From NCBI GenBank assembly GCA_019359675.1, contig JAHHGX010000090.1, positions 1 through 64,000 of the forward strand: 64,000 nucleotides of DNA, in the 5' to 3' direction. This document shows positions 1 through 64,000 of this stretch, piece by piece. The DNA comes from Calothrix sp. FI2-JRJ7. GTDB lineage: Bacteria > Cyanobacteriota > Cyanobacteriia > Cyanobacteriales > Nostocaceae. A program made the translations under genes and the position numbers. Numbering within the stretch: the stretch's first letter is position 1; the number at the start of each line of letters is the position of its first letter. The notes under the pieces are model-generated. The model did not search any database. It saw only the letters and a list, made by a program, of their open reading frames with translations, and had not been told where the DNA came from.

Positions 1-120
1 TATCAACGTAAATATCGTCGTCTAAGTGCTCGATGGGAACGCCAAAAAGTATATTTTGATTCCTTTCTTGACCTTGCAACTATCCACATGTGGGTTCAAA
101 AGATTTTATTAGTGGGATAG
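1..120 (+). CDS. Transposase C-terminal end (partial, IS5-like)
   Basis: Frame 1 is open from the first base to a TAG at 118-120 and gives 39 residues. They contain RRLSARWERQKVYFDSFLDLA and end in WVQKILLVG. An Arg-rich stretch, an ARWER motif and a short hydrophobic tail are typical of the C-terminal end of IS5-superfamily DDE transposases in cyanobacteria. The rest of the gene lies outside the window, so it cannot be said whether the element is intact. The family call rests on motif memory only. Confidence 0.55.
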   Translation, partial: YQRKYRRLSARWERQKVYFDSFLDLATIHMWVQKILLVG

Positions 121-121
121 A

Positions 122-307
122 TTCATAGAAAGGACAGGCAAGGATACCTGTTCCACAAGACACAGCATTTATGCCCAATCAATCCAAAGCATCTATAGTA
201 CTCTTTTGGATGCTGCTGTTGGTAAACGTCAAGCTGAACTTTATCCTCCCCGTGAAATTAGGAATAATTTCATCATTCTTGACTACGCACCCGAACACCA
301 GCAATAA
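122..307 (+). pseudogene. Possible gene remnant, unknown
   Basis: One frame stays open from before 122 to a TAA at 305-307 and looks protein-like near its end (LLDAAVGKRQAELYPPREI, then NNFIILDYAPEHQQ). There is no convincing start and no ribosome binding site. The 5' part runs through a copy (131-160) of a dispersed repeat, so only about the last 40 codons can be original gene sequence. The family is not recognised. It may be the 3' scrap of a gene broken by the neighbouring transposon. Confidence 0.25.
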
Positions 308-871
308 AAATACCAACGAACTCCCAACGGATACCAACGACATAAAATCGCTGCAAGCAATATAGTACAATAGTTCCATAAATACGTTGTATTTATATGT
401 TTTGGCGTTGGGTACGTTTTAATAATAATAACCATTATCATGTAGAGAAATTTCAGAGATGCGAATCGGGGAATAAATATCATGGATTGATTGCCAACGA
501 TAGTATTTAAAAGTAAAAACCCGTAATAAGATGCCTTGTTTAAAGACTAAAAAATATTGCACCGTAATTGTTCCCTAGTCTCTTTATTCATATTTACGAA
601 ACAGCGAGATAAACGAAGTTTTTATAGTTGTCCAAACCTTGTAAAAAATCGTTTTAATTATTAACTAAAAAAAGCCCCAGTGATTAATTTCACTGGGGTT
701 TAACCGATAAAACATTGATAGAACACCTAGGATTAGGTTTATTGTAACCTTTTCTGTTGGGTTGTTTCCTGCGTATAATTCCTTAAAAATAATAGCTCTG
801 CTTTGTTATGTCGGTCAACGACAAGAATACTTGGAACATCCGCAAAATTATCACCATCGCGCGCGAGGTAA
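308..871. other. Intergenic region with degraded sequence
   Basis: No convincing gene was found. The region is AT-rich and contains one clear hairpin (listed separately as a terminator). Between about 790 and 870 two frames look weakly coding and could be further debris of the hsdR remnant downstream or of another broken gene. Confidence 0.4.
674..703 (+). terminator. Intrinsic terminator-like hairpin
   Basis: GCCCCAGTGA (674-683), a 6-base loop and TCACTGGGG (690-698) form a 9-bp GC-rich stem followed by TTTAA. An A-run precedes the stem, so it could work on either strand. The nearest readable genes are remnants, so it may be left over from a lost gene. Confidence 0.55.
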
Positions 872-1198
872 TTTCGATTTTGCATTCGTGTTGTTAATCT
901 CAAACGCTTTATTCGCGAACTTGTTGGTTTAGACCGCAGTGCAGCTAAAAAAGCATTTAATAAGTATCTACAAACTCAAAATTTTGGCGCCAATCAAATA
1001 CGCTTTGTGGCAATGATAATCGATCAGCTAACTCAAAACGGCATTATGGACCCAGGAATGCTTTATGAGGCGCCTTTCACAGATTTACACTCAGATGGGT
1101 TAGATGGGATGTTTAACAATGATGCGGATATTGAAGGAATTATTACAATTGTAAGTGAATTCAATAAAGGTGCTGATGTTAAATTTGGCGCCGCATAA
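872..1198 (+). pseudogene. hsdR: Type I restriction enzyme R subunit, C-terminal fragment
   Basis: The open frame begins just after a stop at 869-871. It reads RFIRELVGLDRSAAKKAF, then NQIRFVAMIIDQLTQNGIMD, then a YEAPFTDLHSDGLDGMF stretch, and ends with a TAA at 1196-1198. These match the C-terminal helical region of HsdR-type (EcoEI-like) restriction subunits, where a predicted domain follows the helicase lobes. Only about 108 of the usual 800-1,000 residues remain; the endonuclease and DEAD helicase parts are absent. An ATG at 1007 would give a 63-residue product, which is unlikely to be a functional gene. It is read as the 3' remnant of a lost type I restriction gene. Confidence 0.7.
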
Positions 1199-1212
1199 TT
1201 GGAGATAAAGCT

Positions 1213-1725
1213 ATGTCAAGGATAGTAGATTTTTATTTAGGCGCTGCTCCTGATGCAGAGGGACGTAAAATAGAGCAAATCTGGTCTTGGGACTACTCGG
1301 AACTCGAATATGTCCATGATTATATTCAATGGTTATTTCCTTTAACCGATGCTAGTAACTTTAATTCTAAGGCACCAATTTTAACAGAGTCGGATATTGA
1401 GCAGTTTCGAGCAAGTGATAAACTCAAGGGTCAATTACTCACTTCGTTTAAAATCATGCTTGGTTTTTACGGCTTACAATGCCTTGAGGATGATAATAAG
1501 ATAGAAATTAAATTAGCAGATACGTTTGAAGTACGCAAACAAGAGTGGTTACACTGGGGAGACCATAACCATTTGCGAATCACTAGAATTTTAAAAAGTT
1601 TGAAGTTGTTAGGGTTAGAACAATATGCCCAAGCGTTTTTTAAATGTTTGGAGCAAATATATAATGTTGAGAGAGGTAGTATCGACCCGCGCAGCTACCA
1701 ATTTTGGAAACGTGCTGTTATGTAG
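1213..1725 (+). CDS. OGFr-domain protein
   Basis: This 170-residue protein begins MSRIVDFYLGAAPDAEGRKI and carries the signature LEYVHDYIQWLFPL at about residues 33-46. That is the hallmark of the opioid growth factor receptor (OGFr) conserved region, found in scattered bacteria as a short stand-alone protein of unknown function. The domain spans nearly the whole protein. A purine-rich ATTGGAGATAAAGCT precedes the ATG and gives a good ribosome binding site. It starts 14 bp after the hsdR fragment on the same strand, so it may have been the distal gene of a restriction operon. No signal peptide or membrane segment is seen. Confidence 0.85.
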   Translation: MSRIVDFYLGAAPDAEGRKIEQIWSWDYSELEYVHDYIQWLFPLTDASNFNSKAPILTESDIEQFRASDKLKGQLLTSFKIMLGFYGLQCLEDDNKIEIKLADTFEVRKQEWLHWGDHNHLRITRILKSLKLLGLEQYAQAFFKCLEQIYNVERGSIDPRSYQFWKRAVM

Positions 1726-2120
1726 AGGCGCCCTTGCCAAATTACCCCTTGCTGTATTATGATTTGTAGCATATAATGAAGAGAACTGCTCACGCAGAGG
1801 CGATATGATAGCTCTACGAGGAGTCCAAAGTCATGAGTTTAGTACGCGGGCATAAAAATTAAATAGAGAGTACCCCAAGAAAAGGATGATTGTGAGGCAG
1901 AATGCCCGTCCACATGTGAGAATTACATCCCCTCTCTATATAGCTATTACCCCAATTTAATAGCACCCTCTTGTAGGGTGGGCATCCTTGCCCGCCCTGA
2001 AATTATAAGAGACAGGCAGGGGTGCCTGTTCCACAAGATAATGTTAAAGAGACAGGCAGGGGTGCCTGTTCCACAAGATTGTCAACAATTCAGAAAATTT
2101 AAATATAAGGTCAAGTTGTT
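1726..2120. other. Intergenic, repeat-rich
   Basis: No gene was found. The first half has no clear structure. The second half (from about 1975) is a cluster of dispersed repeats directly upstream of the EF-G paralogue, so any promoter for that gene must lie within or just after the repeats. Confidence 0.5.
1975..2079. repeat. GGGTGGGCATCCTTGCCC / ACAGGCA...TGCCTGT repeats
   Basis: A GGGTGGGCATCCTTGCCCGCCC copy is followed by two nearly identical 33-bp units (2007-2039 and 2047-2079, period 40). Each contains the inverted repeat ACAGGCA-GGGG-TGCCTGT and ends in TTCCACAAGAT. Relatives occur at 131-160, 13737-13757, 46625-46652 and 55531-55596. Confidence 0.85.
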
Positions 2121-4127
2121 ATGATTCCCCGAACCCGTGTCCGTAACATCGGTATTTCTGCACATATCGATTCTGGTAAAACAACAATTAGCGAGCGGAT
2201 TCTTTATTACACGGGTAGAATTCACGCGATTGAAGAAGTACGTGGTGGTGGAAAAGGCGCCACTATGGATTACATGCCGGAAGAAAAAGCGCACGGTATC
2301 ACAATTACATCTGCTGCAACTACTTGTATGTGGCACGATACCCAAATTAATCTGATAGACACACCTGGACACGTTGACTTTACTATCGAAGTTGAGCGTG
2401 CGCTACGTGTATTAGATGGTGCGGTGATGGTGTTATGTGCGGTTGCGGGGGTGCAGTCGCAGTCAATAACGGTAGATAGGCAAATGAAGCGCTATCGTGT
2501 ACCGAGAATTGCGTTTATTAACAAGATGGATAGAACGGGCGCCAATCCGTTTACAGTAGTGCAAGCGATACGCGATAAATTACAACTGAATCCGCTACTC
2601 GTTCAATATCCAATTGGTAAAGAAAACGAATTCCAGGGAATTATTGACCTTGTAGAGATGACTGCAAATTTCTACTCCGGTGAAGCTGGTGAAAGCTGGG
2701 TGAAAAAAGAAATTCCTGATTCACTTATGCAGGAAGCGTTAGAAGCGCGTGAGAAAATGCTTGATGCGTTGTCGCTGTTTTCTGAACCAATGACTGAAAA
2801 GTTATTAGCTGGTGAAGATGTTGACAACGAATTGATTTGGGAGACTATTGGCAATGCTACTAAGAATCTTGAATTAGTTCCTGTACTACTTGGTTCTGCG
2901 TTTAAGAATAAAGGTGTGCAAAACTTGCTTGATGCTGTCGCGCACTATCTTCCGTCTCCTGTTGAGCGTGAGGTAGTAAAGACATCTGACAACATTAGTG
3001 TGTATGCTGAAGTTGAGGCACCTTTAGTGGCGTTAGCATTTAAGCTGACACTAGAATCATTTGGGCAATTAACTTACACACGTATTTATTCTGGCGCCTT
3101 AAAGCCTGGTGATATAGTATACAATGCTCGTACACAACAGCGGGTGCAAATTGGTAGATTACTACGAATGCACGCTAACAAACGCGAGGAAGTAAAGATT
3201 GCTGTAGCTGGAGATATTGTTGCACTTTTAGGAGTTGATTGTGCAAGCGGTGATACTTTTTATACCGGAGAGGCGCCTGTTTCTTTAGAAGCAATGTTTG
3301 TTCCAGAACCTGTAATTTCGCTTTCGGTAGTACCCAAGAAACAAGAAGACAGCGATAAATTATCTAAAGCACTCAATCGTTTCCAAAAAGAAGACCCGAC
3401 TTTCCGCGTCAGTGTTGATGCAGAAACAGGTGAAACTTTGATATCGGGAATGGGTGAACTACACTTAGAAATTTATATTGAGCGTATCAAGCGTGAGTAT
3501 AATGCTGAGATGTATGTTGGTAAACCTGCTGTTGCTTATCGCGAAACTATTGGCAAAAAAGTTGCTTTTGACTATCGATTAAAGAAACAATCAGGAGGGC
3601 CAGGTCAATATGCTCACGTTACTGGTTGGATTGAACCGTGCGATGAACCATTCGTATTTAATAATCGTGTAGTTGGAGGCGCCATTCCTAGTACATTTAT
3701 TACAGCTTGTGAAAAAGGTTTTATCGAAGCTATGCAAGCTGGAAAAATAGATGGTTATCCTGTAGTTGGCGCCAAAATTGTAGTTGACGGTGGTTCATAT
3801 CACCAAGTAGACTCAAACGAATTTGCATTCCGAATGGCAGCAAAACAAGCATTTGAAACAGCATTTACCCAAGCAAACCCCCACTTACTCGAACCTATTA
3901 TGCATGTTGAGGTAGAAACACCCAACGAATATGTAGGAAGAGTACAAGGTGACTTATCATCACGAAGAGGTTTGCTATTAGGGTCACAAACAATGCAAGG
4001 GTACTCAGTCATTCAAGCAGAAGTTCCACTAGCACAAATGTTTGGCTACTCAACAGCACTCAGGTCAATCACCTCTGGTATGGCAACCTTCACAATGGAA
4101 TTTGCCAGCTACCAAAGTAAAAATTAA
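2121..4127 (+). CDS. Elongation factor G paralogue (mitochondrial EFG1-like)
   Basis: A 668-residue translational GTPase. The G1 loop is AHIDSGKTT (residues 14-22), with Ser where standard EF-G has Ala. The switch I region is HGITI (58-62), G3 is DTPGH (80-84) and G4 is NKMD (about 134-137). Domains II-V follow, including the conserved MGELHLEI and the GGPGQYAHV loop of domain IV. The AHIDSGKTT loop, the GGGKGATMDYM segment before switch I and SAATTCMW resemble mitochondrial EFG1 more than canonical bacterial FusA. A cyanobacterium needs a standard fusA elsewhere, so this is probably a second EF-G with a translocation-specific or condition-specific role; that is inference. It stands alone behind a repeat cluster. 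Confidence 0.9.
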   Translation: MIPRTRVRNIGISAHIDSGKTTISERILYYTGRIHAIEEVRGGGKGATMDYMPEEKAHGITITSAATTCMWHDTQINLIDTPGHVDFTIEVERALRVLDGAVMVLCAVAGVQSQSITVDRQMKRYRVPRIAFINKMDRTGANPFTVVQAIRDKLQLNPLLVQYPIGKENEFQGIIDLVEMTANFYSGEAGESWVKKEIPDSLMQEALEAREKMLDALSLFSEPMTEKLLAGEDVDNELIWETIGNATKNLELVPVLLGSAFKNKGVQNLLDAVAHYLPSPVEREVVKTSDNISVYAEVEAPLVALAFKLTLESFGQLTYTRIYSGALKPGDIVYNARTQQRVQIGRLLRMHANKREEVKIAVAGDIVALLGVDCASGDTFYTGEAPVSLEAMFVPEPVISLSVVPKKQEDSDKLSKALNRFQKEDPTFRVSVDAETGETLISGMGELHLEIYIERIKREYNAEMYVGKPAVAYRETIGKKVAFDYRLKKQSGGPGQYAHVTGWIEPCDEPFVFNNRVVGGAIPSTFITACEKGFIEAMQAGKIDGYPVVGAKIVVDGGSYHQVDSNEFAFRMAAKQAFETAFTQANPHLLEPIMHVEVETPNEYVGRVQGDLSSRRGLLLGSQTMQGYSVIQAEVPLAQMFGYSTALRSITSGMATFTMEFASYQSKN

Positions 4128-4139
4128 CCTCTTGTAGCA

Positions 4140-4160
4140 CAGGCCGGAAAGCCTGTGCAG
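4140..4160. repeat. AGCACAGGC...GCCTGTGC hairpin
   Basis: Just past the EF-G stop, GCACAGGC and GCCTGTGC form a short hairpin inside a TTGTAGCACAGGC repeat. A related copy lies near 30860-30883. It may help end EF-G transcription, although no T-run follows. Confidence 0.5.
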
Positions 4161-4202
4161 CAATAATTTATTTAAATGTCGCACTTCAATGTATACTAAC
4201 GC

Positions 4203-4231
4203 TTGACGATAGTAACGTAAAACGATAGTAT
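4203..4231 (+). promoter_or_regulatory. Promoter with direct-repeat operator for higBA
   Basis: TTGACG (4203-4208) and TAGTAT (4226-4231) are spaced by 17 bp and fit a sigma-70 promoter. Two exact direct repeats ACGATAGTA (4206-4214 and 4222-4230) overlap both boxes with a 16-bp period, about one and a half helix turns. The natural inference is an operator for the HigA antitoxin or toxin-antitoxin complex. The toxin GTG start lies only 2 bp after the -10 box, so either the mRNA starts upstream of this promoter or the true start codon is further down. Confidence 0.5.
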
Positions 4232-4232
4232 T

Positions 4233-4517
4233 GTGATTGTTAGTTTTAAATCTGAAGAGACAGAGCTTATCTTCCAGGGTCTTACATCTTGCCAATATCC
4301 ATCTGATATCCAGAAGACCGCTTTACGAAAACTGCTTATACTTGATGCAGCAACATTAATTAATGACTTGCGTGTTCCCCCTGGTAATCGCCTGGAAAAG
4401 TTGGTAGGTGACAGAGAAGGACAATATAGTATTAGAATTAATGATAAGTGGCGAATCTGTTTTGTTTGGACAGACGAAAACAATCCTTCGGAAGTAGAAA
4501 TAGTCGATTATCATTAA
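4233..4517 (+). CDS. higB: HigB/RelE-type toxin
   Basis: A 94-residue protein of the plasmid-maintenance killer (HigB-1) family, ribosome-dependent mRNA interferases with a RelE fold. The family pattern is clear: MIVSFKSEETELIF at the start, LRKLLILDAAT in the middle, PPGNRLEKL, then YSIRINDKWRICFVW and a C-terminal VDYH. It starts with GTG, matching the usual MI-SFK N-terminus. It precedes the antitoxin gene by 10 bp, the toxin-first order typical of hig loci. Confidence 0.9.
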   Translation: MIVSFKSEETELIFQGLTSCQYPSDIQKTALRKLLILDAATLINDLRVPPGNRLEKLVGDREGQYSIRINDKWRICFVWTDENNPSEVEIVDYH

Positions 4518-4527
4518 GTAAAAAAAT

Positions 4528-4836
4528 ATGAACAACAACCGTCTATCAAACATCCATCCTGGTGAAATACTGCAACTTGAATTTTTGGAACCGATGAATA
4601 TCACACCTTATAGATTGAGTAAAGATATAGGTGTAGCTCAGACTAGGATTAGCGAAATTTTAGCTGGAAAGCGCAGTATTACAGCAGATACAGCTTTACG
4701 TCTATCTTCCTACTTTGGTAACAGCGCTCAGTTTTGGTTGAATTTACAAACACAGTATGATTTACGTCAAGCTCTTGCAAAAAGTCCAGAAGTTTACAAT
4801 CAAATACCTAAACTCCCGCTCCATGACGTAGCCTAA
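4528..4836 (+). CDS. higA: HigA-type antitoxin (XRE helix-turn-helix)
   Basis: A 102-residue antitoxin opening with the family phrase IHPGEILQLEFLEPM. A Cro/C1-type helix-turn-helix follows (YRLSKDIGVAQTRISEILAG, residues about 27-46) and then RLSSYFGNSAQFWLNLQTQY. It neutralises HigB and represses its own operon by DNA binding. The direct repeats at 4206-4230 are the probable operator. Both proteins are full length, so the module looks functional. Confidence 0.9.
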   Translation: MNNNRLSNIHPGEILQLEFLEPMNITPYRLSKDIGVAQTRISEILAGKRSITADTALRLSSYFGNSAQFWLNLQTQYDLRQALAKSPEVYNQIPKLPLHDVA

Positions 4837-4880
4837 GAGAAGAAAATGACCCCGATTTAATTATACAGAAAAGGATTTAA

Positions 4881-5438
4881 GGCGTTATCTTTTTATATGT
4901 AATTCCATTGACTTTGGCAAGGATGACTTGCTTAGTATATTACAATTCTATCTACTATTTTCTGTTTTTCATACTCGGCTATTTATTTATATTTAATCAG
5001 CAGATTGAAATTATAATTGATAAAAATAATATAATTGCATTAATTTTGGCTTTAACAGGAACGCTAATTTTATCATTTTTAGATATTAGCGAGTTTCACT
5101 TGGTTTATAAATTTACTTTTCTAAATTTGTTAATTCAACTCCTTTTGAGCTTAAATAGTTTTTGCTGGTTAATTGTTTTATTAAATTTCGCTAAACAATA
5201 CCTAAATTGGAGTAATCCATTTGTTGTTTATTTCAGTCAAGCGTCTTATCCAGTTTATGTAGTTCATATGAATTTTATTATCCCTATTGGATTTTACGCA
5301 GTTCAATGGGATATAAATATAATATTTAAGTTTATGCTTGTGATTTTTACCTCATTTGTTAGCATTCTGATTTTTGATGAATCAATCAAATGTTTTAATT
5401 TAATGCGTTTCTTGTTTGGTATGAAATTTAAAGTTTAA
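4881..5438 (+). pseudogene. Acyltransferase family 3, C-terminal half only
   Basis: The frame opens after a stop at 4878-4880 and runs about 185 codons, with at least five strongly hydrophobic segments. Phrases such as YYFLFFILGYLFIF, then FSQASYPVYVVHMNFI and MRFLFGMK, are typical of the C-terminal half of acyltransferase-3 (OafA/YrrM-like) membrane enzymes. The N-terminal half with the catalytic His region is missing and the only starts are internal (TTG 4908, ATG 4923). It is read as a truncated gene. Its base composition is very AT-rich compared with neighbours, which hints at foreign origin. Confidence 0.65.
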
Positions 5439-5491
5439 TTATTCAATTCTTAACTCATACTACTTGATTGATTAACCAAACCTTAAACTTT

Positions 5492-5557
5492 AGAAACCTG
5501 GTTTCTTCGTTGATATCATGTAATAAAAACAACGATTTTGCATAGAAACCAGGTTCT
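5492..5557. repeat. GAAACC(T/C)GGTTTC repeat pair
   Basis: TAGAAACCTGGTTTCTT and TAGAAACCAGGTTCTT flank about 35 bp. This is a copy of a dispersed repeat also found at 30774-30840, 33990-34054, 42077-42113 and 48709-48777. Confidence 0.8.
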
Positions 5558-5648
5558 TGCTAATTGCAACTAGACATACCAGTTGTATTTTAAATATACT
5601 GCTACTATTTAGATATACTGACCGGAACGCTCATTCTCAATAAGGGTA

Positions 5649-5669
5649 AGGTGGGCAGTGCCCACCCGG
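5649..5669. repeat. GGTGGGCAGTGCCCACC palindrome
   Basis: A 17-bp palindrome just upstream of the TAXI-family gene. A near-identical copy (GGTGGGCACTGCCCACC) lies at 59302-59319 between cruF and cruG. A GTG inside it could be mistaken for a start codon. Confidence 0.7.
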
Positions 5670-5717
5670 AGTAAAAATAAGCATTACAAACTCTTTGATT
5701 CTCAAACAGGAGAACTA

Positions 5718-7538
5718 ATGAAACTTCCTGTACAGCGTGTTGTTTGGCTCGGTATTGGGCTGATTATTATTTTAGGTGTAGGTTGGTATTGGAATCAACC
5801 TAAGTGTTTGAGAATTGCAGCTGGACGCTCAGGAGGAGATGCTCATAACTTTGCTCTGTTGATGAGAAAGTTTTTACCTTTATACTCTAATAATAAGATT
5901 TGTATAACTTTGGTTGAGACTGATGGGACGCAAGAAAACTTAGAAAAGTTGGAGAATAAGCAAGCTGACTTGGCGACAGCACAAGCTGATATTCTAATTA
6001 TGAAGAATTTACCTAGCTTGGCGCCACTTAATGCCCTGGTTTGGAATCCATCTCCTCAAAAGCAGCTAAATGATGCTCAAATTGTGTCTTTGTTATTCCC
6101 AGATATGTACCAACTAGTTGTTAGAAATGATTCTGATATTAAAAGTGTCTCAGATTTAGCTAAAGATAAAAAGGTTGCAATGCCACCACGAGAAGGTGGT
6201 CAAATCGAGTCGTTTGCATTTTTGATGCAATATTATGCTTTAGTAACAGGAAAGCAACAACTAGTAAAATTAGTGGAAGTTGGGAATAAAATCGAAGACG
6301 TAAAAAATGCCCTTTGTAATCAGAAACAAATTGATGCAATATTTTATGTCCGTGCGATTGATAATGATAATATACGAGAGATACTTACACAATGCGGGCG
6401 TTTAATATCAATTGACCAAGCTGCCGCAATGACAATTAAAAACCCTTATTTGCAACAAGCCGAAATTCCCGAAGGCGCCTATCGGGGTGGTGGCAATCCA
6501 ATTCCAAGTAGTGGAGTTGATAATAAGCAAAAATTAACAACAGTTAGCACTCCAAGGTTGTTATTAGCACACAAGGATGCTGATAAAGAAAAAATTCGTG
6601 CAATTACTCAGATTCTTTATGACTATCGGCAAGAATTTATCAAACAAATGCCGTTGTTAGCTAATATGAGTCCTCCAGATAGTATGAAATCTAGAATTGG
6701 TCTACCTATTCATGCAGGCGCCCAAGCATATTATGACCGAGAAAAACCTTCTTGGCTAGAAAGATATTCAGAAAGCTTAGGTTTTATAATTACTTTAGCA
6801 TCAATTGGACTGTCTGGATTTTTATGGCTAACACAACGATTTGAGCAAATACGTAAAAATAAAGCAGACGATTATATTCGAGAAGTTAACTCGTTAATGG
6901 ATGCAGAAGACTGTATTCAAGCAGTGATAGCATATTTAAATGCAGAACAATTAAATAACACTCAGCAGTTAAAAATTTTTAAAGACACCATAACAGAGAA
7001 AAGCGCTAAAATTCTAGTTGAAAAAAGAATTGCTGAACTAGCTTGCCAGAAAAATTTGATATCAAACGAGTCTTTGATATCTTTCGGTAAAACCTTGCGG
7101 AAAGTTATCAACGCAATTGAAAAGCTTTCTGTAAATGTATCTGAGGAAATTTTGAATGATGTTCTTCAGAAAGCAACATACATTGTAGCTAATTGGCAGA
7201 ATGAACCGATAAATATTTTGCAGAGACTTTTGAGAGTTTCCTCCGCTGATGAATTACGGAAAACTGAAAAAAATAAGCTTAATCATCAGAATTTAGATGA
7301 CGTTTTACAAAAAGTAAAAATACCCGTTGGTAAACAACAAGCTTTACAGTTATCTGACGCAACCAAGTTCTTAGAATCTGAAATATTAGAAATTCGCCGA
7401 GATTTAAATGCTATCTTTAAGCGCGCGGTTAATGCCTTAGTCGAAGAAAGAATATCACAAGAATCATTCCAGTCATTTCGCGTGATTTGGCAAGTTGCAG
7501 CAGATGGTATTAAACAGGAAAACCATCGACTACCGTAG
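5718..7538 (+). CDS. TAXI-family solute-binding protein with membrane anchor and C-terminal helical domain
   Basis: About 606 residues. An N-terminal membrane segment (VVWLGIGLIIILGVGWYW) is followed by a TRAP-TAXI/NMT1-like periplasmic binding domain (about residues 35-310) with the family pattern RIAAGRSGGDAHNFALLM, LVETDGTQENLEKL and QADLATAQADI. A second membrane segment (LGFIITLASIGLSGFLWL) comes before a cytoplasmic, probably coiled-coil tail of about 250 residues. ATG 5718 is preferred over the GTG at 5658 because AGGAGA sits 5 bp upstream and the GTG lies in a repeat palindrome. No TRAP permease gene is adjacent, so the two-membrane-span layout suggests a sensor or scaffold role rather than simple uptake. 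Confidence 0.75.
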   Translation: MKLPVQRVVWLGIGLIIILGVGWYWNQPKCLRIAAGRSGGDAHNFALLMRKFLPLYSNNKICITLVETDGTQENLEKLENKQADLATAQADILIMKNLPSLAPLNALVWNPSPQKQLNDAQIVSLLFPDMYQLVVRNDSDIKSVSDLAKDKKVAMPPREGGQIESFAFLMQYYALVTGKQQLVKLVEVGNKIEDVKNALCNQKQIDAIFYVRAIDNDNIREILTQCGRLISIDQAAAMTIKNPYLQQAEIPEGAYRGGGNPIPSSGVDNKQKLTTVSTPRLLLAHKDADKEKIRAITQILYDYRQEFIKQMPLLANMSPPDSMKSRIGLPIHAGAQAYYDREKPSWLERYSESLGFIITLASIGLSGFLWLTQRFEQIRKNKADDYIREVNSLMDAEDCIQAVIAYLNAEQLNNTQQLKIFKDTITEKSAKILVEKRIAELACQKNLISNESLISFGKTLRKVINAIEKLSVNVSEEILNDVLQKATYIVANWQNEPINILQRLLRVSSADELRKTEKNKLNHQNLDDVLQKVKIPVGKQQALQLSDATKFLESEILEIRRDLNAIFKRAVNALVEERISQESFQSFRVIWQVAADGIKQENHRLP

Positions 7539-8562
7539 GTAGGCATAGCCGACCTTACTGACAGTACAATACTACAATTTCATAAAAACCTTATAAATCT
7601 TTTACGTAATTTACACTTACTTTAAAAAGTATGTGTTACTGTTAATCACAGGAATAAATGTAAACTCTTCAGATTAAGGGCAAAAAGGTAGCTCAAAGGT
7701 CTGACCCACCGTGATTGCTATGATTATATTAACAGCCTCTGAAAACTACACGCAGCAAAGGCGCCACCGAAATCGGGGGAGTGCTTACATATTCGCGCCG
7801 ATGGTAAACTTCAACGAACTGGCTGAAGTAGGCGAGACTCCACCTTAGTAATTTCAACATACGTAAAATCAAATCATCATTCAAATGTACCTTTTTTGAC
7901 TAGTAGTGCTACTTTGAATATTTGACTTAATAATTAAGAAAGTTAGCACTTGGAAGTGAGTTGTAACTAAAGAATGTGTGTCTAATGGGTCTAATTGACA
8001 TACTTCTATTCAAATCTACAGCTTTTACTGTTACTGAGAACACTTTTGTGTAAGTTTGTTTTTCGCTAAAACCACACGAGTAACTGGTATTTACATTAGT
8101 ACTATTAAGTATTAATGGATGGTTGTTTCGTTATCAAGTTGTAAAAATAAAATCAGTATTTTTCTGTGTGTAACTAGCTTAATAACTAAGTTCAGTAAGC
8201 TTATGAGTGATTTTGTAACTACTATACTTCAAAACATACACGTATAGATACTAATTTTTTTATACAAGTATCCAAGACTGGTGTGGTAATTTTGAACTTT
8301 ATTCAGATTTGGCAAAAGTAGTAAAAATAAATCAAATCATAAGAAGAATCATAGTTATATATTTGCAAATAAGCTTTGAAGTTTAGCATGTCTAAGCTTA
8401 TATCTTGAGAAATTATTCTTGTAGTTTTTCAATGATATATAAGCTTTTGAATAATAGAACTTGTCTATGTCATGCTTTTTAATTAAAGCTTGTTTAATAA
8501 TGAAATCACTGCCGTTCATTGATTCAAGCGAAAAACAGATAATTTATTTATAGGAAAAAGAC
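7539..8562. other. 1-kb AT-rich intergenic region
   Basis: One short possible ORF (7720-7848) is listed separately. The remainder (7849-8562) is strongly AT-rich with no recognisable gene, terminator or repeat family. It probably holds the promoter region for the acylation cluster that begins at 8563. Confidence 0.4.
7720..7848 (+). CDS. Candidate 42-residue peptide
   Basis: ATG 7720 (or GTG 7711 in frame) opens a 42-codon frame ending in TAG. It includes QRRHRNRGSAYIFAPMVNF and ends NELAEVGETPP. It is richer in GC than the surrounding DNA and carries a GGCGCC site, as coding DNA here tends to. AAAGGT lies upstream. The family is not recognised. It could be a small protein, a peptide precursor or a gene scrap. 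Confidence 0.3.
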   Translation: MIILTASENYTQQRRHRNRGSAYIFAPMVNFNELAEVGETPP

Positions 8563-8874
8563 ATGTCAACAATTTGTAGTGAAGAAAAACATATGAACGT
8601 TTACTATCCGGAATCTAGCAATTTAAGCGAGTGGACTGAGTGGCATTTAACTCCTAGAGGATGGGAGCAAGGCAGTCAAAAGCGAGAATTTTCTGCTCAA
8701 CTGAAAAAAGTTGAAGCATCTTATGACAGAGTATTAACTTGTAGGTATCATGAGAATGTCACAATCAATTCTGTTTGGATGCAAAAACATGTTAGCGAAG
8801 TTTGGAAAAATTCAAATCAGCAACAAATTGATAAGTTAATAGAACAATTTGGTTTTTGTCCAGAAAGTCTTTAA
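8563..8874 (+). CDS. Hypothetical 103-residue protein
   Basis: A small soluble protein with no recognised family. It has a Trp-rich N-terminal third (SEWTEWHLTPRGWEQGSQK) and a helical C-terminal third (MQKHVSEVWKN to LIEQFGF). AGGAAAAAGAC gives a ribosome binding site for ATG 8563; ATG 8592 is an alternative. It lies 54-72 bp before a hexapeptide acyltransferase on the same strand and may share its transcript. There is no signal peptide. Confidence 0.65.
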   Translation: MSTICSEEKHMNVYYPESSNLSEWTEWHLTPRGWEQGSQKREFSAQLKKVEASYDRVLTCRYHENVTINSVWMQKHVSEVWKNSNQQQIDKLIEQFGFCPESL

Positions 8875-8945
8875 TATTGCTTTAACCACGTAAGAGGAAT
8901 TACATTAAAATATGTTCAACTCAAGAAATGGTCACTAGGTATTTT

Positions 8946-9608
8946 ATGATGTATCAAAATCAAACAGTTATTGAAAGATTGAAAGAATTAGTTTTAATTA
9001 CTTGTTTTGGTAAAATTCCAGTCGCTTGTTTAGGTTTAGAGCTTCGTAATTTTATTTATAAGAGTCTTTTTAAACGAATCGATAACCATGTTTTTATTCA
9101 AGAAGGTGCCAAATTTTTCGGTACCAAATGTATTGAAATTAGTCAATTAGTACATATTTTTGAAGGAGTTTGTATTGATGCTAGAGATGTAAATAGCCAT
9201 ATTTTAATAAAAGATGGAGTTATCTTGAAAAAAAGAGTTACGATCAAGACACTTTCATCTGCTAATATTTATATTGGTGAACATACATTAATTGATGATG
9301 ATGTTTATATAATTGGACTAGGAAATATCAAAATAGGTAAAGATTGTTTTATTGGAGATAATTCATTAATTTTTGTCATGAATTATGTTTTAAACAACCT
9401 TAGTACTGAATTTAATTCTGTAACTAAAAAAGAAATTATAATTGAAGACGAATGTTGGCTTGGACATGGAGTAACTGTTCTAAACGGAGTTACTATTGGT
9501 AAAGGTTGTGTTATTAGCCCCAACTCAGTCGTTACCGAAAATATACCACCTTATTCCAATGCAGAAGGTATACCAGCAAGAGTAATTAAAAGCAGACAAA
9601 AATATTGA
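8946..9608 (+). CDS. Hexapeptide-repeat (LbH) acyltransferase, copy 1
   Basis: A left-handed beta-helix acetyl/acyltransferase of the maltose O-acetyltransferase / serine acetyltransferase-like group. The C-terminal block has the classic sequence CWLGHGVTVLNGVTIGKGCV followed by NSVVTENIPPYSNAEGIPA, which forms the trimer and acyl-CoA site. ATG 8946 has AGG 7 bp upstream; ATG 8928 would add six residues. The downstream protein is a clear paralogue, so the two arose by tandem duplication. Copy 1 is more AT-rich and diverged: the third-coil motif CFIGDNSLIFVMNYVLNN replaces CMIAAKSGIYANNHIF, so the catalytic His in the NNHIF motif of copy 2 is absent here (NYVLN). It may be less active or inactive. 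Confidence 0.8.
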   Translation: MMYQNQTVIERLKELVLITCFGKIPVACLGLELRNFIYKSLFKRIDNHVFIQEGAKFFGTKCIEISQLVHIFEGVCIDARDVNSHILIKDGVILKKRVTIKTLSSANIYIGEHTLIDDDVYIIGLGNIKIGKDCFIGDNSLIFVMNYVLNNLSTEFNSVTKKEIIIEDECWLGHGVTVLNGVTIGKGCVISPNSVVTENIPPYSNAEGIPARVIKSRQKY

Positions 9609-9662
9609 AATTAATTTCAAAAAAATTAATCAGTTAAATACATTTTAGGAGAGTAATCTACT

Positions 9663-10400
9663 ATGAATAATTTACAAAATAATTTGAAAAATAACTTCAA
9701 AAGCAAATTACAGCATTATGTAGAGATTATAGTGACAACTTTACTGATGAGTGTTCCATTACAAATTATTGGCTCAAACCTCAGAACCTCAGTATATCGC
9801 TTAATTTTTGCTAAAATTGGTCAAAAAGTTTACATTCAAGACGGTGTTGAATTTATTGGAACACAAAATATAGATATAGGAAATTTTGTTCGTATACACA
9901 GGGGAACGCATATCGATGCATCTGGACACGAGAACAATCGTATTTCTTTCGGTTCAGAAGTACAAATTCAGCAAGGTGTGAATTTTCAGGCATTAAATGA
10001 TACTCAGATTGTTATTGATAATAATGTACTTCTCGGTCCTTATGTCTCTATCGCTGGACCTGGAAATATCAGAATTGGTAAATCTTGCATGATTGCCGCA
10101 AAGTCAGGTATATATGCAAACAATCATATTTTCTCAGACCTAACCATAGATATCGCATTGCAAGGTGTTACTCGCAAAGGAATTGTCATTGAAGACGATT
10201 GTTGGCTTGGACATGGAGTGACTGTTTTAGATGGAGTCACTATCGGGAAGGGAAGTGTTATCGGCGCCGGTTCAGTTGTTACTAAGGATATTCCTCCATA
10301 TTCAGTTGCAGTCGGTATACCAGCAAGAGTTATTAAAAATAGACGAGCAAATGCAGAACAAACTTTACAACCTGCTTCTTACAGCGCTCCATGTCATTAA
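9663..10400 (+). CDS. Hexapeptide-repeat (LbH) acyltransferase, copy 2
   Basis: A 245-residue paralogue of the preceding gene with a full set of beta-helix coils. GNIRIGKSCMIAAKSGIYAN leads into NNHIF, whose His is the expected catalytic base. [20 protein letters not shown] and [21 protein letters not shown] follow. AGGAGAG lies 8 bp before the ATG. Enzymes of this type acetylate sugars or lipids in exopolysaccharide pathways; the OafA-type neighbour supports a role in envelope sugar acylation. The substrate is unknown. Confidence 0.85.
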   Translation: MNNLQNNLKNNFKSKLQHYVEIIVTTLLMSVPLQIIGSNLRTSVYRLIFAKIGQKVYIQDGVEFIGTQNIDIGNFVRIHRGTHIDASGHENNRISFGSEVQIQQGVNFQALNDTQIVIDNNVLLGPYVSIAGPGNIRIGKSCMIAAKSGIYANNHIFSDLTIDIALQGVTRKGIVIEDDCWLGHGVTVLDGVTIGKGSVIGAGSVVTKDIPPYSVAVGIPARVIKNRRANAEQTLQPASYSAPCH

Positions 10401-10506
10401 TTATGAGGCGTTGTATGTAGGGCTATGCCTCACCTACTATCGGTACCTACCTTCCAAAACTTATGACACAAACCACTAGCTACCAATTTAGTTCGAGAAT
10501 AAATCA

Positions 10507-11700
10507 ATGAATAAGTCTATAGAAAAATCGTCTCGGTTGCGTCTTCATTATTTAGATGGTTTACGTGGACTTGCTGCTTTATATGTAGTACTTGTCCATA
10601 TTGACCCAAAACTGGGAGCAACATTACCTTTGTTCTGGTCACTGTTTGGAAAAACTCTCAGATATGGTGGATTTGCAGTAGCAATTTTTATAGCTCTATC
10701 TGGTTATGTATTAATGCTTCCGGTGTCCCGTTCCCAGAGTGGTCATATTTCAGGTACTTTGATTGACTATATCAAGCGTAGGTCTCGTCGAATTTTACCA
10801 CCTTACTATGCAGCTTTAGTGTTTAGTTTATTACTAGCATTTGCTGTTTTTTTACTGGAGAGATTTAGCCAATTTAAATGGGATGACATTGCGGGGAGAG
10901 CACATTTTTCGCCAAAATTTACATTAATTGATGTATTGTCTCACCTCTTGTTAGTTCATAATCTTAGTTATGCCACTCACACGAGTATTAACCCACCAAT
11001 GTGGAGTGTTGCAACAGAGTGGCAAATTTACTTTATATTTCCTTTAATATTACTACCAGTTTGGCGCCGTTTTGGTTTGCTTGCATCTGTAATCACAGCT
11101 TTTGCGATTAGTCTCTTACCGATATATCTATTAAATGGGTTGTTTGAGTCAGCTTCACCTTGGTATATTGGAGTATTCGCTTTAGGAATGGCAGCGGCAG
11201 AAATTGGGTTTTCGACTAAACCCAAATTAGTAGCAATGAAGAATTCTCTACCTTGGGGTGCGCTCAGTATTGTATTTACTATCGTTGCTTTTATAACTGA
11301 ATGGAGAAAACTCGGATTACATATATGGATAGGTCATAGCTTTTTCGGAATAGCAAGCGCTTGCCTATTTATTTACTGTACAAAGTTTATCACTGATGGT
11401 AAAAAGGCGCCTCTAATTTTAAAAATATTCGAGCATCCTTTAGCAGTAGATTTGGGAACCATTTCTTACAGTTTATATCTAACTCATGGGCCAATACTTT
11501 CGTTAGTCCGTTATGGTTTGTTCAACTTACAATTACCTGCTGGTGTATTTGCTACTGCATCTTATCTATTAGGTACAATTGCATCACTAATTTTTGCTTA
11601 TCTTTTCTACCTATTGTTTGAAAGACCCTTTATGTCAAATTTCCTCCAAAAACGGAAATTACAAGATACCAATTTTCAACACCCAACTAATACAAAGTAA
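10507..11700 (+). CDS. Acyltransferase family 3 (OafA-like) membrane protein
   Basis: A 397-residue integral membrane protein with about ten hydrophobic segments. It opens with RLHYLDGLRGLAALYVVLVH, the family motif carrying the conserved Arg and catalytic His. SWRR-like (KRRSRRILPPYYAAL) and NPPMWSVATEWQIYF motifs follow. Such enzymes move acetyl or other acyl groups onto extracytoplasmic sugars. The gene follows two hexapeptide acyltransferases on the same strand after about 100 bp, suggesting a functional cluster for polysaccharide decoration. Confidence 0.88.
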   Translation: MNKSIEKSSRLRLHYLDGLRGLAALYVVLVHIDPKLGATLPLFWSLFGKTLRYGGFAVAIFIALSGYVLMLPVSRSQSGHISGTLIDYIKRRSRRILPPYYAALVFSLLLAFAVFLLERFSQFKWDDIAGRAHFSPKFTLIDVLSHLLLVHNLSYATHTSINPPMWSVATEWQIYFIFPLILLPVWRRFGLLASVITAFAISLLPIYLLNGLFESASPWYIGVFALGMAAAEIGFSTKPKLVAMKNSLPWGALSIVFTIVAFITEWRKLGLHIWIGHSFFGIASACLFIYCTKFITDGKKAPLILKIFEHPLAVDLGTISYSLYLTHGPILSLVRYGLFNLQLPAGVFATASYLLGTIASLIFAYLFYLLFERPFMSNFLQKRKLQDTNFQHPTNTK

Positions 11701-11720
11701 CTATGATTTTTTAGGAGAGT

Positions 11721-11877
11721 GAGAGTATTAGATGGGGTTACTATCGGTAAGGGTAGTGTTATTGGTGCTGGTTCAGTTGTTACGAAAGATATTGCCCCTT
11801 ACTCGGTTGCAGTAGGTGTTCCTGCGCGTGTAATTAAAAAGCGGCTGTTGAAAAATGTAGAGACGCAATTAATGTAA
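11721..11877 (+). pseudogene. 3' fragment of a third hexapeptide acyltransferase
   Basis: The frame reads [19 protein letters not shown], then [20 protein letters not shown], and stops at 11875-11877. This is almost the same as the last 45 residues of the gene at 9663-10400, but nothing upstream belongs to the enzyme. A GGAGAGTGAGA purine run precedes it. The last codons fall in a degenerate copy of the TGTAGAGACG repeat. It is a decayed third member of the tandem family or a recombination scar. Confidence 0.8.
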
Positions 11878-11951
11878 CCGTTCAGAAGGCGCCTCTACAA
11901 TTTATATTTGAGCAGAAGACAAAAGTTTCTTCTCCCAATTTTTTGTTAAAC

Positions 11952-12755
11952 CTATCTTTTGAATCTATTTGGGTTAAGACGGGCGCCTGGTTGCTGTCTG
12001 TTTGGTTGACGCCCAATTTTGGCGCCGTTTCTCAATCCTTGTCCAGTACCACCATCTGCTTTATCAAGGAATGGTTTTAAAGCAATTGGAGATTTCGCAG
12101 AACGAGTTCTATTATTACTATTATTATTTCCACCCACGATAGTACGATAAATCTGTTCGACTTGATTACCATTTCTATCACGATATGTATTGATAGCGGT
12201 TGTTTGTTGTCCGTCGTCGGCAGATGCTAAATTTTCAAATACGCTGTTACGAACAATATAGGGGTCTTTATCGCGTGGTACGGTGAAAACAATACGGCAA
12301 GATGGGTTTGCTTCAGTAGTAACACATACAACATTCTCTCCATTCATTACACTTGTTTGGAGTTCGAGCAGACCGTCACCACGGTATGATTCTAAACGTT
12401 GAGCTATTGCTTGGCAGCGACGTGCGGTATCCCAACCACCACCCAAAGTGCGAGGAGTTGCCCAAGCAAAATATTGTCCTGGTTGACTTTGCGGTTGATA
12501 CATCACAGTATTTTGACCATTAAACTGTTGACAAACAAACCGTGCGCTCGTATTTACAGAACCTCCGGATGGATATCTATCACCAGAGTAAACAGAGGAA
12601 TCAGTCGAACCACCAACACTACCACCACTACCTGTTGTGGGTACTACGACATCACCATTGCCACCACTATACTGAGCTAATGCAGGTAAACTTCCTGCAA
12701 ACAAAGATAAACCAAAAGCTCCAAACACCAAAAATTTAATAGGATGCTTAGACAT
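11952..12755 (-). CDS. COP23-domain exported protein
   Basis: A 267-residue protein with a signal peptide (FLVFGAFGLSLFAGSLPALA, cleavage after ALA at about residue 27). A Gly/Ser/Thr-rich linker follows, then a domain typical of the COP23 (circadian oscillating protein, 23 kDa) family: FVCQQFNGQNTVMYQP, WDTARRCQAIAQRLESYR and CRIVFTVPRDKDPYIVR. COP23 proteins are cyanobacterial membrane-associated proteins of unclear function. The C-terminal 60 residues are basic and Asn/Arg-rich, a disordered tail longer than the minimal family. It is monocistronic and convergent with the acylation cluster. Confidence 0.82.
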   Translation of the reverse strand: MSKHPIKFLVFGAFGLSLFAGSLPALAQYSGGNGDVVVPTTGSGGSVGGSTDSSVYSGDRYPSGGSVNTSARFVCQQFNGQNTVMYQPQSQPGQYFAWATPRTLGGGWDTARRCQAIAQRLESYRGDGLLELQTSVMNGENVVCVTTEANPSCRIVFTVPRDKDPYIVRNSVFENLASADDGQQTTAINTYRDRNGNQVEQIYRTIVGGNNNSNNRTRSAKSPIALKPFLDKADGGTGQGLRNGAKIGRQPNRQQPGARLNPNRFKR

Positions 12756-13069
12756 AAGTCACCTTATAAAGGGAATATTACTAGATTGATAAATTAACTG
12801 ACGCATGATTTTTGATTTTGATTCTGAGAAGTGTCAAATTTTCATGAAGGAACCTGAAACCCCCTAAAACGTCTATTCTACGCTCAGGAGTTAATTTATT
12901 TCTACCGTGCGGTATAGGTACATTTGCAGCATTGCGTTTAATAATGTTAATGAAACAAGAAGCAAAATTATAAAAAATATCATAATAGCTAATATATGAA
13001 TTTATTATTATCGCCAACTGTATTTGCTTAGTTTAAATGACGATTTGAATTAAAATAGACTTTTAGAAT
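12756..13069. other. Divergent intergenic region
   Basis: This is the shared upstream region of the COP23 gene (minus) and the DUF1003 gene (plus). A 78-codon minus-strand ORF at 12781-13017 looks spurious. No clear operator or promoter was picked out. Confidence 0.35.
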
Positions 13070-13657
13070 ATGAAAATTAAAACTAAACAACAAACTGATT
13101 TGAGCATTCAAGATACGGAAGCACCAGAACATGTATTAAAAAATATAGAGGCAATTATCGCTCTCCATGCTCATTACGAAGAAAGTGTTCCAACTCATCA
13201 ACGTATTTTAGAAAAAATCGCTGCTACCTTTGGTAAAGCGTGGTTTCTATATGCCGAAATTCTTTTTTTTACTGTTTGGGGTATTTGTAGTCATCTGGCA
13301 GATATAGGTGTTTTAACGTGGGAATTTCCTAGATTTGATTTACACGAACAAGGAATTGATGTTGCTTCACTCTTAATTTCCACAGGTGTATTAATTTATC
13401 AAGCTCGTCAAGAAGAAATGAGTACTAAAAACTCTCATTTAACGTTACAACTTAATCTACTCACTGAGCAAAAAGTTGCCAAACTAATTGCATTAGTGGA
13501 AGAGTTACGAAGTGACTTACCCAACGTGCAAGACCGTCACGACCCCGAAGCTGAGGTAATGCAGCAAAGAACCGACCCCCAAGTTGTTTTAGATATTTTG
13601 CAAGAAAACCTCAAACAAGTAGTTGTTACTGAACCTGAAGTTGTTGAGGTGGAGTAA
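13070..13657 (+). CDS. DUF1003-like membrane protein
   Basis: A 195-residue protein with a soluble N-terminus, two hydrophobic segments (about residues 61-80 and 98-112) and a long charged C-terminal helix. The order helix - W/F-rich membrane span (WFLYAEILFFTVWGI) - amphipathic segment with FDLHE - second span (VASLLISTGVLIYQARQ) resembles the DUF1003 family of small inner-membrane proteins of unknown function. A downstream NVQDRHDPEAEVMQQ stretch is Glu-rich. No operon partner is evident. Confidence 0.6.
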   Translation: MKIKTKQQTDLSIQDTEAPEHVLKNIEAIIALHAHYEESVPTHQRILEKIAATFGKAWFLYAEILFFTVWGICSHLADIGVLTWEFPRFDLHEQGIDVASLLISTGVLIYQARQEEMSTKNSHLTLQLNLLTEQKVAKLIALVEELRSDLPNVQDRHDPEAEVMQQRTDPQVVLDILQENLKQVVVTEPEVVEVE

Positions 13658-13767
13658 TTTATTACCACAGAGACCACGAGAGTTCACAGAGAGTTTAATC
13701 GTTTATTACTTACATCCTGCAAACTTTAATTAATCTTGTGGGATGGGCATCTTTGCCCTCAAACACC

Positions 13768-15234
13768 CTACGTAAAACGTAAATCTTCTCCCTTGATTAT
13801 ACAAATTTCTGTATTATCTAGTTCTTCTAAATTATTGGCAATGCGGTTTGCTTGCTGCTCTATACTACGCTCAAATATTGTACGAACAAAGCGCCCATTG
13901 CCAAAGTTTTTGCTACGTTGATTATAAGCTAGTTCAAAAGTTCTTTGCAAAACTATACATGCAGATAAATCAATTGAGTAACCGTTCTCAATACAGAATT
14001 TCTTGAAAATCGATAACAATTCGTTTGGCATATAGTGGTCAATATAAAACAGACGGTTAATTCTTGACTTTAAACCTGGGTTGGACTCGATAAATTTTTC
14101 CATTTCTGAAGGATAACCCGCAACTACTACGGCAAATCGCGCACGTTGGTCTTCCATTCTTTTGAGTAATACTTGTAAGGCTTCTTTACCAAAGTCATTT
14201 GGTGTATCTTCTGGTACTAAAGCATGAGCTTCATCTATAAATAAGACTCCATCTAATGCATGTTGTACCGCGTTTTCTACACGTAGTGCTGTTTGACCGA
14301 TGTATCCACCAATTATTCCTGCACGGTCGGTTTCAATGACATGTCCACGTTCTAAAAATCCTAGCTGTTTGTATAAACGTCCTACTAATCTGGCAATTGT
14401 GGTTTTACCTGTTCCCGGTGGGCCATACAACATTAGGTGAAGTGAGGTATCTACTGTTTTCATCCCTCGTTGTTTACGTTCGGTTTGCACTTTCAAGAAA
14501 TTTGCAAGCGAAAATAGCTCTTGTTTGGTTCTTGAGTGTCCTACTAACTGATTCAAGTCGGTGATTATTTTTTCTAGCGTATCTCCAATAGGCGCCTCAT
14601 GTTCAATAAAAGCTGCTTTGGTTTCGGGTTTTGAATCTTTTACATCTATATCATAGTTGGTTGTTTCTTTCTCATTCTCAACCCCAGTAATAATCAAGCT
14701 ATGAACTTTTATATTAATCTGGTCATGAATCACAAATCCAAAGCTTTTCCCTAACACATCCATCACTTGCTCAGTTGCAAACGTCTCAACCAGCGTACTG
14801 TTTATATAAAACTCAACATTATCTTCAATGCGTCGAACCTCTACCAGGTTTATTGTATTACCCAACTGTATGGAAGTGCAGAGTTTCCAGTTAGTAAAAT
14901 ATTCAAATGTACCATTTTTACATTGAGCGATACGATACAACCCGTTTCCAGAAATAAGAAACTCGAAGAAATTGCTGCTGTCGAGAAGTCCCCAGCTAAA
15001 ACCATACCCGAAACTATCAACTCCGCTAACTTTCTCAAAAACGATAGAAATATGAAAATTACTTAACTCGTAAAAAAACTCACAAGAATTCCAACTTAGC
15101 CAATATGTATCATCCCCTGTGCGCTTGTGGTCAAAAGAATAGTGACTCGCTTTAATCTCAAGACTACAATCAACACCGGAGCGCGTAACCCAGTTACGGC
15201 AGTTATCTTGAAAGTGTTCTTCAAAAATCAGCAT
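13768..15234 (-). CDS. CbbX/CfxQ-type AAA+ ATPase with N-terminal LamG-like domain
   Basis: A 488-residue protein. Residues 1-190 form a beta-rich region (FEEHFQDNCRNWVTRSG, YWLSWNSCEFFYEL, EFYINSTLVETF) resembling the concanavalin/LamG-like or DUF1080 sandwich. After a linker comes a single AAA+ module of the CbbX/CfxQ family: Walker A GPPGTGKTT, pore-region GGYIGQTA, Walker B GVLFIDEAHAL, sensor VVVAGY, and an arginine-finger region near GLKSRINR. CbbX is the activase of red-type Rubisco, but this organism has green-type form IB Rubisco and the gene is 16 kb from rbcL. A Rubisco role is therefore unproven; remodelling of another target recognised by the beta domain is as likely. It is divergent from ccmP. 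Confidence 0.8.
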   Translation of the reverse strand: MLIFEEHFQDNCRNWVTRSGVDCSLEIKASHYSFDHKRTGDDTYWLSWNSCEFFYELSNFHISIVFEKVSGVDSFGYGFSWGLLDSSNFFEFLISGNGLYRIAQCKNGTFEYFTNWKLCTSIQLGNTINLVEVRRIEDNVEFYINSTLVETFATEQVMDVLGKSFGFVIHDQINIKVHSLIITGVENEKETTNYDIDVKDSKPETKAAFIEHEAPIGDTLEKIITDLNQLVGHSRTKQELFSLANFLKVQTERKQRGMKTVDTSLHLMLYGPPGTGKTTIARLVGRLYKQLGFLERGHVIETDRAGIIGGYIGQTALRVENAVQHALDGVLFIDEAHALVPEDTPNDFGKEALQVLLKRMEDQRARFAVVVAGYPSEMEKFIESNPGLKSRINRLFYIDHYMPNELLSIFKKFCIENGYSIDLSACIVLQRTFELAYNQRSKNFGNGRFVRTIFERSIEQQANRIANNLEELDNTEICIIKGEDLRFT

Positions 15235-15407
15235 ACTAGTTTACCTACAAGCCCAGCATCGCACAATATATATATAGACATATACATACACAAGGGGAGT
15301 AAGATTTTTCGGAAAAGAACCCAAAGAAGGAATTTCAGGGTCAAAGCTTGTGATACGTTGGATTTACGCACGCACTTTTTGATTAACATTACGACTGGAG
15401 AACATCC

Positions 15408-16046
15408 TTGGGTATCGAACTACGCAGTTTTGTATTTCTCGACAACTTACAACCGCAACATGCAGCATACATAGGAACTGTTGCCCAAGGTTTCTTGCCA
15501 TTACCAGGGGACACATCGCTATGGATTGAAATTTCTCCTGGCATAGAAATTAATCGCATTACCGATGTCGCATTAAAATCTGCTTCAGTGCGTCCAGGGG
15601 TGCAAATTGTCGAAAGGTTATATGGTTTACTCGAAGTTCATTCGGGTTCGCAGGGTGAAACACGTGCTGCGGGTCAAGCGATTTTAGCCTTTTTAGGAGT
15701 TAAGCGCGAAGAATGCATTAAACCGCGTGTAGTCTCCAGCCAAATTATTCGTAACATTGATGCCTACCAAACCCAGCTTATCAACCGTACCCGTAGAGGA
15801 CAATTACTGTTAGCAGGGGAAACACTGTATGTTCTCGAAGTCGAACCAGCAGCTTATGCAGCACTAGCAGCAAACGAAGCAGAGAAAGCAGCATCCATCA
15901 ATATTTTAGAAGTCCAAGCAGTAGGTAGTTTCGGGCGCCTATACCTAGGAGGCCAAGAACGCGATATTCTAGCAGGAGCAGCAGGCGCCAAATCCGCCAT
16001 CGAAAGCGTAGCAGGTAGAACCCAAACCAGCGGTCGCCAAGAATAA
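15408..16046 (+). CDS. ccmP: Carboxysome shell protein CcmP (tandem BMC)
   Basis: A 212-residue double-BMC (BMC-T) shell protein. N-terminal [20 protein letters not shown] and [20 protein letters not shown], and second-domain [19 protein letters not shown] and [20 protein letters not shown], match CcmP. CcmP forms stacked trimers with a gated pore in the beta-carboxysome shell, probably for passage of large metabolites. The start is TTG: GGAG lies 7 bp upstream and the resulting MGIELRSF fits the family. The gene stands apart from the main ccm operon, which is common for ccmP. The C-terminus ends in a short flexible tail. Confidence 0.92.
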
Positions 16047-16051
16047 AAAAA

Positions 16052-16080
16052 TGTAGAGACGTGATTAATCACGTCAGTAC
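16052..16080. repeat. TGTAGAGACG repeat, diverged copy
   Basis: TGTAGAGACGTGATTAATCACGTC is an imperfect version of the 30-bp palindrome at 42397-42426. It lies 6 bp after the ccmP stop codon. Confidence 0.75.
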
Positions 16081-16107
16081 GGAGTTAAAATTTAGGATTA
16101 TTAAACT

Positions 16108-16812
16108 ATGGCAAATTTCGAGCATCTGACTTTACTAAGAGCAGGTGCATTAACCTGGGCAAAATGGAGACAACAAAACCCTGATATCGAACCAGACTTA
16201 AGTCTAGCGAACCTAAATGGCGCCCAACTAAAAGACTCTAATTTAAGCGGAGCAAACCTGATTGGCGCCGACTTAAGCAACTCAAACCTGAGAAATAGTT
16301 TAATGTTAAATACAAACTTAATAGCGACAAACTTACAAAACGCTAATCTGAGAGATGCCGATTTAAGTGAGGCGAATTTAAAACGCGCTAATTTGATGAA
16401 TGCCGATTTAATTTTAGCAAATTGTATTTTAGCAGATTTAAGCGAAGCTAACTTATATGAAGCAGAAGCAATAGGAGTATATTTTTACAAAGCTAATTTT
16501 TATAAAGCTAATCTCCAAAATGCTCACCTCGGTCACGCTTTATTATCGGGTGCAAATCTTAGCACAGCAAACTTAAACAACGCTGACCTGAGACGAACAA
16601 ACCTAAGTGGAGCTAATTTAGCTTTCTCGAACCTTGAAAAAGCTAACTTAAGTAACGCAAATTTGAAAGGAGTTAATTTTAAAGGAGTAAATTTAGTTAA
16701 TACAAACTTGAAAGGTGCAAACTTGAAACTTGCTATGAATCTATCTATTCAGCAAATTAAATCAGCGTTGAACTGGGAAAAAGCAGAATATGATAAAGAA
16801 TTCATAACCTAA
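16108..16812 (+). CDS. Pentapeptide-repeat protein
   Basis: A 234-residue protein made almost wholly of A(N/D)L-type pentapeptide repeats (about 33 in tandem, from residue 30 to 215). These fold as a right-handed quadrilateral beta-helix. The N-terminal segment (LLRAGALTWAKWRQQNPDIEP) is a widespread leader in cyanobacterial pentapeptide proteins. At about residues 125-135 the pattern loosens (AIGVYFYKANFYKAN), as at a bulge. There is no signal peptide, so it is probably cytosolic. The function of this large cyanobacterial family is mostly unknown. It is convergent with the GGDEF-EAL gene, with only 3 bp between the stop codons. Confidence 0.92.
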   Translation: MANFEHLTLLRAGALTWAKWRQQNPDIEPDLSLANLNGAQLKDSNLSGANLIGADLSNSNLRNSLMLNTNLIATNLQNANLRDADLSEANLKRANLMNADLILANCILADLSEANLYEAEAIGVYFYKANFYKANLQNAHLGHALLSGANLSTANLNNADLRRTNLSGANLAFSNLEKANLSNANLKGVNFKGVNLVNTNLKGANLKLAMNLSIQQIKSALNWEKAEYDKEFIT

Positions 16813-16815
16813 TAA

Positions 16816-18762
16816 CTAAGCAACTAAAAAAGGTTGATTATTAACTTTTCGGCGTTTATACTTACGTAGTAATTTAGTTGCATCTTCTGCGGAAATAGCA
16901 CTACTAAATAAAAATCCCTGCATTAATTTGCAGTCAAGAATTTGTAATAGTCTTCGCTGTTCCTCAGTTTCAACTCCTTCAGCAACTACATTCATATTTA
17001 AACCATGCGCTAAAGCAATTATAGCAGTAGTAATTGCAGCATCATGCGTGTTTGTTGCCAAATCACGCACAAAAGACTTGTCTATTTTTAGAGTATGTAT
17101 TGGAAAATTTTTAAGATACGCTAGCGAACAATACCCAGTCCCAAAATCATCTATAGATATAGACACACCCATGCGATGCAAATCATTTAATATGTCTTTC
17201 GTTAAATCCATATTTTGCATGGCAATACCTTCGGTTATCTCTAATTCTAAACACTCCGGCGCCAATTCGGTTTCTATAAGTATTTGCTGCACCATATCAA
17301 CTAAATTTGGTTGCTGAAATTGACGCGCAGATAAATTTACTGCCACCGAAAGCGATGGCATTGCCAAAGCTTTCTGCCAATACTTAGTTTGAATACAAGC
17401 AGTCCGAAGCACCCATTCGCCAATTGGTATAATTTGTCCTGTTTCCTCTGCTAATGGAATAAACTTGGCTGGAGAAATAGTTCCTAAACCACTATGCTCC
17501 CAACGTAGCAAAGCTTCCATCTTAATAATTTTACCAGTAGTAATATTTACTTGCGGTTGATAATAAACAGTAAATTCTTGCTTCTCTAACGCATAATATA
17601 AACTATTCTCTAATATAAATAGCTCTGTAGTTTGCGTACTAATACCAGAATTGTAAAACTGATATTTATTTCTACCCTGTGATTTTGCACGATTTAATGC
17701 AGCATCAGCATGTTTAATTAAAGTTTCTGCATCATCACCGTGTAAAGGATAAAGCGCAGTCCCAATACTGGCACTAACGTGTAGTTGATTACCTTGTATA
17801 TCAAATGTAGGGTTTAAAGCTGCTAATATCCGCTCTTGTATATTTACAGCATCTTTGACATCATGAATTTTAGGCAAAAGTATGGTAAACTCATCACCAC
17901 CCCAACGGGCAATAATATCTCCTTCTCGTAAACATTGCGTTAAACGTTGAGTGACACTTTTGAGTAACTGGTCACCAACTGCATGACCTAATGTATCGTT
18001 AATCGTTTTAAAACGGTCTAAATCTAAAAAACATACAGCAAGCTTTTCTTCATTCTCACTAGCTTGTTTCAAAGCCAAGACCAATAACTCATGAAATAAG
18101 ACGCGATTCGGTAAATCAGTTAATAAATCGTGTAAAGATTGATGACGAATTTTTGCTTCCGCAGTTTTTTGTGCAGTAATGTCACGGAAACTCCATACTC
18201 TACCAACAATTTTGCCACCTACATACTGAGGTTGTGAATACCGCTCAAAAATTCTACCGTCTTTGAAGGTAATCGCGTCATAAACCTGTGCATCTGGAAG
18301 CGTACACAATTTTCGGATTGTCGCAATATAATCTTTCGGGTCTTCTAACTGACTAAGTGCAGCTTTGAGAGTTTCTCCATCTGAAGCAGAAGTCAGGAGA
18401 GCTTCAGAAATTCCCCACATTTGCACAAACTTCTGATTGAACCCTGTGATTTGCCCCTCATTATCTACAACCAAGATACCATCTGCCGTTGACTCCAAAG
18501 TTGCTTGGTGTAACGAACGTGATTTCTCTAACTCGATCTGTATTTGATTAAAACGGTTATCACATACACAATCAATAGGCAACGTTGTTAAAGGTGAAAA
18601 AGTCTCGTGAGTTTCTGATTCTTTGCCATTATTGGCAAGACTTGCAAAAGCTAAACCTTGTGGTTGCAAGCTTTTTGACCTTGGCAACAGCAATAATGGA
18701 AACAAGAGCGAGACTATTTTTGCTTTTAAGTGAGCAAGTAAACCAACCATTAAGCATATCAT
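16816..18762 (-). CDS. PAS-GGDEF-EAL cyclic-di-GMP signalling protein
   Basis: A 648-residue protein. A short hydrophobic N-terminus (LLAHLKAKIVSLLFPLLLLP) may anchor it. A PAS domain follows (about 85-200; STADGILVVDNEGQITGFNQ), then a GGDEF domain (about 210-375) with intact RWGGDEFTIL, and an EAL domain (about 390-630) with MEALLRW, DDFGTGYCSL and VAEGVETEEQ. Both signature motifs are complete, so it could make and degrade c-di-GMP. The usual RxxD inhibitory site is not evident before GGDEF (LREGDIIARWGGDEF). No clear ribosome binding site precedes the ATG at 18762; the ATG at 18750 is an alternative. Confidence 0.9.
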   Translation of the reverse strand: MICLMVGLLAHLKAKIVSLLFPLLLLPRSKSLQPQGLAFASLANNGKESETHETFSPLTTLPIDCVCDNRFNQIQIELEKSRSLHQATLESTADGILVVDNEGQITGFNQKFVQMWGISEALLTSASDGETLKAALSQLEDPKDYIATIRKLCTLPDAQVYDAITFKDGRIFERYSQPQYVGGKIVGRVWSFRDITAQKTAEAKIRHQSLHDLLTDLPNRVLFHELLVLALKQASENEEKLAVCFLDLDRFKTINDTLGHAVGDQLLKSVTQRLTQCLREGDIIARWGGDEFTILLPKIHDVKDAVNIQERILAALNPTFDIQGNQLHVSASIGTALYPLHGDDAETLIKHADAALNRAKSQGRNKYQFYNSGISTQTTELFILENSLYYALEKQEFTVYYQPQVNITTGKIIKMEALLRWEHSGLGTISPAKFIPLAEETGQIIPIGEWVLRTACIQTKYWQKALAMPSLSVAVNLSARQFQQPNLVDMVQQILIETELAPECLELEITEGIAMQNMDLTKDILNDLHRMGVSISIDDFGTGYCSLAYLKNFPIHTLKIDKSFVRDLATNTHDAAITTAIIALAHGLNMNVVAEGVETEEQRRLLQILDCKLMQGFLFSSAISAEDATKLLRKYKRRKVNNQPFLVA

Positions 18763-19252
18763 GGTAGCCGCTACTGTAGTAAAACATTAGGTTTTGATAT
18801 TTTGGCGTTATTTAAATCATTTTTTGGTTCTTTAATACTTAATACTCCCTAATCATGGCGCCTTCCCAGAATAATTTTGGTTAAACCAATTAAGGAGAAT
18901 GAGAATAGAAACCGAGATGAGAGAGTCAAGCAAGCGAAACACCTTTTTTATTAACACTAACATGAGACTAACAAAAACTTATACACATGTATAGGTTGAA
19001 ACTACTTAACGTTTGAGACACCACCTAGGGAATCATGCTTACACTGTATGAACACTAGTGTTTCGGATAATTGGATGCGCTTGAAAGAGTTGGTATCAAT
19101 TGCCAAGGAATGATGAATTTTTAACTAATAGTAGTTCTTATAAAAATTCGATGAAGAATAAGTAGAAATAATATTAGGTGTGATGAAGGTACTGCGGGGT
19201 ACAATACTTGGCAAACAGCAAGCTAATATTTTTGGTTAAGTGAGTAAAAACA
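18763..19252. other. Divergent intergenic region, GGDEF-EAL / mtnP
   Basis: 490 bp with no gene. It carries the promoters of the two flanking genes. TTTGGTTAAACCAATTAA near 18877-18894 contains a small palindrome (TTGGTTAAACCAA), a possible regulator site. No T-run terminator is visible. Confidence 0.35.
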
Positions 19253-20125
19253 ATGGCAGAAACTAAAATTGGCATAATAGGTGGTAGCGGTCTATACAAA
19301 ATGGACGCATTAAAAGAAGTTGAAGAGGTACAAATTGATACACCATTCGGTTTACCATCAGACGCATTGATTTTAGGAAAGCTAGATGGTACACAAGTTG
19401 CATTTCTTGCACGTCACGGTCGGAACCACACGTTATTGCCAACAGAGTTACCATTTCGTGCCAACATCTACGCGATGAAAAAGCTTGGTGTTGACTATAT
19501 AATCTCAGCGAGTGCGGTAGGTTCATTGAAAGAAGAAGTAAAACCATTAGATATGGTGGTTCCAGACCAGTTTATAGACAGAACAAGAAATCGAGTATCT
19601 ACATTTTTCGGTGAGGGTATTGTTGCACACATTACATTCGGCGACCCTGTTTGTCAACATCTAGCTAAAATTGTTAGTGATTCGATTACTGCCTTAAACC
19701 TAGCTGATGTAACTTTACACAGTGGTGGTATTTATGTTTGCATGGAAGGTCCAGCATTTTCAACAAAAGCGGAATCTAATCTTTATCGTAGTTGGGGCGC
19801 CACGGTAATAGGAATGACCAATTTACAGGAGGCAAAACTAGCGCGCGAAGCAGAAATTGCGTATGCGACAATGGCGTTAGTAACAGACTACGATTGTTGG
19901 CATCCAGACCACGACAGCGTAACAGTAGAGATGGTGGTAGCAAATTTACAGCGTAACGCCGTCAATGCTCAGAAAGTTATTACTGAAGCAGTACGGCGCC
20001 TAAGTAAGGAGGCACCTGTAAGTGAAGCGCATTCAGCATTGAAGTATGCAATTTTAACTAGGTTAGATCAAGTACCAGATGCAACAAAGCAAAAGCTAGA
20101 AGTGATTTTAAAGAAATATATGTGA
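19253..20125 (+). CDS. mtnP: S-methyl-5'-thioadenosine phosphorylase
   Basis: A 290-residue purine/MTA phosphorylase. It cleaves methylthioadenosine, the by-product of polyamine and related synthesis, to adenine and methylthioribose-1-phosphate for methionine salvage. GIIGGSGLY (residues 7-15) is the phosphate-binding Gly-rich loop. [26 protein letters not shown] and [16 protein letters not shown] are family signatures; [11 protein letters not shown] marks MTAP as opposed to [13 protein letters not shown] carries the Asp pair that binds adenine N7/N6. It is monocistronic and ends before a perfect hairpin. Confidence 0.95.
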
Positions 20126-20142
20126 GTGAGTGAGCTGGTAAT

Positions 20143-20183
20143 AAGCACTTCAGTGCTTTCAAGATTCAAGCACTGAAGTGCTT
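20143..20183. terminator. Perfect 16-bp hairpin between mtnP and caspase-like gene
   Basis: AAGCACTTCAGTGCTT (20143-20158) and its exact reverse complement (20168-20183) are separated by 9 bases. It lies between two convergent genes and can serve as a bidirectional terminator. Each arm is itself nearly palindromic, which points to a dispersed repeat element. A related stretch (AAGCACTTTAGTGCT) occurs inside the next gene at 20699-20713. Confidence 0.7.
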
Positions 20184-20190
20184 AATACGA

Positions 20191-22377
20191 TTACTGGGCT
20201 TGAAAAACAAAACTAAAGCTTGCCCAATTATTAACATTCCATACGTAAGCATCACTCGTATCTTTTTTGTCTTTATATGCATCATGTAAATCTTGCAAAA
20301 GTGCAATTGCAACTTCGCTAGGATTAGATACAGGCACAATTCGCTGTTGCTCTACTCTTGCTACTTTTGTTACAGATAGTGCAGCAAGGGTTTGAGTGAA
20401 AGGCGCCGTACTAAGAATTAGTTGAACTTCCCACGAGTCGCTAAGTCCTTGTATAATCCACTCAAAGCCTGGGTTGGTTTGGGGAACGGTACTAGTGGCG
20501 CCAGGTTCAATAGTGATATTTTGCAGTGATGGATTAGATGGTGCATCTTCACTCTTGTTTTGCCAAGCGTATAATCCAAAGGCATTTTTACTACTATCTA
20601 ACCCTAGCAGCATTAAATAAAGAGTTTGATTCGATTTATTTTCAACTTGATATTGAATACGATTCCCTATAGAGAGTTTATTTAATTCTATCGTCGTAAG
20701 CACTTTAGTGCTAGCTTGACCTCTAAGAGTTTCCCTTATCATTATTGGTTGCGAACTGGCGCCATCGTGAGAAGCTACTACTGTTTCGAGTGTAACTTTG
20801 ACATTTAGTAGGGATGAAGCTTCGTTTTCAGTAATACGCCATAATTTTGCGGCAAGTAAAGTTTGTAATTTTGGCGCCAGTCTTTGCGCTGCAACTTTTA
20901 CCGCTTCTCCAACTTCACCTACGGTATTGGTAATTAATTCTCCACTGAGGGTAAATAAACCATAACGACTAGATGATAGCATTGCACCAGTTTCCTGGGG
21001 TTTATCTAGCAATTTACCAAATATATAATCTGTGGGTTGTTCTGCGACTGTACTCGAAATATGATTGAGTGTTGCAAAAGCACTAGTTGCGTCAACACGT
21101 TCGATACGTTCTAATTTATCTAGTCCTATATTAAGCTGGATGTTTTTTGGAATAACGCGCACCACTTCTTGAATTAATTGTCCAACCTGTAAAGTAATTG
21201 GAGTTTCTGTACTAGAGTCAGTACGAAGTGAAGCTTTTGCCGTTAACCCAGAGCGTACACGCAATACCAAATTTGGTGATGAAGCTGAATTTGAGATAAC
21301 AGCAAACCTAGAGTTGGCGCCCATATATTCTAGTACATGCGCTGGTACACCTCCCAACCAAAGCTGTACTGCTTTACCATCTTCTTCTACAGCAGTAATA
21401 GCACCTTCGGCGCCACCTGAACGTTCAGATTCAATTTGAGATTGAATATTAATATCGGCACCTATACCGAAATTACTGGCAAATGTCCCTAACTGCTGAA
21501 TTTTTTTACTATTTATTAAAGTTGACTGTTGATTGCTCCCTAGTTGCTGTACGGTTGAATTAACTTTTTGCAAACCGAATTGCACTGTAGTGGTTAGGTT
21601 ATTTTCCCAGAGGTATTGCGTCAAAGCATAAGTAAATAAACCACTACTAAACCCTGACATTTGTAGCTCTCTAGCTGACTGATTAGGATTTGAGGTTGCA
21701 GATAATATTAAAGCAGGAGGTGTGGTAATTGCTTGACTTTTAAGTTGTTTTTGATACTCTAATTCATCGTCAGCGATATTAATATTATCAGGTATTTGAA
21801 CCGCACGAACTTTTAAACCACAATTTTTGCTGTGATTAATACTATAACCACTATCAAGTACAGCAATTACATTTTCTGTTTTGAGTGCGTGTAAAATTAG
21901 TTGCAGTGTTTGTTCTAATAAATAATTAGCTTCACCTTTCTTTTCAAGACTATCGTCAAATAATATTAGTGCTTTTTGTGACTTAACATAACTAGAGTAA
22001 CCACTGAAGTGAAAATAAACGACATCACCAGGTTTAACTTGACTGTTCAAATCATTAAAAGCTTTCTGAATTAAACTCTTACTAGCTTGCTCATCAGTTA
22101 AACATAAAATATCAGACAGTTGAAAACCAAAGCGATGAATTAAGAGTTGCTTTTGTAATTCGACATCTGTCAAGCAGCCATTCAAAGTGGGAAACTGAGA
22201 GTAGTTATTAATGCCTACAAGCAAAGCCAACTTACGCGAACTTGTTTGAGCCAAAGCTTGATAGTAATTATTTCCCAAACTCAGCCATTCAGCTTCAGTT
22301 ATTCCCAATACTGCGAGTACTGAGCCAATACGCTGCAAAAAAGTTCGCCGTTTCATCATTCGATACCTCAGCCCCAT
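20191..22377 (-). CDS. Tat-exported pseudo-orthocaspase (caspase-like p20 domain, dyad lost)
   Basis: A 728-residue protein. The N-terminus has a twin-arginine signal (MMKRRTFLQRIGSVLAVLGI), so the start may be the Met at residue 6 or 7. The caspase p20 fold follows: RKLALLVGINNYSQFPTLNG, HRFGFQLSDILCLTDEQAS and a strand before the catalytic His. In active family members the His lies in a SGHG-type motif and the Cys in D(S/C)CHSG. Here they read FHFSGYSS and VLDSGYS, so His is Tyr and Cys is Gly (or Ser, depending on alignment). This matches the known class of cyanobacterial pseudo-orthocaspases. The 400-residue C-terminal part is a beta-rich DUF4384-like region. An exported binding or scaffold role is inferred. 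Confidence 0.82.
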   Translation of the reverse strand: MGLRYRMMKRRTFLQRIGSVLAVLGITEAEWLSLGNNYYQALAQTSSRKLALLVGINNYSQFPTLNGCLTDVELQKQLLIHRFGFQLSDILCLTDEQASKSLIQKAFNDLNSQVKPGDVVYFHFSGYSSYVKSQKALILFDDSLEKKGEANYLLEQTLQLILHALKTENVIAVLDSGYSINHSKNCGLKVRAVQIPDNINIADDELEYQKQLKSQAITTPPALILSATSNPNQSARELQMSGFSSGLFTYALTQYLWENNLTTTVQFGLQKVNSTVQQLGSNQQSTLINSKKIQQLGTFASNFGIGADINIQSQIESERSGGAEGAITAVEEDGKAVQLWLGGVPAHVLEYMGANSRFAVISNSASSPNLVLRVRSGLTAKASLRTDSSTETPITLQVGQLIQEVVRVIPKNIQLNIGLDKLERIERVDATSAFATLNHISSTVAEQPTDYIFGKLLDKPQETGAMLSSSRYGLFTLSGELITNTVGEVGEAVKVAAQRLAPKLQTLLAAKLWRITENEASSLLNVKVTLETVVASHDGASSQPIMIRETLRGQASTKVLTTIELNKLSIGNRIQYQVENKSNQTLYLMLLGLDSSKNAFGLYAWQNKSEDAPSNPSLQNITIEPGATSTVPQTNPGFEWIIQGLSDSWEVQLILSTAPFTQTLAALSVTKVARVEQQRIVPVSNPSEVAIALLQDLHDAYKDKKDTSDAYVWNVNNWASFSFVFQAQ

Positions 22378-22505
22378 TTTATATCAGATAACAGATTAAA
22401 GGGCTAAAATCCTGATTGTAAAGCTTCAGCAAATACTGTTTTTTAAAAATAAATACTGTATATAGGAAAGGGGTAAGGGTAAAAAAGACCTTTCCCCTTT
22501 ACCCT

Positions 22506-23684
22506 TTAAGCATTCACCGGGACTTGCATTGCTCTAGCTAGCTCCGCAGCAACTTCTGGACGCGAAAACTCTGGTGGTGGTAATTCTCCACGACGTAACA
22601 TTTCTCGAACTTTTGTACCTGACAGGTGAACTCGTTCTTCTTGAGTGCTGGGACTGGTTTTGGTTGTCGCCATTTGCTTTGTACGCAAACAGTAAAAAGC
22701 ATGTTCAAACATCATTGGGGTAATGCCAAGTTCTCCAGGTTTGAACTCGTCAAAAATATACTGTGCATCGTAGGTACCGTAATAGTCACCAACTCCTGCA
22801 TGGTCGCGTCCAACGATAAAGTGGGTACAACCATAGTTTTTGCGGATAAGAGCATGGAATATTGCTTCTCTTGGACCTGCGTAGCGCATTGCTGCTGGGT
22901 TAATTGCTAAAATTACCCTGTCTTTGGGGTAGTGATTTTCGAGCAAAATTTCGTAGCAACGCATCCGCACGTCAGCGGGGATATCATCTTCTTTCGTTGC
23001 TCCCACTAGAGGATGCAGAAACAAACCATCTACAGTTTCCATTGCACACTTTTGAATGTATTCGTGTGCGCGGTGGATAGGGTTACGAGTTTGAAAACCT
23101 ACAATAGTTCGCCAACCTTTTTCTAAGAACATTTGGCGTGATGCTGCTGGGTCTATTTGATATTTTGGAAATAATGGGTGAGCATTACGTTCTAAAAGCC
23201 ATACATCTCCAGCTAGATGTACTGGGTCTTGGCTATAGAGAACTTTTACACCTGGGTGCTTTTCGTCATCAGTACGGTAGACTTTAATAGCTTCGCGTTC
23301 TTTGTTATAAGTATACTTTTCGGTTAGTAGCAATACACCAATATACTTACCTTCGCGGTTATCTAAACGGATATAGCTACCCTCAGTTAGGGGTGCAGCA
23401 ACTTCTTCTGACACTGAGAATGTAACTGGAATTGACCAAGCGGCGCCCGATTCAAGGCGCATGTTCTCAACAACACTGTTATAGTCTGCTTGGTTTAAAA
23501 ATCCTGTTAGCGGACTAAAACCGCCAATGGCTATCATTTCCAAGTCAGACACCGCACGCTCGTCGAGTTGGACTCGTGGTAAATAATCAGCCTTTGAAAG
23601 AAATTCTTCTTTCTGTGCAGGAGTGGCGATGCGGTTAACCAACTCTCCACCGTGGGGGGCAATGGCTTGTTTCTGGTAGCTCAA
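22506..23684 (-). CDS. sat: Sulfate adenylyltransferase (ATP sulfurylase)
   Basis: About 392 residues. It makes adenylyl sulfate from sulfate and ATP, the first step of sulfate assimilation. [13 protein letters not shown] (with the catalytic HxxH-like site) and [13 protein letters not shown] are the two nucleotide-site signatures; [15 protein letters not shown] closes the fold. The length matches single-domain bacterial Sat without an APS kinase domain. The start is taken as TTG 23684 ([13 protein letters not shown]) because AAGGA lies 6 bp upstream and cyanobacterial homologues start there. The longer frame from 23723 has no ribosome binding site and would add 13 atypical residues. Confidence 0.93.
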
Positions 23685-23809
23685 CTTGATTCCTTCTTTC
23701 CTGTGTAATGCTATGAATGTCAAACTATTTATTAACTTATCATTTTGCCTGCCTAAGAGAGAAAAAGATTAAGAAAAGGGGAAATTGTATTTTCTCTTCC
23801 CCTTTGGCT

Positions 23810-26335
23810 TTAAACTTCAGCTACTGCTTCTTCTTCTCTATCAATGAACATTTGTACGCGAGCGCGATAATCTCTAAGAGTACTATCTACCCAGTCGCGG
23901 TCATTGCTATTTATATAAAGATGTACTAGAGGTTCTGACGCATCAGGTAGTACCAATATCCAGCTATCATCGTAAGGTTGACAGATTTTTACACCGTCAA
24001 TAAGTTCTAGGTTTTGTGCTGGGTGAGTTTCTACTAAATACCGCATCAAGGCGCCTTTGACAGTCCAAGGACAGCGAACCGTATAAGTTTTGTGGATAAC
24101 ACGGGGTAGTTCAGAACGTACTGATGCTAACGAACGTTCTTGAATTGTCAGCATTTCGATAATTTTGGCAATGCAAAACATGGCATCGAAACCAGGATGT
24201 AGTTCAGGGAAAATAAAGCCTGTATCGCCACTGCCACCAAGCATAACATTTGGATTTTTGTTACATGCTTCCATTAACGCGGTTGGGTTAGCTTTGGTAC
24301 GGATAACTTTACCGTCATGGCGCCGAGCTATTTGTTCAACAGCACTCGAAGCATGAACAGGAACAACAACGGCGCCGCGTGGATGTGAAGTTAACACCAT
24401 ATCAACCATTAACGCGGTTAATATCTCACCACGGATAGGCATTCCAGACTCATCAACTAAAATTAGCTGTTCACCGTTTGCTGATACTTGAATACCAAAG
24501 TTAGCTTTTAAAGCTTCGACCACATGTCCTAACTGCGTTAACAATGCTTCGCGGTTCATTGCCGACATCGCGCTTTTGTTCAAACTTGCATTTAGTACTA
24601 CTGCATCGGCGCCAAATTGGTCGAGCATTTGGGGTAGTACTGCACCGGACACTGCGTAAACATAGTCAATTACAACTTTGGCGCGACTATTACGAATTGT
24701 GTCAATATGTAGAAATTTTTCAAAAGCCATGCAATAAATGTCAGCAACCTGGCTAGGGTATGCCACATCCCCAACTTCGTGAATTAGGGCGCGTCGCATA
24801 TCTTCCTTAAAAAATGCCCCTTCGATTTTCTTTTCTTTGGGTTTAGAAAGGTTGATACCTTTATCATCCATAAATTCAATTAGGATGTAGTCCGCACGGT
24901 CGGGGTGTACGCGCACATGAATTCCACCAGCTACACCCATTGTAGGAATAACAGTACGCGCGATAGGGATAGCGGTTGCATCAAGGTTTTGAATATCAAT
25001 ACCTACCGACATCAAACCCGCAATCAACGACCGTGTTACCATGCGTGAAATGTTACGTTGGTCACGCGATACTGTGACTTTTGAACCAGGTTTGAGTGTT
25101 GAACCGTATGCGGCGCCTAACTTGACGGCAAATTCGGGAGTTATATCAATATTTGCTAACCCTTGAACTCCACGCTGTCCGAATAAATTGCGTTGTGCAG
25201 TGTTACCCCAAATTAAGTTGATGTTTAACGTGGCGCCTGATTCAATTTTCTTACTGGGCCATACTCTTATAAACGGGCTAATTTGTGCCTCTTCTCCAAC
25301 AGTCGATAATGAACCTACGACTGCCCCTTCGAGTACATGCGCGCGACGGTCTACTCGTGTTCCTCGTGCTATTACGCAGGCGCTTAAGTGAGCTTCATCA
25401 CCAAGTATTGCACCATTCCAGACAATTGGTCGCTTGAGATTAGCATCGGCGCCGATTGTGACATTATCACCAACTACTGAACCAGCTTCGATTTGAACGC
25501 GGGCGCCAATCCGACAGTTATCACCAATAACTACAGGAGGCTCAATTTTAGCAGATTGGTCAATGTAAGTATTTTGACCGACCCACAACCCAGGTGAGAC
25601 TTCGTTATAGGCAACATCTAACTTGACTTTACGGTCGAGAGCATCGTACTGTGACTCACGATAAGCATCCAAGTGCCCGACATCGCACCAATACCCTTGG
25701 GCAATGTAGCCATACATCGGTTCACCCTTGGCTAGAAGTAAAGGAAATAAAAATGAAGAGAAATCAGATTCGGTATTCTCTGGCAAATAATCTAAAACTT
25801 CTGGCTCTAGAATATAGGTACCAGTATTAACAGTATCGGAAAAAATTTCGCTCGTCGAAGGTTTTTCTAAAAATCGGTTGATTCGACCGTCTTTGTCGGT
25901 AATAACAACTCCAAACTCAATCGGATTTGGGACGCGCGTTAATATCAAAGTAGCCTTTGACTTTTGCTGCTTGTGGAATTCTATTGCCCCAGTTAAGTCA
26001 AAATCTGTTATACTATCGCCACTAATTACTAAAAAAGTTTCATCAAGAAGCTCGGCAATGTTTTTAACGCAGCCCGCCGTACCTAAAGGCTGGTCTTCTT
26101 CGACGGCATAGGTCATTTGTACTCCAAAATCGGCGCCGTCTTGGAAATAATCACGCAATGCATCGGGGAGATAATGCAAAGTCGCGATAACTTCGTTAAT
26201 ATTATGCCGTTTGAGAAGATTGATGATGTGTTCGGCAATGGGACGATTTAGAATTGGCACCATTGGCTTAGGCAGGTCACAAGTAAGGGGACGAAGCCGC
26301 GTCCCTGAACCCCCTGCCATTAATACTGCACGCAT
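23810..26335 (-). CDS. Mannose-1-phosphate guanylyltransferase-like protein fused to a degenerate phosphomannomutase
   Basis: An 841-residue fusion. Residues 1-230 are a sugar-nucleotidyltransferase: [16 protein letters not shown] and [12 protein letters not shown] bind NTP, and [12 protein letters not shown] carries the metal Asp. Residues 250-370 are hexapeptide beta-helix repeats. Residues 375-841 follow the phosphomannomutase/phosphoglucomutase fold, but the phosphoserine loop (usually TASHNP) is replaced by a [13 protein letters not shown] stretch and the metal loop (usually DGDxDR) reads GGSGDTGF. Mutase activity is therefore unlikely. Long fusions of this kind occur across cyanobacteria. 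The likely role is GDP-mannose or another NDP-sugar for polysaccharide, with the mutase part regulatory. It follows sat by 85 bp on the same strand. Confidence 0.88.
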
Positions 26336-26941
26336 AAATCCTCCTTAGTTATCTTTCCGACTTAGTGCTGTTTATAGACGAGGTAGATAGTTTAAGGTTT
26401 TTCACCTACTGTCTATAGTCTCCTACGGAAGTTCATGTTTTAGGAACTTTCTATAGGCGCATAAGCCTCGAACGATTGATATCTCGCTAATCGAAACACT
26501 AGCTTGTTTTTGAAGAGAAAATCAAGAAGGCACAAATATGAGAGCTTAACAATTTTTAGCACTTCAGATTTTATGCAGTTTTAGAATATATCACATAATG
26601 TATCTGGATGTATCTGGAATGGGCGCCTGTCGAGTTGTAGTTATCCCATATAACAAGATACTGGCTGTTCGCACCCAGATTAGACTACACTAATATGTAT
26701 AAACTATGTGCTTGATAAGAAAAACTATCTAAGTGTAGAATAACTTGTCATTCTGAGCGCAGCGTAATGCGGAGATTTGCCGGAGGCTAGAATCTAAAGT
26801 TTCCTTATATACTAAGATGCTACCCTTCGGGAAATCCTTCGGATTACATTACATTCAGCATGACAATTAAAGACACTTTTAAAACATCCTCTAGAAATAC
26901 TTAGCTAACATTTTTACCACTTGTCTTTGGAGTAAATAGGA
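26336..26941. other. Divergent intergenic region with an inverted-repeat element
   Basis: 606 bp without a gene. At 26745-26866 an element has imperfect inverted ends (TTGTCATTCTGA ... TTCAGCATGACAA) around a small internal hairpin region rich in CTTCGG. It looks like a non-coding dispersed repeat of the type with TTGTCATTCTGA ends. The rest holds the upstream region of the guanylyltransferase gene (minus). Confidence 0.5.
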
Positions 26942-27133
26942 ATGTCTACTTTAATTGGTGTTGTATTTGTAGTTGTTTACGCCAGCGGTATTTGGAAATT
27001 CTGGAATGGGTTTGAAAGAACAAACTTTCAAAGGTCATTACCAAACCGCTTAATTTTGTCATTACTATGGCCAGTATTATTAATTGCAAATAAATCTTAT
27101 CGTCGCAATTTTACAAAAGCCCTCAAAGGCTAA
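26942..27133 (+). CDS. Small membrane protein, 63 residues
   Basis: MSTLIGVVFVVVYASGIWKF gives one membrane segment. A polar loop (NGFERTNFQRSLPNR) and a second segment (LILSLLWPVLLIA) follow, with a basic tail (NKSYRRNFTKALKG). The positive-inside pattern puts both ends in the cytoplasm. GGAGTAAATAGGA precedes the ATG as a strong ribosome binding site. The family is not named here; it looks like a conserved cyanobacterial small protein because its codon use and motif pattern are orderly. Confidence 0.7.
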   Translation: MSTLIGVVFVVVYASGIWKFWNGFERTNFQRSLPNRLILSLLWPVLLIANKSYRRNFTKALKG

Positions 27134-27283
27134 ATAATTTGTAAAAATTTCATTCTTTTGTATTGTGGAATGGGCTTTCTCTTGCCCTTTCCAAAGTGAG
27201 AATTATATTAAAAATGTCGCTCTTCCTGCTTTGAAGACTACTTAACAATATCGCTTGACTTATTATATTTCGTAATATAAAAT

Positions 27284-27598
27284 CTATGTCCGTTTCCTCA
27301 TATATACTACCATAGATTTTTTCAAAAGATTCAATTGCTGTATTGTATGCACAATAGGACTAACAATATCGCCTAAAATTTTAACTTTGCCAGCCATTGA
27401 AGCAGGACGTATTCGACGTTTTGAAGGAAAACTTTGAAGCACAAATACTCCGCTGAACTCTGTTTCACCTAACTGATTTGTTAAAGCATCCAAAGCTTGA
27501 CCAGCAGTTTTACCGTAAGATTGCTTATTACCCGCAACCGCACGGTAAGACCGTTGCCCCAAGGTATCTAATATAGGTTGTATGGCTACCGTAGTCAT
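27284..27598 (-). CDS. Small hypothetical protein, KTAGQALDAL family
   Basis: A 104-residue protein opening MTTVAIQPILDTLGQRSYRA, followed by GNKQSYGKTAGQALDALTNQ. That phrase recurs in small cyanobacterial proteins of unknown function, recalled here from memory. The C-terminal third (GKVKILGDIVSPIVHTIQQL to the end) seems out of family and basic, so the 3' end may have been altered. It has no clear partner gene. Confidence 0.5.
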   Translation of the reverse strand: MTTVAIQPILDTLGQRSYRAVAGNKQSYGKTAGQALDALTNQLGETEFSGVFVLQSFPSKRRIRPASMAGKVKILGDIVSPIVHTIQQLNLLKKSMVVYMRKRT

Positions 27599-27795
27599 GT
27601 TTCTACCTCAAGCTACTTTGGTTCAATTATACATTCCCACAACTTGCTTCATAGCTTTGACAAACTAAATCATCTTCAATTTCAGATTATATAATTCTTT
27701 AGTGCTACTTAATAGCACGGCGCCGCGCTATGACATTTATGAGCTAGACTAAGGGCATCGTCAAACGCAGCCCACCCACTCAATAAGAATTATTC

Positions 27796-29346
27796 ATGCC
27801 TCGTTCGTTCAATATTGCTGGTCCTTGCCAAGCAGATATTCACTATATGCTACCGCCTACAAGTCGGTTGCCTGATTTGGAGGAACTGATTGAGGAACGT
27901 AGCTATTTTGTAATTCATGCGCCACGTCAAACGGGTAAAACCACGGCAATGCTGGCACTTGCAGAACAACTCACTTTAAGTGGACGGTATACGGCGGTTA
28001 TGGTATCGGCAGAAGTAGGGGCGCCTTATAAGCATGACCCAGGCGCCGCAGAATTAGCAGTTCTTAGTGCTTGGCGCAATGCAATTTCAGTCCGTTTACC
28101 TAAAGATTTACAACCTCCAATTTGGGTTTATGGAGAACCAGGACAGAGGATTCAAGCTAGTTTACAGGCTTGGGCACAAGCGTCCGAGCGACCATTAGTA
28201 GTGTTTATAGATGAAATTGACTCCTTACAAAATGAAGCCTTAGTTTCCTTTTTACGACAACTACGCGATGGCTATGCGAACCGTCCAAAAAACTTTCCGT
28301 TGTCATTGGGGTTAATTGGTTTGCGGGACGTGCGCGATTATAAAGTAGCATCAGGCGGAAGTGAAAGATTAAATACTTCGAGTCCATTTAATATTAAAGT
28401 TAGTTCGATAACATTAAGAGATTTTAATGCCGCTGAAGTTGCAGAATTATACCAGCAACATACTGACGACACGGGACAAGTTTTTACTAGTGAAGCAATT
28501 TCTATGGCATTTGATTTAACTCAGGGGCAACCTTGGTTGGTGAATGCGCTCGCCAGAGAAATAGTCTCTAAGATGGTAAAAGATAGAACTATCGCAATTA
28601 CTACTGAACATGTTTTCAAAGCCAAAGAAATACTGATTGCGCGTAAAGATACTCACCTTGATTCGCTTGCGAACGAACTTCGAGAACAAAGGGTACAGGC
28701 AATTATTGAACCAATGTTAGCAGGTTCACAACTAGGGAATGTACCATCTGATGATATTCAGTTTGTTATCGACTTAGGTTTATGTAAAATGAACCCACAA
28801 GGAGGATTAACAATTGCAAATCCAATTTACCGTGAGATTTTACCAAGAGTATTAACAATTACACCTTCTGCTTCACTACCTGTAATTGCACCAACTTGGC
28901 TAACACAAAGTGGTGAGTTGGATACTAATGCTTTAAGAGAAGCATTTTTAAAATTCTGGCTTCAACATGGAGAACCATTATTAGGTAGCACAGTTTATCA
29001 TGAAATTGCACCCCATTTAGTGCTAATGGCATTTTTACATCGCGTTGTCAATGGTGGTGGAACTTTAGAACGCGAGTATGCAATTGGAAGCGGACGCATG
29101 GACTTATGCTTAAGGTATGGTCCAGTAACGTTAGGAATTGAAGTCAGAGTTTGGCGTGATAAAATAAAAGACCCATTATCTGAGGGTCTTAAACAATTAG
29201 ACTGTTATTTAGCGCGTATCGAAGCGCATGATGGTTGGTTATTGATTTTTGACCGACGCACAAAGGCGCCACCGATTGAAGAGCGATTAAAAACAGAAAT
29301 TACCACTACAAAAAACGGACGTTCAGTTACTGTTATTCGTGCTTAA
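27796..29346 (+). CDS. AAA-family ATPase with C-terminal nuclease-like domain
   Basis: A 516-residue protein. It begins with the FNIAGPCQADIHYMLPP segment common to cyanobacterial AAA_14/AAA-like ATPases. Walker A is HAPRQTGKTT (residues about 44-53) and Walker B is PLVVFIDEIDSL (about 132-143). A winged-helix-like part follows. The C-terminal 110 residues contain GSGRMDLCLRYGPVTLGIEVRVW, a D-x(n)-E-x-R/K arrangement resembling PD-(D/E)XK nucleases (DUF4143/DUF234-like). Such proteins are found near defence or mobile genes, but the function is not known. It is alone on the plus strand. Confidence 0.8.
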   Translation: MPRSFNIAGPCQADIHYMLPPTSRLPDLEELIEERSYFVIHAPRQTGKTTAMLALAEQLTLSGRYTAVMVSAEVGAPYKHDPGAAELAVLSAWRNAISVRLPKDLQPPIWVYGEPGQRIQASLQAWAQASERPLVVFIDEIDSLQNEALVSFLRQLRDGYANRPKNFPLSLGLIGLRDVRDYKVASGGSERLNTSSPFNIKVSSITLRDFNAAEVAELYQQHTDDTGQVFTSEAISMAFDLTQGQPWLVNALAREIVSKMVKDRTIAITTEHVFKAKEILIARKDTHLDSLANELREQRVQAIIEPMLAGSQLGNVPSDDIQFVIDLGLCKMNPQGGLTIANPIYREILPRVLTITPSASLPVIAPTWLTQSGELDTNALREAFLKFWLQHGEPLLGSTVYHEIAPHLVLMAFLHRVVNGGGTLEREYAIGSGRMDLCLRYGPVTLGIEVRVWRDKIKDPLSEGLKQLDCYLARIEAHDGWLLIFDRRTKAPPIEERLKTEITTTKNGRSVTVIRA

Positions 29347-29398
29347 GGAACTCAACTATTATATTAAGACTCGTGCCTCAGACGTTAGGGCGTAATCT

Positions 29399-29629
29399 CT
29401 ATTCTTCAGGATTTATGCCTAATTCTTTTAATCGCGCGGTTAGGCGTTCTATCTTAGCACGTTCAAGTTCAACTTCGGTAGGAATCCAATTTTCTGTAGC
29501 ATCATACCAGCGCAACCATAATCGAGTTACACCTTGATAAGTACCTTGCCATAGTCCTATACCTAACTCTAATTCCAGCAGCCAAATTCGGGAATCTGTA
29601 ATGCTTAATTCCGGATTTTTATAAATTTG
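29399..29629 (-). pseudogene. Uma2/DUF820-type endonuclease family, C-terminal fragment
   Basis: On the minus strand a frame begins right after a stop (29630-29632) and reads DSRIWLLELELGIGLWQGTY, WLRWYDATENWIPTEVELER and ARLKELGINPEE before TAG at 29399-29401. The ending R-x-E-R-A-x-L-x-x-x-L-R-x-L-G-I-(N/D)-P is typical of cyanobacterial Uma2 (DUF820) restriction-like proteins. The catalytic PD-(D/E)XK part and any start are missing. It is a 76-codon remnant. Confidence 0.7.
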
Positions 29630-30013
29630 TTAGATAAAAAGATAGATTATGAATAATGCAAAGCGCGTCAGTATTTTATTTATAATTATATTTAACTTAA
29701 AATGTGTTTAATTCATGCTTGTTAACTGCAAGCATCAAAAATAGCACCCCTAGAAGATAATAGCTAACGTCAACAAGACAAACAAGATAAATAGGATACT
29801 AAAAATAACAATCGGCGCCAGGAGCTAAAGGTACCAGATTCCTATGTACTACATACCGTAGCTTAAGCAGAAACTAAAACTGGTAAATATCAAGTAACAT
29901 AGTCAGTTTTGACTTTTTGCTGTATCTTTATTAAAAATGGTAGATGTTAATCAGAATTCTCCCGTCATGGTAGTTGTCTTTATGGCGGGAGATTTTTTAT
30001 TTGATACTTTATT
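29630..30013. other. Intergenic region with candidate small RNA
   Basis: No protein gene was found. The only structured part is the promoter/terminator pair at 29909-29998, listed separately. Confidence 0.4.
29909..29998 (+). ncRNA. Candidate short RNA with intrinsic terminator
   Basis: TTGACT (29909) and TAAAAA (29932) are spaced by 17 bp. Downstream, TCTCCCGTCAT (29958-29968) and ATGGCGGGAGA (29982-29992) form an 11-bp stem with one G-T wobble, followed by TTTTTTAT. No ORF lies between promoter and terminator, so a transcript of about 50-60 nt is possible. The Yfr1 core motif is absent. It may also be an orphan terminator. Confidence 0.35.
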
Positions 30014-30634
30014 TTAACGAATTGCTGGAAACCACTTTGACCATGCATCCCAATTTTGTACAAGGTCAGCTAAAACTTGGTATCCAGAAGCGCGTGGATG
30101 TGCTTTGTCGTAGGCGCCTACTTCATCAAACCATATTGTAGATTGTTTGAGTACAGAGAATATATTTAGATAAGGTACATCGAGGGAGTTGCAAATGCGT
30201 GCATAATACTCAGACAATTCCGCGATGCGAACATTTTGGTCGCTATCTAACATAGGTGGGGGACCGACCATTAATACTGGATATAGCTGTTTTGCTTCGC
30301 TCAAAATTTGTCGAGCATTTAAAATAGAATTCAAAAAAGAAACTCGTGTTTTTTCACCTTGAAGAACTGTATCGTTGACACCAAACGAAAATACAACTCT
30401 ACCATTACGTTCTGGTTGCAAACGGTAAGTAACTTCTGGTAGCCATCGTTGTTTCAACTCTTCGCTTGTTTCGCGTCGCACTCCCAAGTTGTAGTAAGTA
30501 ATATCGTAACCTTTTTGATTGGCGCCTACACAAACTCGACCAGTCCAACCCAAACACTCTGGGTCTCCGGTTCCGTTGACAAATGACTCACCAACAAAGC
30601 AAATTCTAACTTCAGGTAGATGTTCTGATTTCAC
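30014..30634 (-). CDS. SGNH/GDSL-family hydrolase
   Basis: A 206-residue cytosolic-looking esterase/lipase of the SGNH fold. Block I reads FVGESFVNG (Ser nucleophile in GES instead of GDS), block II Gly in YNLGVRRETSEEL, block III FSFGVND, block V DKAHPRASGY with the Asp and His of the triad. There is no signal peptide, so the substrate is probably intracellular (an ester, thioester or acyl group). It ends before the terminator of the plus-strand candidate RNA. Confidence 0.88.
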   Translation of the reverse strand: MKSEHLPEVRICFVGESFVNGTGDPECLGWTGRVCVGANQKGYDITYYNLGVRRETSEELKQRWLPEVTYRLQPERNGRVVFSFGVNDTVLQGEKTRVSFLNSILNARQILSEAKQLYPVLMVGPPPMLDSDQNVRIAELSEYYARICNSLDVPYLNIFSVLKQSTIWFDEVGAYDKAHPRASGYQVLADLVQNWDAWSKWFPAIR

Positions 30635-30928
30635 TTTTACTAAATTTAATTTTGTAAATTTGTATTATGGCGCCTCGATTTGGAGTCGGGCTTTTTTCGG
30701 GGTAAAAAAATTATCTTATTTAAATAATATTTATGGATAGCTATATGGACAATTTTTAAATTGTCTATAGGTCAAAGAAACCGGGTTTCTATGCAAAATC
30801 ATCATTTTATTACAATATTTCAACAAGAAACCCGATTTCTAGGATTAGAAAAAAATTTGTAGCACAGGCCAAAGTGCCTGTGCCACATTTTCAGTTATCA
30901 AATTGCCGATTGCTTAACTAGACCCAGA
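30635..30928. other. Intergenic between rbcS and SGNH hydrolase
   Basis: A 294-bp stretch holding a GAAACCCGG repeat pair and a GCACAGGC...GCCTGTGCC hairpin (about 30862-30883) just downstream of rbcS. The hairpin may help end the Rubisco transcript. No gene is seen. Confidence 0.45.
30774..30840. repeat. GAAACCCGGTTTC repeat pair
   Basis: AAAGAAACCGGGTTTCT and AAGAAACCCGATTTCT flank about 35 bp. It is a copy of the dispersed family also seen at 5492-5557. Confidence 0.8.
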
Positions 30929-31279
30929 TTAATATCTGTAACCGCCACCACTTTGTTGGTTAGGTTTGTGAACAATGAAGCTAAGTACTTGACACTGCTT
31001 AATGTTGTCAAAACCAACTACACGAATGTAGCAGTTGCCGTATTGTGAACGACACTGTTGTACTTCACCTAATACTTCTTGGGTGCTACGTGCGTTGAAC
31101 AAAGGTAACTTCCACAGTGTCCAGTAAAATTCAGTTGGCTCTGACTGTTCGTTAAACTCAACTGCTGGAATGTAACCTTGGTTAAGAATGTACTGAACTT
31201 GCTTGGTAATTTGCACGTCAGTCAAAGGGGGAAGGTAAGAAAGAGTCTCGAAACGACGCTCTTTTGGTAAAGTTTGCAT
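30929..31279 (-). CDS. rbcS: Rubisco small subunit
   Basis: A 116-residue form IB small subunit. [20 protein letters not shown] at the N-terminus, [12 protein letters not shown] and [10 protein letters not shown] are the conserved blocks. Eight copies cap the L8 core of Rubisco and are needed for full activity. It is the last gene of rbcL-rbcX-rbcS, 64 bp after rbcX. The C-terminus SGGGYRY is slightly longer than in many homologues. Confidence 0.98.
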
Positions 31280-31343
31280 ATTTCTTTGGTGCGAATGGGT
31301 ATAAATACTTTAATGGGGCGCAAATTGATAATTGGGGGTATAA

Positions 31344-31739
31344 TTACCCATCATCATTTGATTGCTGTTCGGGTTCTAAGTCAGTGGCGCCTGGGGTAGA
31401 TAAACTAATTTGCGTAATGCGCTCAAGATGCTGCTTGCGATGTTCCATATTAGCTTGCTGAATTCCTGAGCGAACCATTTCTGGAAGAAATTCGCTAACT
31501 TCCTCAGCAATGTGTTCACGAACAGTCATTATTCGCAATGCCAACTCAGGTTTTTCGCTAAACAAACTTTCCAAAAACTTTTCCCCATTTTGCACTTTGT
31601 CGGCCGAAAAGTTATGCAGCCAATAAGCCAAGGGAGGATTTGTTTCATTAAGTTGTAACAACACCGTTCGCAATGCCTGATACGTCAAATAACTTTGTAA
31701 CGTTTTAGCCGTGTCTTTCGCAATTTGTTTTATGTTCAT
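31344..31739 (-). CDS. rbcX: Rubisco assembly chaperone RbcX
   Basis: A 131-residue, all-helical RbcX. IAKDTAKTLQSYLTYQALRTV is the conserved core that forms the dimer groove gripping the C-terminal peptide of RbcL during assembly. It lies between rbcL and rbcS, the usual Nostocales order. The C-terminal tail from about residue 110 is polar and variable, as in the family. Confidence 0.97.
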   Translation of the reverse strand: MNIKQIAKDTAKTLQSYLTYQALRTVLLQLNETNPPLAYWLHNFSADKVQNGEKFLESLFSEKPELALRIMTVREHIAEEVSEFLPEMVRSGIQQANMEHRKQHLERITQISLSTPGATDLEPEQQSNDDG

Positions 31740-31762
31740 GCCTGACCCCAGCCCCTAAGCGG

Positions 31763-31892
31763 AGTTATGAGTTAATAGTTATGAGTTATGAGTTAATCTA
31801 ACTTTTAACTACTAACTCCTAATTTTCAAGTCAAGAATTTACGAGTTAAGAATTAATTTAACTAATAACTCCTAACTGATAACTCATAACTT
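31763..31892. repeat. Short tandemly repeated sequences (STRR) in rbcL-rbcX spacer
   Basis: The spacer is built of imperfect repeats of TAACTCC / TTATGAG-type heptamers (for example AGTTATGAGTTATGAGTT and TAACTCCTAACTGATAACTC). Such heptamer STRRs are a known feature of the rbcL-rbcX spacer in Nostocales. A shorter run of TAACTCC x3 lies at 38727-38749 before prmA. Confidence 0.85.
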
Positions 31893-31896
31893 AAAA

Positions 31897-33327
31897 TTAG
31901 ACGGTATCCATTGCCTCGAACTCGAACTTGATTTCTTTCCAAAGTTCACAAGCAGCAGCCAATTCAGGAGACCACTTACAAGCTTCACGAATAACGTCGT
32001 TACCTTCGCGAGCCAAATTGCGACCTTCGTTACGTGCTTGAATACAAGCTTCAAGTGCAACACGGTTCGCTGTGGCGCCAGGTGCGTTACCCCAAGGGTG
32101 TCCAAGAGTACCACCACCGAACTGAAGTACGGAGTCATCGCCGAAGATTTCAACGAGCGCAGGCATGTGCCATACGTGGATACCACCAGAAGCAACAGCC
32201 ATTACTCCAGGCATAGAAGCCCAGTCTTGTGTAAAGTAAATACCACGAGACTTGTCTTGTTCTACGTAGTTTTCACGTAATAAGTCAACGAAGCCCATTG
32301 TAATACCGCGTTCACCTTCGAGCTTACCTACAACGGTACCAGTGTGAATGTGGTCACCACCAGACATCCGGAGAGTTTTAGCTAAAACGCGGAAGTGAAT
32401 ACCGTGGTTCTTTTGACGGTCAATTACCGCGTGCATTGCGCGGTGAATGTGGAGTAATAGACCGTTATCGCGACACCATCTAGCCAAAGTGGTGTTAGCG
32501 GTAAAACCTGCGGTCAAATAGTCATGCATAATGATGGGCATTTTGAGTTCTTTCGCAAACTCAGCGCGCTTCATCATTTCTTCGCAAGTAGGAGCGGTAA
32601 CGTTGAGGTAGTGACCTTTAATTTCACCGGTTTCTGCTTGAGACTTGTGAATAGCATCAGCTACGAACAAGAAACGGTCTCTCCAACGTTGGAAAGGTTG
32701 CGAGTTGATGTTTTCGTCGTCTTTGGTGAAGTCCAAACCACCACGTAGACACTCATAAACCGCACGACCGTAGTTTTTAGCAGATAAACCAAGTTTTGGT
32801 TTAATGGTACAGCCCAACAAAGGACGACCATACTTGTTTAACTTGTCGCGTTCTACTTGAATACCGTGTGGAGGACCTTGGAAAGTCTTGAGGTAAGCAA
32901 CAGGAATACGTAAGTCTTCCAAACGTAATGCGCGTAATGCTTTGAAACCAAACACGTTACCTACAATAGAAGTCAACATGTTTGTTACGGAACCTTCCTC
33001 GAACAAGTCTAAAGGATAAGCAACGTAAGCAATATATTGATTGTCTTCGCCAGCAACTGCTTCGATGTCGTAGCAACGACCTTTGTAGCGGTCTAGGTCG
33101 GTGAGCAAGTCAGTCCAAACTGTTGTCCAAGTACCTGTTGATGACTCAGCAGCAACTGCCGCACCTGCTTCTTCGGGGGGAACTCCTGGTTGTGGAGTCA
33201 TCCGGAATGCAGCAAGAATATCTGTATCTTTAGGTGTGTAGTCTGGGGTGTAATAAGTTAATCTGTAATCTTTAACCCCTGCCTGATACCCTGATTTGGT
33301 CTGGGTCCGAGTTTGAGCGTAAGACAT
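31897..33327 (-). CDS. rbcL: Rubisco large subunit
   Basis: A 476-residue form IB large subunit, catalysing carboxylation and oxygenation of RuBP in the carboxysome. [33 protein letters not shown] (Lys175 loop) and [11 protein letters not shown] (carbamylated Lys201 and its metal partners Asp203, Glu204) are present. The Lys334 loop 6 falls in [20 protein letters not shown] and its flank. ATG 33327 (MSYAQTRTQ) is the start: GAAGGGAAAT precedes it. The frame upstream to 33348 is not used. The C-terminus ends EAMDTV. Confidence 0.99.
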
Positions 33328-33399
33328 ATTTCCCTTCCAAGAAGTCACTCTTTGTTATTTGCAATTCACGCACGATGCAATTTCCCACGCACCTACATA

Positions 33400-33421
33400 C
33401 ATGCTTTTGCGTTAAAGCATG
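33400..33421 (-). promoter_or_regulatory. Hairpin in rbcL leader
   Basis: CATGCTTT - 6 bases - AAAGCATG forms a perfect 8-bp stem about 75 bp upstream of the rbcL start. It would fold in the 5' untranslated RNA if transcription starts further upstream, as it usually does for cyanobacterial rbcL. It could affect mRNA stability. Confidence 0.45.
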
Positions 33422-33989
33422 TTTTGGTGACATTCAGGGTTTACCCGTTATAAATTGTTAGTTCAGCGTTTTTCACTCAGCTTTCAGGTGAAAACTGTCT
33501 TGATAAAGACTACCAAGACGGATTACCCTCAACTAGCTTTTAGTAACCAAAGGCTTGTTTACTCGTTAACACTATAACCATCTATTTAAGCAGATAATGT
33601 CTCTCTTCTTCGTGCCAGAAAAAAAGCTTTTTATCTTTTTCTTATCCTCGCGCTAAATCCTCGCGACTTGCCACGCACTGAATAACTCCAGATTAGCACC
33701 TCGCCAAAAGCCTATAAGACCGAAGGCGTGACTCAACCCGATTCGCTCATTTAATTCAGACACAAACAAAAATTCCAATATACGGAGATTTAGGGGAGTA
33801 ACAAGCAAGAGATAAAAATCACACCGGAGCGTGAATTGCTACCTGTTACACAAATATACCAAGAAATTAATAAGTTATCCTTTGAATATTCTTAACTTTT
33901 ATATTTAAATTTTTTATTAAATAAAGATTTAAGTATTTTGTAAATTTTCCGTTACAAAGGCTTTACAAAGTGCATTATGTATGGGTAAA

Positions 33990-34054
33990 AGAAACCGGGC
34001 TTCTTAAAAAAGATTGTATTAGAAAAGCTAAATTTATCGAGAAGCCCGGTTTCT
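33990..34054. repeat. AGAAACCGGGCTTCT repeat pair
   Basis: AGAAACCGGGCTTCTT and GAGAAGCCCGGTTTCT are nearly exact reverse complements about 33 bp apart, so this copy makes a strong hairpin. It belongs to the GAAACC family. Confidence 0.8.
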
Positions 34055-34172
34055 GGTTCAAGTTACTGTATAGAAATGATGAAATTTTGGGAATACTGAG
34101 GATAACCCGAAGATTATATAACATAAACGGCTCCGGGGGAGTGTCTAAACAAGGTAACTGACAGTGGTATTG

Positions 34173-35225
34173 ATGAAACGCGCTAGTTTATTAATTAGTT
34201 CTATCCTTTTTGGGATAGTAGCTCTACCTTGGGTGAAAGTCGCAGTAGCTCAAGAAACGTTACAAGTTAACCCATCCGAGTTAACCCCAGCTTACCCTGC
34301 TGCGGCGCCTCCAACTGGTGCATCCGAGTTACCAGATGGAAGAATAGAAGAAGTAGACTACCGGGTTCACGCATTACAGCCTGATTTTACAGGTAATCTT
34401 TGGGTGGGTTCATGGCGAGGTTTATCGCGAATTGACCCAAACACTGGTAAAATATTGGCGCGCGTCAGTTTACCAAACATTGCAATTGGCGCCTTAACAC
34501 AAGATAAAGTCGGGCGCCTGTGGGTAGGAACATACGAAGGATTAAAGCGAGTAGACTTACGTACAAGTGAAATTACAGCGCAAAACTTATTTTTACCATC
34601 CAAGCGAGTTTTATCATTATTAACAGATAAGCGTGGTTATATATGGGCAGGTACCGATAACGGGTTGGCACTGGTTAGTCCAGACCAAGGTTTAATTATG
34701 ACCACCCTGAAAAACTTACCAGGTGTAAGCGCAAATGCCATGACCTTAGATGCAGATGGTCAACTTTGGGTGGGAACGCTTGACGGTTTGGTGCGAGTCA
34801 ACACAAAAAATGCTTTTATTTTAAAGACAATAAACAACTTGCCAGGGGGAACAGTACAAGCATTAGCAATTAGTCCACAAGGGTTAATATGGGCAGGTAT
34901 GCCAAATAATCTACTTGTAATTAACCCCAAAAATGGAATGGTGCTACGTTCAGTAACTCCTCTACGTGGCAAAAACGTTACATCAGTTCGCTTTGCCAGA
35001 GATGGTAGCGTCTGGGTTGGCACTAACAACGGGTTAATGCGACTCAACCCAAACACAGGAAAATTATTAGACCAAGTTGCCGGGTTGCCATCGAGTCGCG
35101 TTTTGGCATTGGCGCCTGACACAGGTAATAAACTTTGGATAGGAACCAGCGAAGGTTTAGCGTGGTTAATGCCCAATATGCCAAAAGCAAAAGAACACCT
35201 AGCCTTTGGTAGACAAGTAAAATGA
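34173..35225 (+). CDS. Exported seven-bladed beta-propeller protein
   Basis: About 350 residues with a signal peptide (MKRASLLISSILFGIVALPW, cleavage near AVAQE). Seven repeats of a G-x-(L/I/V)-W-(V/A/I)-G-T-x-x-G-L-x-R-(V/I) motif, from GNLWVGSWRGLSRID to NKLWIGTSEGLAWL, form a full propeller of the two-component-regulator-propeller (Reg_prop) type. No histidine kinase part is attached, so it is a stand-alone sensor or binding protein in the periplasm. ATG 34173 is preferred over GTG 34164. It precedes panB by 75 bp with a hairpin between them. Confidence 0.85.
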   Translation: MKRASLLISSILFGIVALPWVKVAVAQETLQVNPSELTPAYPAAAPPTGASELPDGRIEEVDYRVHALQPDFTGNLWVGSWRGLSRIDPNTGKILARVSLPNIAIGALTQDKVGRLWVGTYEGLKRVDLRTSEITAQNLFLPSKRVLSLLTDKRGYIWAGTDNGLALVSPDQGLIMTTLKNLPGVSANAMTLDADGQLWVGTLDGLVRVNTKNAFILKTINNLPGGTVQALAISPQGLIWAGMPNNLLVINPKNGMVLRSVTPLRGKNVTSVRFARDGSVWVGTNNGLMRLNPNTGKLLDQVAGLPSSRVLALAPDTGNKLWIGTSEGLAWLMPNMPKAKEHLAFGRQVK

Positions 35226-35231
35226 TTTATC

Positions 35232-35296
35232 AGGTGCGTGACGCTACCAGATTGTTGGCTCCGTTGTAAAATTGTGGTGGCGTCACGCACCCTACC
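35232..35296. repeat. GGTGCGTGACGC hairpin element
   Basis: AGGTGCGTGACGCTACC and GGTGGCGTCACGCACCCTACC form a long stem with a loop of about 27 bases. It lies between the propeller gene and panB. Sister elements are at 38659-38725 and 47466-47532. Confidence 0.85.
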
Positions 35297-35299
35297 AAA

Positions 35300-36073
35300 A
35301 TGCCCGTTACTATTCAACAAATTATTCAGTGGAAACAGCTAGGTCGTACAATTGTGGCGTTAACGGCTTGGGATTATATTACGGCACAGCTGATTGATGC
35401 TGCTGGTATAGATATAGTATTAGTTGGTGATTCAATGGCAGTAATGCTTGGATACGAAACAACATTGCCAATTACATTGGACGAAATGATATATCATGCT
35501 TCTTCTGTGCGTCGTGGAGTTAAGCGTGCGCTCATGGTTGTAGACTTACCATTTTTGACTTACCAAGAAAGTATTCAACAAGCTATACACTCCGCTGGAA
35601 GAGTTTTGAAAGAAACAGGCGCCCAGGCAGTTAAAGTTGAGGGTGGGTATCCAGCAATGATAGAAACTGTAGAGCGATTAGTACAAGCTGGTATACCTGT
35701 CATGGCACATGTTGGCTTAACACCACAATCAATACATCAACTTGGTTTAAAACAACAAGGCAAAACCGAAGACTCTGCCCAACACATATTAAACCAAGCA
35801 ATAGCCCTCGAACAAGCAGGCGCCTTTTCAATAGTCTTAGAACATATCCCCAGTAATTTAGCATCAAAAATTACACAACAACTCAGTATTCCTACAATCG
35901 GAATCGGCGCCAGCGTACACTGTGATGGTCAAGTACTAGTAACTTCCGACGTATTAGGACTTTCCGAAAAACAACCACCATTCGCAAAAGTTTACACTAA
36001 CCTACGCGAAATAATTAGTGGCGCCATCTTAAAATACAGCACAGAAGTCAAAGAACGAAAATTTCCCACGTAG
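35300..36073 (+). CDS. panB: 3-methyl-2-oxobutanoate hydroxymethyltransferase
   Basis: A 257-residue KPHMT, first step of pantothenate (coenzyme A) synthesis, transferring a C1 unit from methylene-THF to ketoisovalerate. [24 protein letters not shown] is the conserved start, with the metal Asp in [22 protein letters not shown] and [10 protein letters not shown] follow; the Glu of VLEHIP is catalytic. [15 protein letters not shown] closes the barrel. Nothing is missing. Three bases separate it from the preceding hairpin arm. Confidence 0.96.
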
Positions 36074-36228
36074 GTTGGGTGCTAACCCAACATTTATAAT
36101 TAGAATATTTTTACCTTATTAGACTATTAGGACACTTAAGAGTTGAGTTAAAGAGATTTACTTCGAGGCGCCAGTGTCCCTGTCCTTTAATTTTAAACTA
36201 GTGAGAAATAACCTGTGGTACTAAACCT

Positions 36229-36380
36229 TTAGTTTTCAGACTTTGGTTTTTTCTTTTCTTCAACTATACGCTTGAATAACTCAAATTGCTCCTGTTTCTC
36301 TTGTTTATTCTTGGGAGGATGAAATACTATGGTTTCTGGATTATTCTTAAGGCGGTCATTTGCTCAAAATTTGGTTTCAT
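36229..36380 (-). pseudogene. Small cyanobacterial protein of the MNPNFEQMT type (DUF6887-like), broken
   Basis: The minus strand starts MKPNFEQMTALRIIQKP and stops; another frame then continues RLKNNPETIVFHPPKN and EQFELFKRIVEEKKKPKSEN to a TAA at 36229-36231. Together they resemble small cyanobacterial proteins opening M-N-P-N-F-E-Q-M with a FPPP/HPP segment and a charged tail. A deletion and frameshift seem to have removed the middle. The family link is from memory. Confidence 0.45.
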
Positions 36381-36428
36381 AAAAAATACCAAAGCTAATT
36401 TTACACATTACCAACAATCTAGGTATTA

Positions 36429-36656
36429 TTATTCATGAGCTTCCATATATGCTCGAAGTAATGCGTTGATTTGTGTTTGATATCCCTGTCCTCTGCCTTT
36501 AAACCAATCTAAAACATCGCTATCAACACGTAGTGTAACTTGTACTTTCCTGGTAACAGGTTTTAAACCACTACGCACAACAGAATTAGCAAACATCTCT
36601 GGTGTAATTTCGGGACAATCCGAATTATTGTAGAGTAGACAGCCAATTAAAGTTAT
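36429..36656 (-). pseudogene. BrnA-type antitoxin, N-terminus lost
   Basis: The minus-strand frame runs from a stop at 36657-36659 to a TAA at 36429-36431. It includes CPEITPEMFANSVVRSGLKP, RKVQVTLRVDSDVLDWFKGR and GYQTQINALLRAYMEA. This is the ribbon-helix-helix core of BrnA (DUF4415) antitoxins. The only ATG is internal and there is no BrnT toxin gene next to it, so it is an orphan, probably non-functional remnant. A non-ATG start could still give a short product. Confidence 0.65.
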
Positions 36657-36775
36657 TTAAATCAACAGATATATAAATTTATAATAGGTGGAATTTGAAA
36701 ATAAGGTAACTGAAATATCATTACTAATATTGGTGTAAATATGGTGGTTTTAAACTATTTGTTAAATTTAAAATG

Positions 36776-36805
36776 GCAGAGACGTTACATGTAACGTTTC
36801 TACAT
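36776..36805. repeat. TGTAGAGACGTTACATGTAACG palindrome copy
   Basis: GCAGAGACGTTACATGTAACGTTTCTACATG is a copy with a few changes of the 30-bp palindrome. Confidence 0.8.
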
Positions 36806-37069
36806 GTAGGCATTTTTTATTCGTAAAAATTATATAACAAATAAGGTAAAATAAGATACCTATATATAGCCGTTATATGGTATGGATGGTGAAAATGTAA
36901 GAATTTTTGATAAATAATTAAGCGATTAGCCCACCCAATGGTTTATATTTACCGAGTGGGTGTATAGGTGCCAACTGCTTGAATATTGTAAGTTGATTAA
37001 GTGGAAGCATTTAAGTCAAAACTTTAAAATCCTGCCCAGAATTACCTCAAATGCAAGAATTCAGCCATC

Positions 37070-38650
37070 ATGTCTAAAGTTCTCGTTTCCGATCCAATTG
37101 ACCAAGCTGGGATAGATATACTATCTCAAGTCGCTACCGTCGATGTCAAAACGACATTAAAACCAGATGAACTAGTAAACATCATCGGTGAATACGATGC
37201 GTTGATGATTCGTTCAGGTACCCGTGTTACAAAAGAAATTATTGAAGCTGGTACAAACTTGAAAATCATCGGTCGTGCGGGTGTTGGTGTAGATAATGTC
37301 GATGTTCCAGCCGCGACACGCCAAGGTATTGTAGTAGTTAATTCCCCTGAAGGCAATACTATTGCTGCTGCGGAACATGCACTAGCAATGATGCTTTCCT
37401 TGTCACGTCACATTCCAGATGCAAATGCGTCGGTTAAACGTGGTGAGTGGGATCGCAAAACTTTTGTTGGCGCCGAAGTTTATAAAAAAACTTTGGGTAT
37501 TGTGGGTTTGGGCAAAATAGGTTCCCACGTTGCTGCTGTTGCTAGAGCAATGGGAATGAAGTTGCTTGCTTATGACCCATTTATTTCCACCGAACGCGCG
37601 GAGCAAATTGGCTGTCAGCTAGTAGATATGGATGTACTCGCACAACAAGCCGATTATATTACTCTACATATTCCCAAAACTCCCGAAACCACGCATTTAA
37701 TTAATGCCGAATTATTGGCGAAGATGAAGCCAACCACTCGAATTATAAATTGCGCGCGTGGTGGCATTATTGATGAAGCCGCGCTTGCAAGTGCAGTTAA
37801 AGAAGGTAAAATAGCAGGCGCTGCGTTAGATGTATTCGAGTCGGAGCCGTTAGCCGAATCAACTTTGCGTGAAGTCGGCAAAGATATAATTTTGACACCG
37901 CACTTAGGCGCCTCCACAACCGAAGCCCAAGTCAACGTAGCAATAGACGTTGCCGAACAAATACGCGACGTATTGCTTGGACTACCAGCACGGTCGGCAG
38001 TAAATATACCAGGATTGGGGCCTGATGTACTAGAGGAACTTAAACCCTATATGCAACTAGCAGAAACGCTTGGTAGACTAGTTGGGCAGCTAGCGGGTGG
38101 AAGAGTTGAATTACTCAACATTCGATTGCAAGGGGAAATAGCAACAAACAAAAGCCAGCCTTTAGTCATTGCAGCATTGAAAGGGTTACTGCATCAAGCT
38201 TTGCGCGAACGAGTTAATTACGTAAACGCCAGCATTGAAGCCAAAGAACGAGGAATACGAGTAATTGAAACTCGTGATGCTGCTGTTCGTGATTACGCAG
38301 GTTCACTTCACCTCGAAGCAACAGGTAACTTGGGTACCCACTCCGTAACAGGCGCCTTATTAGGTGACGGAGAAATTCGCCTTACCAACATGGATGGTTT
38401 CCCAATAAACGTTCCTCCAACTCAGCACATGCTATTTACCCTCCACCGTGACATGCCAGGAATTATTGGTAAATTAGGTTCCCTTTTGGGTAGCTTTAAT
38501 GTCAATATTGCCAGTATGCAGGTAGGTCGCAAAATCGTTCGCGGTGATGCGGTAATGGCACTCAGTCTTGATGACCCTCTACCCGATGGCATCTTAAGCG
38601 AGATTACCAAAGTACCTGGAATCCGCGATGCGTATACAGTAAATCTATAA
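37070..38650 (+). CDS. serA: D-3-phosphoglycerate dehydrogenase
   Basis: A 526-residue long-form (type I) PGDH, first step of serine synthesis from 3-phosphoglycerate. [20 protein letters not shown] is the NAD-binding Rossmann loop; [11 protein letters not shown] and [14 protein letters not shown] hold the substrate Arg and catalytic region. [10 protein letters not shown] carries the catalytic His with its Glu partner upstream (VFESEPL). After residue 320 come the allosteric substrate-binding and ACT domains ([21 protein letters not shown]), so serine feedback is possible. Nothing is missing. Confidence 0.96.
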
Positions 38651-38658
38651 CCAGCTTG

Positions 38659-38725
38659 TAGGGTGCGTGACGCTACTTTGTAACTTCGTTTTGTTGCACA
38701 ATTGTAATAGCGTCACGCACCCTAC
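38659..38725. repeat. GGTGCGTGACGC hairpin element
   Basis: TAGGGTGCGTGACGCTA and TAGCGTCACGCACCCTA are exact reverse complements, 32 bp apart. It lies 8 bp after the serA stop and may end its transcript. It is a sister of 35232-35296. Confidence 0.85.
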
Positions 38726-38726
38726 C

Positions 38727-38749
38727 GTAACTCCTAACTCCTAACTCCT
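38727..38749. repeat. TAACTCC heptamer repeat
   Basis: Three tandem TAACTCC units follow the hairpin element immediately before prmA. It is the same STRR type as in the rbcL-rbcX spacer. Confidence 0.8.
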
Positions 38750-38758
38750 AAGAAAGCC

Positions 38759-39679
38759 GTGGCTAACACTTGGTGGGAAATACAAATAACCTGCGAACCT
38801 GAACTTGAAGATTCGATTTTTTGGCGCCTAGAAGATTTTGGGTGTCGTGGAACTGCAAGCGAACGAAAAGGGGACGTGAATTTAGTTCGGGCATATTTGC
38901 CGCAACTAAAAGTACATTTAATCGATTTGGCGGCATTATCATTATTATTGCGCCAAGATGCATTATGTATTGAATTACCACCTCCCACTTTACAGTGGCA
39001 TTTAATTGATGAGCAAGACTGGGCAAGTAGTTGGAAGCAATATTGGCATCCTCAAGAAATTGGTGATAGATTCCTGATTAACCCAGCATGGCTACCCATG
39101 CCTACAGACTCTGACCGATTAGTAATTAAACTTGACCCAGGTGTCGCTTTTGGTACAGGAAATCATGCCACCACTCAGCTTTGTTTAGAAGCCTTAGAAA
39201 TGCGATTTAGTGACTATGGCACATCTTTTACAGGTGAGAACAGTACACTTGATGATGTGGTAATTGCGGATATAGGATGCGGTTCTGGTATACTTTGTGT
39301 TGGTGCAATTTTACTCGGCGCCAAAAAAGCTTATGGAGTTGATACCGACCCATTAGCAGTAAAAGCAACAATGGAAAATAGAATTCTTAATGGTATTGAG
39401 GCAGACCGTTTATTTTCGGCAGAAGGTAGTGCGGAAACTCTAGCAAAAATACTTGAGCAACCTGTTGACGGGATAGTTTGTAATATATTAGCCGACGTTA
39501 TTATTAAGCTTGTACCACAAATAACCGCTATTACAAAACCTACAACTTGGGGTATTTTTAGCGGTATTCTTGTAGAACAATCAAAAGCCGTAGCTGACGT
39601 ATTGGAAAAGCATGGCTGGATAGTTGCTGCACTATGGAAGCGCAAAGAATGGTGCTGTTTAAATGTGCGACGGTGTTAA
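38759..39679 (+). CDS. prmA: Ribosomal protein L11 methyltransferase
   Basis: A 306-residue PrmA, trimethylating lysines and the N-terminus of ribosomal protein L11. The SAM-binding fold shows [16 protein letters not shown] (post-I region) and [21 protein letters not shown] (motif I). [17 protein letters not shown] carries the NxxPY-like catalytic loop (NILAD). The start is GTG, supported by family similarity (MANTWWEIQ), with only a weak AAGAAAG upstream. It is preceded by heptamer repeats, so it may need its own promoter. Confidence 0.93.
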
Positions 39680-39715
39680 AATATTAAATTTTCCTTCGGG
39701 CATGAATAGATTTAT

Positions 39716-40069
39716 TTAATTATTTATAAAGCTCACTTCTATAGGTTTGTTCCGCGTCGCTTTGGTATAGTCACGGTTACTTCTTTTAGAAATGATAATT
39801 TTTTTACCAAATCCCTTATCTCTCAAAATACCAGCAATCTCTTGTGTTGAGGTTAAAGTAGGAGTTGCGGTAGGTGTTGGTGTTTGTTCTACTGGTAACT
39901 GAGCTTCAGATGGTGCATTTGTACTAGATGTAGAATCTGTTGGGGATTGCACACTGTTCGAATTAGTACCAAAACCAAATTGATATGTCCACCAAATACT
40001 ACCAGCACCCAAACCAAATGTAACTAACAGAGCTATGGCAATTCCTATCGAGCTTTCACGCATACTCAT
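39716..40069 (-). CDS. Hypothetical protein with N-terminal anchor
   Basis: 117 residues. One membrane segment (SIGIAIALLVTFGLGAGSIWW) is followed by a Ser/Thr/Pro-rich linker (about residues 37-77) and a short basic C-terminal domain (GILRDKGFGKKIIISKRSNR). It is probably anchored with the tail outside. The family is not recognised. It lies just upstream of a tandem-repeat hairpin element and before trx. Confidence 0.6.
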   Translation of the reverse strand: MSMRESSIGIAIALLVTFGLGAGSIWWTYQFGFGTNSNSVQSPTDSTSSTNAPSEAQLPVEQTPTPTATPTLTSTQEIAGILRDKGFGKKIIISKRSNRDYTKATRNKPIEVSFINN

Positions 40070-40150
40070 AAGACCTAGTTAAACCAAGCAGAATACTTAG
40101 TTCTTTTTTACAATCTTTCTTGGTTAATTACTAGCCATATTTGATACTAT

Positions 40151-40228
40151 TAGCAACGGATAATGAACGGATGTAACGGATGGTTTTTTATAATTGCTTA
40201 TCCGTTACATCCGTTACATCCGTTGCCA
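40151..40228. repeat. AACGGATGTAACGGAT hairpin element
   Basis: GCAACGGATAATGAACGGATGTAACGGAT is mirrored by ATCCGTTACATCCGTTACATCCGTTGC after about 18 bp. A sister element is at 54820-54888. The element sits at the 3' ends of trx (minus) here and chlI (plus) there. Confidence 0.85.
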
Positions 40229-40229
40229 G

Positions 40230-40547
40230 TTATATCATCGTTTCGAGGCGCCGTACCAAGTCTTGTGCTTGTAAAACACCCTCGATTTTGTCTACAGGTT
40301 TTCCCTGTTTGAACAAAATAAGTGTGGGTAAAGCTTGAATACCGTACTGACTAGCTAGTTGCGTGTACTTTTCGGTGTCAATTTTCGCAACACGCATCCG
40401 ACCTTGGAGTTGAGCATTAACTTGTTCCAAAATCTGACTCATTAGCTTGCACGGACCACACCAATCTGCATAAAAATCTACTAACACAGGTACATCTGAA
40501 CTAGATAGCATTTCCTCAAAGCTACTGAATTGCTTTTTTGTAGACAT
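40230..40547 (-). CDS. trx: Thioredoxin
   Basis: A 105-residue thioredoxin with the active site YADWCGPCKLM and the cis-Pro loop QALPTLILFK. It reduces disulfides of target enzymes in the cytosol. The start is taken as ATG 40547 (MSTKKQF); ATG 40556 would add three residues. It is a y/x-type or m-like thioredoxin; the subtype is not certain. The repeat element at 40151-40228 may form its terminator. Confidence 0.92.
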   Translation of the reverse strand: MSTKKQFSSFEEMLSSSDVPVLVDFYADWCGPCKLMSQILEQVNAQLQGRMRVAKIDTEKYTQLASQYGIQALPTLILFKQGKPVDKIEGVLQAQDLVRRLETMI

Positions 40548-40617
40548 AAGATACATGCCTGTTTATTATGGTTTGATATCAATCTTAATTCAAATGCTTT
40601 AATTTCGACCTATTGCG

Positions 40618-41259
40618 TCAAAATGCATTGCCTTGAAACAATTTACCTTCAAGAAGGCGCCTTTTGACCAAACCAGGCAGAATTTTTCCTTTAGCATATA
40701 CCCATCTATTTAATTCCGAAGGTACAGCATCATAATCAGAAGCGTTAACGCGCGCGAGTAATGTAGAGTTAGCGAAGTTAGTTTCACCCAAATTAAACAC
40801 AAAGCTTACAAGCGCATCAAACTGATTTTGATTTAGAGGTACTTTTACAAGCTTATTTACCACAACTTCGGCGCCGCTGACATCCGTGCGTAGAATTTGC
40901 ATCGCGCGTTGACGTGTAATTCCACACTTAAATTCTTCTGGTTCACTACCATTGATGGGGCCGTAATGTACGAGGTGTCCTACTCCAATTGTGGCGTGGT
41001 TTGCTGGGCAGTTGTATAAATTTAAAAATATACCTTCAAATTGAATTATTAACTCCAAACCACGGTCGCTTATTTTATAGGCGCCTTTCTGAACTGGTAA
41101 ATATATAATTTGCCCAATTCTCAACTTACGCGCTTCTGCCTCTGTAAAGAATTGTCCATCTTCATTAGTAATTTCTCGCCAGCGGTTAGCATTCCCCAAC
41201 TCACGCAGCGCAATAGCACTCAGCGTATCACCTGCTTGAATTTTGTAAAAATTATTCAT
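40618..41259 (-). CDS. LysM-lysozyme (GH24) protein
   Basis: 213 residues. An N-terminal LysM domain (YKIQAGDTLSAIALRELGNA, to about residue 55) binds peptidoglycan. A T4-lysozyme-like GH24 domain follows (about 66-210). The catalytic pattern E-x8-(D/C)-x5-T is met by FEGIFLNLYNCPANHAT: Glu, Cys at +9 and Thr at +15; Cys at the Asp position is an accepted variant in the family. No signal peptide is visible, so export is unclear. No other phage genes are near, so this is likely a cell-wall enzyme of the host or a captured endolysin. Confidence 0.82.
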   Translation of the reverse strand: MNNFYKIQAGDTLSAIALRELGNANRWREITNEDGQFFTEAEARKLRIGQIIYLPVQKGAYKISDRGLELIIQFEGIFLNLYNCPANHATIGVGHLVHYGPINGSEPEEFKCGITRQRAMQILRTDVSGAEVVVNKLVKVPLNQNQFDALVSFVFNLGETNFANSTLLARVNASDYDAVPSELNRWVYAKGKILPGLVKRRLLEGKLFQGNAF

Positions 41260-41268
41260 AATAGAAAT

Positions 41269-41670
41269 TTATTGAGAAAATTTACTTAGTAAAACATCAG
41301 GAATTGGACGTGGACGCATTGTTTTAGTATCAACCCATACCCATAAAGCTTCAGCAGTTACTAATAAATCATCTTTGTGTTGTTTACGGATTTCATAACG
41401 TCTACGGGCACGAGTACCGCGAATTTCTTCGAGCCAAGTTGTAATTTCTAATGTATCGCTTGCAACTGCTGAACGTAAGTAATCAATTTCAACCCGTCGC
41501 ATTACAAACACACCACCAAGTTCTTGGTAAAGTTCAAAATTAAACCCTAGTGATTCTGAATGCTCAATCGCAGCTTGTTCAAGATAATTTTGATACACAG
41601 CATTATTTACATGCCCAAGAGCATCCATTTCGTAATGACGAACTCGTAACAGCGTTTGAAATTTTTCCAT
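41269..41670 (-). CDS. 4HBT-family thioesterase
   Basis: A 133-residue hot-dog-fold acyl-CoA thioesterase (YbgC/FadM type). RHYEMDALGHVNNAVYQNYL is the family signature with the catalytic Asp; VEIDYLRSAVASDTLEITTW follows. In cyanobacteria such enzymes include 1,4-dihydroxy-2-naphthoyl-CoA thioesterase of phylloquinone synthesis; that assignment is plausible but not proven. The lysozyme gene lies 9 bp downstream on the same strand. Confidence 0.85.
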   Translation of the reverse strand: MEKFQTLLRVRHYEMDALGHVNNAVYQNYLEQAAIEHSESLGFNFELYQELGGVFVMRRVEIDYLRSAVASDTLEITTWLEEIRGTRARRRYEIRKQHKDDLLVTAEALWVWVDTKTMRPRPIPDVLLSKFSQ

Positions 41671-41676
41671 TTTTAA

Positions 41677-41922
41677 TTATTCGATATTACGTTTTGGAGC
41701 GCAAGATTGAGCGATTGGTTCAATTTTAGCTTTTTGCATTAATTCATCTATTTGTGTCAAAGTACATCTATAGGTAGATGCAAGTAGCTTTTCGGCTTCA
41801 CTTTTTGCTGCTTCTACAGATATACCAAAGCTCATGATTTCTTCATCTAAATTTCCTGTGATGCTCTCAACAGGAACTACACAGATAAATTGCGGTTCGT
41901 TTTGCCTAATTTGTTGTACCAT
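41677..41922 (-). CDS. Hypothetical 81-residue protein
   Basis: A small soluble protein (MVQQIRQNEPQFICVVPVES to the end) with a predicted beta strand at the start and two helices (VEAAKSEAEKLLASTYR). It ends 6 bp before the thioesterase start, so the two are probably co-transcribed. The family is not recognised. Confidence 0.6.
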   Translation of the reverse strand: MVQQIRQNEPQFICVVPVESITGNLDEEIMSFGISVEAAKSEAEKLLASTYRCTLTQIDELMQKAKIEPIAQSCAPKRNIE

Positions 41923-42076
41923 ACCATTTCTTAATTAAGTAATATTAAGATTAAGTTAAGATTGATGTCAAAAATAAGAGTTTCAATATGTATATAACTC
42001 AAATTAGGGAAAATATAAATACAGTTCAAAAAATAGTTCAAAAATAGTTAAGAAAATGTACTTGTGTAATTTACAA

Positions 42077-42113
42077 AGAAACCGCGTTTCTTCGTTAAAA
42101 ACCCGGTTTCTAA
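42077..42113. repeat. GAAACC repeat, short copy
   Basis: AGAAACCGCGTTTCTTCG and ACCCGGTTTCTAAG are only 5-6 bp apart, a shortened copy of the GAAACC family. Confidence 0.75.
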
Positions 42114-42250
42114 GTTACACAATTATATCTTCTAAATCTTATTCGTGCCTATTGGTTGTTTTACCTTGGCATTACTCGCGCGCAAGTGATGTCTAATTTT
42201 GATTGCAAGAAAAATCAATTTAAAAAATAAACAGACTTGAGGGGAATATC

Positions 42251-42382
42251 ATGGCTCGCAACAATTTAGTTAGCAACGTGCGGCAGTCAATGCAAAAAGA
42301 TTCCGCAAGCTGGGGGTCTTTAGCACTTTGGATTGGTGGATTAATTGTACTAGTATCGATTATCGCAAGTTTTTCTAATTAA
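42251..42382 (+). CDS. 43-residue single-span membrane protein
   Basis: ATG 42251 opens 43 codons: a polar N-terminal helix (MARNNLVSNVRQSMQKDSAS) and one membrane segment (LALWIGGLIVLVSIIASF). AGGGGA is placed 6 bp upstream, an excellent ribosome binding site. The size and pattern fit the small one-span subunits common in cyanobacterial thylakoid complexes, but no family is assigned. The 30-bp palindrome 15 bp downstream may end the transcript. Confidence 0.65.
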   Translation: MARNNLVSNVRQSMQKDSASWGSLALWIGGLIVLVSIIASFSN

Positions 42383-42396
42383 TGCGCGGTTGTCGT

Positions 42397-42426
42397 TGTA
42401 GAGACGTTACATGTAACGTCTCTACA
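42397..42426. repeat. Perfect 30-bp palindrome TGTAGAGACGTTACA + complement
   Basis: TGTAGAGACGTTACA followed directly by its reverse complement. This is a perfect copy of a dispersed family; other copies are at 57758-57787 and 62114-62143, with diverged or partial ones at 16052, 36776, 50881, 52950 and 11856. Confidence 0.95.
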
Positions 42427-42439
42427 TCTAGGTATTCTG

Positions 42440-43201
42440 TTAGGCGGCGACTAATTCTGATTCTTTCTCAACAGGCGCCCCATCTTGAACAAGGGAACGG
42501 TTTTCACCTTTACCTTGTAGAATATTGCCAGCGAAAGCTAACATTGCATTAATTTTGCGCTGTCTCCATTCATCAACTAGTTTTTGAACTTGGATAGGAG
42601 ACATTCTTCGAGTCATGGCTTCATAAAGATATGCAGCATGTCCAGTTTCATCTTGCGCGATGCTTAACATACCTAGTTTGAGGTTGCGTGCTGTCGCATC
42701 GTCTTCGGGTAAAACTTTTGCCATGCGCGCAAAGTCTTTACTCGCATCCAGTTCCAGAATATATGTACTGCCCATAAACACATCCCAGTCTATTACTTCT
42801 GGTTTGAGTTGTTCTTGGGAATATCCTGTAAAAAAGGCGCCGAAGAAAGGACTGCGTTTTTCTTGCGATGCTTTCTTGTCGCTGTCTTCCTTTTCAACAG
42901 CTTTTGGTTGATTCTTAAAATCAATTACTTGTTTATCGAGTTGCTTAAGAGCATGAGCGAAAATTTGACCGTGCCGAGTTTCATCAGCAGCATGTTTTAC
43001 TAATCTTTCTGCAAGCCATGTATCCCCCTCTGCGGCAGCGCGTTCTGATAACTTTGTCAAGAATGGGACTGACCCCGACTCAGCAAGCTGAAATCCAGCT
43101 AGTACATTGGGACGAGTTTTAATATCGCGAATCTGCAACGCCGAGTAGTATGCAACGGCGCCTGAACCCGCTAAATGCATGAGATATGTGAGGAAATTCA
43201 T
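42440..43201 (-). CDS. Ferritin-like diiron-fold protein
   Basis: A 253-residue helical protein. Two metal-binding motifs fit a four-helix diiron centre: LVKHAADETRHGQIF (E-x-x-H) and SIAQDETGHAAYLYEA (E-x-x-H), each paired with an earlier Glu helix (AESGS... and ILELDASKD). A charged linker (about residues 100-115) interrupts the bundle. Such ferritin-like proteins include oxygenases and iron-handling proteins; the substrate is unknown. It is monocistronic. Confidence 0.75.
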   Translation of the reverse strand: MNFLTYLMHLAGSGAVAYYSALQIRDIKTRPNVLAGFQLAESGSVPFLTKLSERAAAEGDTWLAERLVKHAADETRHGQIFAHALKQLDKQVIDFKNQPKAVEKEDSDKKASQEKRSPFFGAFFTGYSQEQLKPEVIDWDVFMGSTYILELDASKDFARMAKVLPEDDATARNLKLGMLSIAQDETGHAAYLYEAMTRRMSPIQVQKLVDEWRQRKINAMLAFAGNILQGKGENRSLVQDGAPVEKESELVAA

Positions 43202-43503
43202 CTCTATTAACGCGCTTTTATTTTATATACAAACACTTTTACTATACTAACGGTTAATTTTTCCAATGGGCTGTAACCGTAAATTTACTTGAAAAACTTC
43301 TGTACTGTGACTATATTAGGTGACTGTTGAGACCTGTTAATATTTCTTAATATAGCTTAACGAATTGCAACAGACTTAGCTTCCAAGAATCGCTATGGCG
43401 TACATCTGCCCTCTAGATTTAACTAAAACAATGCTATGACCTCGAATCAGGAGCGTATGATTCGAGGTATTTTATTAGGGGAATAATATAAACATTTATA
43501 TCT
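43202..43503. other. Divergent intergenic region before nucA
   Basis: 302 bp containing a promoter-like pair and a perfect hairpin (see the ncRNA candidate), and no protein gene. It also carries the promoter for the ferritin-like gene on the minus strand. Confidence 0.45.
43327..43476 (+). ncRNA. Candidate leader/attenuator RNA or small RNA upstream of nucA
   Basis: TTGAGA (43327) with TATAGC (43351) at 18-bp spacing resembles a promoter. A perfect 11-bp stem follows, ACCTCGAATCA (43439-43449) / TGATTCGAGGT (43458-43468), ending in ATTTTATT. The hairpin is 35 bp upstream of the nucA ATG. Either a short RNA of about 110 nt ends here, or the hairpin is a transcription attenuator for nucA. Confidence 0.4.
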
Positions 43504-44328
43504 ATGTTCAAACCTCAAAGGTTTCTGATTGCTGTTATTGTGGCGTTGATTATTTTCGCTACAGGATGTGCATTACTTTTGCCTTCTAAGCCTGTAAGTG
43601 TACATTTGACATTAGGTAATCCTAGTAATGCGAGTACATCTGACCCGAATAATTACTTAATTATTAAGAAACAATATGCACTTTCTTACAACCGTGATAA
43701 GGGTATACCGAATTGGGTGAGTTGGGAATTAAATAAATCTTGGTTAGGTGAGGCGCCTCGGTCAAACAAATTTCGACCAGATGATACATTACCTGAAGGA
43801 TGGTATCGTGTTACACCAAGTGATTATACTCGCAGTGGTTACGATAAAGGACATATGACACCTTCGGCAGACCGCAGTAATAACCCAGAAGATAATGCCG
43901 CAACTTTTTTGATGACTAATATTATTCCGCAGGCGCCGGATAATAATCAGGGTTACTGGGCTGACTTAGAAAATTATGGTAGAAAATTAGCAGCAGAAGG
44001 AAAAGAACTATATATAATATCAGGTGGTTATGGTCAGAAAGAGACGATAGCCCAAGGAAAAGTCGCAGTACCAGAAAGAGTATTTAAAATAATCGTAGTT
44101 ACCGAACCAGGAAAGGAAGTAAATTCTTCAACAAGAATAATTGCGGTAGATACTCCTAACGCGAACGGTAATAAGGAAAGTAGCTGGACACAGTATTTAA
44201 CTACTGTTGAGGCATTAGAGAAGAAAACAGGTTATGATTTTATTAGAAATGCCGATAAATCTATTCAACAGGCAATAGAGACAAAAGTTGATGGAGGAGT
44301 GGCACCGGGAATTAAGCAGAGAAGGTGA
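43504..44328 (+). CDS. nucA: Non-specific DNA/RNA endonuclease NucA (lipoprotein)
   Basis: A 274-residue beta-beta-alpha-metal nuclease of the Serratia/Anabaena NucA family, cutting DNA and RNA. GYDKGHMTPSADR holds the catalytic His and the Arg (DKGH here where many have DRGH). TNIIPQAPDNNQGYWADLENY carries the metal-binding Asn. The N-terminus is a lipoprotein-type signal (FLIAVIVALIIFATGCALLL, with Cys about residue 22), so the enzyme is exported and membrane-anchored outside. It is convergent with the inhibitor gene nuiA, 45 bp away. Confidence 0.95.
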   Translation: MFKPQRFLIAVIVALIIFATGCALLLPSKPVSVHLTLGNPSNASTSDPNNYLIIKKQYALSYNRDKGIPNWVSWELNKSWLGEAPRSNKFRPDDTLPEGWYRVTPSDYTRSGYDKGHMTPSADRSNNPEDNAATFLMTNIIPQAPDNNQGYWADLENYGRKLAAEGKELYIISGGYGQKETIAQGKVAVPERVFKIIVVTEPGKEVNSSTRIIAVDTPNANGNKESSWTQYLTTVEALEKKTGYDFIRNADKSIQQAIETKVDGGVAPGIKQRR

Positions 44329-44373
44329 TTAATAGCCCCCCTTATTAAGCGGGGTTGAGGGGATTGAAAATTG

Positions 44374-44811
44374 TCAAGTTTCAATAACTTTAGTACACAG
44401 CCCAGCTAAATCACCTGATGGTACTTGACCAAAGATATAAACATCAATTTCAATATCACCTAATCTAGCAACTTTAATATCACTAAGATTTTCTTTTATT
44501 ATTTTAACTAAATCTTGGTATTTTTTTACTATTTGATTATCTTCTGGAGAATGCCAATCTTCTTCAGTAGTTGCGACTTCAAAAAACGAGTCTAAGTCTA
44601 CAAACTCAACTTTAGTATCAGATGGTTTGTTTAATTTAGAGAGAACAAACTCAGCATTAAGAAGCTGTTTTTCTTTTGACTGCCAAAGAAATACTTCAAA
44701 AGGAAACTCAGACTCGCTCATAAATAGCAAGCCATCCGAAGCAAGTTTTAGTTTATCAAGCAACTGTTCATTACTTGAGGCGCCGTTTGTGTTTACGTTA
44801 GTATTAGACAC
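44374..44811 (-). CDS. nuiA: Nuclease A inhibitor NuiA
   Basis: A 145-residue protein. LKLASDGLLFMSESEFPFEVFLW is the hallmark of NuiA, which binds NucA tightly and blocks its active site. DLDSFFEVATTEEDWHSPED and LGDIEIDVYIFGQVPSGDLAGLCTKV follow the known fold. The C-terminal Glu-Thr (VIET), which in Anabaena NuiA contacts the nuclease Mg site, is preserved. It has no signal peptide, so it protects the cytoplasm from unexported NucA. The gene pair is convergent rather than in one operon. Confidence 0.93.
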   Translation of the reverse strand: MSNTNVNTNGASSNEQLLDKLKLASDGLLFMSESEFPFEVFLWQSKEKQLLNAEFVLSKLNKPSDTKVEFVDLDSFFEVATTEEDWHSPEDNQIVKKYQDLVKIIKENLSDIKVARLGDIEIDVYIFGQVPSGDLAGLCTKVIET

Positions 44812-45075
44812 ATCCGCTTGAAATTAGGAAACATCTTTATATTACACATCTTTGGATTACTTTCCAAAATTTTAGGGGAAAAAGGACACGTTGTAAATAA
44901 GTATTGTAGAGTCTGCCTTATTTATTTACTCCAAAAGTTGAAACAACTATATATCAATGGTTTTGTCCATTTTGAGAATATTATAGCTTTAACTTATGAA
45001 ATAAGGCGCCAAATGCCTATGCTACATAATCAAATTTTGTGAACCACGGTTCACATTTTGCAAGTAAATTAGTAC
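44812..45075. other. Intergenic, no gene seen
   Basis: 264 bp between nuiA and the ABC transporter fusion. A 74-codon plus-strand ORF here has no ribosome binding site or family pattern and looks accidental. It holds the nuiA promoter. Confidence 0.35.
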
Positions 45076-46560
45076 TTATTTACGTTTAACTGGGTTCATC
45101 CAGGTTTCGAGACGGCTAAAGGCTTGGGAAGATAGTAGAGTAAGACATAGATAGATTATTGCGACGCCTGCATAAATTTCAAAGGGACGGTAATTTTGCG
45201 CGACTATTAATTGTCCTCTGCGAACCAATTCGTCGAGGCTGATAAATGCGACTAAGCTGGTATCTTTGAGCATACTGATAAATTCGTTACCTAAAGGTGG
45301 TAACATCCGGCGAAACGCTTGAGGAAATATGATATAACGCATTGTTTGTACTGCGTCTAATCCTAGTGATTCTGCTGCTTCAGATTGCCCTGTTTCGATA
45401 GATTGAATACCTGCACGTACTATTTCAGCAATATATGCAGCACTATTTAAGCTTAATGCGACGACAGCAGCAGCAAAGCGGTTAAAGCTAAAATCTAAAC
45501 CTAAATTTTGCACTACGGCAGGAATACCGTAGTAAATTAGTAAAAGCTGGACTAGTAAAGGTGTACCGCGAAAGAAATCAATATATGCTCTGGTAGCCCA
45601 ACGTAATGGTGTAATATGTGAAAGTCGAGCAATACCAATTAAAGAACCAGCAATTAATCCTAGGAATACTGAAAATAGAGTTAGTTGCAGCGTTATTAAG
45701 GCGCCTTGTAAAAGTAAAGGAAACGCTTGCAATAGAATATTAATTGAGTTGGGGCCACTATCAGTTTGGGTAGCAAAGGCTAATTTTTCAGGTAGTTTTG
45801 GAGGTGCAGTTTTAAACCATTTTTGATAAATCTTATTATAAGTTCCATTCTCTAAGATTTTCCCTAAACCATTATTAATCAATTCTAAATTTGGTGATTT
45901 TAAAGGTGTGGGAATACCATAATACTCTTCTGTCAATAACTGGTCTATAACCTTAATACCTGGTAAATTCCCTGAATTAATAGCATAAGCAATAACAGGT
46001 GCATCACCGACCATCGCATCAACATTACCATTCGCCAACTCTTGTAACGCTAAAGGTGTAGAATCAAAAGTGCGAAGTTCGGCGCCACGAGCTTCTTTTG
46101 CTTTTGCGGCGCCTGTAGTACCAATTTGAACAGCAACTCTTTTATTCTTTAATTTATCAAAACCAGTAATATCTTGATTATTATTACTAATTGCAATCGC
46201 TAAACCCGATTTAAAATAAGGACGAGAAAAAGAAACAGCTTGTGCGCGTTGCTTAGTAATAGTCATCGAACTAATAGCAGCATCGATTGTCCTAGCCTGT
46301 AAAGCAGAAATCAATCCATCAAAAGGAGTAGATTGAAACTCAACCTTAAAACCAGTTGCACTACCAATAGCATTCATTAAATCAATCGAAAAACCCTGTA
46401 ACTCACCCTTTTGTCCTTGAAACTCCATAGGTGGATAAGCAGGTTCCGTACCAACCCGTAAACTCTTGGCACCACCTCCATCATTCGACCCACACCCATT
46501 TATAATCAGTAAAAAACAACACAACCCCGCCAATACCCAACTAAAAATACCTCTCTTCAT
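45076..46560 (-). CDS. Amino-acid ABC transporter, substrate-binding/permease fusion
   Basis: A 494-residue fusion. A lipoprotein signal (LAGLCCFLLIINGCGSND) leads into a periplasmic amino-acid-binding domain (about residues 30-265; RVGTEPAYPPMEFQGQKGEL, DAAISSMTITKQRAQAVSFS). A His/Glu/Gln-type permease domain follows (about 275-490) with the EAA-like loop AAESLGLDAVQTMRYIIFPQAFRR. Fusions of this kind are known as GlnHP-type uptake systems. The ATPase partner is the divergent gene at 46725. The substrate is probably a polar amino acid; which one cannot be told. Confidence 0.92.
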   Translation of the reverse strand: MKRGIFSWVLAGLCCFLLIINGCGSNDGGGAKSLRVGTEPAYPPMEFQGQKGELQGFSIDLMNAIGSATGFKVEFQSTPFDGLISALQARTIDAAISSMTITKQRAQAVSFSRPYFKSGLAIAISNNNQDITGFDKLKNKRVAVQIGTTGAAKAKEARGAELRTFDSTPLALQELANGNVDAMVGDAPVIAYAINSGNLPGIKVIDQLLTEEYYGIPTPLKSPNLELINNGLGKILENGTYNKIYQKWFKTAPPKLPEKLAFATQTDSGPNSINILLQAFPLLLQGALITLQLTLFSVFLGLIAGSLIGIARLSHITPLRWATRAYIDFFRGTPLLVQLLLIYYGIPAVVQNLGLDFSFNRFAAAVVALSLNSAAYIAEIVRAGIQSIETGQSEAAESLGLDAVQTMRYIIFPQAFRRMLPPLGNEFISMLKDTSLVAFISLDELVRRGQLIVAQNYRPFEIYAGVAIIYLCLTLLSSQAFSRLETWMNPVKRK

Positions 46561-46624
46561 TCTCTTACCTTTGCTTTCCTAGGGTTGAACCCCAGGCTAT
46601 TGTGGTTCGTTAATATTAGTTTAC

Positions 46625-46652
46625 TGGGCGGGCAAGGATGCCCACCCCACAA
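46625..46652. repeat. GGGCGGGCAAGGATGCCCACC repeat
   Basis: GGGCGGGCAAGGATGCCCACCCCACAAGA lies in the divergent promoter region of the transporter genes. It is the same family as 1975-2079 and 55531-55596. Confidence 0.85.
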
Positions 46653-46673
46653 GAATAATTAATACAATTTATA

Positions 46674-46712
46674 GAAAACCCAACTAGAAAACCCAACTAG
46701 AAAACCCAACTA
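46674..46712. repeat. 13-bp tandem repeat GAAAACCCAACTA x3
   Basis: Three exact copies in tandem end 12 bp before the ATG of the ATP-binding gene. No ordinary ribosome binding site is visible there. The copy number may vary between strains. Confidence 0.9.
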
Positions 46713-46724
46713 AAAAATCAAACA

Positions 46725-47468
46725 ATGAGCAACGCAATAATAACATTTGAAAACGTAGAGAAAAACTTCGGCGCCCTTAAAGTCCTCAAAGGCATTAGTG
46801 GTAATATACACAGAGGCGAAGTCATAGCAATAATAGGTACATCAGGATGCGGCAAAAGCACCCTACTACGCTGCTTCAACCGTCTAGAAACCATTAACAC
46901 AGGCAACCTCAGCGTAAACGATATAGACTTATCCCACCCAAAGCTCCATCGAAGCATACTACGGCAACTACGCACTCAAGTAGGAATGGTATTCCAGCAA
47001 TTTAACTTATTTCCCCATCTAACAGTTTTACAAAACTTAACACTTGCACAACAGCAAGTACTAGGCAAAACAACCTCAGAAAGTACACAACTAGCAAAAC
47101 AATATCTAGACAAAGTAGGGTTATTCGATAAAGCCGAATCATACCCCGAACAACTATCAGGAGGACAAAAACAGCGAGTAGCTATTGCGCGCAGCTTATG
47201 TATGAACCCGCAAATAATGCTATTTGACGAACCAACAAGCGCACTAGACCCAGAACTGGTAGGAGAAGTACTACAAGTAATCCAACAACTAGCAACCGAA
47301 GGAATGACAATGGTAGTCGTCACTCACGAAATGCAATTCGCACGTGAAGTAGCGAGTCGCGTATTTTTCATGGATGGAGGAATTATTTTAGAACAAGGAA
47401 GTCCACAGCAAGTAATTCAAAACCCCAAACACGAAAGATTACGTAACTTTATGAGCAGATTGAAGTAG
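46725..47468 (+). CDS. glnQ: Amino-acid ABC transporter ATP-binding protein
   Basis: A 247-residue ATPase. Walker [12 protein letters not shown] (residues about 36-46), Q-loop [11 protein letters not shown], signature [15 protein letters not shown], Walker [15 protein letters not shown] and H-loop [11 protein letters not shown] are complete. It drives the divergent GlnHP-type fusion and is placed in the polar amino-acid transporter (GlnQ/HisP) group. The symbol is by family, not by proven substrate. Confidence 0.93.
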
Positions 47469-47532
47469 GGTGCGTGAAAGCCATTACAATCTATCAATGT
47501 AACGAAATATTAAAATGCTTTCACGCACCTTA
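47466..47532. repeat. GGTGCGTGAAAGC hairpin element
   Basis: AGGGTGCGTGAAAGC and GCTTTCACGCACCTTAC form a stem with a long loop. It overlaps the stop of the ATP-binding gene and touches the stop of the minus-strand gene at 47530. It is related to 35232-35296 and 38659-38725, with a changed inner stem. Confidence 0.8.
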
Positions 47533-47772
47533 CAGATATTCGCTTAAAAATTCGTATGGGTCTTCATCCCAAGAAGGTTCAGGGGAAAGCATATTCAACT
47601 TACTAATAACATCCGCTTCAATATCATCACTATCATGCCTATCAAATAGTGACATAAGTTCCTTCCAATCACGCTCTTTAAGGGGTGTAAGTGGAGCAGC
47701 ATGAGCGTTTGCTTCTTGTGCTAAGAAGTTATCATGTGATTGACCTGACTCGCGCGGATGATAATTATTCAC
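47530..47772 (-). CDS. Hypothetical acidic 80-residue protein
   Basis: MNNYHPRESGQSHDNFLAQE opens a small acidic protein whose middle (LTPLKERDWKELMSLFDRHD) and C-terminus (EPSWDEDPYEFLSEYL) look like amphipathic helices. It may be an antitoxin-like or adaptor protein, but nothing identifies it. The last codon or two lie in the arm of a hairpin repeat. Confidence 0.5.
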   Translation of the reverse strand: MNNYHPRESGQSHDNFLAQEANAHAAPLTPLKERDWKELMSLFDRHDSDDIEADVISKLNMLSPEPSWDEDPYEFLSEYL

Positions 47773-47893
47773 GGCATATAAAGAGCAAATAGTCTAGCGT
47801 AGTATCTATTACATTAATACTAAAATTATATGCCAAGAACCGGACAATTATCCTATCAGAGAAATTACTTAACCGTGCGATTCAAATCAACAA

Positions 47894-48580
47894 CTAAAAT
47901 TGACAAGTACCGCTACTAACAGTTGTAGAACCACTTACATTACTTGTAGATACCGTATTATTACCAGGAATTCCATCTTCAACTTGAATCGAACCGCCCA
48001 TTGTATCATCAATATTAAGTACACCAATTTGATTATTACGAGGTCGTAAACAAATATTGGCGCCAGTGCCAATTGTGATAGCATCTAAATCGCTTAATGT
48101 ATTGACAGTTATATTGTTAGACGAGTCATCTGACGCTGCGATATCCGCACCTGTCAATTCACCCAACTGTTGAATAAAAGCTCGTCCTGTTTCTCCAAAA
48201 CCAACATTACAACCATAAAATAGAATATCGGTGCCATCCTTTAACGCACTTTTCCATTGCTGTGATTAGCTACTGTATTTATCAAGACTATTTAGGCTTA
48301 ATTGCGCTGTTCCTAATTGGGCGGCGCCATCCCTACCATGTGAGATAATATCTACAGATGTAAGTTTATTTCGATTCGCGAGGACAGAGCTTATTTGTTT
48401 AACTCCATCGCGCGTTGAGTCAAGTAAAACTATTTCAACTTCTGGGTTAATTCCAGCTATCAATGTTTGGTAATCTAGAATTGTAGTATCAATAAAAGCA
48501 ATACTATGAATTGGTGTTTTTACTTGCTTTTATTCAACGCTATTTTCTGGGTTTGAAAAGTTATTTAGTGGCAAATTCAT
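47894..48580 (-). pseudogene. DUF4347-domain protein with two in-frame TAA stops
   Basis: One continuous frame runs from ATG 48580 (MNLPLNNFSNPENSVE) through two TAA codons to a final stop at 47894. The stops fall after SVE and after DKYSS (48266-48268). Between and after them the reading is excellent DUF4347: SIAFIDTTILDYQTLIAGIN, EIVLLDSTRDGVKQISSVLA, DIISHGRDGAAQLGTA, then KDGTDILFYGCNVGFGETGR. DUF4347 normally heads very long surface proteins; here the frame ends about 45 residues after the domain. It is a recent pseudogene of a truncated surface protein. Confidence 0.85.
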
Positions 48581-48708
48581 ATTTGAATATTTTACAAAAA
48601 TATGTTAAATTTTACAAAATAATGTAAGATTTACTTCCCAATAATTGAAAATTTGACATGCAAATACTTTCGCATGAATTTTAAACACACAATGGTTCTG
48701 TTCAGTGA

Positions 48709-48777
48709 GAAACTTGGTTTCTTTTATTGAAGTTGAGGATTGTTATGTTCAGTGTAGAAGAAACCAGGTTTCTTGGG
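48709..48777. repeat. GAAACCAGGTTTC repeat pair
   Basis: GAGAAACTTGGTTTCTTT and GAAGAAACCAGGTTTCTTGG. The right arm runs into the 3' end of lipB, encoding part of its last residues (PQETWFLLH). Confidence 0.8.
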
Positions 48778-49447
48778 GTTGTAAGTTAACTCCAAAAACT
48801 TCACCGAAGCTGTGGACCATTTTGAGGCGGACTTCATCGCAGTTTATATTAGGTATCCATTCTGCTAAACTAGCTACGGGTTTGTCAACTATGCCGCATG
48901 GGACTATGTTGGTAAAGCCGGTCATGTCGGGGTTAACGTTGAGTGAGAATCCGTGCATAGTTATCCAGCGTTTGACTTTTATGCCAATAGCGGCAACTTT
49001 GCGACCTTCTACCCATACTCCTGTTAACCCAGCAATACGGGTGCCTACAAGTCCATATTCTTGAAGTACTATAATTAACACTTCTTCTAATTGGCGTAGA
49101 TACCAGTGTAAATCTGGTTGGTAGCGATGTAAGTTTAAAATTGGATACCCGACTATTTGACCTGGGCAATGATACGTTACTTCACCACCACGTTCGATGC
49201 GATGTACTTCATATGGGTTGTCATTAAGGTCAAATTTGAGAAATTCGGGATTGGCGCCTTGTCCTAAAGTATATACAGGCGGATGCTCGACTAATATCAG
49301 CACATCTTCTAAATTTGGGTTATTGATGCGTTCTTGCAACAACGCGCGTTGCCATGCGAGTGCTTCTAAATATGGCATCAAGCCTTGGTTATATAACGAA
49401 CAAGAATAAGGGGTAGAAATATTGTTAAAAATCATAGTGAAATTCAA
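48749..49447 (-). CDS. lipB: Lipoyl(octanoyl) transferase
   Basis: A 232-residue LipB that moves octanoyl from acyl carrier protein to lipoyl domains of dehydrogenases and the glycine cleavage system. [20 protein letters not shown] is the substrate-site signature. [21 protein letters not shown] holds the catalytic Lys, and the catalytic Cys lies in NIVPCGI. The N-terminus may start at M5 (MIFNN). The final residues are encoded by a GAAACC repeat arm, so the C-terminus may be slightly altered. Confidence 0.94.
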
Positions 49448-50023
49448 CTATTTAACAAAAAAGGGAGTATTACAAGATACAGGCGTAGAAAAACAGAAAG
49501 AATTAACAATTGTAAGGCTATTTTCCCCTTTTCCCTGTTAAGGAACGAAACAAATGTCAAGCTGTGCAAAAGATTGTAAAGGAAAGTCAAGATAAGCGGT
49601 TTTACAAATTACAAAGTGCTAGTTTGAATATATAACCTCAATGGTAATGGTGCTGGAGGGAATTCTCTGCCACATACGTCACGCCAAGAAGAAAGAACAA
49701 ATGCACTCTTCTCCGGCGCCTAATTTAACAATTCAAAAGCCATGTTGAACTTTCGCTACCAAAAGCCCGATTAGATTGACAAAAAAGCCAGATACTTCAG
49801 GAGGAGCAGAGTCGCACGAAGATGTAAAGGGCATCTGAGTGGCTAAGACATATATATTTGACGATTTGGGAACGCGAGCTTAAAAGTGGAATTGATGTGG
49901 CAACAATTAGGCATAGGGGAATTATAATTTTGATTTGTAACTTAATTTTGGCGGCAGATAGACCTTACCGCATTCTAAAGCGTAATTCAACTCAAGAAAA
50001 AGTTTGAGCGGGAGAGTTTACAC
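49448..50023. other. lrtA upstream/leader region
   Basis: 576 bp with no gene. In cyanobacteria the light-repressed lrtA transcript is known for a long 5' untranslated leader that affects mRNA stability, and this region is long enough to hold one. GAGCGGGAGAG near 50007-50017 gives the ribosome binding site. No strong hairpin was picked out by eye. Confidence 0.4.
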
Positions 50024-50689
50024 ATGAAGCTTGTCATCCACGGCAAAAATATAGAAATCACCGATGCTATCCGTGAATATGTGCATCAAAAGATTGAAAA
50101 GGCAGTAAGTCACTTTCAAAATATCACCAACGAAGTGGATGTCCATTTAAGCGTTGCTAAAAATCCCCGAATTAATACTAGACAAGCAGCGGAAGTGACC
50201 ATTTATGCAAATAAAAACGTTATCCGTGCCGAGGAAAGCAGCGAAAACCTATACGCAAGTATTGATTTAGTAGCGGATAAAATCGCGCGTCAATTAAGAA
50301 AATATAAAGAACGCATTCAAAATAAGAAAGCTCCCAATCCAATTGAAGAAACCGTCGTTGAAACAGCAACAGTTGTTGATGACTTAATAGGTAATCGTAC
50401 TCCTGAACTACCCAAAGAGGTTGTCCGAACTAAATATTTTGCCATGCCACCAATGACAATGACAGAAGCTTTAGAGCAACTGCAAATGGTGGGTCACGAT
50501 TTTTATATGTTCCATAATGTGGAAACTGACGAAATTAACGTTATTTACGAGCGCAACCACGGTGGATATGGTATTATCCAACCCCGCAAAAATAATAACG
50601 GGAATGGACACACCAACGGTCATAGTAAGAACGGTAAAGCAAATCATTCTAGCGTTGTGATGCCTGAAAAACCCCATGTGAACCGATGA
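50024..50689 (+). CDS. lrtA: Light-repressed protein A / long ribosome hibernation factor
   Basis: A 221-residue long-form HPF. The N-terminal S30AE domain ([20 protein letters not shown] to about 105) binds the 30S decoding region and the C-terminal domain (about 140-190, [40 protein letters not shown]) dimerises ribosomes into 100S particles. The last 30 residues are Asn/Gly/His-rich and variable. In cyanobacteria transcripts rise in the dark. The last ten codons recur 1.2 kb downstream. Confidence 0.95.
50659..50689. repeat. lrtA 3' end, repeated downstream (copy 1)
   Basis: GATGCCTGAAAAACCCCATG and the following bases through the stop codon match 51855-51885 with three changes. The two copies flank the retropepsin-like pair. 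Confidence 0.8.
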
Positions 50690-51203
50690 GGTTACGATTC
50701 GACACCCTCAAGGGTGTCGCTATACGAACAAAGCCCGCCTTCGCGGGCTAAAATGCTTTGTAGGTTGGGGAGTCACCTCCGTGCGCGGGTTCCCCGCGTT
50801 GAGGAGAGTGACGTTGGAGGAACGGAACCCAACACAATACTGCTCAGTTAAGAAAATTGCAAAACGTGGAACCCCTGTTCTTACGTTACATGTAACGTCT
50901 CTACATACGTTAACCGAGCAGCATTGGAACCCAACATACAATATAACTAATGAAAAAAATCTGGCTGTATATGGCAAAATACATTAACAAGGAAAAAGTA
51001 CTATTCGTCTTGTTAAATCAGTATTATTGGTTAAATAATTTTATACAATGTCAAAGAAATAAAACAAATCTTGAGATTGTAATTAAGATATTTGATTTTT
51101 AAAAAAGTTGCCTCCAACATACACACATTAGTCATAGAACAGGCATTTTAGCTGCTAGTACTATACAATATATATAAACTGTTATTCATCAAACCTTTTA
51201 TTT
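50690..51203. other. Intergenic with two hairpins and repeats
   Basis: After the two lrtA terminator hairpins come a long GGTTGGGG...AACCCAACAC repeat (50760-50844) and a half copy of the 30-bp palindrome (50881-50905). The remaining 300 bp hold no gene, and the promoter for the small pair at 51204 must lie here. Confidence 0.5.
50700..50749 (+). terminator. Two consecutive hairpins after lrtA
   Basis: CGACACCC-TCAA-GGGTGTCG (50700-50719) and AGCCCGC-CTTC-GCGGGCT (50732-50749, then AAAATGCTTT). The second is a very stable tetraloop hairpin and probably the terminator, though its T-run is poor. Confidence 0.65.
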
Positions 51204-51422
51204 ATGCCTCTTACAGAACTAATACCTTTTCTTAAAGAGCTATCTCAAGCCGAAAAACTTCTGCTAATAAATTTTTTAACAGCAGAATTGCTTGAAGAAT
51301 CAGGTTTAGTACCGTTGAACAGCCATAATAAGGTCGCGAGTCAAGGGTTACATGATTCTTTTGAAGCTGCTGCTGTACTTGCAAAAGCACTAGCAGAGGG
51401 AAAAGCCGCAACACATGGCTGA
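51204..51422 (+). CDS. Small helical protein upstream of retropepsin-like gene
   Basis: 72 residues: MPLTELIPFLKELSQAEKLL and LINFLTAELLEESG form two helices of a type common in short cyanobacterial proteins that precede other small genes. A polar C-terminal helix (DSFEAAAVLAKALAEGKA) ends the protein. It overlaps the next gene by 8 bp, so translation is probably coupled. It may be a partner or antitoxin-like protein; the function is unknown. Confidence 0.6.
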   Translation: MPLTELIPFLKELSQAEKLLLINFLTAELLEESGLVPLNSHNKVASQGLHDSFEAAAVLAKALAEGKAATHG

Positions 51423-51834
51423 TAAAGTTAGATTTGCATTTACCGAGCTAGAACCCCAACTTGGTGCATTAAGTACACTACCTTATCTACCAATAATATT
51501 AACTTACCAAAACTGCTCTATAAGTTTATCGGGTTTGCTAGATACAGGTTCTAGTGTTAATGTATTACCTTATGAAGTCGGATTAAGGTTAGGAGCTGTT
51601 TGGGACCGTCAAACACTCTCTGTTCCGCTAGGAGGTAATTTAGCTAGATTTGAGGCACGGGCATTATTGTTAACTGCAAATATTGAGCGCTTTCCTCCCG
51701 TAGAATTGGCTTTTGCTTGGACAAAAGATAGAAATGCGCCGTTAATTCTCGGACACATGAATTTCTTTGTCGCTTTTGATGTATGTTTCTATCGTTCGGA
51801 ATTGGCATTTGAAATTAGTCCTAAAATAAGCTGA
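51415..51834 (+). CDS. Single-domain retropepsin-like aspartic protease
   Basis: 139 residues. LSGLLDTGSSVNVLPYEVG (about residues 38-56) carries the D-T-G-S motif of retropepsin-like aspartyl proteases. The rest is beta-rich: NLARFEARALLLTANIERFP, then APLILGHMNFFVAFDVCF matches the hydrophobic-hydrophobic-Gly motif of the fold (LILG). Active enzymes need a dimer, since one Asp per chain is present. Its substrate is unknown. Together with the overlapping small gene it forms a two-gene unit lying between two copies of the lrtA 3' end. Confidence 0.75.
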   Translation: MADKVRFAFTELEPQLGALSTLPYLPIILTYQNCSISLSGLLDTGSSVNVLPYEVGLRLGAVWDRQTLSVPLGGNLARFEARALLLTANIERFPPVELAFAWTKDRNAPLILGHMNFFVAFDVCFYRSELAFEISPKIS

Positions 51835-51854
51835 TGGCACGTAAATAATATTTA

Positions 51855-51885
51855 GATGCCTGAAAAAGCCCATGTAAACCGATAA
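51855..51885. repeat. lrtA 3' end, repeated downstream (copy 2)
   Basis: It reads MPEKAHVNR then TAA, against MPEKPHVNR then TGA at the true lrtA end. There is no gene in front of it. It is followed by a GGTTGGGT-type repeat, as copy 1 is followed by one. Confidence 0.8.
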
Positions 51886-51891
51886 ATTGTA

Positions 51892-51993
51892 TATTGGGTG
51901 TTAGCGAAGCTTTCCCGTAGGGTAGTGCGAACGCGCGTAACCCAACACAATGCTTTATATTATTTAACGTTGGGTTCCGTTCCTCCACCCAAC
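51892..51993. repeat. TTGGGTGTTAGCG...AACCCAACA repeat
   Basis: ATTGGGTGTTAGCGAAGC ... GCGCGTAACCCAACACAATG and then AACGTTGGGTTCCGTTCCTCCACCCAACCC. It is a double copy of the GGTTGGGT family (36070, 50760, 55218 and 61603). Confidence 0.75.
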
Positions 51994-52003
51994 CCACAAC
52001 AAA

Positions 52004-52885
52004 GTGAAAAGAACCTGGCAGTATAGTTTATTGGTGGTTACTTTGGGAATGCTTTTATTTAACTGGCATTCCTTCAGCAAGCCTGTAAATTCGAGTAAAA
52101 TTGTACAAAAGAATACAATTACGCCATTTCAAAAAATTCAGTACGAAGCGCGCGTGTTACCAGACAGTATAGCTCATATCGTTAAAATTCCGGACAACAG
52201 CTCGTATTTAGTAAATCCTACAATATCAGAGAAATTAAATACCGTAGAAGAATTCGCTCAAAAACACAAAGCAGTTGCAGTACTCAACGCAGGTTATTTT
52301 GACCCTGTTAATCAAAAATCAACATCTTATATTACTATACAAGGAAAACTCCTAGCAGACCCAAAGTTAAACGAGAGACTTGTAAATAATCCTAAATTAA
52401 AACCTTATTTACCTAAAATTTTAAACCGCAGCGAATTTAGAAGAATATCATGTAATTCTAAAATACAATATGAAATTGCACTACACACAGAAAAAACGGC
52501 GCCTAACTGTCAAATTATCGATGCAATTGGCGCCGGTTCCAGATTATTACCCGAACTAACTTTAGTTCAAGAAGGTTTTGTAGATAACACGAATAACCGA
52601 GATGCAATTGGTAGCACCCAACTTAATGCTCGCAGTGCTGTAGGAATTACTGAAGATGGAAGTATTATTTTAGTAATGGTAGCGCAAAAACCAGAATTAC
52701 CATCGGGTATATCTATACCTGCATTAGCTAATTTAATGAAAAATTTAGGCGCCAATTCAGCTATGAATTTAGACGGAGGCAGTTCGTCTTCGCTTTACTA
52801 TAATGGCACAACTTATAACGGAAAAATAGACAAACAAGGAAAAAATGCGATGCGTCCTGTTAAATCGGTATTGTTGGTAAAATAA
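52004..52885 (+). CDS. Phosphodiester glycosidase-family exported protein
   Basis: A 293-residue protein with an N-terminal signal/anchor (YSLLVVTLGMLLFNW). The NAGPA-type phosphodiester glycosidase domain (PF09992-like) follows: AVAVLNAGYFDP (about residue 90), NARSAVGITEDGSIILVM and NSAMNLDGGSSSSLYYNG near the C-terminus. The DGGSSS loop is the family's active-site hallmark. Family members cleave sugar phosphodiesters on envelope polymers or glycoproteins; the substrate here is unknown. The start is GTG 52004 next to a repeat, with a weak CAACAAA upstream. Confidence 0.85.
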   Translation: MKRTWQYSLLVVTLGMLLFNWHSFSKPVNSSKIVQKNTITPFQKIQYEARVLPDSIAHIVKIPDNSSYLVNPTISEKLNTVEEFAQKHKAVAVLNAGYFDPVNQKSTSYITIQGKLLADPKLNERLVNNPKLKPYLPKILNRSEFRRISCNSKIQYEIALHTEKTAPNCQIIDAIGAGSRLLPELTLVQEGFVDNTNNRDAIGSTQLNARSAVGITEDGSIILVMVAQKPELPSGISIPALANLMKNLGANSAMNLDGGSSSSLYYNGTTYNGKIDKQGKNAMRPVKSVLLVK

Positions 52886-52949
52886 TTTCATGAAAGGTTT
52901 TGTATGGTGGCGCCAATCAGTTTTTGAATTAAATATCTCTGAAAATTGC

Positions 52950-52978
52950 GTAGAGACGTGATTAATCAAGTCTCTACA
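52950..52978. repeat. GTAGAGACGTGATTAATCAAG palindrome copy
   Basis: GTAGAGACGTGATTAATCAAGTCTCTAC has the same outer arms as the 30-bp palindrome but a different centre (GATTAATC, as at 16052). Confidence 0.85.
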
Positions 52979-53033
52979 ACGTATGATTGTACAAATGATT
53001 TAGCACTGCTATATTAAATTGTAATTGACCCGT

Positions 53034-53299
53034 TTAATCTTCATAATGATACTTACATGAAGCAATTATAATCTCCGTATCCGTAACGGTATAAATTAAT
53101 CGATGCTCCTCATTTATTCGTCTCGACCATAAGCCACTAAACTCATATTTAAGACGTTCTGGCTTACCTATCCCACTAAAGGCAGAACGGTCGATATCTT
53201 TTATCAATTCAACAATCTTTTTATAAATTTTTTGTTTAACCCAGACCATTCGTTAAAATCTTCAAATGCGTCCGGTTCAAATATGATTCTTTTATTCAT
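53034..53299 (-). pseudogene. yoeB: YoeB/Txe-type toxin with a frameshift
   Basis: ATG 53299 starts MNKRIIFEPDAFEDFNEW, the normal YoeB opening, but after SGLNKK the frame shifts. The remainder (KIYKKIVELIKDIDRSAFSG, GIGKPERLKYEFSGLWSRRI, EEHRLIYTVTDTEIII, CKYHYED) is normal YoeB in the neighbouring frame. An A7 run would join the two; the sequence has A6 at 53226-53231. The catalytic Glu, Arg and C-terminal His-Tyr are all intact. The ATG overlaps the antitoxin stop as ATGA. The toxin is inactive unless the shift is a sequencing error or is bypassed. Confidence 0.85.
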
Positions 53300-53520
53300 T
53301 CAAGGTTCTCTATATCGACCTCAATCAAATTAGACCGATTTTTAATATTTTCCATCGCCTTGAGTAACCTCTTCCGATTGGCTTCAGAAGCCATCAAGTA
53401 TGCAGTTTCATCGACCTCATAAACGACAATCTCAATTTCTTTGCCCTTAAAAGTAGCCTTTAATGCATCAAGAAAGTCTTGGTCTAGTTCGCTAGCATTT
53501 AAACGATAAGTTGTGTGCAT
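53296..53520 (-). CDS. YefM/Phd-like antitoxin
   Basis: A 74-residue protein (MHTTYRLNASELDQDFLDAL, KEIEIVVYEVDETAYLMASE, KNRSNLIEVDIENLE). The DETAYLM-x(4)-NR-x-RL pattern is typical of the antitoxins encoded just before YoeB/Txe or RelE toxins. It ends in an ATGA overlap with the broken toxin. The N-terminal part would bind the operator and the C-terminal tail would wrap the toxin. Confidence 0.75.
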   Translation of the reverse strand: MHTTYRLNASELDQDFLDALKATFKGKEIEIVVYEVDETAYLMASEANRKRLLKAMENIKNRSNLIEVDIENLE

Positions 53521-53698
53521 GATTTCAACTTTCTACTTTCTTAAAGCTATATTATAAACCACTTCTCTACTTTATACGCACTTTGATGTTGAATAAATTA
53601 ACTTACCGTCGCTCATAGTCGTTTGTCTCTTTCCCTGCTCCCCTCGTTATGGCACAATATAAAGCGATGATAAGAGAAATATAGTAAGAGGTGTAGGG

Positions 53699-54817
53699 GT
53701 GAGTTCAACTGCTCAAGCTACAGCAAACACTCGTCGTGTAGTTTTTCCATTTACAGCAATTGTCGGTCAGGAAGAGATGAAGCTGGCTTTGCTGTTGAAC
53801 GTCATTGACCCCAAAATTGGTGGTGTAATGATTATGGGAGATAGAGGAACGGGTAAGTCAACAACCATCCGCGCGTTGGCTGATTTGCTTCCAGAAATTC
53901 CCGTTGTTGAAAATGACCCGTTTAATAGTCACCCTAGTGACCCCGAATTAATGGGTGATGATGTTCGCGCGCATATACAGGAAGGAAATAATGTTTCGGT
54001 TGTGCAGCGTAAAGTGCTGATGGTCGATTTACCTTTAGGCGCCACCGAAGACCGGGTTTGCGGCACAATTGATATTGAAAAGGCTCTTTCTGAAGGTGTA
54101 AAAGCGTTTGAACCAGGATTACTCGCGAAAGCAAACAGGGGTATATTATATGTTGATGAAGTCAACTTATTAGATGACCACTTAGTTGACGTACTCCTTG
54201 ACTCAGCAGCAAGCGGTTGGAACACCGTCGAACGTGAAGGTATTTCAATTCGTCACCCTGCGCGCTTCGTACTAGTAGGTTCCGGAAACCCAGAAGAAGG
54301 TGAACTGCGTCCCCAGTTACTCGACCGTTTTGGAATGCACGCTGAAATACGCACCGTTAAAGAACCAGCACTGCGAGTCCAAATTGTCGAACAACGTTCA
54401 GAATTCGACCAAAACCCCAATCCTTTCTTAGAAAAGTACCGACCACAGCAAGAAGAATTGCAGCAACGCATCATCAACGCTCAAAATTTATTACCCTCCG
54501 TTAATATGGACTATGACCTGCGGGTAAAAATTTCTGAAGTTTGTGCCGAACTTGATGTAGATGGTTTACGGGGTGATATCGTTAGCAACCGTGCAGCAAA
54601 AGCAATTACTGCCTTTGAAGGACGCACCGAAGTAACAATTGATGATATTCGTCGCGTAATTACACTGTCTCTACGTCATCGCTTACGTAAAGACCCACTC
54701 GAATCTATCGACTCTGGCTACAAAGTCGAAAAAGTATTCGGTCGCATTTTTGGCGTCGAAATACCTGAAGATACTGCATCTAAAAACGGTACTGGTATCA
54801 AAACAGGAGTTCGATAA
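53699..54817 (+). CDS. chlI: Magnesium chelatase subunit I
   Basis: A 372-residue AAA+ ATPase that drives Mg insertion into protoporphyrin IX with ChlD and ChlH. FPFTAIVGQEEMKLALLLN starts the domain, Walker A is MIMGDRGTGKST (about 44-55), Walker B is GILYVDEVNLLDDHL, and sensor and arginine-finger regions follow (GSGNPEEGELRPQLLDRFG). CGTIDIEKAL is the chelatase-specific insertion. The start is GTG 53699, right after TAGGGG. The gene is alone on the plus strand and is followed by a repeat hairpin. Confidence 0.97.
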   Translation: MSSTAQATANTRRVVFPFTAIVGQEEMKLALLLNVIDPKIGGVMIMGDRGTGKSTTIRALADLLPEIPVVENDPFNSHPSDPELMGDDVRAHIQEGNNVSVVQRKVLMVDLPLGATEDRVCGTIDIEKALSEGVKAFEPGLLAKANRGILYVDEVNLLDDHLVDVLLDSAASGWNTVEREGISIRHPARFVLVGSGNPEEGELRPQLLDRFGMHAEIRTVKEPALRVQIVEQRSEFDQNPNPFLEKYRPQQEELQQRIINAQNLLPSVNMDYDLRVKISEVCAELDVDGLRGDIVSNRAAKAITAFEGRTEVTIDDIRRVITLSLRHRLRKDPLESIDSGYKVEKVFGRIFGVEIPEDTASKNGTGIKTGVR

Positions 54818-54819
54818 TA

Positions 54820-54888
54820 TTAGCAACGGATGAAACGGATGTAACGGATAGTTTGTGTCCATCCGTTTCATCCATGTATCCGTTGCCA
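54820..54888. repeat. AACGGATGTAACGGAT hairpin element
   Basis: AGCAACGGATGAAACGGATGTAACGGAT and its mirror CATCCGTTTCATCCATGTATCCGTTGC. It begins 3 bp after the chlI stop, so it may act as a terminator. It is a sister of 40151-40228. Confidence 0.85.
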
Positions 54889-54916
54889 AGGAGCTACACC
54901 TAAACTATTAAATCCT

Positions 54917-55216
54917 ATGCAAACTTTAAGGTATTGGTTTAGTACTTTTGTCTTAATAAGTCAATATAATCCTTATGAGTTTATAGAGAATGTGATGTTA
55001 GCGATTGCGATGATAATGATAGTCGCATCAATAATATTTCCAGCCCAAAAACCATATATGGCATTAGCGTTAAGTTTTGCAATTGGTGCAGCAATGTCAA
55101 TTTTAGTTCGCCAAGCGATTACACCTTCTCAAAGAACGCGCGTTACCAAAATCAACGCCATATTAATGCTCATCGTCAGCTTATACGGCTTCATTGATGT
55201 AATATATAACACATAA
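54917..55216 (+). CDS. Small membrane protein, 99 residues
   Basis: Three hydrophobic segments (VMLAIAMIMIVASIIFPA, PYMALALSFAIGAAMSILV, INAILMLIVSLYGFIDVIY) with short loops. AAGGAGCTACACC lies upstream, although rather far from the ATG. The family is unknown. It follows chlI by about 100 bp, separated by a hairpin. Confidence 0.6.
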   Translation: MQTLRYWFSTFVLISQYNPYEFIENVMLAIAMIMIVASIIFPAQKPYMALALSFAIGAAMSILVRQAITPSQRTRVTKINAILMLIVSLYGFIDVIYNT

Positions 55217-55217
55217 G

Positions 55218-55257
55218 ACGTAGGTTGGGTGTAGCGCAGCGCAACCCAACATTCCCA
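55218..55257. repeat. GGTTGGGTGTAGCGCAGCG...AACCCAACA repeat
   Basis: TAGGTTGGGTGTAGCGCAGCGCAACCCAACATTCCC is a compact hairpin of the GGTTGGGT family, right after the stop of the small membrane protein gene. Confidence 0.8.
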
Positions 55258-55530
55258 ACATTTATAAACAAACCGCACTCGTACACAAAGGACGCAAAGG
55301 AAGAAAAGAAGCAACCCTTAAAACTTGTCGCACATTACTGCATAAGTTGTATCATTTGCAGAAATACTGATAAGTATAAGTTCAGTAATTGGCATCCTGA
55401 TGATAGCGTTGGGAATGTTGTTGATTATAATTATTGATTGCATAAAACATAAACAACTTATGAATTTGCCTTCACCTTGATTAACATGAATCGAGATTTT
55501 AAAGTCGAAGATTAACATTTAGCGGCATCT

Positions 55531-55596
55531 TATGGCAGTGGGCATCCTTGCCCGCCCCTATGTTTAGAACGGGCAAGGATGCCCATTCCACAAGAT
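55531..55596. repeat. GGGCATCCTTGCCCG / CGGGCAAGGATGCCC inverted pair
   Basis: GTGGGCATCCTTGCCCGCCC and GGGCAAGGATGCCCATTCCACAAGAT stand head to head. It lies at the 3' end of the nucleotidyltransferase gene and is the same family as 1975-2079. Confidence 0.85.
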
Positions 55597-55597
55597 T

Positions 55598-56692
55598 TTA
55601 ATTCCACCCCTGCATTTCCACCAATTCAATACACAATTGATTAATTTGCTCTAAATCAGGTCGGTGTGGCAAAGTTGATACTTGATACACTTTGTCCATT
55701 TCCGCTACTAAATCTTCTGCCATTTTCATTACTTCTTCATAAGAGTATTTACCTTGCAATATTGCTCTTAAATCTTCACTATCTCCTGCGTCTCTTCTGT
55801 CTACAGTAATTTCTTCTGACCGTAATATTTCTAGACCACTACGTAATAAACGTATACAGTGCATTCCATGTTTAAGGTCAAAACCAGATTTGCGCTCCAT
55901 TTCGGCGCGGTCTGGGTTACGATTTTCTTGCCAGGATAAATAAGCTTTCCATTCACGTAAGGCAACTTGATAGCTTTGGCTTCTTTGTAATAGTCTAATA
56001 AAATCTTTACGGCTGTTTGTAAATTTTTGGGTTGTTTCTAATGTATCATCGGGCAAAGTATATTGTTTCAAAACGCCTTTAAAGTCTATATCGGCTGTTA
56101 AAAGGTTATATAGTTGCTCTGATTCTTCTAAAAATTCTATTTTACCGCGTATTATTAAATATAAGTATTCTAAAAATGCGTTAAGTTCTTCTTTTGAGAG
56201 TGGTTCTTCACTCTCTATTTTGAAGTCACTGGGAAGTGGTTTACTTTTGGGTGGGTTTAATAACCATTTGCGGTGACTTTCCATTTTCTTGATTTGGGCA
56301 AATGCATATCCTGAGTAAGTATGTTTCACTTTCTTGCTCAAAAATAGCTTTCTGTGTTTGATTAAGTGTTGCCCTACTTCTGTTATATATGGGTATTGCT
56401 TGAGCCATAGCAACTCTAGTACATTGGGATTGGCGCCTGACAATAACTGAATAATTTTCCGCAATTCATAAATAACAGTATCTTTGTTTCCATCTAAAAA
56501 CGGAAATATTCCGGGTTCTGTGTCCCAACCGTTTTCTTTTTGCTCAACAGTGCTAAATCCTAAATAATATTCTTTTGGCGCTATAAATACGCCTCGGTAA
56601 TCCAAATCTGAGTCAGGACGGTTTAACCCATAACCGTGACTCCCTGCCAAACCAATAAATATACTACGCTTTTCTACTTCGATACGCTTCAT
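55598..56692 (-). CDS. Nucleotidyltransferase-superfamily protein (RlaP-like)
   Basis: A 364-residue protein. The N-terminus has the pol-beta nucleotidyltransferase motif GLAGSHGYGLNRPDSDLDYRG (G-S-x(9-13)-D-x-D), followed by conserved helices and a C-terminal all-alpha domain (MEMERKSGFDLKHGMHCIRL type). This matches the COG3541/RlaP-like predicted nucleotidyltransferases, whose substrate is unknown; some are near RNA repair genes. An acidic N-terminal helix and a charged tail are ordinary. It has no partner gene. Confidence 0.85.
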   Translation of the reverse strand: MKRIEVEKRSIFIGLAGSHGYGLNRPDSDLDYRGVFIAPKEYYLGFSTVEQKENGWDTEPGIFPFLDGNKDTVIYELRKIIQLLSGANPNVLELLWLKQYPYITEVGQHLIKHRKLFLSKKVKHTYSGYAFAQIKKMESHRKWLLNPPKSKPLPSDFKIESEEPLSKEELNAFLEYLYLIIRGKIEFLEESEQLYNLLTADIDFKGVLKQYTLPDDTLETTQKFTNSRKDFIRLLQRSQSYQVALREWKAYLSWQENRNPDRAEMERKSGFDLKHGMHCIRLLRSGLEILRSEEITVDRRDAGDSEDLRAILQGKYSYEEVMKMAEDLVAEMDKVYQVSTLPHRPDLEQINQLCIELVEMQGWN

Positions 56693-57030
56693 GCTACATA
56701 TATTACACTATACCACACTACAATTATATATATAAAAAAAATCCGAGCAAGCCTAAATAAAAGCTGCTCAGACGGTTTGGTGCTGTTCTGTGTCATATAT
56801 AAATACACCCCTAATCACAACAATTACGCCAACTGTTGAAAAATAATTTAAAATATTTTTTTAAAATATTTATTGACATTACCTTGAGTACAAAATAAAA
56901 TGATAGATTGTCTGTCTAATTCCCGCTCGGAACAGGTAGACATGATAAAAGCTGGTTTGCTGAAGTCCAAAAGGAAATCTATTTGATTAACGGCGCCAGC
57001 TACCTGTACGGCAACACATAGGACAATTTC
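56693..57030. other. Upstream region of rplU
   Basis: 338 bp without a gene. From about 56908 the sequence has mixed base composition with a GGCGCC site and probably forms the rplU leader. No clear ribosomal-protein-type leader structure was identified. The 56720-56880 part is extremely AT-rich and may carry the promoter. Confidence 0.4.
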
Positions 57031-57438
57031 ATGACTTACGCAATTATTGAAACTGGTGGCAAGCAAGTGCGTGTTGAGCCAGGTCGTTTCTACGATATCG
57101 AACTGCTTACTGCTCAACCTGATGAGAAAATTAGTATTGATGCGGTTTTATTAGTACAACACGATGGTAATGTGACTGTAGGACAGCCTACAGTTGAAGG
57201 CGCCGTTGTCGAAGGCACTGTGATGCGGCATTTTCGTGACCGCAAAGTGCTTGTCTATAAAATGAAGCCTAAGAAGAAAACCCGTAAAAAACGCGGTCAC
57301 CGTCAGGAAGTTACTCGTCTGATGATTGATTCGATTAGTATGAATGGGTCGGTATTAGCAGCAGCACAAGCACAAGCTGCTGACTCAGAAGCTTCAACTG
57401 ATGCTGTGGCCGAAACTGAGGCGCCTGTTGCAGAATAA
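57031..57438 (+). CDS. rplU: 50S ribosomal protein L21
   Basis: A 135-residue L21 ([40 protein letters not shown]) that binds 23S rRNA. The C-terminal 30 residues ([19 protein letters not shown] and on) are an Ala/Glu-rich extension beyond the bacterial core. It is followed by rpmA after 33 bp, the universal rplU-rpmA order. Confidence 0.97.
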
Positions 57439-57471
57439 TTAAAGAGAGATAATACAGAAAAAGAGGACATC

Positions 57472-57741
57472 ATGGCTAGTAAGAAAGGTACTGGTAGTAC
57501 TCGGAACGGACGCGACTCTAATGCACAGCGACTAGGTGTAAAACGTTACGGTGGTCAAACTGTGCGCGCAGGCAATATTTTAGTTCGTCAGCGTGGTACA
57601 AAATTTCACCCTGGTAACAACGTTGGTATCGGTAGTGATGATACTTTGTTTGCCTTAATTGATGGCATTGTCACATTCGAGAGAAAAGGCAAAACCCGCA
57701 AGAAAGTCAGCATTTACCCAGCAGAAGCAGTAGGCTGTTAA
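57472..57741 (+). CDS. rpmA: 50S ribosomal protein L27
   Basis: An 89-residue L27 ([40 protein letters not shown]). Its N-terminal tail reaches the peptidyl transferase centre. AAAAAGAGGACATC gives a good ribosome binding site. It is co-transcribed with rplU. A perfect 30-bp palindrome 16 bp past the stop may form the terminator. Confidence 0.98.
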
Positions 57742-57757
57742 TTCAAATTGGCGCCCA

Positions 57758-57787
57758 TGTAGAGACGTTACATGTAACGTCTCTACA
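57758..57787. repeat. Perfect 30-bp palindrome
   Basis: TGTAGAGACGTTACA with its exact complement half. It overlaps by 5 bp the stop region of the minus-strand gene at 57783 and sits between two convergent genes. Confidence 0.95.
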
Positions 57788-58214
57788 ATATAAACCTATT
57801 AATAAATACACCCATCGCTAAACCCGTCATGGCGATGAATAATAAGGTCGCAAACGTGTCTATATAACGAAACCCAGCCATTTGAAAGTCTATTCGCACC
57901 AAAATGGTAGCAGATGCGACAAGTAAGGAATCGAGAAATAATCTAAACCAGGAAATCATCAAAAATAGCGCAAATGCACCCAAAACTGAAATGCCGAAAG
58001 TACGGGTGTTAGATTTAAATATAAAATTCGAGTAAAAATTAATCTTTGTCCAAGGAGTGGCTAGGGCGCCAATAACTAAAATAATTGTAGGTATAATTGC
58101 AAACCAAGCAACGGGGGGTAGACGCTCTTGTGACATTACCCAACCTAGAGAACAGTAGGTAAGTAACGCTAACGTCAGGGAAACCCACGGAATTCTTTTG
58201 ATGACTGACATCAT
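57783..58214 (-). CDS. Hypothetical membrane protein, 143 residues
   Basis: Four hydrophobic segments (VSLTLALLTYCSLGWVM; VAWFAIIPTIILVIGALA; TFGISVLGAFALFLMISWFR; FATLLFIAMTGLAMGVFI). The family is not recognised; it looks like an ordinary cyanobacterial inner-membrane protein. The start may be either Met of MMSVIKR. It is divergent from cruF. Confidence 0.65.
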   Translation of the reverse strand: MMSVIKRIPWVSLTLALLTYCSLGWVMSQERLPPVAWFAIIPTIILVIGALATPWTKINFYSNFIFKSNTRTFGISVLGAFALFLMISWFRLFLDSLLVASATILVRIDFQMAGFRYIDTFATLLFIAMTGLAMGVFINRFIL

Positions 58215-58391
58215 ACTAATAATCCAACCTCTGCGTGGCTACTACTCCTCAATTATCGACCCTAATTTGCGCCTAAAATACACACGATTCGGTAAAATAG
58301 CAAAAATTTTATTATAAAGTAGTTAAATATTTTCTTAAACATTTGTAAACTGTTAGCAGCTAAGTAACGCGAGTTACATCTTTTAAGGGAT

Positions 58392-59294
58392 ATGATGAAA
58401 CAGCTTGTTATCGCCGAGCGCGTATGTTTAACGGGTCATATACTGTCTAAAGCTTTTGGGCTAGCAGGCATTTTGCTGGTTATACCACACGCCGAGAAGA
58501 TTTTGAATTTTGGCGAAGTTGGTCAAACAGCTATGCAACTGAGCATGGCTAATGGCGGCGTAGTTGACATTATTTTTGGTACTGTAGCTGTCTCGATTTT
58601 CGCATTTAGGACTTTGGGATGGCAAACTTGGCTTTCATTCATGGTGCCAGCAGTATTGATATCAGTCAGCAGTGAGTTACTGGGAACGGGAACTGGGTTT
58701 CCTTTCGGTGACTATCATTATTTGAATGGCTTGGGCTACAAAATTGCTGAACTTGTGCCCTTTACGATTCCTTTGTCGTGGTTCTATGTGGGATTATCAG
58801 CGTATCTTGTTGCCCGCGCGGGGTTAGGAGTTGCCAAAAATCCAACTATTCTACGTCAAGTTGGCGCCGTATTATTAGGAGCAGTGCTATTTACAAGCTG
58901 GGACTTCGCACTGGAACCAGCTATGAGTCAAACATCGTTACCGTTTTGGTTTTGGGATCAAGCGGGGGCATTTTATGGAACTCCCTACCAAAATTATGCA
59001 GGTTGGTTTGGTACTAGTACAGTCTTTATGACAGTCGCAGCACTGTTGTGGCGTAATAATCCTGTAAAATTAGAGTCTAAACAACTCAACGTTCCAATGA
59101 TAGTTTACTTGAGTAACTATGCTTTTGCCGCTGGACTTAGCTTAGGTGCAGGATTTGTTGTTCCTGTCTCGTTAGGTTTTATTACAGGAGTTATACCAGC
59201 AGTACTACTGTGGTGGAAAGCTGTTACACAAGACTCAACACCATCTGCTGCAACCGAAGTAACTAAAGTTGCTACCGCTGTCGGCGCCAAATAA
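58392..59294 (+). CDS. cruF: Carotenoid 1',2'-hydratase CruF
   Basis: A 300-residue membrane protein with about seven spans. In cyanobacteria CruF hydrates gamma-carotene at C-1', a step toward myxol. SSELLGTGTGFPFGDYHYLN and PFTIPLSWFYVGLSAYLVAR hold the family motifs, with conserved acidic and Tyr residues; TSWDFALEPAMS carries the conserved D...E pair. It is followed after 58 bp by cruG, the next enzyme, an arrangement known in other cyanobacteria. Confidence 0.9.
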   Translation: MMKQLVIAERVCLTGHILSKAFGLAGILLVIPHAEKILNFGEVGQTAMQLSMANGGVVDIIFGTVAVSIFAFRTLGWQTWLSFMVPAVLISVSSELLGTGTGFPFGDYHYLNGLGYKIAELVPFTIPLSWFYVGLSAYLVARAGLGVAKNPTILRQVGAVLLGAVLFTSWDFALEPAMSQTSLPFWFWDQAGAFYGTPYQNYAGWFGTSTVFMTVAALLWRNNPVKLESKQLNVPMIVYLSNYAFAAGLSLGAGFVVPVSLGFITGVIPAVLLWWKAVTQDSTPSAATEVTKVATAVGAK

Positions 59295-59301
59295 TAAGTA
59301 A

Positions 59302-59319
59302 GGTGGGCACTGCCCACCC
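59302..59319. repeat. GGTGGGCACTGCCCACC palindrome
   Basis: Lies between cruF and cruG; one base differs from the copy at 5649-5669. It may fold in the shared transcript. Confidence 0.7.
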
Positions 59320-59352
59320 GAAAGCTACACTGTTCTCACAACTTCCTTATCA

Positions 59353-60582
59353 ATGCCCAATTTTTTACCAATAGTAAGTGCTGTTGCGCTTTTATTGCTG
59401 TTGATTCAATTACCAGCGTTTGCTATTCTACTATCGCGTTTACTTAAAGGTCCCCGTCGTACCCCTCCTTTGGCGCCACAAAAACCCACGCTTGATATTT
59501 TGGGTAGCGTTAGCGTGGTAGTCCCTACACTTAATGAAGCTGAACGTATTAGTCCACTACTTGCTGGTTTAAGTCGGCAAAGTTATGAACTTCGAGAAGT
59601 TATTGTAGTTGATAGTAATTCAAAAGACGGAACTCCTGAGCTAGTTAAAGCAGCGCAAAAATTAGACCCTAGGTTTCGTGTTATAACAGATGACCCTTTA
59701 CCTACTGGTTGGGTTGGTCGTCCGTGGGCATTACATAGCGGTTGGGAGCAAACATCTAATTCTAGTACTTGGTTTCTGGGTATGGACGCTGATACACAAC
59801 CCCATCCTGGTTTAATTGCTAGTTTAGTTCACACTGCTGTGAAGAGTGAATATGACTTAATATCACTTTCACCGCAATTTATTCTTAAGTATCCTGGTGA
59901 ATGTTGGTTACAACCAGCATTATTAATGACATTACTTTATCGCTTTGACCCTGCTGGAATCACAACAGACCAGCCAGAGCGAGTTATGGCAAATGGGCAG
60001 TGTTTTTTGTGTCGTCGCGCAGTGTTAGAAGCAGTCGGTGGTTATACTAGCTCGCGAAGTTCTTTTTGTGACGATGTGACTTTAGCACGTCATATTGCTG
60101 CTTCTGGTTTCAAAGTTGGTTTTATGGATGGTGCCAAAGTTTTGAAGGTGCGAATGTACGAAGGCGCCGTTGAAACATGGAATGAATGGGGTCGTAGCCT
60201 TGACCTCAAAGATGCTTCAAACCGCGCACAAACTTGGGGTGATATTTGGTTACTTGCTTCCGTACAAGGTTTACCAATTTTGATTCTTTCTTTATTTCTC
60301 GCATTAGGTACATTATTTGGTAGAGGCGCCTCCCTAAGCAGTTACATTCAAACTAATTTAGTTGAAAATTATCCAATTACACTTTTGCTATTGTTGAATT
60401 TATTGTTGGTAGTAATTAGATTTGGTATGCTGTTTGCAATAGCACCTTCATACGACCGCAGTCAAGCTTCTTCAAATTGGTTATTTTGGTTATCACCTTT
60501 TGCTGACCCTTTGGCAGTGTTACGAATAATTCTATCAGCTTTACAAAAACCGAAAAAATGGCGTGGAAGAAGTTATGATTAA
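59353..60582 (+). CDS. cruG: 2'-O-glycosyltransferase CruG
   Basis: A 409-residue GT2-family glycosyltransferase with an N-terminal membrane segment (IVSAVALLLLLIQLPAFAIL) and C-terminal spans. SVVVPTLNEAERI (about residue 54) and IVVDSNSKDGTPEL bind the nucleotide sugar; GMDADTQPHP holds the DxD metal site; a Q/RxxRW-like segment may lie near EWGRSL. In cyanobacteria it attaches a sugar to the 2'-OH of myxol-type carotenoids. Co-transcribed with cruF. Confidence 0.9.
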   Translation: MPNFLPIVSAVALLLLLIQLPAFAILLSRLLKGPRRTPPLAPQKPTLDILGSVSVVVPTLNEAERISPLLAGLSRQSYELREVIVVDSNSKDGTPELVKAAQKLDPRFRVITDDPLPTGWVGRPWALHSGWEQTSNSSTWFLGMDADTQPHPGLIASLVHTAVKSEYDLISLSPQFILKYPGECWLQPALLMTLLYRFDPAGITTDQPERVMANGQCFLCRRAVLEAVGGYTSSRSSFCDDVTLARHIAASGFKVGFMDGAKVLKVRMYEGAVETWNEWGRSLDLKDASNRAQTWGDIWLLASVQGLPILILSLFLALGTLFGRGASLSSYIQTNLVENYPITLLLLLNLLLVVIRFGMLFAIAPSYDRSQASSNWLFWLSPFADPLAVLRIILSALQKPKKWRGRSYD

Positions 60583-60609
60583 ATAAGGGGCTGTAACACC
60601 CCAAAAAAT

Positions 60610-61506
60610 TCATTCTTCTTCTCCTTTATCTCCACGTTCAAGTTCCCAAAGAATTTGATTACCTTCTCTACGAACACGGGAGACAACCCAATTTCGCCAG
60701 CGCCACTGATCTCCACGACTGGTAACAGCGCTGGCATGAACATCCATTAAATCAGCTAGTTCAGAACTGGTTATTAAATAACCTTTTTCAGCAATTTCAT
60801 CGGCGATACGAAGGGTATCAACGAGGTTGCGAAGTTGCGTTACCCGCATTTCGCGTGGTATCTCTTCATTAGTATGGTTGCTCGCAGAGGAGATAGAAGC
60901 ATCTATCATGGTGTTATCGGGGGCAATATCGACGTCACTGGTCATTTCGTTAATTATGGTCGAGTTTGCCTTTATTTCAGACGCATTTGCTACACAAACT
61001 TTCGTTTTTACATCGAAAGCAATAGCTTCTGCATCTTGGCTTTGCTTTAATGCTGGCACTTTTCCAGCCGCATAAGCCCGCGCAATGGTATCGCACCTTT
61101 CGTTACCTATATTACCAGCATGACCTCGAACATGTTCCCATCTAACCTTACGGCTGTTAAGTCCGTCAAGAATTTCGAGTAAATCTTGATTCTGAACTGG
61201 TTTACCATCAGCTTTCTTCCAACCCTTCTTTTTCCAGCTTTTTACCCACTTTGTAACGCAATTGATTAAATACTCACTATCGGTGTACAAAGTAATAGGG
61301 TAACTTTGCCCTGACGCTTCCAAATATTGAAGTGCTGCAATGGCAGCTTGCATTTCCATCCTGTTATTCGTTGTTTGACGACAACCATCTCCAAGTTCAT
61401 GAACCGAACCATCATCAAAATAAACCACTACACCCCAACCTCCTGGCCCGGGATTCCCTGTACAGGCGCCGTCTGTGTATATACTCTCAATTGTTAATGA
61501 AGCCAT
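60610..61506 (-). CDS. rnhA: Ribonuclease HI with C-terminal helical extension
   Basis: 298 residues. The N-terminal 150 form RNase HI with the DEDD set: YTDGACTGNPGPGGW (first Asp), NNRMEMQAAI (Glu), YTDSEYLINC (Asp), WEHVRGHAGNIGNERCDTIA (His and last Asp). After a linker of about 60 residues comes a second domain (MRVTQLRNLVDTLRIADEIA; YLITSSELADLMDVHASAVT) that looks like a winged-helix or DNA/RNA-binding fold. The same two-domain form occurs in other Nostocales, as recalled. It is convergent with cruG. Confidence 0.9.
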   Translation of the reverse strand: MASLTIESIYTDGACTGNPGPGGWGVVVYFDDGSVHELGDGCRQTTNNRMEMQAAIAALQYLEASGQSYPITLYTDSEYLINCVTKWVKSWKKKGWKKADGKPVQNQDLLEILDGLNSRKVRWEHVRGHAGNIGNERCDTIARAYAAGKVPALKQSQDAEAIAFDVKTKVCVANASEIKANSTIINEMTSDVDIAPDNTMIDASISSASNHTNEEIPREMRVTQLRNLVDTLRIADEIAEKGYLITSSELADLMDVHASAVTSRGDQWRWRNWVVSRVRREGNQILWELERGDKGEEE

Positions 61507-61596
61507 AAGTTAAATAAAATAGTTACTTTCCCAAAGGGGCAACAGAAAAAAATATTATCCTTCTAATTTAGAGCTACTTACTAATAACATATTTCT

Positions 61597-62082
61597 TTAC
61601 ATTGTAGGTTGGGTGGAGGAACGGAACCCAACATCATCAAAAGCTTGATTAATCAACCTTTGCCAAACCGGAGACGGTTCCCAAAGCTTATTTAAATCTA
61701 ATTTCGCCTCTTCTTCACTGGCGCCTAAACAAATTCGTCGATAAAGGTAAACAAAAACAGATACCCTCTTATTCGCAGCGCAATGAACAAAAATTTTCTT
61801 ATTTTGATTCGCCTTCATAACCTCAAAAAAAGAATGTAAATTCTCTAATGTAGGATTATCCCATATAACAGGAATATGTATATACTCCATTCCGCGCGCT
61901 TCAATGATTTCTTTTTCGTTGGGTAAAGCATTAGGAGAATCAACTAGTGCTAAATTAACCACGACTTGATACCCAGCTTGTTTAATTGCATCAAATTGTT
62001 CTACTGTCGCTTGTCCAGAAGTTGCGATTGCATCAGATATTTGTAAATAATTATATATCTCTTTCAGATTTTGTTTCGACAT
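61597..62082 (-). CDS. Dual-specificity/tyrosine phosphatase-like protein (HCAANKR)
   Basis: A 161-residue protein with a cysteine-phosphatase fold (IFVHCAANKRVSVFVYLYRR). The active-site loop is H-C-A-A-N-K-R, so Cys and Arg are four residues apart instead of the usual five; the related HCAANxRVS form is known in small bacterial phosphatase-like proteins. NLALVDSPNALPNEKEIIEA precedes it. The last ten residues (FRSSTQPTM end) are encoded by a GGTTGGGT repeat (61603-61632), so the natural C-terminus has been replaced or extended. Confidence 0.75.
   Translation of the reverse strand: MSKQNLKEIYNYLQISDAIATSGQATVEQFDAIKQAGYQVVVNLALVDSPNALPNEKEIIEARGMEYIHIPVIWDNPTLENLHSFFEVMKANQNKKIFVHCAANKRVSVFVYLYRRICLGASEEEAKLDLNKLWEPSPVWQRLINQAFDDVGFRSSTQPTM
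61603..61632. repeat. GGTTGGGTGGAGGAACGGAACC repeat inside gene 3' end
   Basis: GTAGGTTGGGTGGAGGAACGGAACCCAACA, the same family as 50760-50844 and 51892-51993. It lies within the coding frame of the phosphatase-like gene. Confidence 0.85.
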
Positions 62083-62092
62083 ATATCCTTAA

Positions 62093-62560
62093 TCATTCGT
62101 AAAAATTGTGCGTTGTAGAGACGTTACATGTAACGTCTCTACGACGATTTGATATATTTTTGCCAAACATTAGTGTTACACCAATCTCAGAAGTAAAACC
62201 CCATTTTTCATAGTAAGGCGCCATTTCTGGTAAACACCAAAGTGCAAAATGTTCGACATTGCTTAACTGTGGATGCTCGATTATTGTATGCATTAGTTGC
62301 TTACCGAGTCCAGTATTACGATGAGTTGGCTTGATGATAACATCAAAAATAATCGCTCGATAAACAAAGTCTGTTAAAACACGCGCAAATCCAATTAATC
62401 TATCATTTTTATCTACTAGTCCAATAATAATATCTGACGCTGCTAGCATCTTGACTGTATCTTCGCGTATACGTTTTTTACTCCAAAACTCATTTTTGTA
62501 CAAATCCAGTAAATCACAGATTTGCGATTCGTTTAATTGCGATACAACTTTATGACTCAT
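62093..62560 (-). CDS. GNAT-family N-acetyltransferase
   Basis: A 155-residue acetyltransferase. IGFARVLTDFVYRAIIFDVI forms the central strands and IKPTHRNTGLGKQLMHTII is the acetyl-CoA P-loop (R-x-x-G-x-G/A type). WCLPEMAPYYEKWGF is the C-terminal motif. The natural end is about residue 137; the last 16 residues (RRRDVTCNVSTTHNFYE) come from the 30-bp palindrome at 62114-62143 and its flank. It is 10 bp upstream of the phosphatase-like gene, so both are likely one transcript. Confidence 0.85.
   Translation of the reverse strand: MSHKVVSQLNESQICDLLDLYKNEFWSKKRIREDTVKMLAASDIIIGLVDKNDRLIGFARVLTDFVYRAIIFDVIIKPTHRNTGLGKQLMHTIIEHPQLSNVEHFALWCLPEMAPYYEKWGFTSEIGVTLMFGKNISNRRRDVTCNVSTTHNFYE
62114..62143. 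repeat. 30-bp palindrome inside gene 3' end
   Basis: TGTAGAGACGTTACATGTAACGTCTCTACG; one base from the perfect copies. It lies within the coding frame of the GNAT gene. Confidence 0.9.
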
Positions 62561-62568
62561 AAAAGCAA

Positions 62569-63459
62569 TTAATAAGTGTTCTGCACTAAGCTTAAAAAAT
62601 CAAATTTTTTGAGCATTTCTAAAAATGTAAAAACCGCAGGTACATGAAGCGCATTTTTATGCTCTGCAATACCAATTACGCGGTCAAGAGGTACTGGTAA
62701 ACTGTACACTTGTACTTGTAATGGAATTGGAACAGCAGCTAAACGAGGTAAAATTGCTGCACGCAGTCCTTGGTTAACCATGCTAACAATTGTCGAATCT
62801 TCTTGAATATCGGTAGTTGTATTTAAAGACGGCGCCACTATTTTAAGATGATTATGAAGAATGCGCCCACATGGAGTACAAGGAATCATTACAGGTGAGT
62901 AATTATTCAAAAAATCCCATGTAAGCTGTGAAATATCTATAGCATTAGGTGGAAGCAGTGCAATATACTCATCACGCACAACTTCCCAAACTTCAAATTC
63001 GTCGCTCGTGGGTAAACACGTAATTCCAATATCAGCACGTCCTTGCCGTAAAGCATCTTCTACATCTAAAAAAGCATGACATTCAATGATAGTAACCGCA
63101 ACTTCAGGGAATGAGGCGTGAAACTGCGAAATAGCTTTTGGTAATAAATGTGTTGCCACACTCCGGAATGCGGCAATTCGCACATGACCACCACATAAAC
63201 CTTTGTGTATATTTGCCTCATGTTCGATCATTTCTATATGTTCTAATGCTTGACGTGCATGGTATAAAATGCGCTCTCCTGCGGGTGTTAATAAGGCGCC
63301 ATGTCTACCACGCACAAATAAAGGTACTCCTAATTCTTCTTCTAAAGTTGAAATTGCATGACTAATAGCAGGTTGTGATAAATCGAGTGTTAATGCTGCT
63401 TCACTAAAGTTACCGCAATCAGCAACCGCTATAACTGCTCGAAGCTGAAAAATTTTCAT
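62569..63459 (-). CDS. LysR-family transcriptional regulator
   Basis: A 296-residue LTTR. Winged helix-turn-helix: FQLRAVIAVADCGNFSEAAL, LSQPAISHAISTLEEELGVP, LFVRGRHGALLTPAGE. The effector domain follows (about 90-290). Its target is unknown, but LTTRs usually act on the divergent neighbour, here the DinB-like gene. It is 9 bp upstream of the GNAT gene on the same strand, so GNAT and phosphatase-like genes may form a unit with it. Confidence 0.9.
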   Translation of the reverse strand: MKIFQLRAVIAVADCGNFSEAALTLDLSQPAISHAISTLEEELGVPLFVRGRHGALLTPAGERILYHARQALEHIEMIEHEANIHKGLCGGHVRIAAFRSVATHLLPKAISQFHASFPEVAVTIIECHAFLDVEDALRQGRADIGITCLPTSDEFEVWEVVRDEYIALLPPNAIDISQLTWDFLNNYSPVMIPCTPCGRILHNHLKIVAPSLNTTTDIQEDSTIVSMVNQGLRAAILPRLAAVPIPLQVQVYSLPVPLDRVIGIAEHKNALHVPAVFTFLEMLKKFDFLSLVQNTY

Positions 63460-63655
63460 ATATATTTTAGATAAAAACTGATTTGATTATTACAGAAAGA
63501 TTGTACCAACGTTTTATCTATATATAAATGCCGTTTATAGAAACTATTCAGGTTACTTTTTGATTGCTAATTGGTATACCGCTAGAGTTGGTAGAACAGG
63601 AAACGGTGCCAAGCTCAGATCAAAGGCTTGATATAAATTATCAGAGGTATAAAGA
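63460..63655. promoter_or_regulatory. Divergent lysR/dinB-like control region
   Basis: 196 bp between two divergent genes. TTTTAGATAAAAA (63463-63475) and GTTTTATCTATA (63512-63523) contain an inverted repeat TAGATAAAA/TTTTATCTA about 38 bp apart. This could hold operator half-sites for the regulator, although AT-rich sequence makes chance likely. Confidence 0.3.
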
Positions 63656-64000
63656 ATGCTCAATAATTATGAAGTAATGGCACAGTACAACCATTGGATG
63701 AATCAAAAACTTTATGCGATTTGTGCAGAAATTCCAGATTCCAAACGTAAGGAAGATTTAGGAGCATTTTTTAAATCAATTCACGGTACTCTAAATCATC
63801 TACTGTTTGGTGATAGAGCTTGGATAGGACGTTTCATTGGCGAACCTTTTACTGCAAAAATCGGTGATGAGTTGTACGAAGATTTTAACGAATTGGTTGT
63901 TCAACGAGAAATCACGGACTTGCAAATTATCAAATGGTCAAAAAACCTTTCCTCTGAGTGGTTACATCAAGACTTTAAATATATTAGTGGAGTAGATGGC
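63656..64000 (+). CDS. DinB-family protein (partial, cut by window end)
   Basis: ATG 63656 (MLNNYEVMAQYNHWMNQKLY) opens a frame running off the window. YNHWMN with its His, SIHGTLNHLLFGDRAWIGRF and the helical pattern fit the DinB/YfiT four-helix metal-binding family, whose His triad binds a divalent metal. AGAGGTATAAAG precedes the start. Only 115 codons are visible, so the third His and the end are missing. Confidence 0.85.
   Translation, partial: MLNNYEVMAQYNHWMNQKLYAICAEIPDSKRKEDLGAFFKSIHGTLNHLLFGDRAWIGRFIGEPFTAKIGDELYEDFNELVVQREITDLQIIKWSKNLSSEWLHQDFKYISGVDG

Follow-up and report, generated by a model that had tools for sequence, protein, structure and literature searches.

Most relatives of Calothrix sp. 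FI2-JRJ7 repeat the palindrome HIP1 (GCGATCGC) thousands of times, and what role HIP1 plays is a long-standing question; a 2018 paper in Nucleic Acids Research reportedly addressed its selection and periodicity. The 64-kb stretch analysed here (the window) raises the question whether another word, GGCGCC, has taken the place of HIP1 in this organism, and by which process.

Counts of GGCGCC and HIP1

The original prediction held that GGCGCC is iterated genome-wide and stands in for HIP1, with about 110 copies over positions 985-63300 of the window against 3-4 expected by chance. Exactly 110 copies were counted, scattered singly over positions 986-63300 with a mean spacing of 572 (CV 1.04); the predicted end was correct and the start off by one. 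The chance expectation had been set too low, as 100 dinucleotide shuffles gave 5.6 copies (largest shuffle 12). Listed without strand, the copies begin at positions 986, 1069, 1187, 1727, 2256, 2538, 3093, 3272, 3678, 3768, 6020, 6474, 6717, 7760, 10263, 11063, 11406, 11888, 11982, 12021, 14591, 15934, 15984, 16219, 16264, 17258, 18857, 19796, 19995, 20402, 20497, 20758, 20873, 21316, 21409, 23442, 24050, 24319, 24371, 24608, 25112, 25232, 25448, 25502, 26132, 26622, 27719, 28020, 28042, 29265, 29814, 30113, 30521, 30669, 31386, 32074, 34304, 34488, 34513, 35111, 35618, 35819, 35906, 36020, 36167, 37469, 37907, 38351, 38823, 39317, 40247, 40656, 40870, 41080, 42474, 42836, 43157, 43752, 43932, 44779, 45005, 45700, 46081, 46108, 46770, 48059, 48323, 49253, 49715, 52498, 52529, 52748, 52909, 54038, 56432, 56992, 57199, 57420, 57750, 58065, 58863, 59283, 59472, 60163, 60325, 61465, 61720, 62217, 62831 and 63295. 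The GC content was 38.8%, in agreement with the estimate of near 39%, and HIP1, reported as missing, had 0 copies in the window.

The whole genome (8.66 Mb) contains 14,889 GGCGCC (1,719 per Mb), so that the word is indeed iterated genome-wide. Neither of the two outcomes named beforehand as contrary to the prediction was found: HIP1 occurs 31 times in the whole genome, compared with 51 copies of its reversed control word, and GGCGCC is far from its Markov expectation, with an observed/expected ratio (O/E) of 20 against a first-order model in 464 kb of the genome. In 844 kb, GGCGCC was the commonest hexamer of all (1,474), followed by AAAAAT (1,159). The reversed word CCGCGG (8 in the whole genome) was rejected as a neutral control because it is itself avoided, the genome having a methyltransferase (MTase) adjoining an Eco29kI-type nuclease gene, a system whose specificity we take to be CCGCGG. 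Both the density, which lies in the range of about 500-2500 per Mb given for GC-rich palindromes, and the near absence of HIP1 are those of an alternative HIP (Elhai 2015, PMC4390886). GGCGCC behaves as a HIP, and the claim that it stands in for HIP1 is supported.

Coding context, saturation and dipeptides

Neither base composition nor codon usage nor a dispersed repeat carrying GGCGCC has anything of weight in its favour as the origin, and all three are already refuted by the counts. Across 584 ORFs with a minimum length of 120 aa, the word fell in all three reading phases (645/235/356); 240 of the 1,474 sites lay outside these ORFs. Synonymous-codon shuffling predicted 98 coding copies (sd 9.9) and 1,236 were observed; codon choice therefore cannot explain the word, as had been argued from the differing frames. 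Noncoding copies numbered 237 against 10.8 expected. The sequences flanking the 110 copies in the window had in common only that G is scarce before the word and C after it, which argues against a dispersed repeat.

In 648 kb of coding sequence, GGCGCC occupied 54/49/61% of the synonymously permitted positions, i.e. about half. A similar saturation was found for HIP1 (73/66/45%) in genome G318, a member of the nearest of five other genera compared; its genus was taken to be the sister from nucleotide identities between six genomes and not from a tree. GGCGCC is depleted in the genus of G318 (0 GGCGCC and 335 HIP1 in 400 kb). This likeness of saturation is one of the points in favour of selection, under which every intact copy of GGCGCC would confer a small benefit, for instance as a binding site for a nucleoid, replication or repair protein or as a methylated landmark; HIP1 would earlier have done the same job, and the word changed with the MTase repertoire. 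Such selection is possible, although it is judged to have less than even odds. It is favoured too by the near-misses at C6 in Gly-Ala pairs: GGC-GCT/GCA/GCG numbered 16/14/5 against 60/71/29 expected, and the reduction of all three is as expected of a force seeing the whole word. No binding protein is known, however, and no regular distance is kept, since the spacing is near geometric: in 844 kb the CV was 1.000, with the geometric distribution as the sole reference (no hexamer of like abundance qualified as a control) and a shortage only below 20 bp (10 against 35). A spacing or density set-point was rejected for this genome on the same grounds.

A footprint in the proteome also speaks against selection, as it suggests a cost to proteins. 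In the genus, Gly-Ala is up, and the HIP1-coded Ala-Ile and Asp-Arg are down. Against this reading, the HIP1-coded Arg-Ser hardly differs (0.94 here, 0.98 in G318), Arg-Arg differs little (1.22 and 1.15), and Ala-Ile stands at 0.97 in pooled pieces of G319, G461, G302, G459 and G456 (16,613 aa). The control dipeptide Ala-Gly itself varies from 0.94 to 1.28 over the four sets from outside the genus, all of them small except G318. The Gly-Ala contrast may be due in part to avoidance of GGCGCC in genomes with HIP1 as well as to gain in the genus.

Distribution and conservation of the word

All seven genomes examined in the genus, which holds Dulcicalothrix desertica PCC 7102, Calothrix PCC 7103 (G340), PCC 7716, NIES-4105, HK-06 and the present genome, carry GGCGCC at 1,150-1,719 per Mb and HIP1 at 3.6-23 per Mb. 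The swap was found in none of the 210 other genomes of the family, among which the next highest density of GGCGCC was about 111 per Mb. Two other genomes deserve mention. G059 has 74 HIP1 and 9,489 GGCGCC in 3.8 Mb and an MTase of the BsaHI type at 54% identity; its standing as a clean second case is weakened by a GC content of 55% (46 kb), an O/E of 3.4 for GGCGCC and a stronger enrichment of AGCGCC/GGCGCT (6.0). G116 (2.2 Mb) combines 2,365 GGCGCC with 1,980 HIP1 and 1,104 CCGCGG without a BsaHI-type MTase, which counts against a simple rule. If loss of HIP1 combined with an orphan MTase were the rule, a new word would be predicted in every such case; the next candidate is G136, with 81 HIP1, 872 GGCGCC against 9 CCGCGG, and an MTase match of 63%.

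Elhai (2015, PMC4390886) described GGCGCC as an alternative HIP in Calothrix PCC 7103 and Calothrix D253, in the only paper found to name Calothrix together with GGCGCC. The present genome agrees with these strains, of which PCC 7103 is a congener, in the word, the density class, the near absence of HIP1 and the GRCGYC-type MTase. The swap was thus known for one strain of the genus; what is new is its presence in 7/7 genomes of the genus and 0/210 elsewhere in the family. This stands against the view of alternative HIPs as sporadic and non-persisting. On the same account, density should not exceed about 1 per 1,000 nt and a second MTase copy should be critical (Elhai 2015, PMC4390886), whereas the spacing here is random, the word is apparently limited by what proteins allow, and no second copy was seen in two of the seven genomes (congeners G339 and G343).

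A stretch of the window (22001..42000, plus strand) served as the anchor for alignments to six congeners and to six genomes from five other genera. In conservation, GGCGCC ranked first of 1,039 hexamers (0.845 observed against 0.450 expected); in a closer comparison it ranked 12 of 1,394, which counts against the explanation preferred below. Conservation was confined to the six bases, and third codon positions diverged by 6.1% inside the sites against 24.9% outside. Coding sites were kept in 0.859 of 597 cells (other coding hexamers 0.493), noncoding sites in 0.643 of 42 cells (other noncoding hexamers 0.443); the lower noncoding value again counts against that explanation. Strong conservation confined to the hexamer and its persistence over a dS of about 0.9 would also follow from selection. 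None of 29 aligned sites was common to G318, and conversion of HIP1 into GGCGCC in place was left unsupported, as only 1 of 28 sites aligned to G318 had a HIP1 of that genome within 8 bp.

Among single-genome losses, 27 of 38 were C3 to T. The absolute rate of this change was 4.2% at GGCGCC against 13.4% for GCG elsewhere, so that deamination can be read only in a relative sense. Between congeners, losses and apparent gains alike consist mainly of C3-T exchanges; only two gains could be polarised to single branches, not enough to be of use. In E. coli, Dcm sites are over-represented through very-short-patch (VSP) repair, and a Vsr-like repair of T:G at a methylated site could likewise convert GGTGCC to GGCGCC. 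The dominance of C3-T exchange agrees with this, as would the enrichment of a presumably methylated word by repair. However, VSP repair should make GGTGCC scarce without affecting the other near-misses, whereas GGTGCC/GGCACC had the highest O/E of all (0.98) and the others 0.26-0.66, and it could not act on C6 or on transversions. It is therefore considered improbable.

Uptake sequences are known in Neisseria and Haemophilus, and a word of this kind, spreading through natural transformation, would be present genome-wide and fill permissive positions. The density of GGCGCC was also somewhat lower in stretches of the genome that aligned to no congener, at 949 and 1,331 per Mb compared with 1,788 and 1,688. 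These stretches are nevertheless strongly enriched, and the link of HIP words to MTase targets (Elhai 2015, PMC4390886) would be unexpected of uptake, which makes it an improbable source as well.

The methyltransferase and the proposed origin

A GGCGCC methylase had been expected. An MTase is present, although by sequence it belongs to the BsaHI/HgiDI family (GRCGYC) and is not a strict GGCGCC enzyme. P0002 and P0001 are m5C MTases of the BsaHI type (TIGR00675), predicted by homology to methylate GRCGYC, which includes GGCGCC; the MTase gene lies outside the window at G000:C79:135478-136428. In GRCGYC MTases the TL motif is preceded by a conserved R, with G or A two residues on (PMC2413257). 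In P0002 an R-x-G and in P0001 an R-x-A stands before the TI at the correct relative spacing, although counting by eye gives a position that differs by one residue from the published numbering. M.BsaHI methylates the central C of GRCGYC (PMC2413257), which fits the predominance of C3-to-T losses.

Orthologues of P0002 occur in the six other genomes of the genus (81-98% identity), and a dN/dS of 0.05-0.14 (15 pairs of six orthologues) indicates that this orphan MTase is kept under purifying selection. P0002 and P0001 are akin to MTases found near nucleases of the BsaHI/HgiDI/HindVP family (GRCGYC; PMC2413257). Unlike in those restriction-modification systems, the MTase loci of the genus lack such a nuclease. 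Outside the genus, 67 of 95 loci with such an MTase showed HindVP/BsaHI-type nuclease motifs (some loci counted twice; the two nucleases that were scanned are PF09519), whereas none of 42 stretches of the present genome (884 kb) and 79 of the genus (1.35 Mb), MTase loci included, showed them. In six of the seven genomes the MTase is flanked by a RuBisCO-like gene and a glycosyl-hydrolase-like (GHL10) gene; HK-06 differs. The MTase alone is not sufficient for enrichment, because a close relative (E <=1e-100) occurs in 52 of the 210 other family genomes, which have 0-277 GGCGCC and at least 574 HIP1 each; the 52 include a partial (G210) and a broken (G380) case and two with a stop in the match (G191, G303).

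The best reading is that GGCGCC is an alternative HIP under drive or selection in conjunction with the orphan MTase. Like HIP1 of most cyanobacteria, it is palindromic, GC-rich and MTase-associated (Elhai 2015, PMC4390886), and its saturation is similar to that of HIP1 in G318; GATC and CGATCG MTases go with HIP1, a GRCGYC-type MTase with GGCGCC. We give a probability of about 0.5 to its having taken the place of HIP1 in the ancestor of the genus, in the simplest case a single time, through a methylation-linked repair bias. This ancestor would have had a GRCGYC restriction-modification pair of the BsaHI type, like some relatives, and nearly no GGCGCC. HIP1 would then have been lost, followed by the nuclease, leaving a solitary MTase predicted to methylate C3 (GGmCGCC). 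A process sensing the intact or methylated hexamer, probably a mismatch-repair bias of the kind proposed by Elhai and acting through a hypothetical repair protein, would favour changes that complete the word and oppose those that break it, until the positions permitted by proteins were half full. The order and number of these events, and repair bias rather than functional selection as the force, are inferred.

More tentatively, HIPs in general might be the product of an MTase-coupled drive, running until synonymous space is nearly exhausted and then leaking into the proteome; a swap throughout a genus, upon loss of HIP1 with an orphan GRCGYC MTase present, would rewrite dipeptide usage (Gly-Ala up, Ala-Ile and Asp-Arg down), and HIPs would not be functional sites of set density. 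The genus offers a natural experiment on the HIP puzzle: with the word changed while density, saturation and conservation are kept, effects of the word can be separated from those of the process. It follows that GGCGCC should carry m5C at C3 and that loss of P0002 should alter the rates of GGCGCC gain and loss. The half-filled permitted positions and the dipeptide shift are relevant to models of codon usage and phylogeny.

Abundance of GGCGCC and its limits

A hand count had put GGCGCC at about 110 copies in the window, far beyond chance, and the exact count is 110 (64 kb, 38.8% GC), a 19-fold excess over first-order expectation. It is by far the top of the 64 palindromic hexamers there, the runner-up CGCGCG reaching 4.4-fold on the same expectation. 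The usual cyanobacterial highly iterated palindrome (HIP1, GCGATCGC), which had gone unnoticed in the window, has indeed no copy in it. The whole genome (G000, 91 contigs) holds 14,889 GGCGCC vs 31 HIP1, and in 844 kb of it (window and contigs C20, C31 and C79) GGCGCC is the commonest hexamer overall. As originally proposed, codon usage does not account for the word: in 584 ORFs of at least 120 aa, 1,236 sites were observed vs 98 (sd 9.9) after within-gene shuffling of synonymous codons, with an excess in each of the three phases. Outside these ORFs, 237 sites were found vs 10.8 expected.

Given the present proteins, GGCGCC fills 645/1,187, 235/482 and 356/588 of the permitted coding positions in the three phases, figures that run a little high if the peptides owe their existence to the word; ten control words fill 0–15%. 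HIP1 fills 126/172, 83/125 and 54/120 of its permitted positions in G318, a genome of another genus. GGCGCC spacing is near geometric (CV 1.000). The genetic code, and not a distance rule, thus seems to be what limits both words.

CGCGCG is over-represented too (O/E 5.3 in 464 kb, window and C20). It fills 12–15% of permitted coding positions in the own sequence and about 30% in NIES-4105 (G342; sequence pieces L168–L171 and L207–L216), where it may be spreading as a more recent HIP. Many palindromes are strongly avoided in the same 464 kb: GGCC and GATC stand at 0.12 and 0.13 of expectation, and CCATGG, GAGCTC, GCATGC, GTCGAC, GTGCAC and TGCGCA are absent. The window also carries a dispersed repeat, recognised by overlapping 10-mers in excess, among them GTAGAGACGT, GAGACGTTAC and ACGTTACATG (7–10 counts each, both strands).

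Spread in the genus and conservation of sites

The seven genomes of the genus, among 217 of the family, hold 7,475–20,380 GGCGCC and 31–163 HIP1 each; in the remaining 210, GGCGCC never exceeds about 111 per Mb. The other members are Dulcicalothrix desertica PCC 7102 (G339), Calothrix PCC 7103 (G340), HK-06 (G341), NIES-4105 (G342), the MAG C42_A2020_038 (G343) and PCC 7716 (G344), all with matched methyltransferase (MTase) coordinates. The replacement of HIP1 by GGCGCC is a genus-level property. GGCGCC is known from PCC 7103 and D253 through Elhai (2015, PMC4390886), who found two copies of a GRCGYC MTase in PCC 7103 and took alternative HIPs to be sporadic and not clade-wise. This last view is contradicted by the genus-wide occurrence of GGCGCC across MTase-gene dS of up to about 0.9.

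Six genomes representing five other genera were compared, and nucleotide identity puts G318 and G319, both of one genus, nearest. In 400 kb of G318, HIP1 occurs 335 times and GGCGCC never; across all 7.6 Mb of that genome there are 4 GGCGCC. None of the own sites aligned in G318 (0/29), G319 (0/27) or G461 (0/23) is GGCGCC, so the sites would most simply have arisen within the genus.

Of 244 kb of own sequence (window and C79), as much as about 193 kb could be aligned to a congener. Against G342, 137 of 168 own sites persist (0.815; all-hexamer mean 0.483). When conservation from G342 to five ingroup genomes is taken as the ratio of observed to expected, GGCGCC comes first among 1,039 hexamers; starting from G344, a closer comparison, it comes 12th of 1,394. 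With G342 as reference, divergence is 2.5–5.3% at the six bases vs 6.6–20% at 24 flanking positions, both adjoining positions showing 18%. Third codon positions differ in 71/1,168 cases inside sites vs 25,347/101,758 outside. Coding GGCGCC is kept in 0.859 of 597 cells (other coding hexamers 0.493), noncoding GGCGCC in 0.643 of 42 (0.443).

GGTGCC or GGCACC replaced the word in 27 of the 38 losses seen in a single genome. C-to-T change is 12 times as frequent at C3 as at C5 inside GGCGCC; in the same trinucleotides outside the word the ratio is 2.3. This suggests C3 as the base that would be methylated; the absolute C3 rate inside the site is a third of that elsewhere. M.BsaHI methylates the GRCGYC site at its central C (PMC2413257).

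A GRCGYC-type methyltransferase and the loss of HIP1

A PF00145 search of the genome matched nine stretches, five of them long ORFs (P0001–P0005). The cytosine MTase P0002 (G000:C79:135478-136428) and P0001, both BsaHI-type, share 60% identity. P0002 has orthologues in all six other genomes of the genus, with dN/dS of 0.05–0.14 (15 pairs, six orthologues, HK-06 left out), and is flanked by a RuBisCO-like gene on one side and GHL10 on the other in 6/7 genomes, HK-06 differing. A P0001-like second copy occurs in G000, G340, G342, G344 and partly G341, and is absent from G339 and G343. Outside the genus, 67 of 95 loci bearing such an MTase show motifs of the BsaHI/HindVP-type nuclease (flanks of 1.5–4 kb; some loci, fetched by two tools, counted twice), two of these nucleases being scanned and both PF09519. 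No such motif was found in the 42 own and 79 genus stretches searched. The original prediction of a GGCGCC methylase holds insofar as a solitary MTase, P0002, is present without nuclease motifs nearby; its type, as judged by homology, is GRCGYC and not strictly GGCGCC.

Elsewhere in the genome, the cytosine MTase P0005 (C61, L009) adjoins both an Eco29kI-type nuclease gene and a gene with pPIWI_RE domains; CCGCGG occurs just 8 times genome-wide. P0006 (G000:C89:72833-73129, L011), a truncated m5C MTase of 139 aa, could be a relic of some HIP1-type MTase that has disappeared.

Close MTase relatives (match at E 1e-100 or below) occur in 52 of the 210 family genomes outside the genus, each with 0–277 GGCGCC and at least 574 HIP1 (the G210 match is partial, that of G380 broken, and those of G191 and G303 contain a stop). 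Beyond the genus, HIP1 falls below 25 per Mb in just one family genome, G449 (30 in 3.2 Mb), with 15 GGCGCC and no close MTase relative. In the order, the MTase was matched in 63 of 291 genomes, own included (G210 and G221 partial), and HIP1 was counted in 15 hand-chosen genomes. G059 has the MTase, virtually no HIP1 (74) and raised GGCGCC (9,489 in 3.8 Mb). G136 (family f21, L267) likewise combines the MTase with near absence of HIP1 (81) and raised GGCGCC (872, against 9 CCGCGG, in 6.6 Mb), possibly an early stage of the same swap. No nuclease is visible near the MTase of either. In G007, where HIP1 is scarce (134) and the MTase missing, GGCGCC stands at the level of its congeners. Neither the MTase alone nor HIP1 loss alone seems sufficient, though three conjunctions of the two make a small sample; GC-rich G059 is an unclean case, and G116, with frequent GGCGCC and abundant HIP1 without a BsaHI-type MTase, a misfit.

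In G059 (family f8, L279–L281; 55% GC in a 46 kb sample), GGCGCC and AGCGCC/GGCGCT are both frequent, its word perhaps being a degenerate RGCGCC. In family f9, G170, G008 and G037 hold 1,031–3,403 GGCGCC alongside abundant HIP1, with no close BsaHI-type MTase found.

Proteome footprint and the proposed driving force

Comparison of own and G318 proteins placed Gly-Ala at the top of 287 dipeptides (1.35-fold, z +4.9), while the three lowest, Ala-Ile (-4.4), Asp-Arg (-4.3) and Ile-Ala (-3.5), are all HIP1-encoded. Ala-Pro, the second dipeptide that GGCGCC encodes, is raised 1.20-fold (+2.6); Arg-Ser, likewise HIP1-coded, hardly differs. Relative to expectation, Gly-Ala stands at 1.05–1.11 in three genus sets vs 0.74–0.90 in four outside sets, and Asp-Arg at 0.84–0.90 vs 1.05–1.29. 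The Ala-Ile contrast is less even (0.97 in one outside set), and the control Ala-Gly ranges from 0.94 to 1.28 across outside sets. Among the matches listed, from incomplete literature coverage, no title or abstract reported such a footprint.

Taken together, the evidence asks for a force which reads the intact six-base word in all phases, more weakly in noncoding DNA, which ignores distance and goes together with a GRCGYC MTase. In the model of Elhai, methylation-directed mismatch repair would drive the completion of GGCGCC words. The model fits the MTase link and the acquisition of complete words. Its density ceiling and its requirement for a second MTase copy are not borne out here, and repair alone leaves the better conservation of the six bases than of their neighbours unexplained, unless re-gain is fast. 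That conservation fits selection on a function of the site, a tentative alternative, but the sites are randomly spaced and come at an apparent cost to the proteome. For these two reasons a repair-linked drive, given a probability of roughly 0.5, is slightly preferred as the force behind GGCGCC in this genus.
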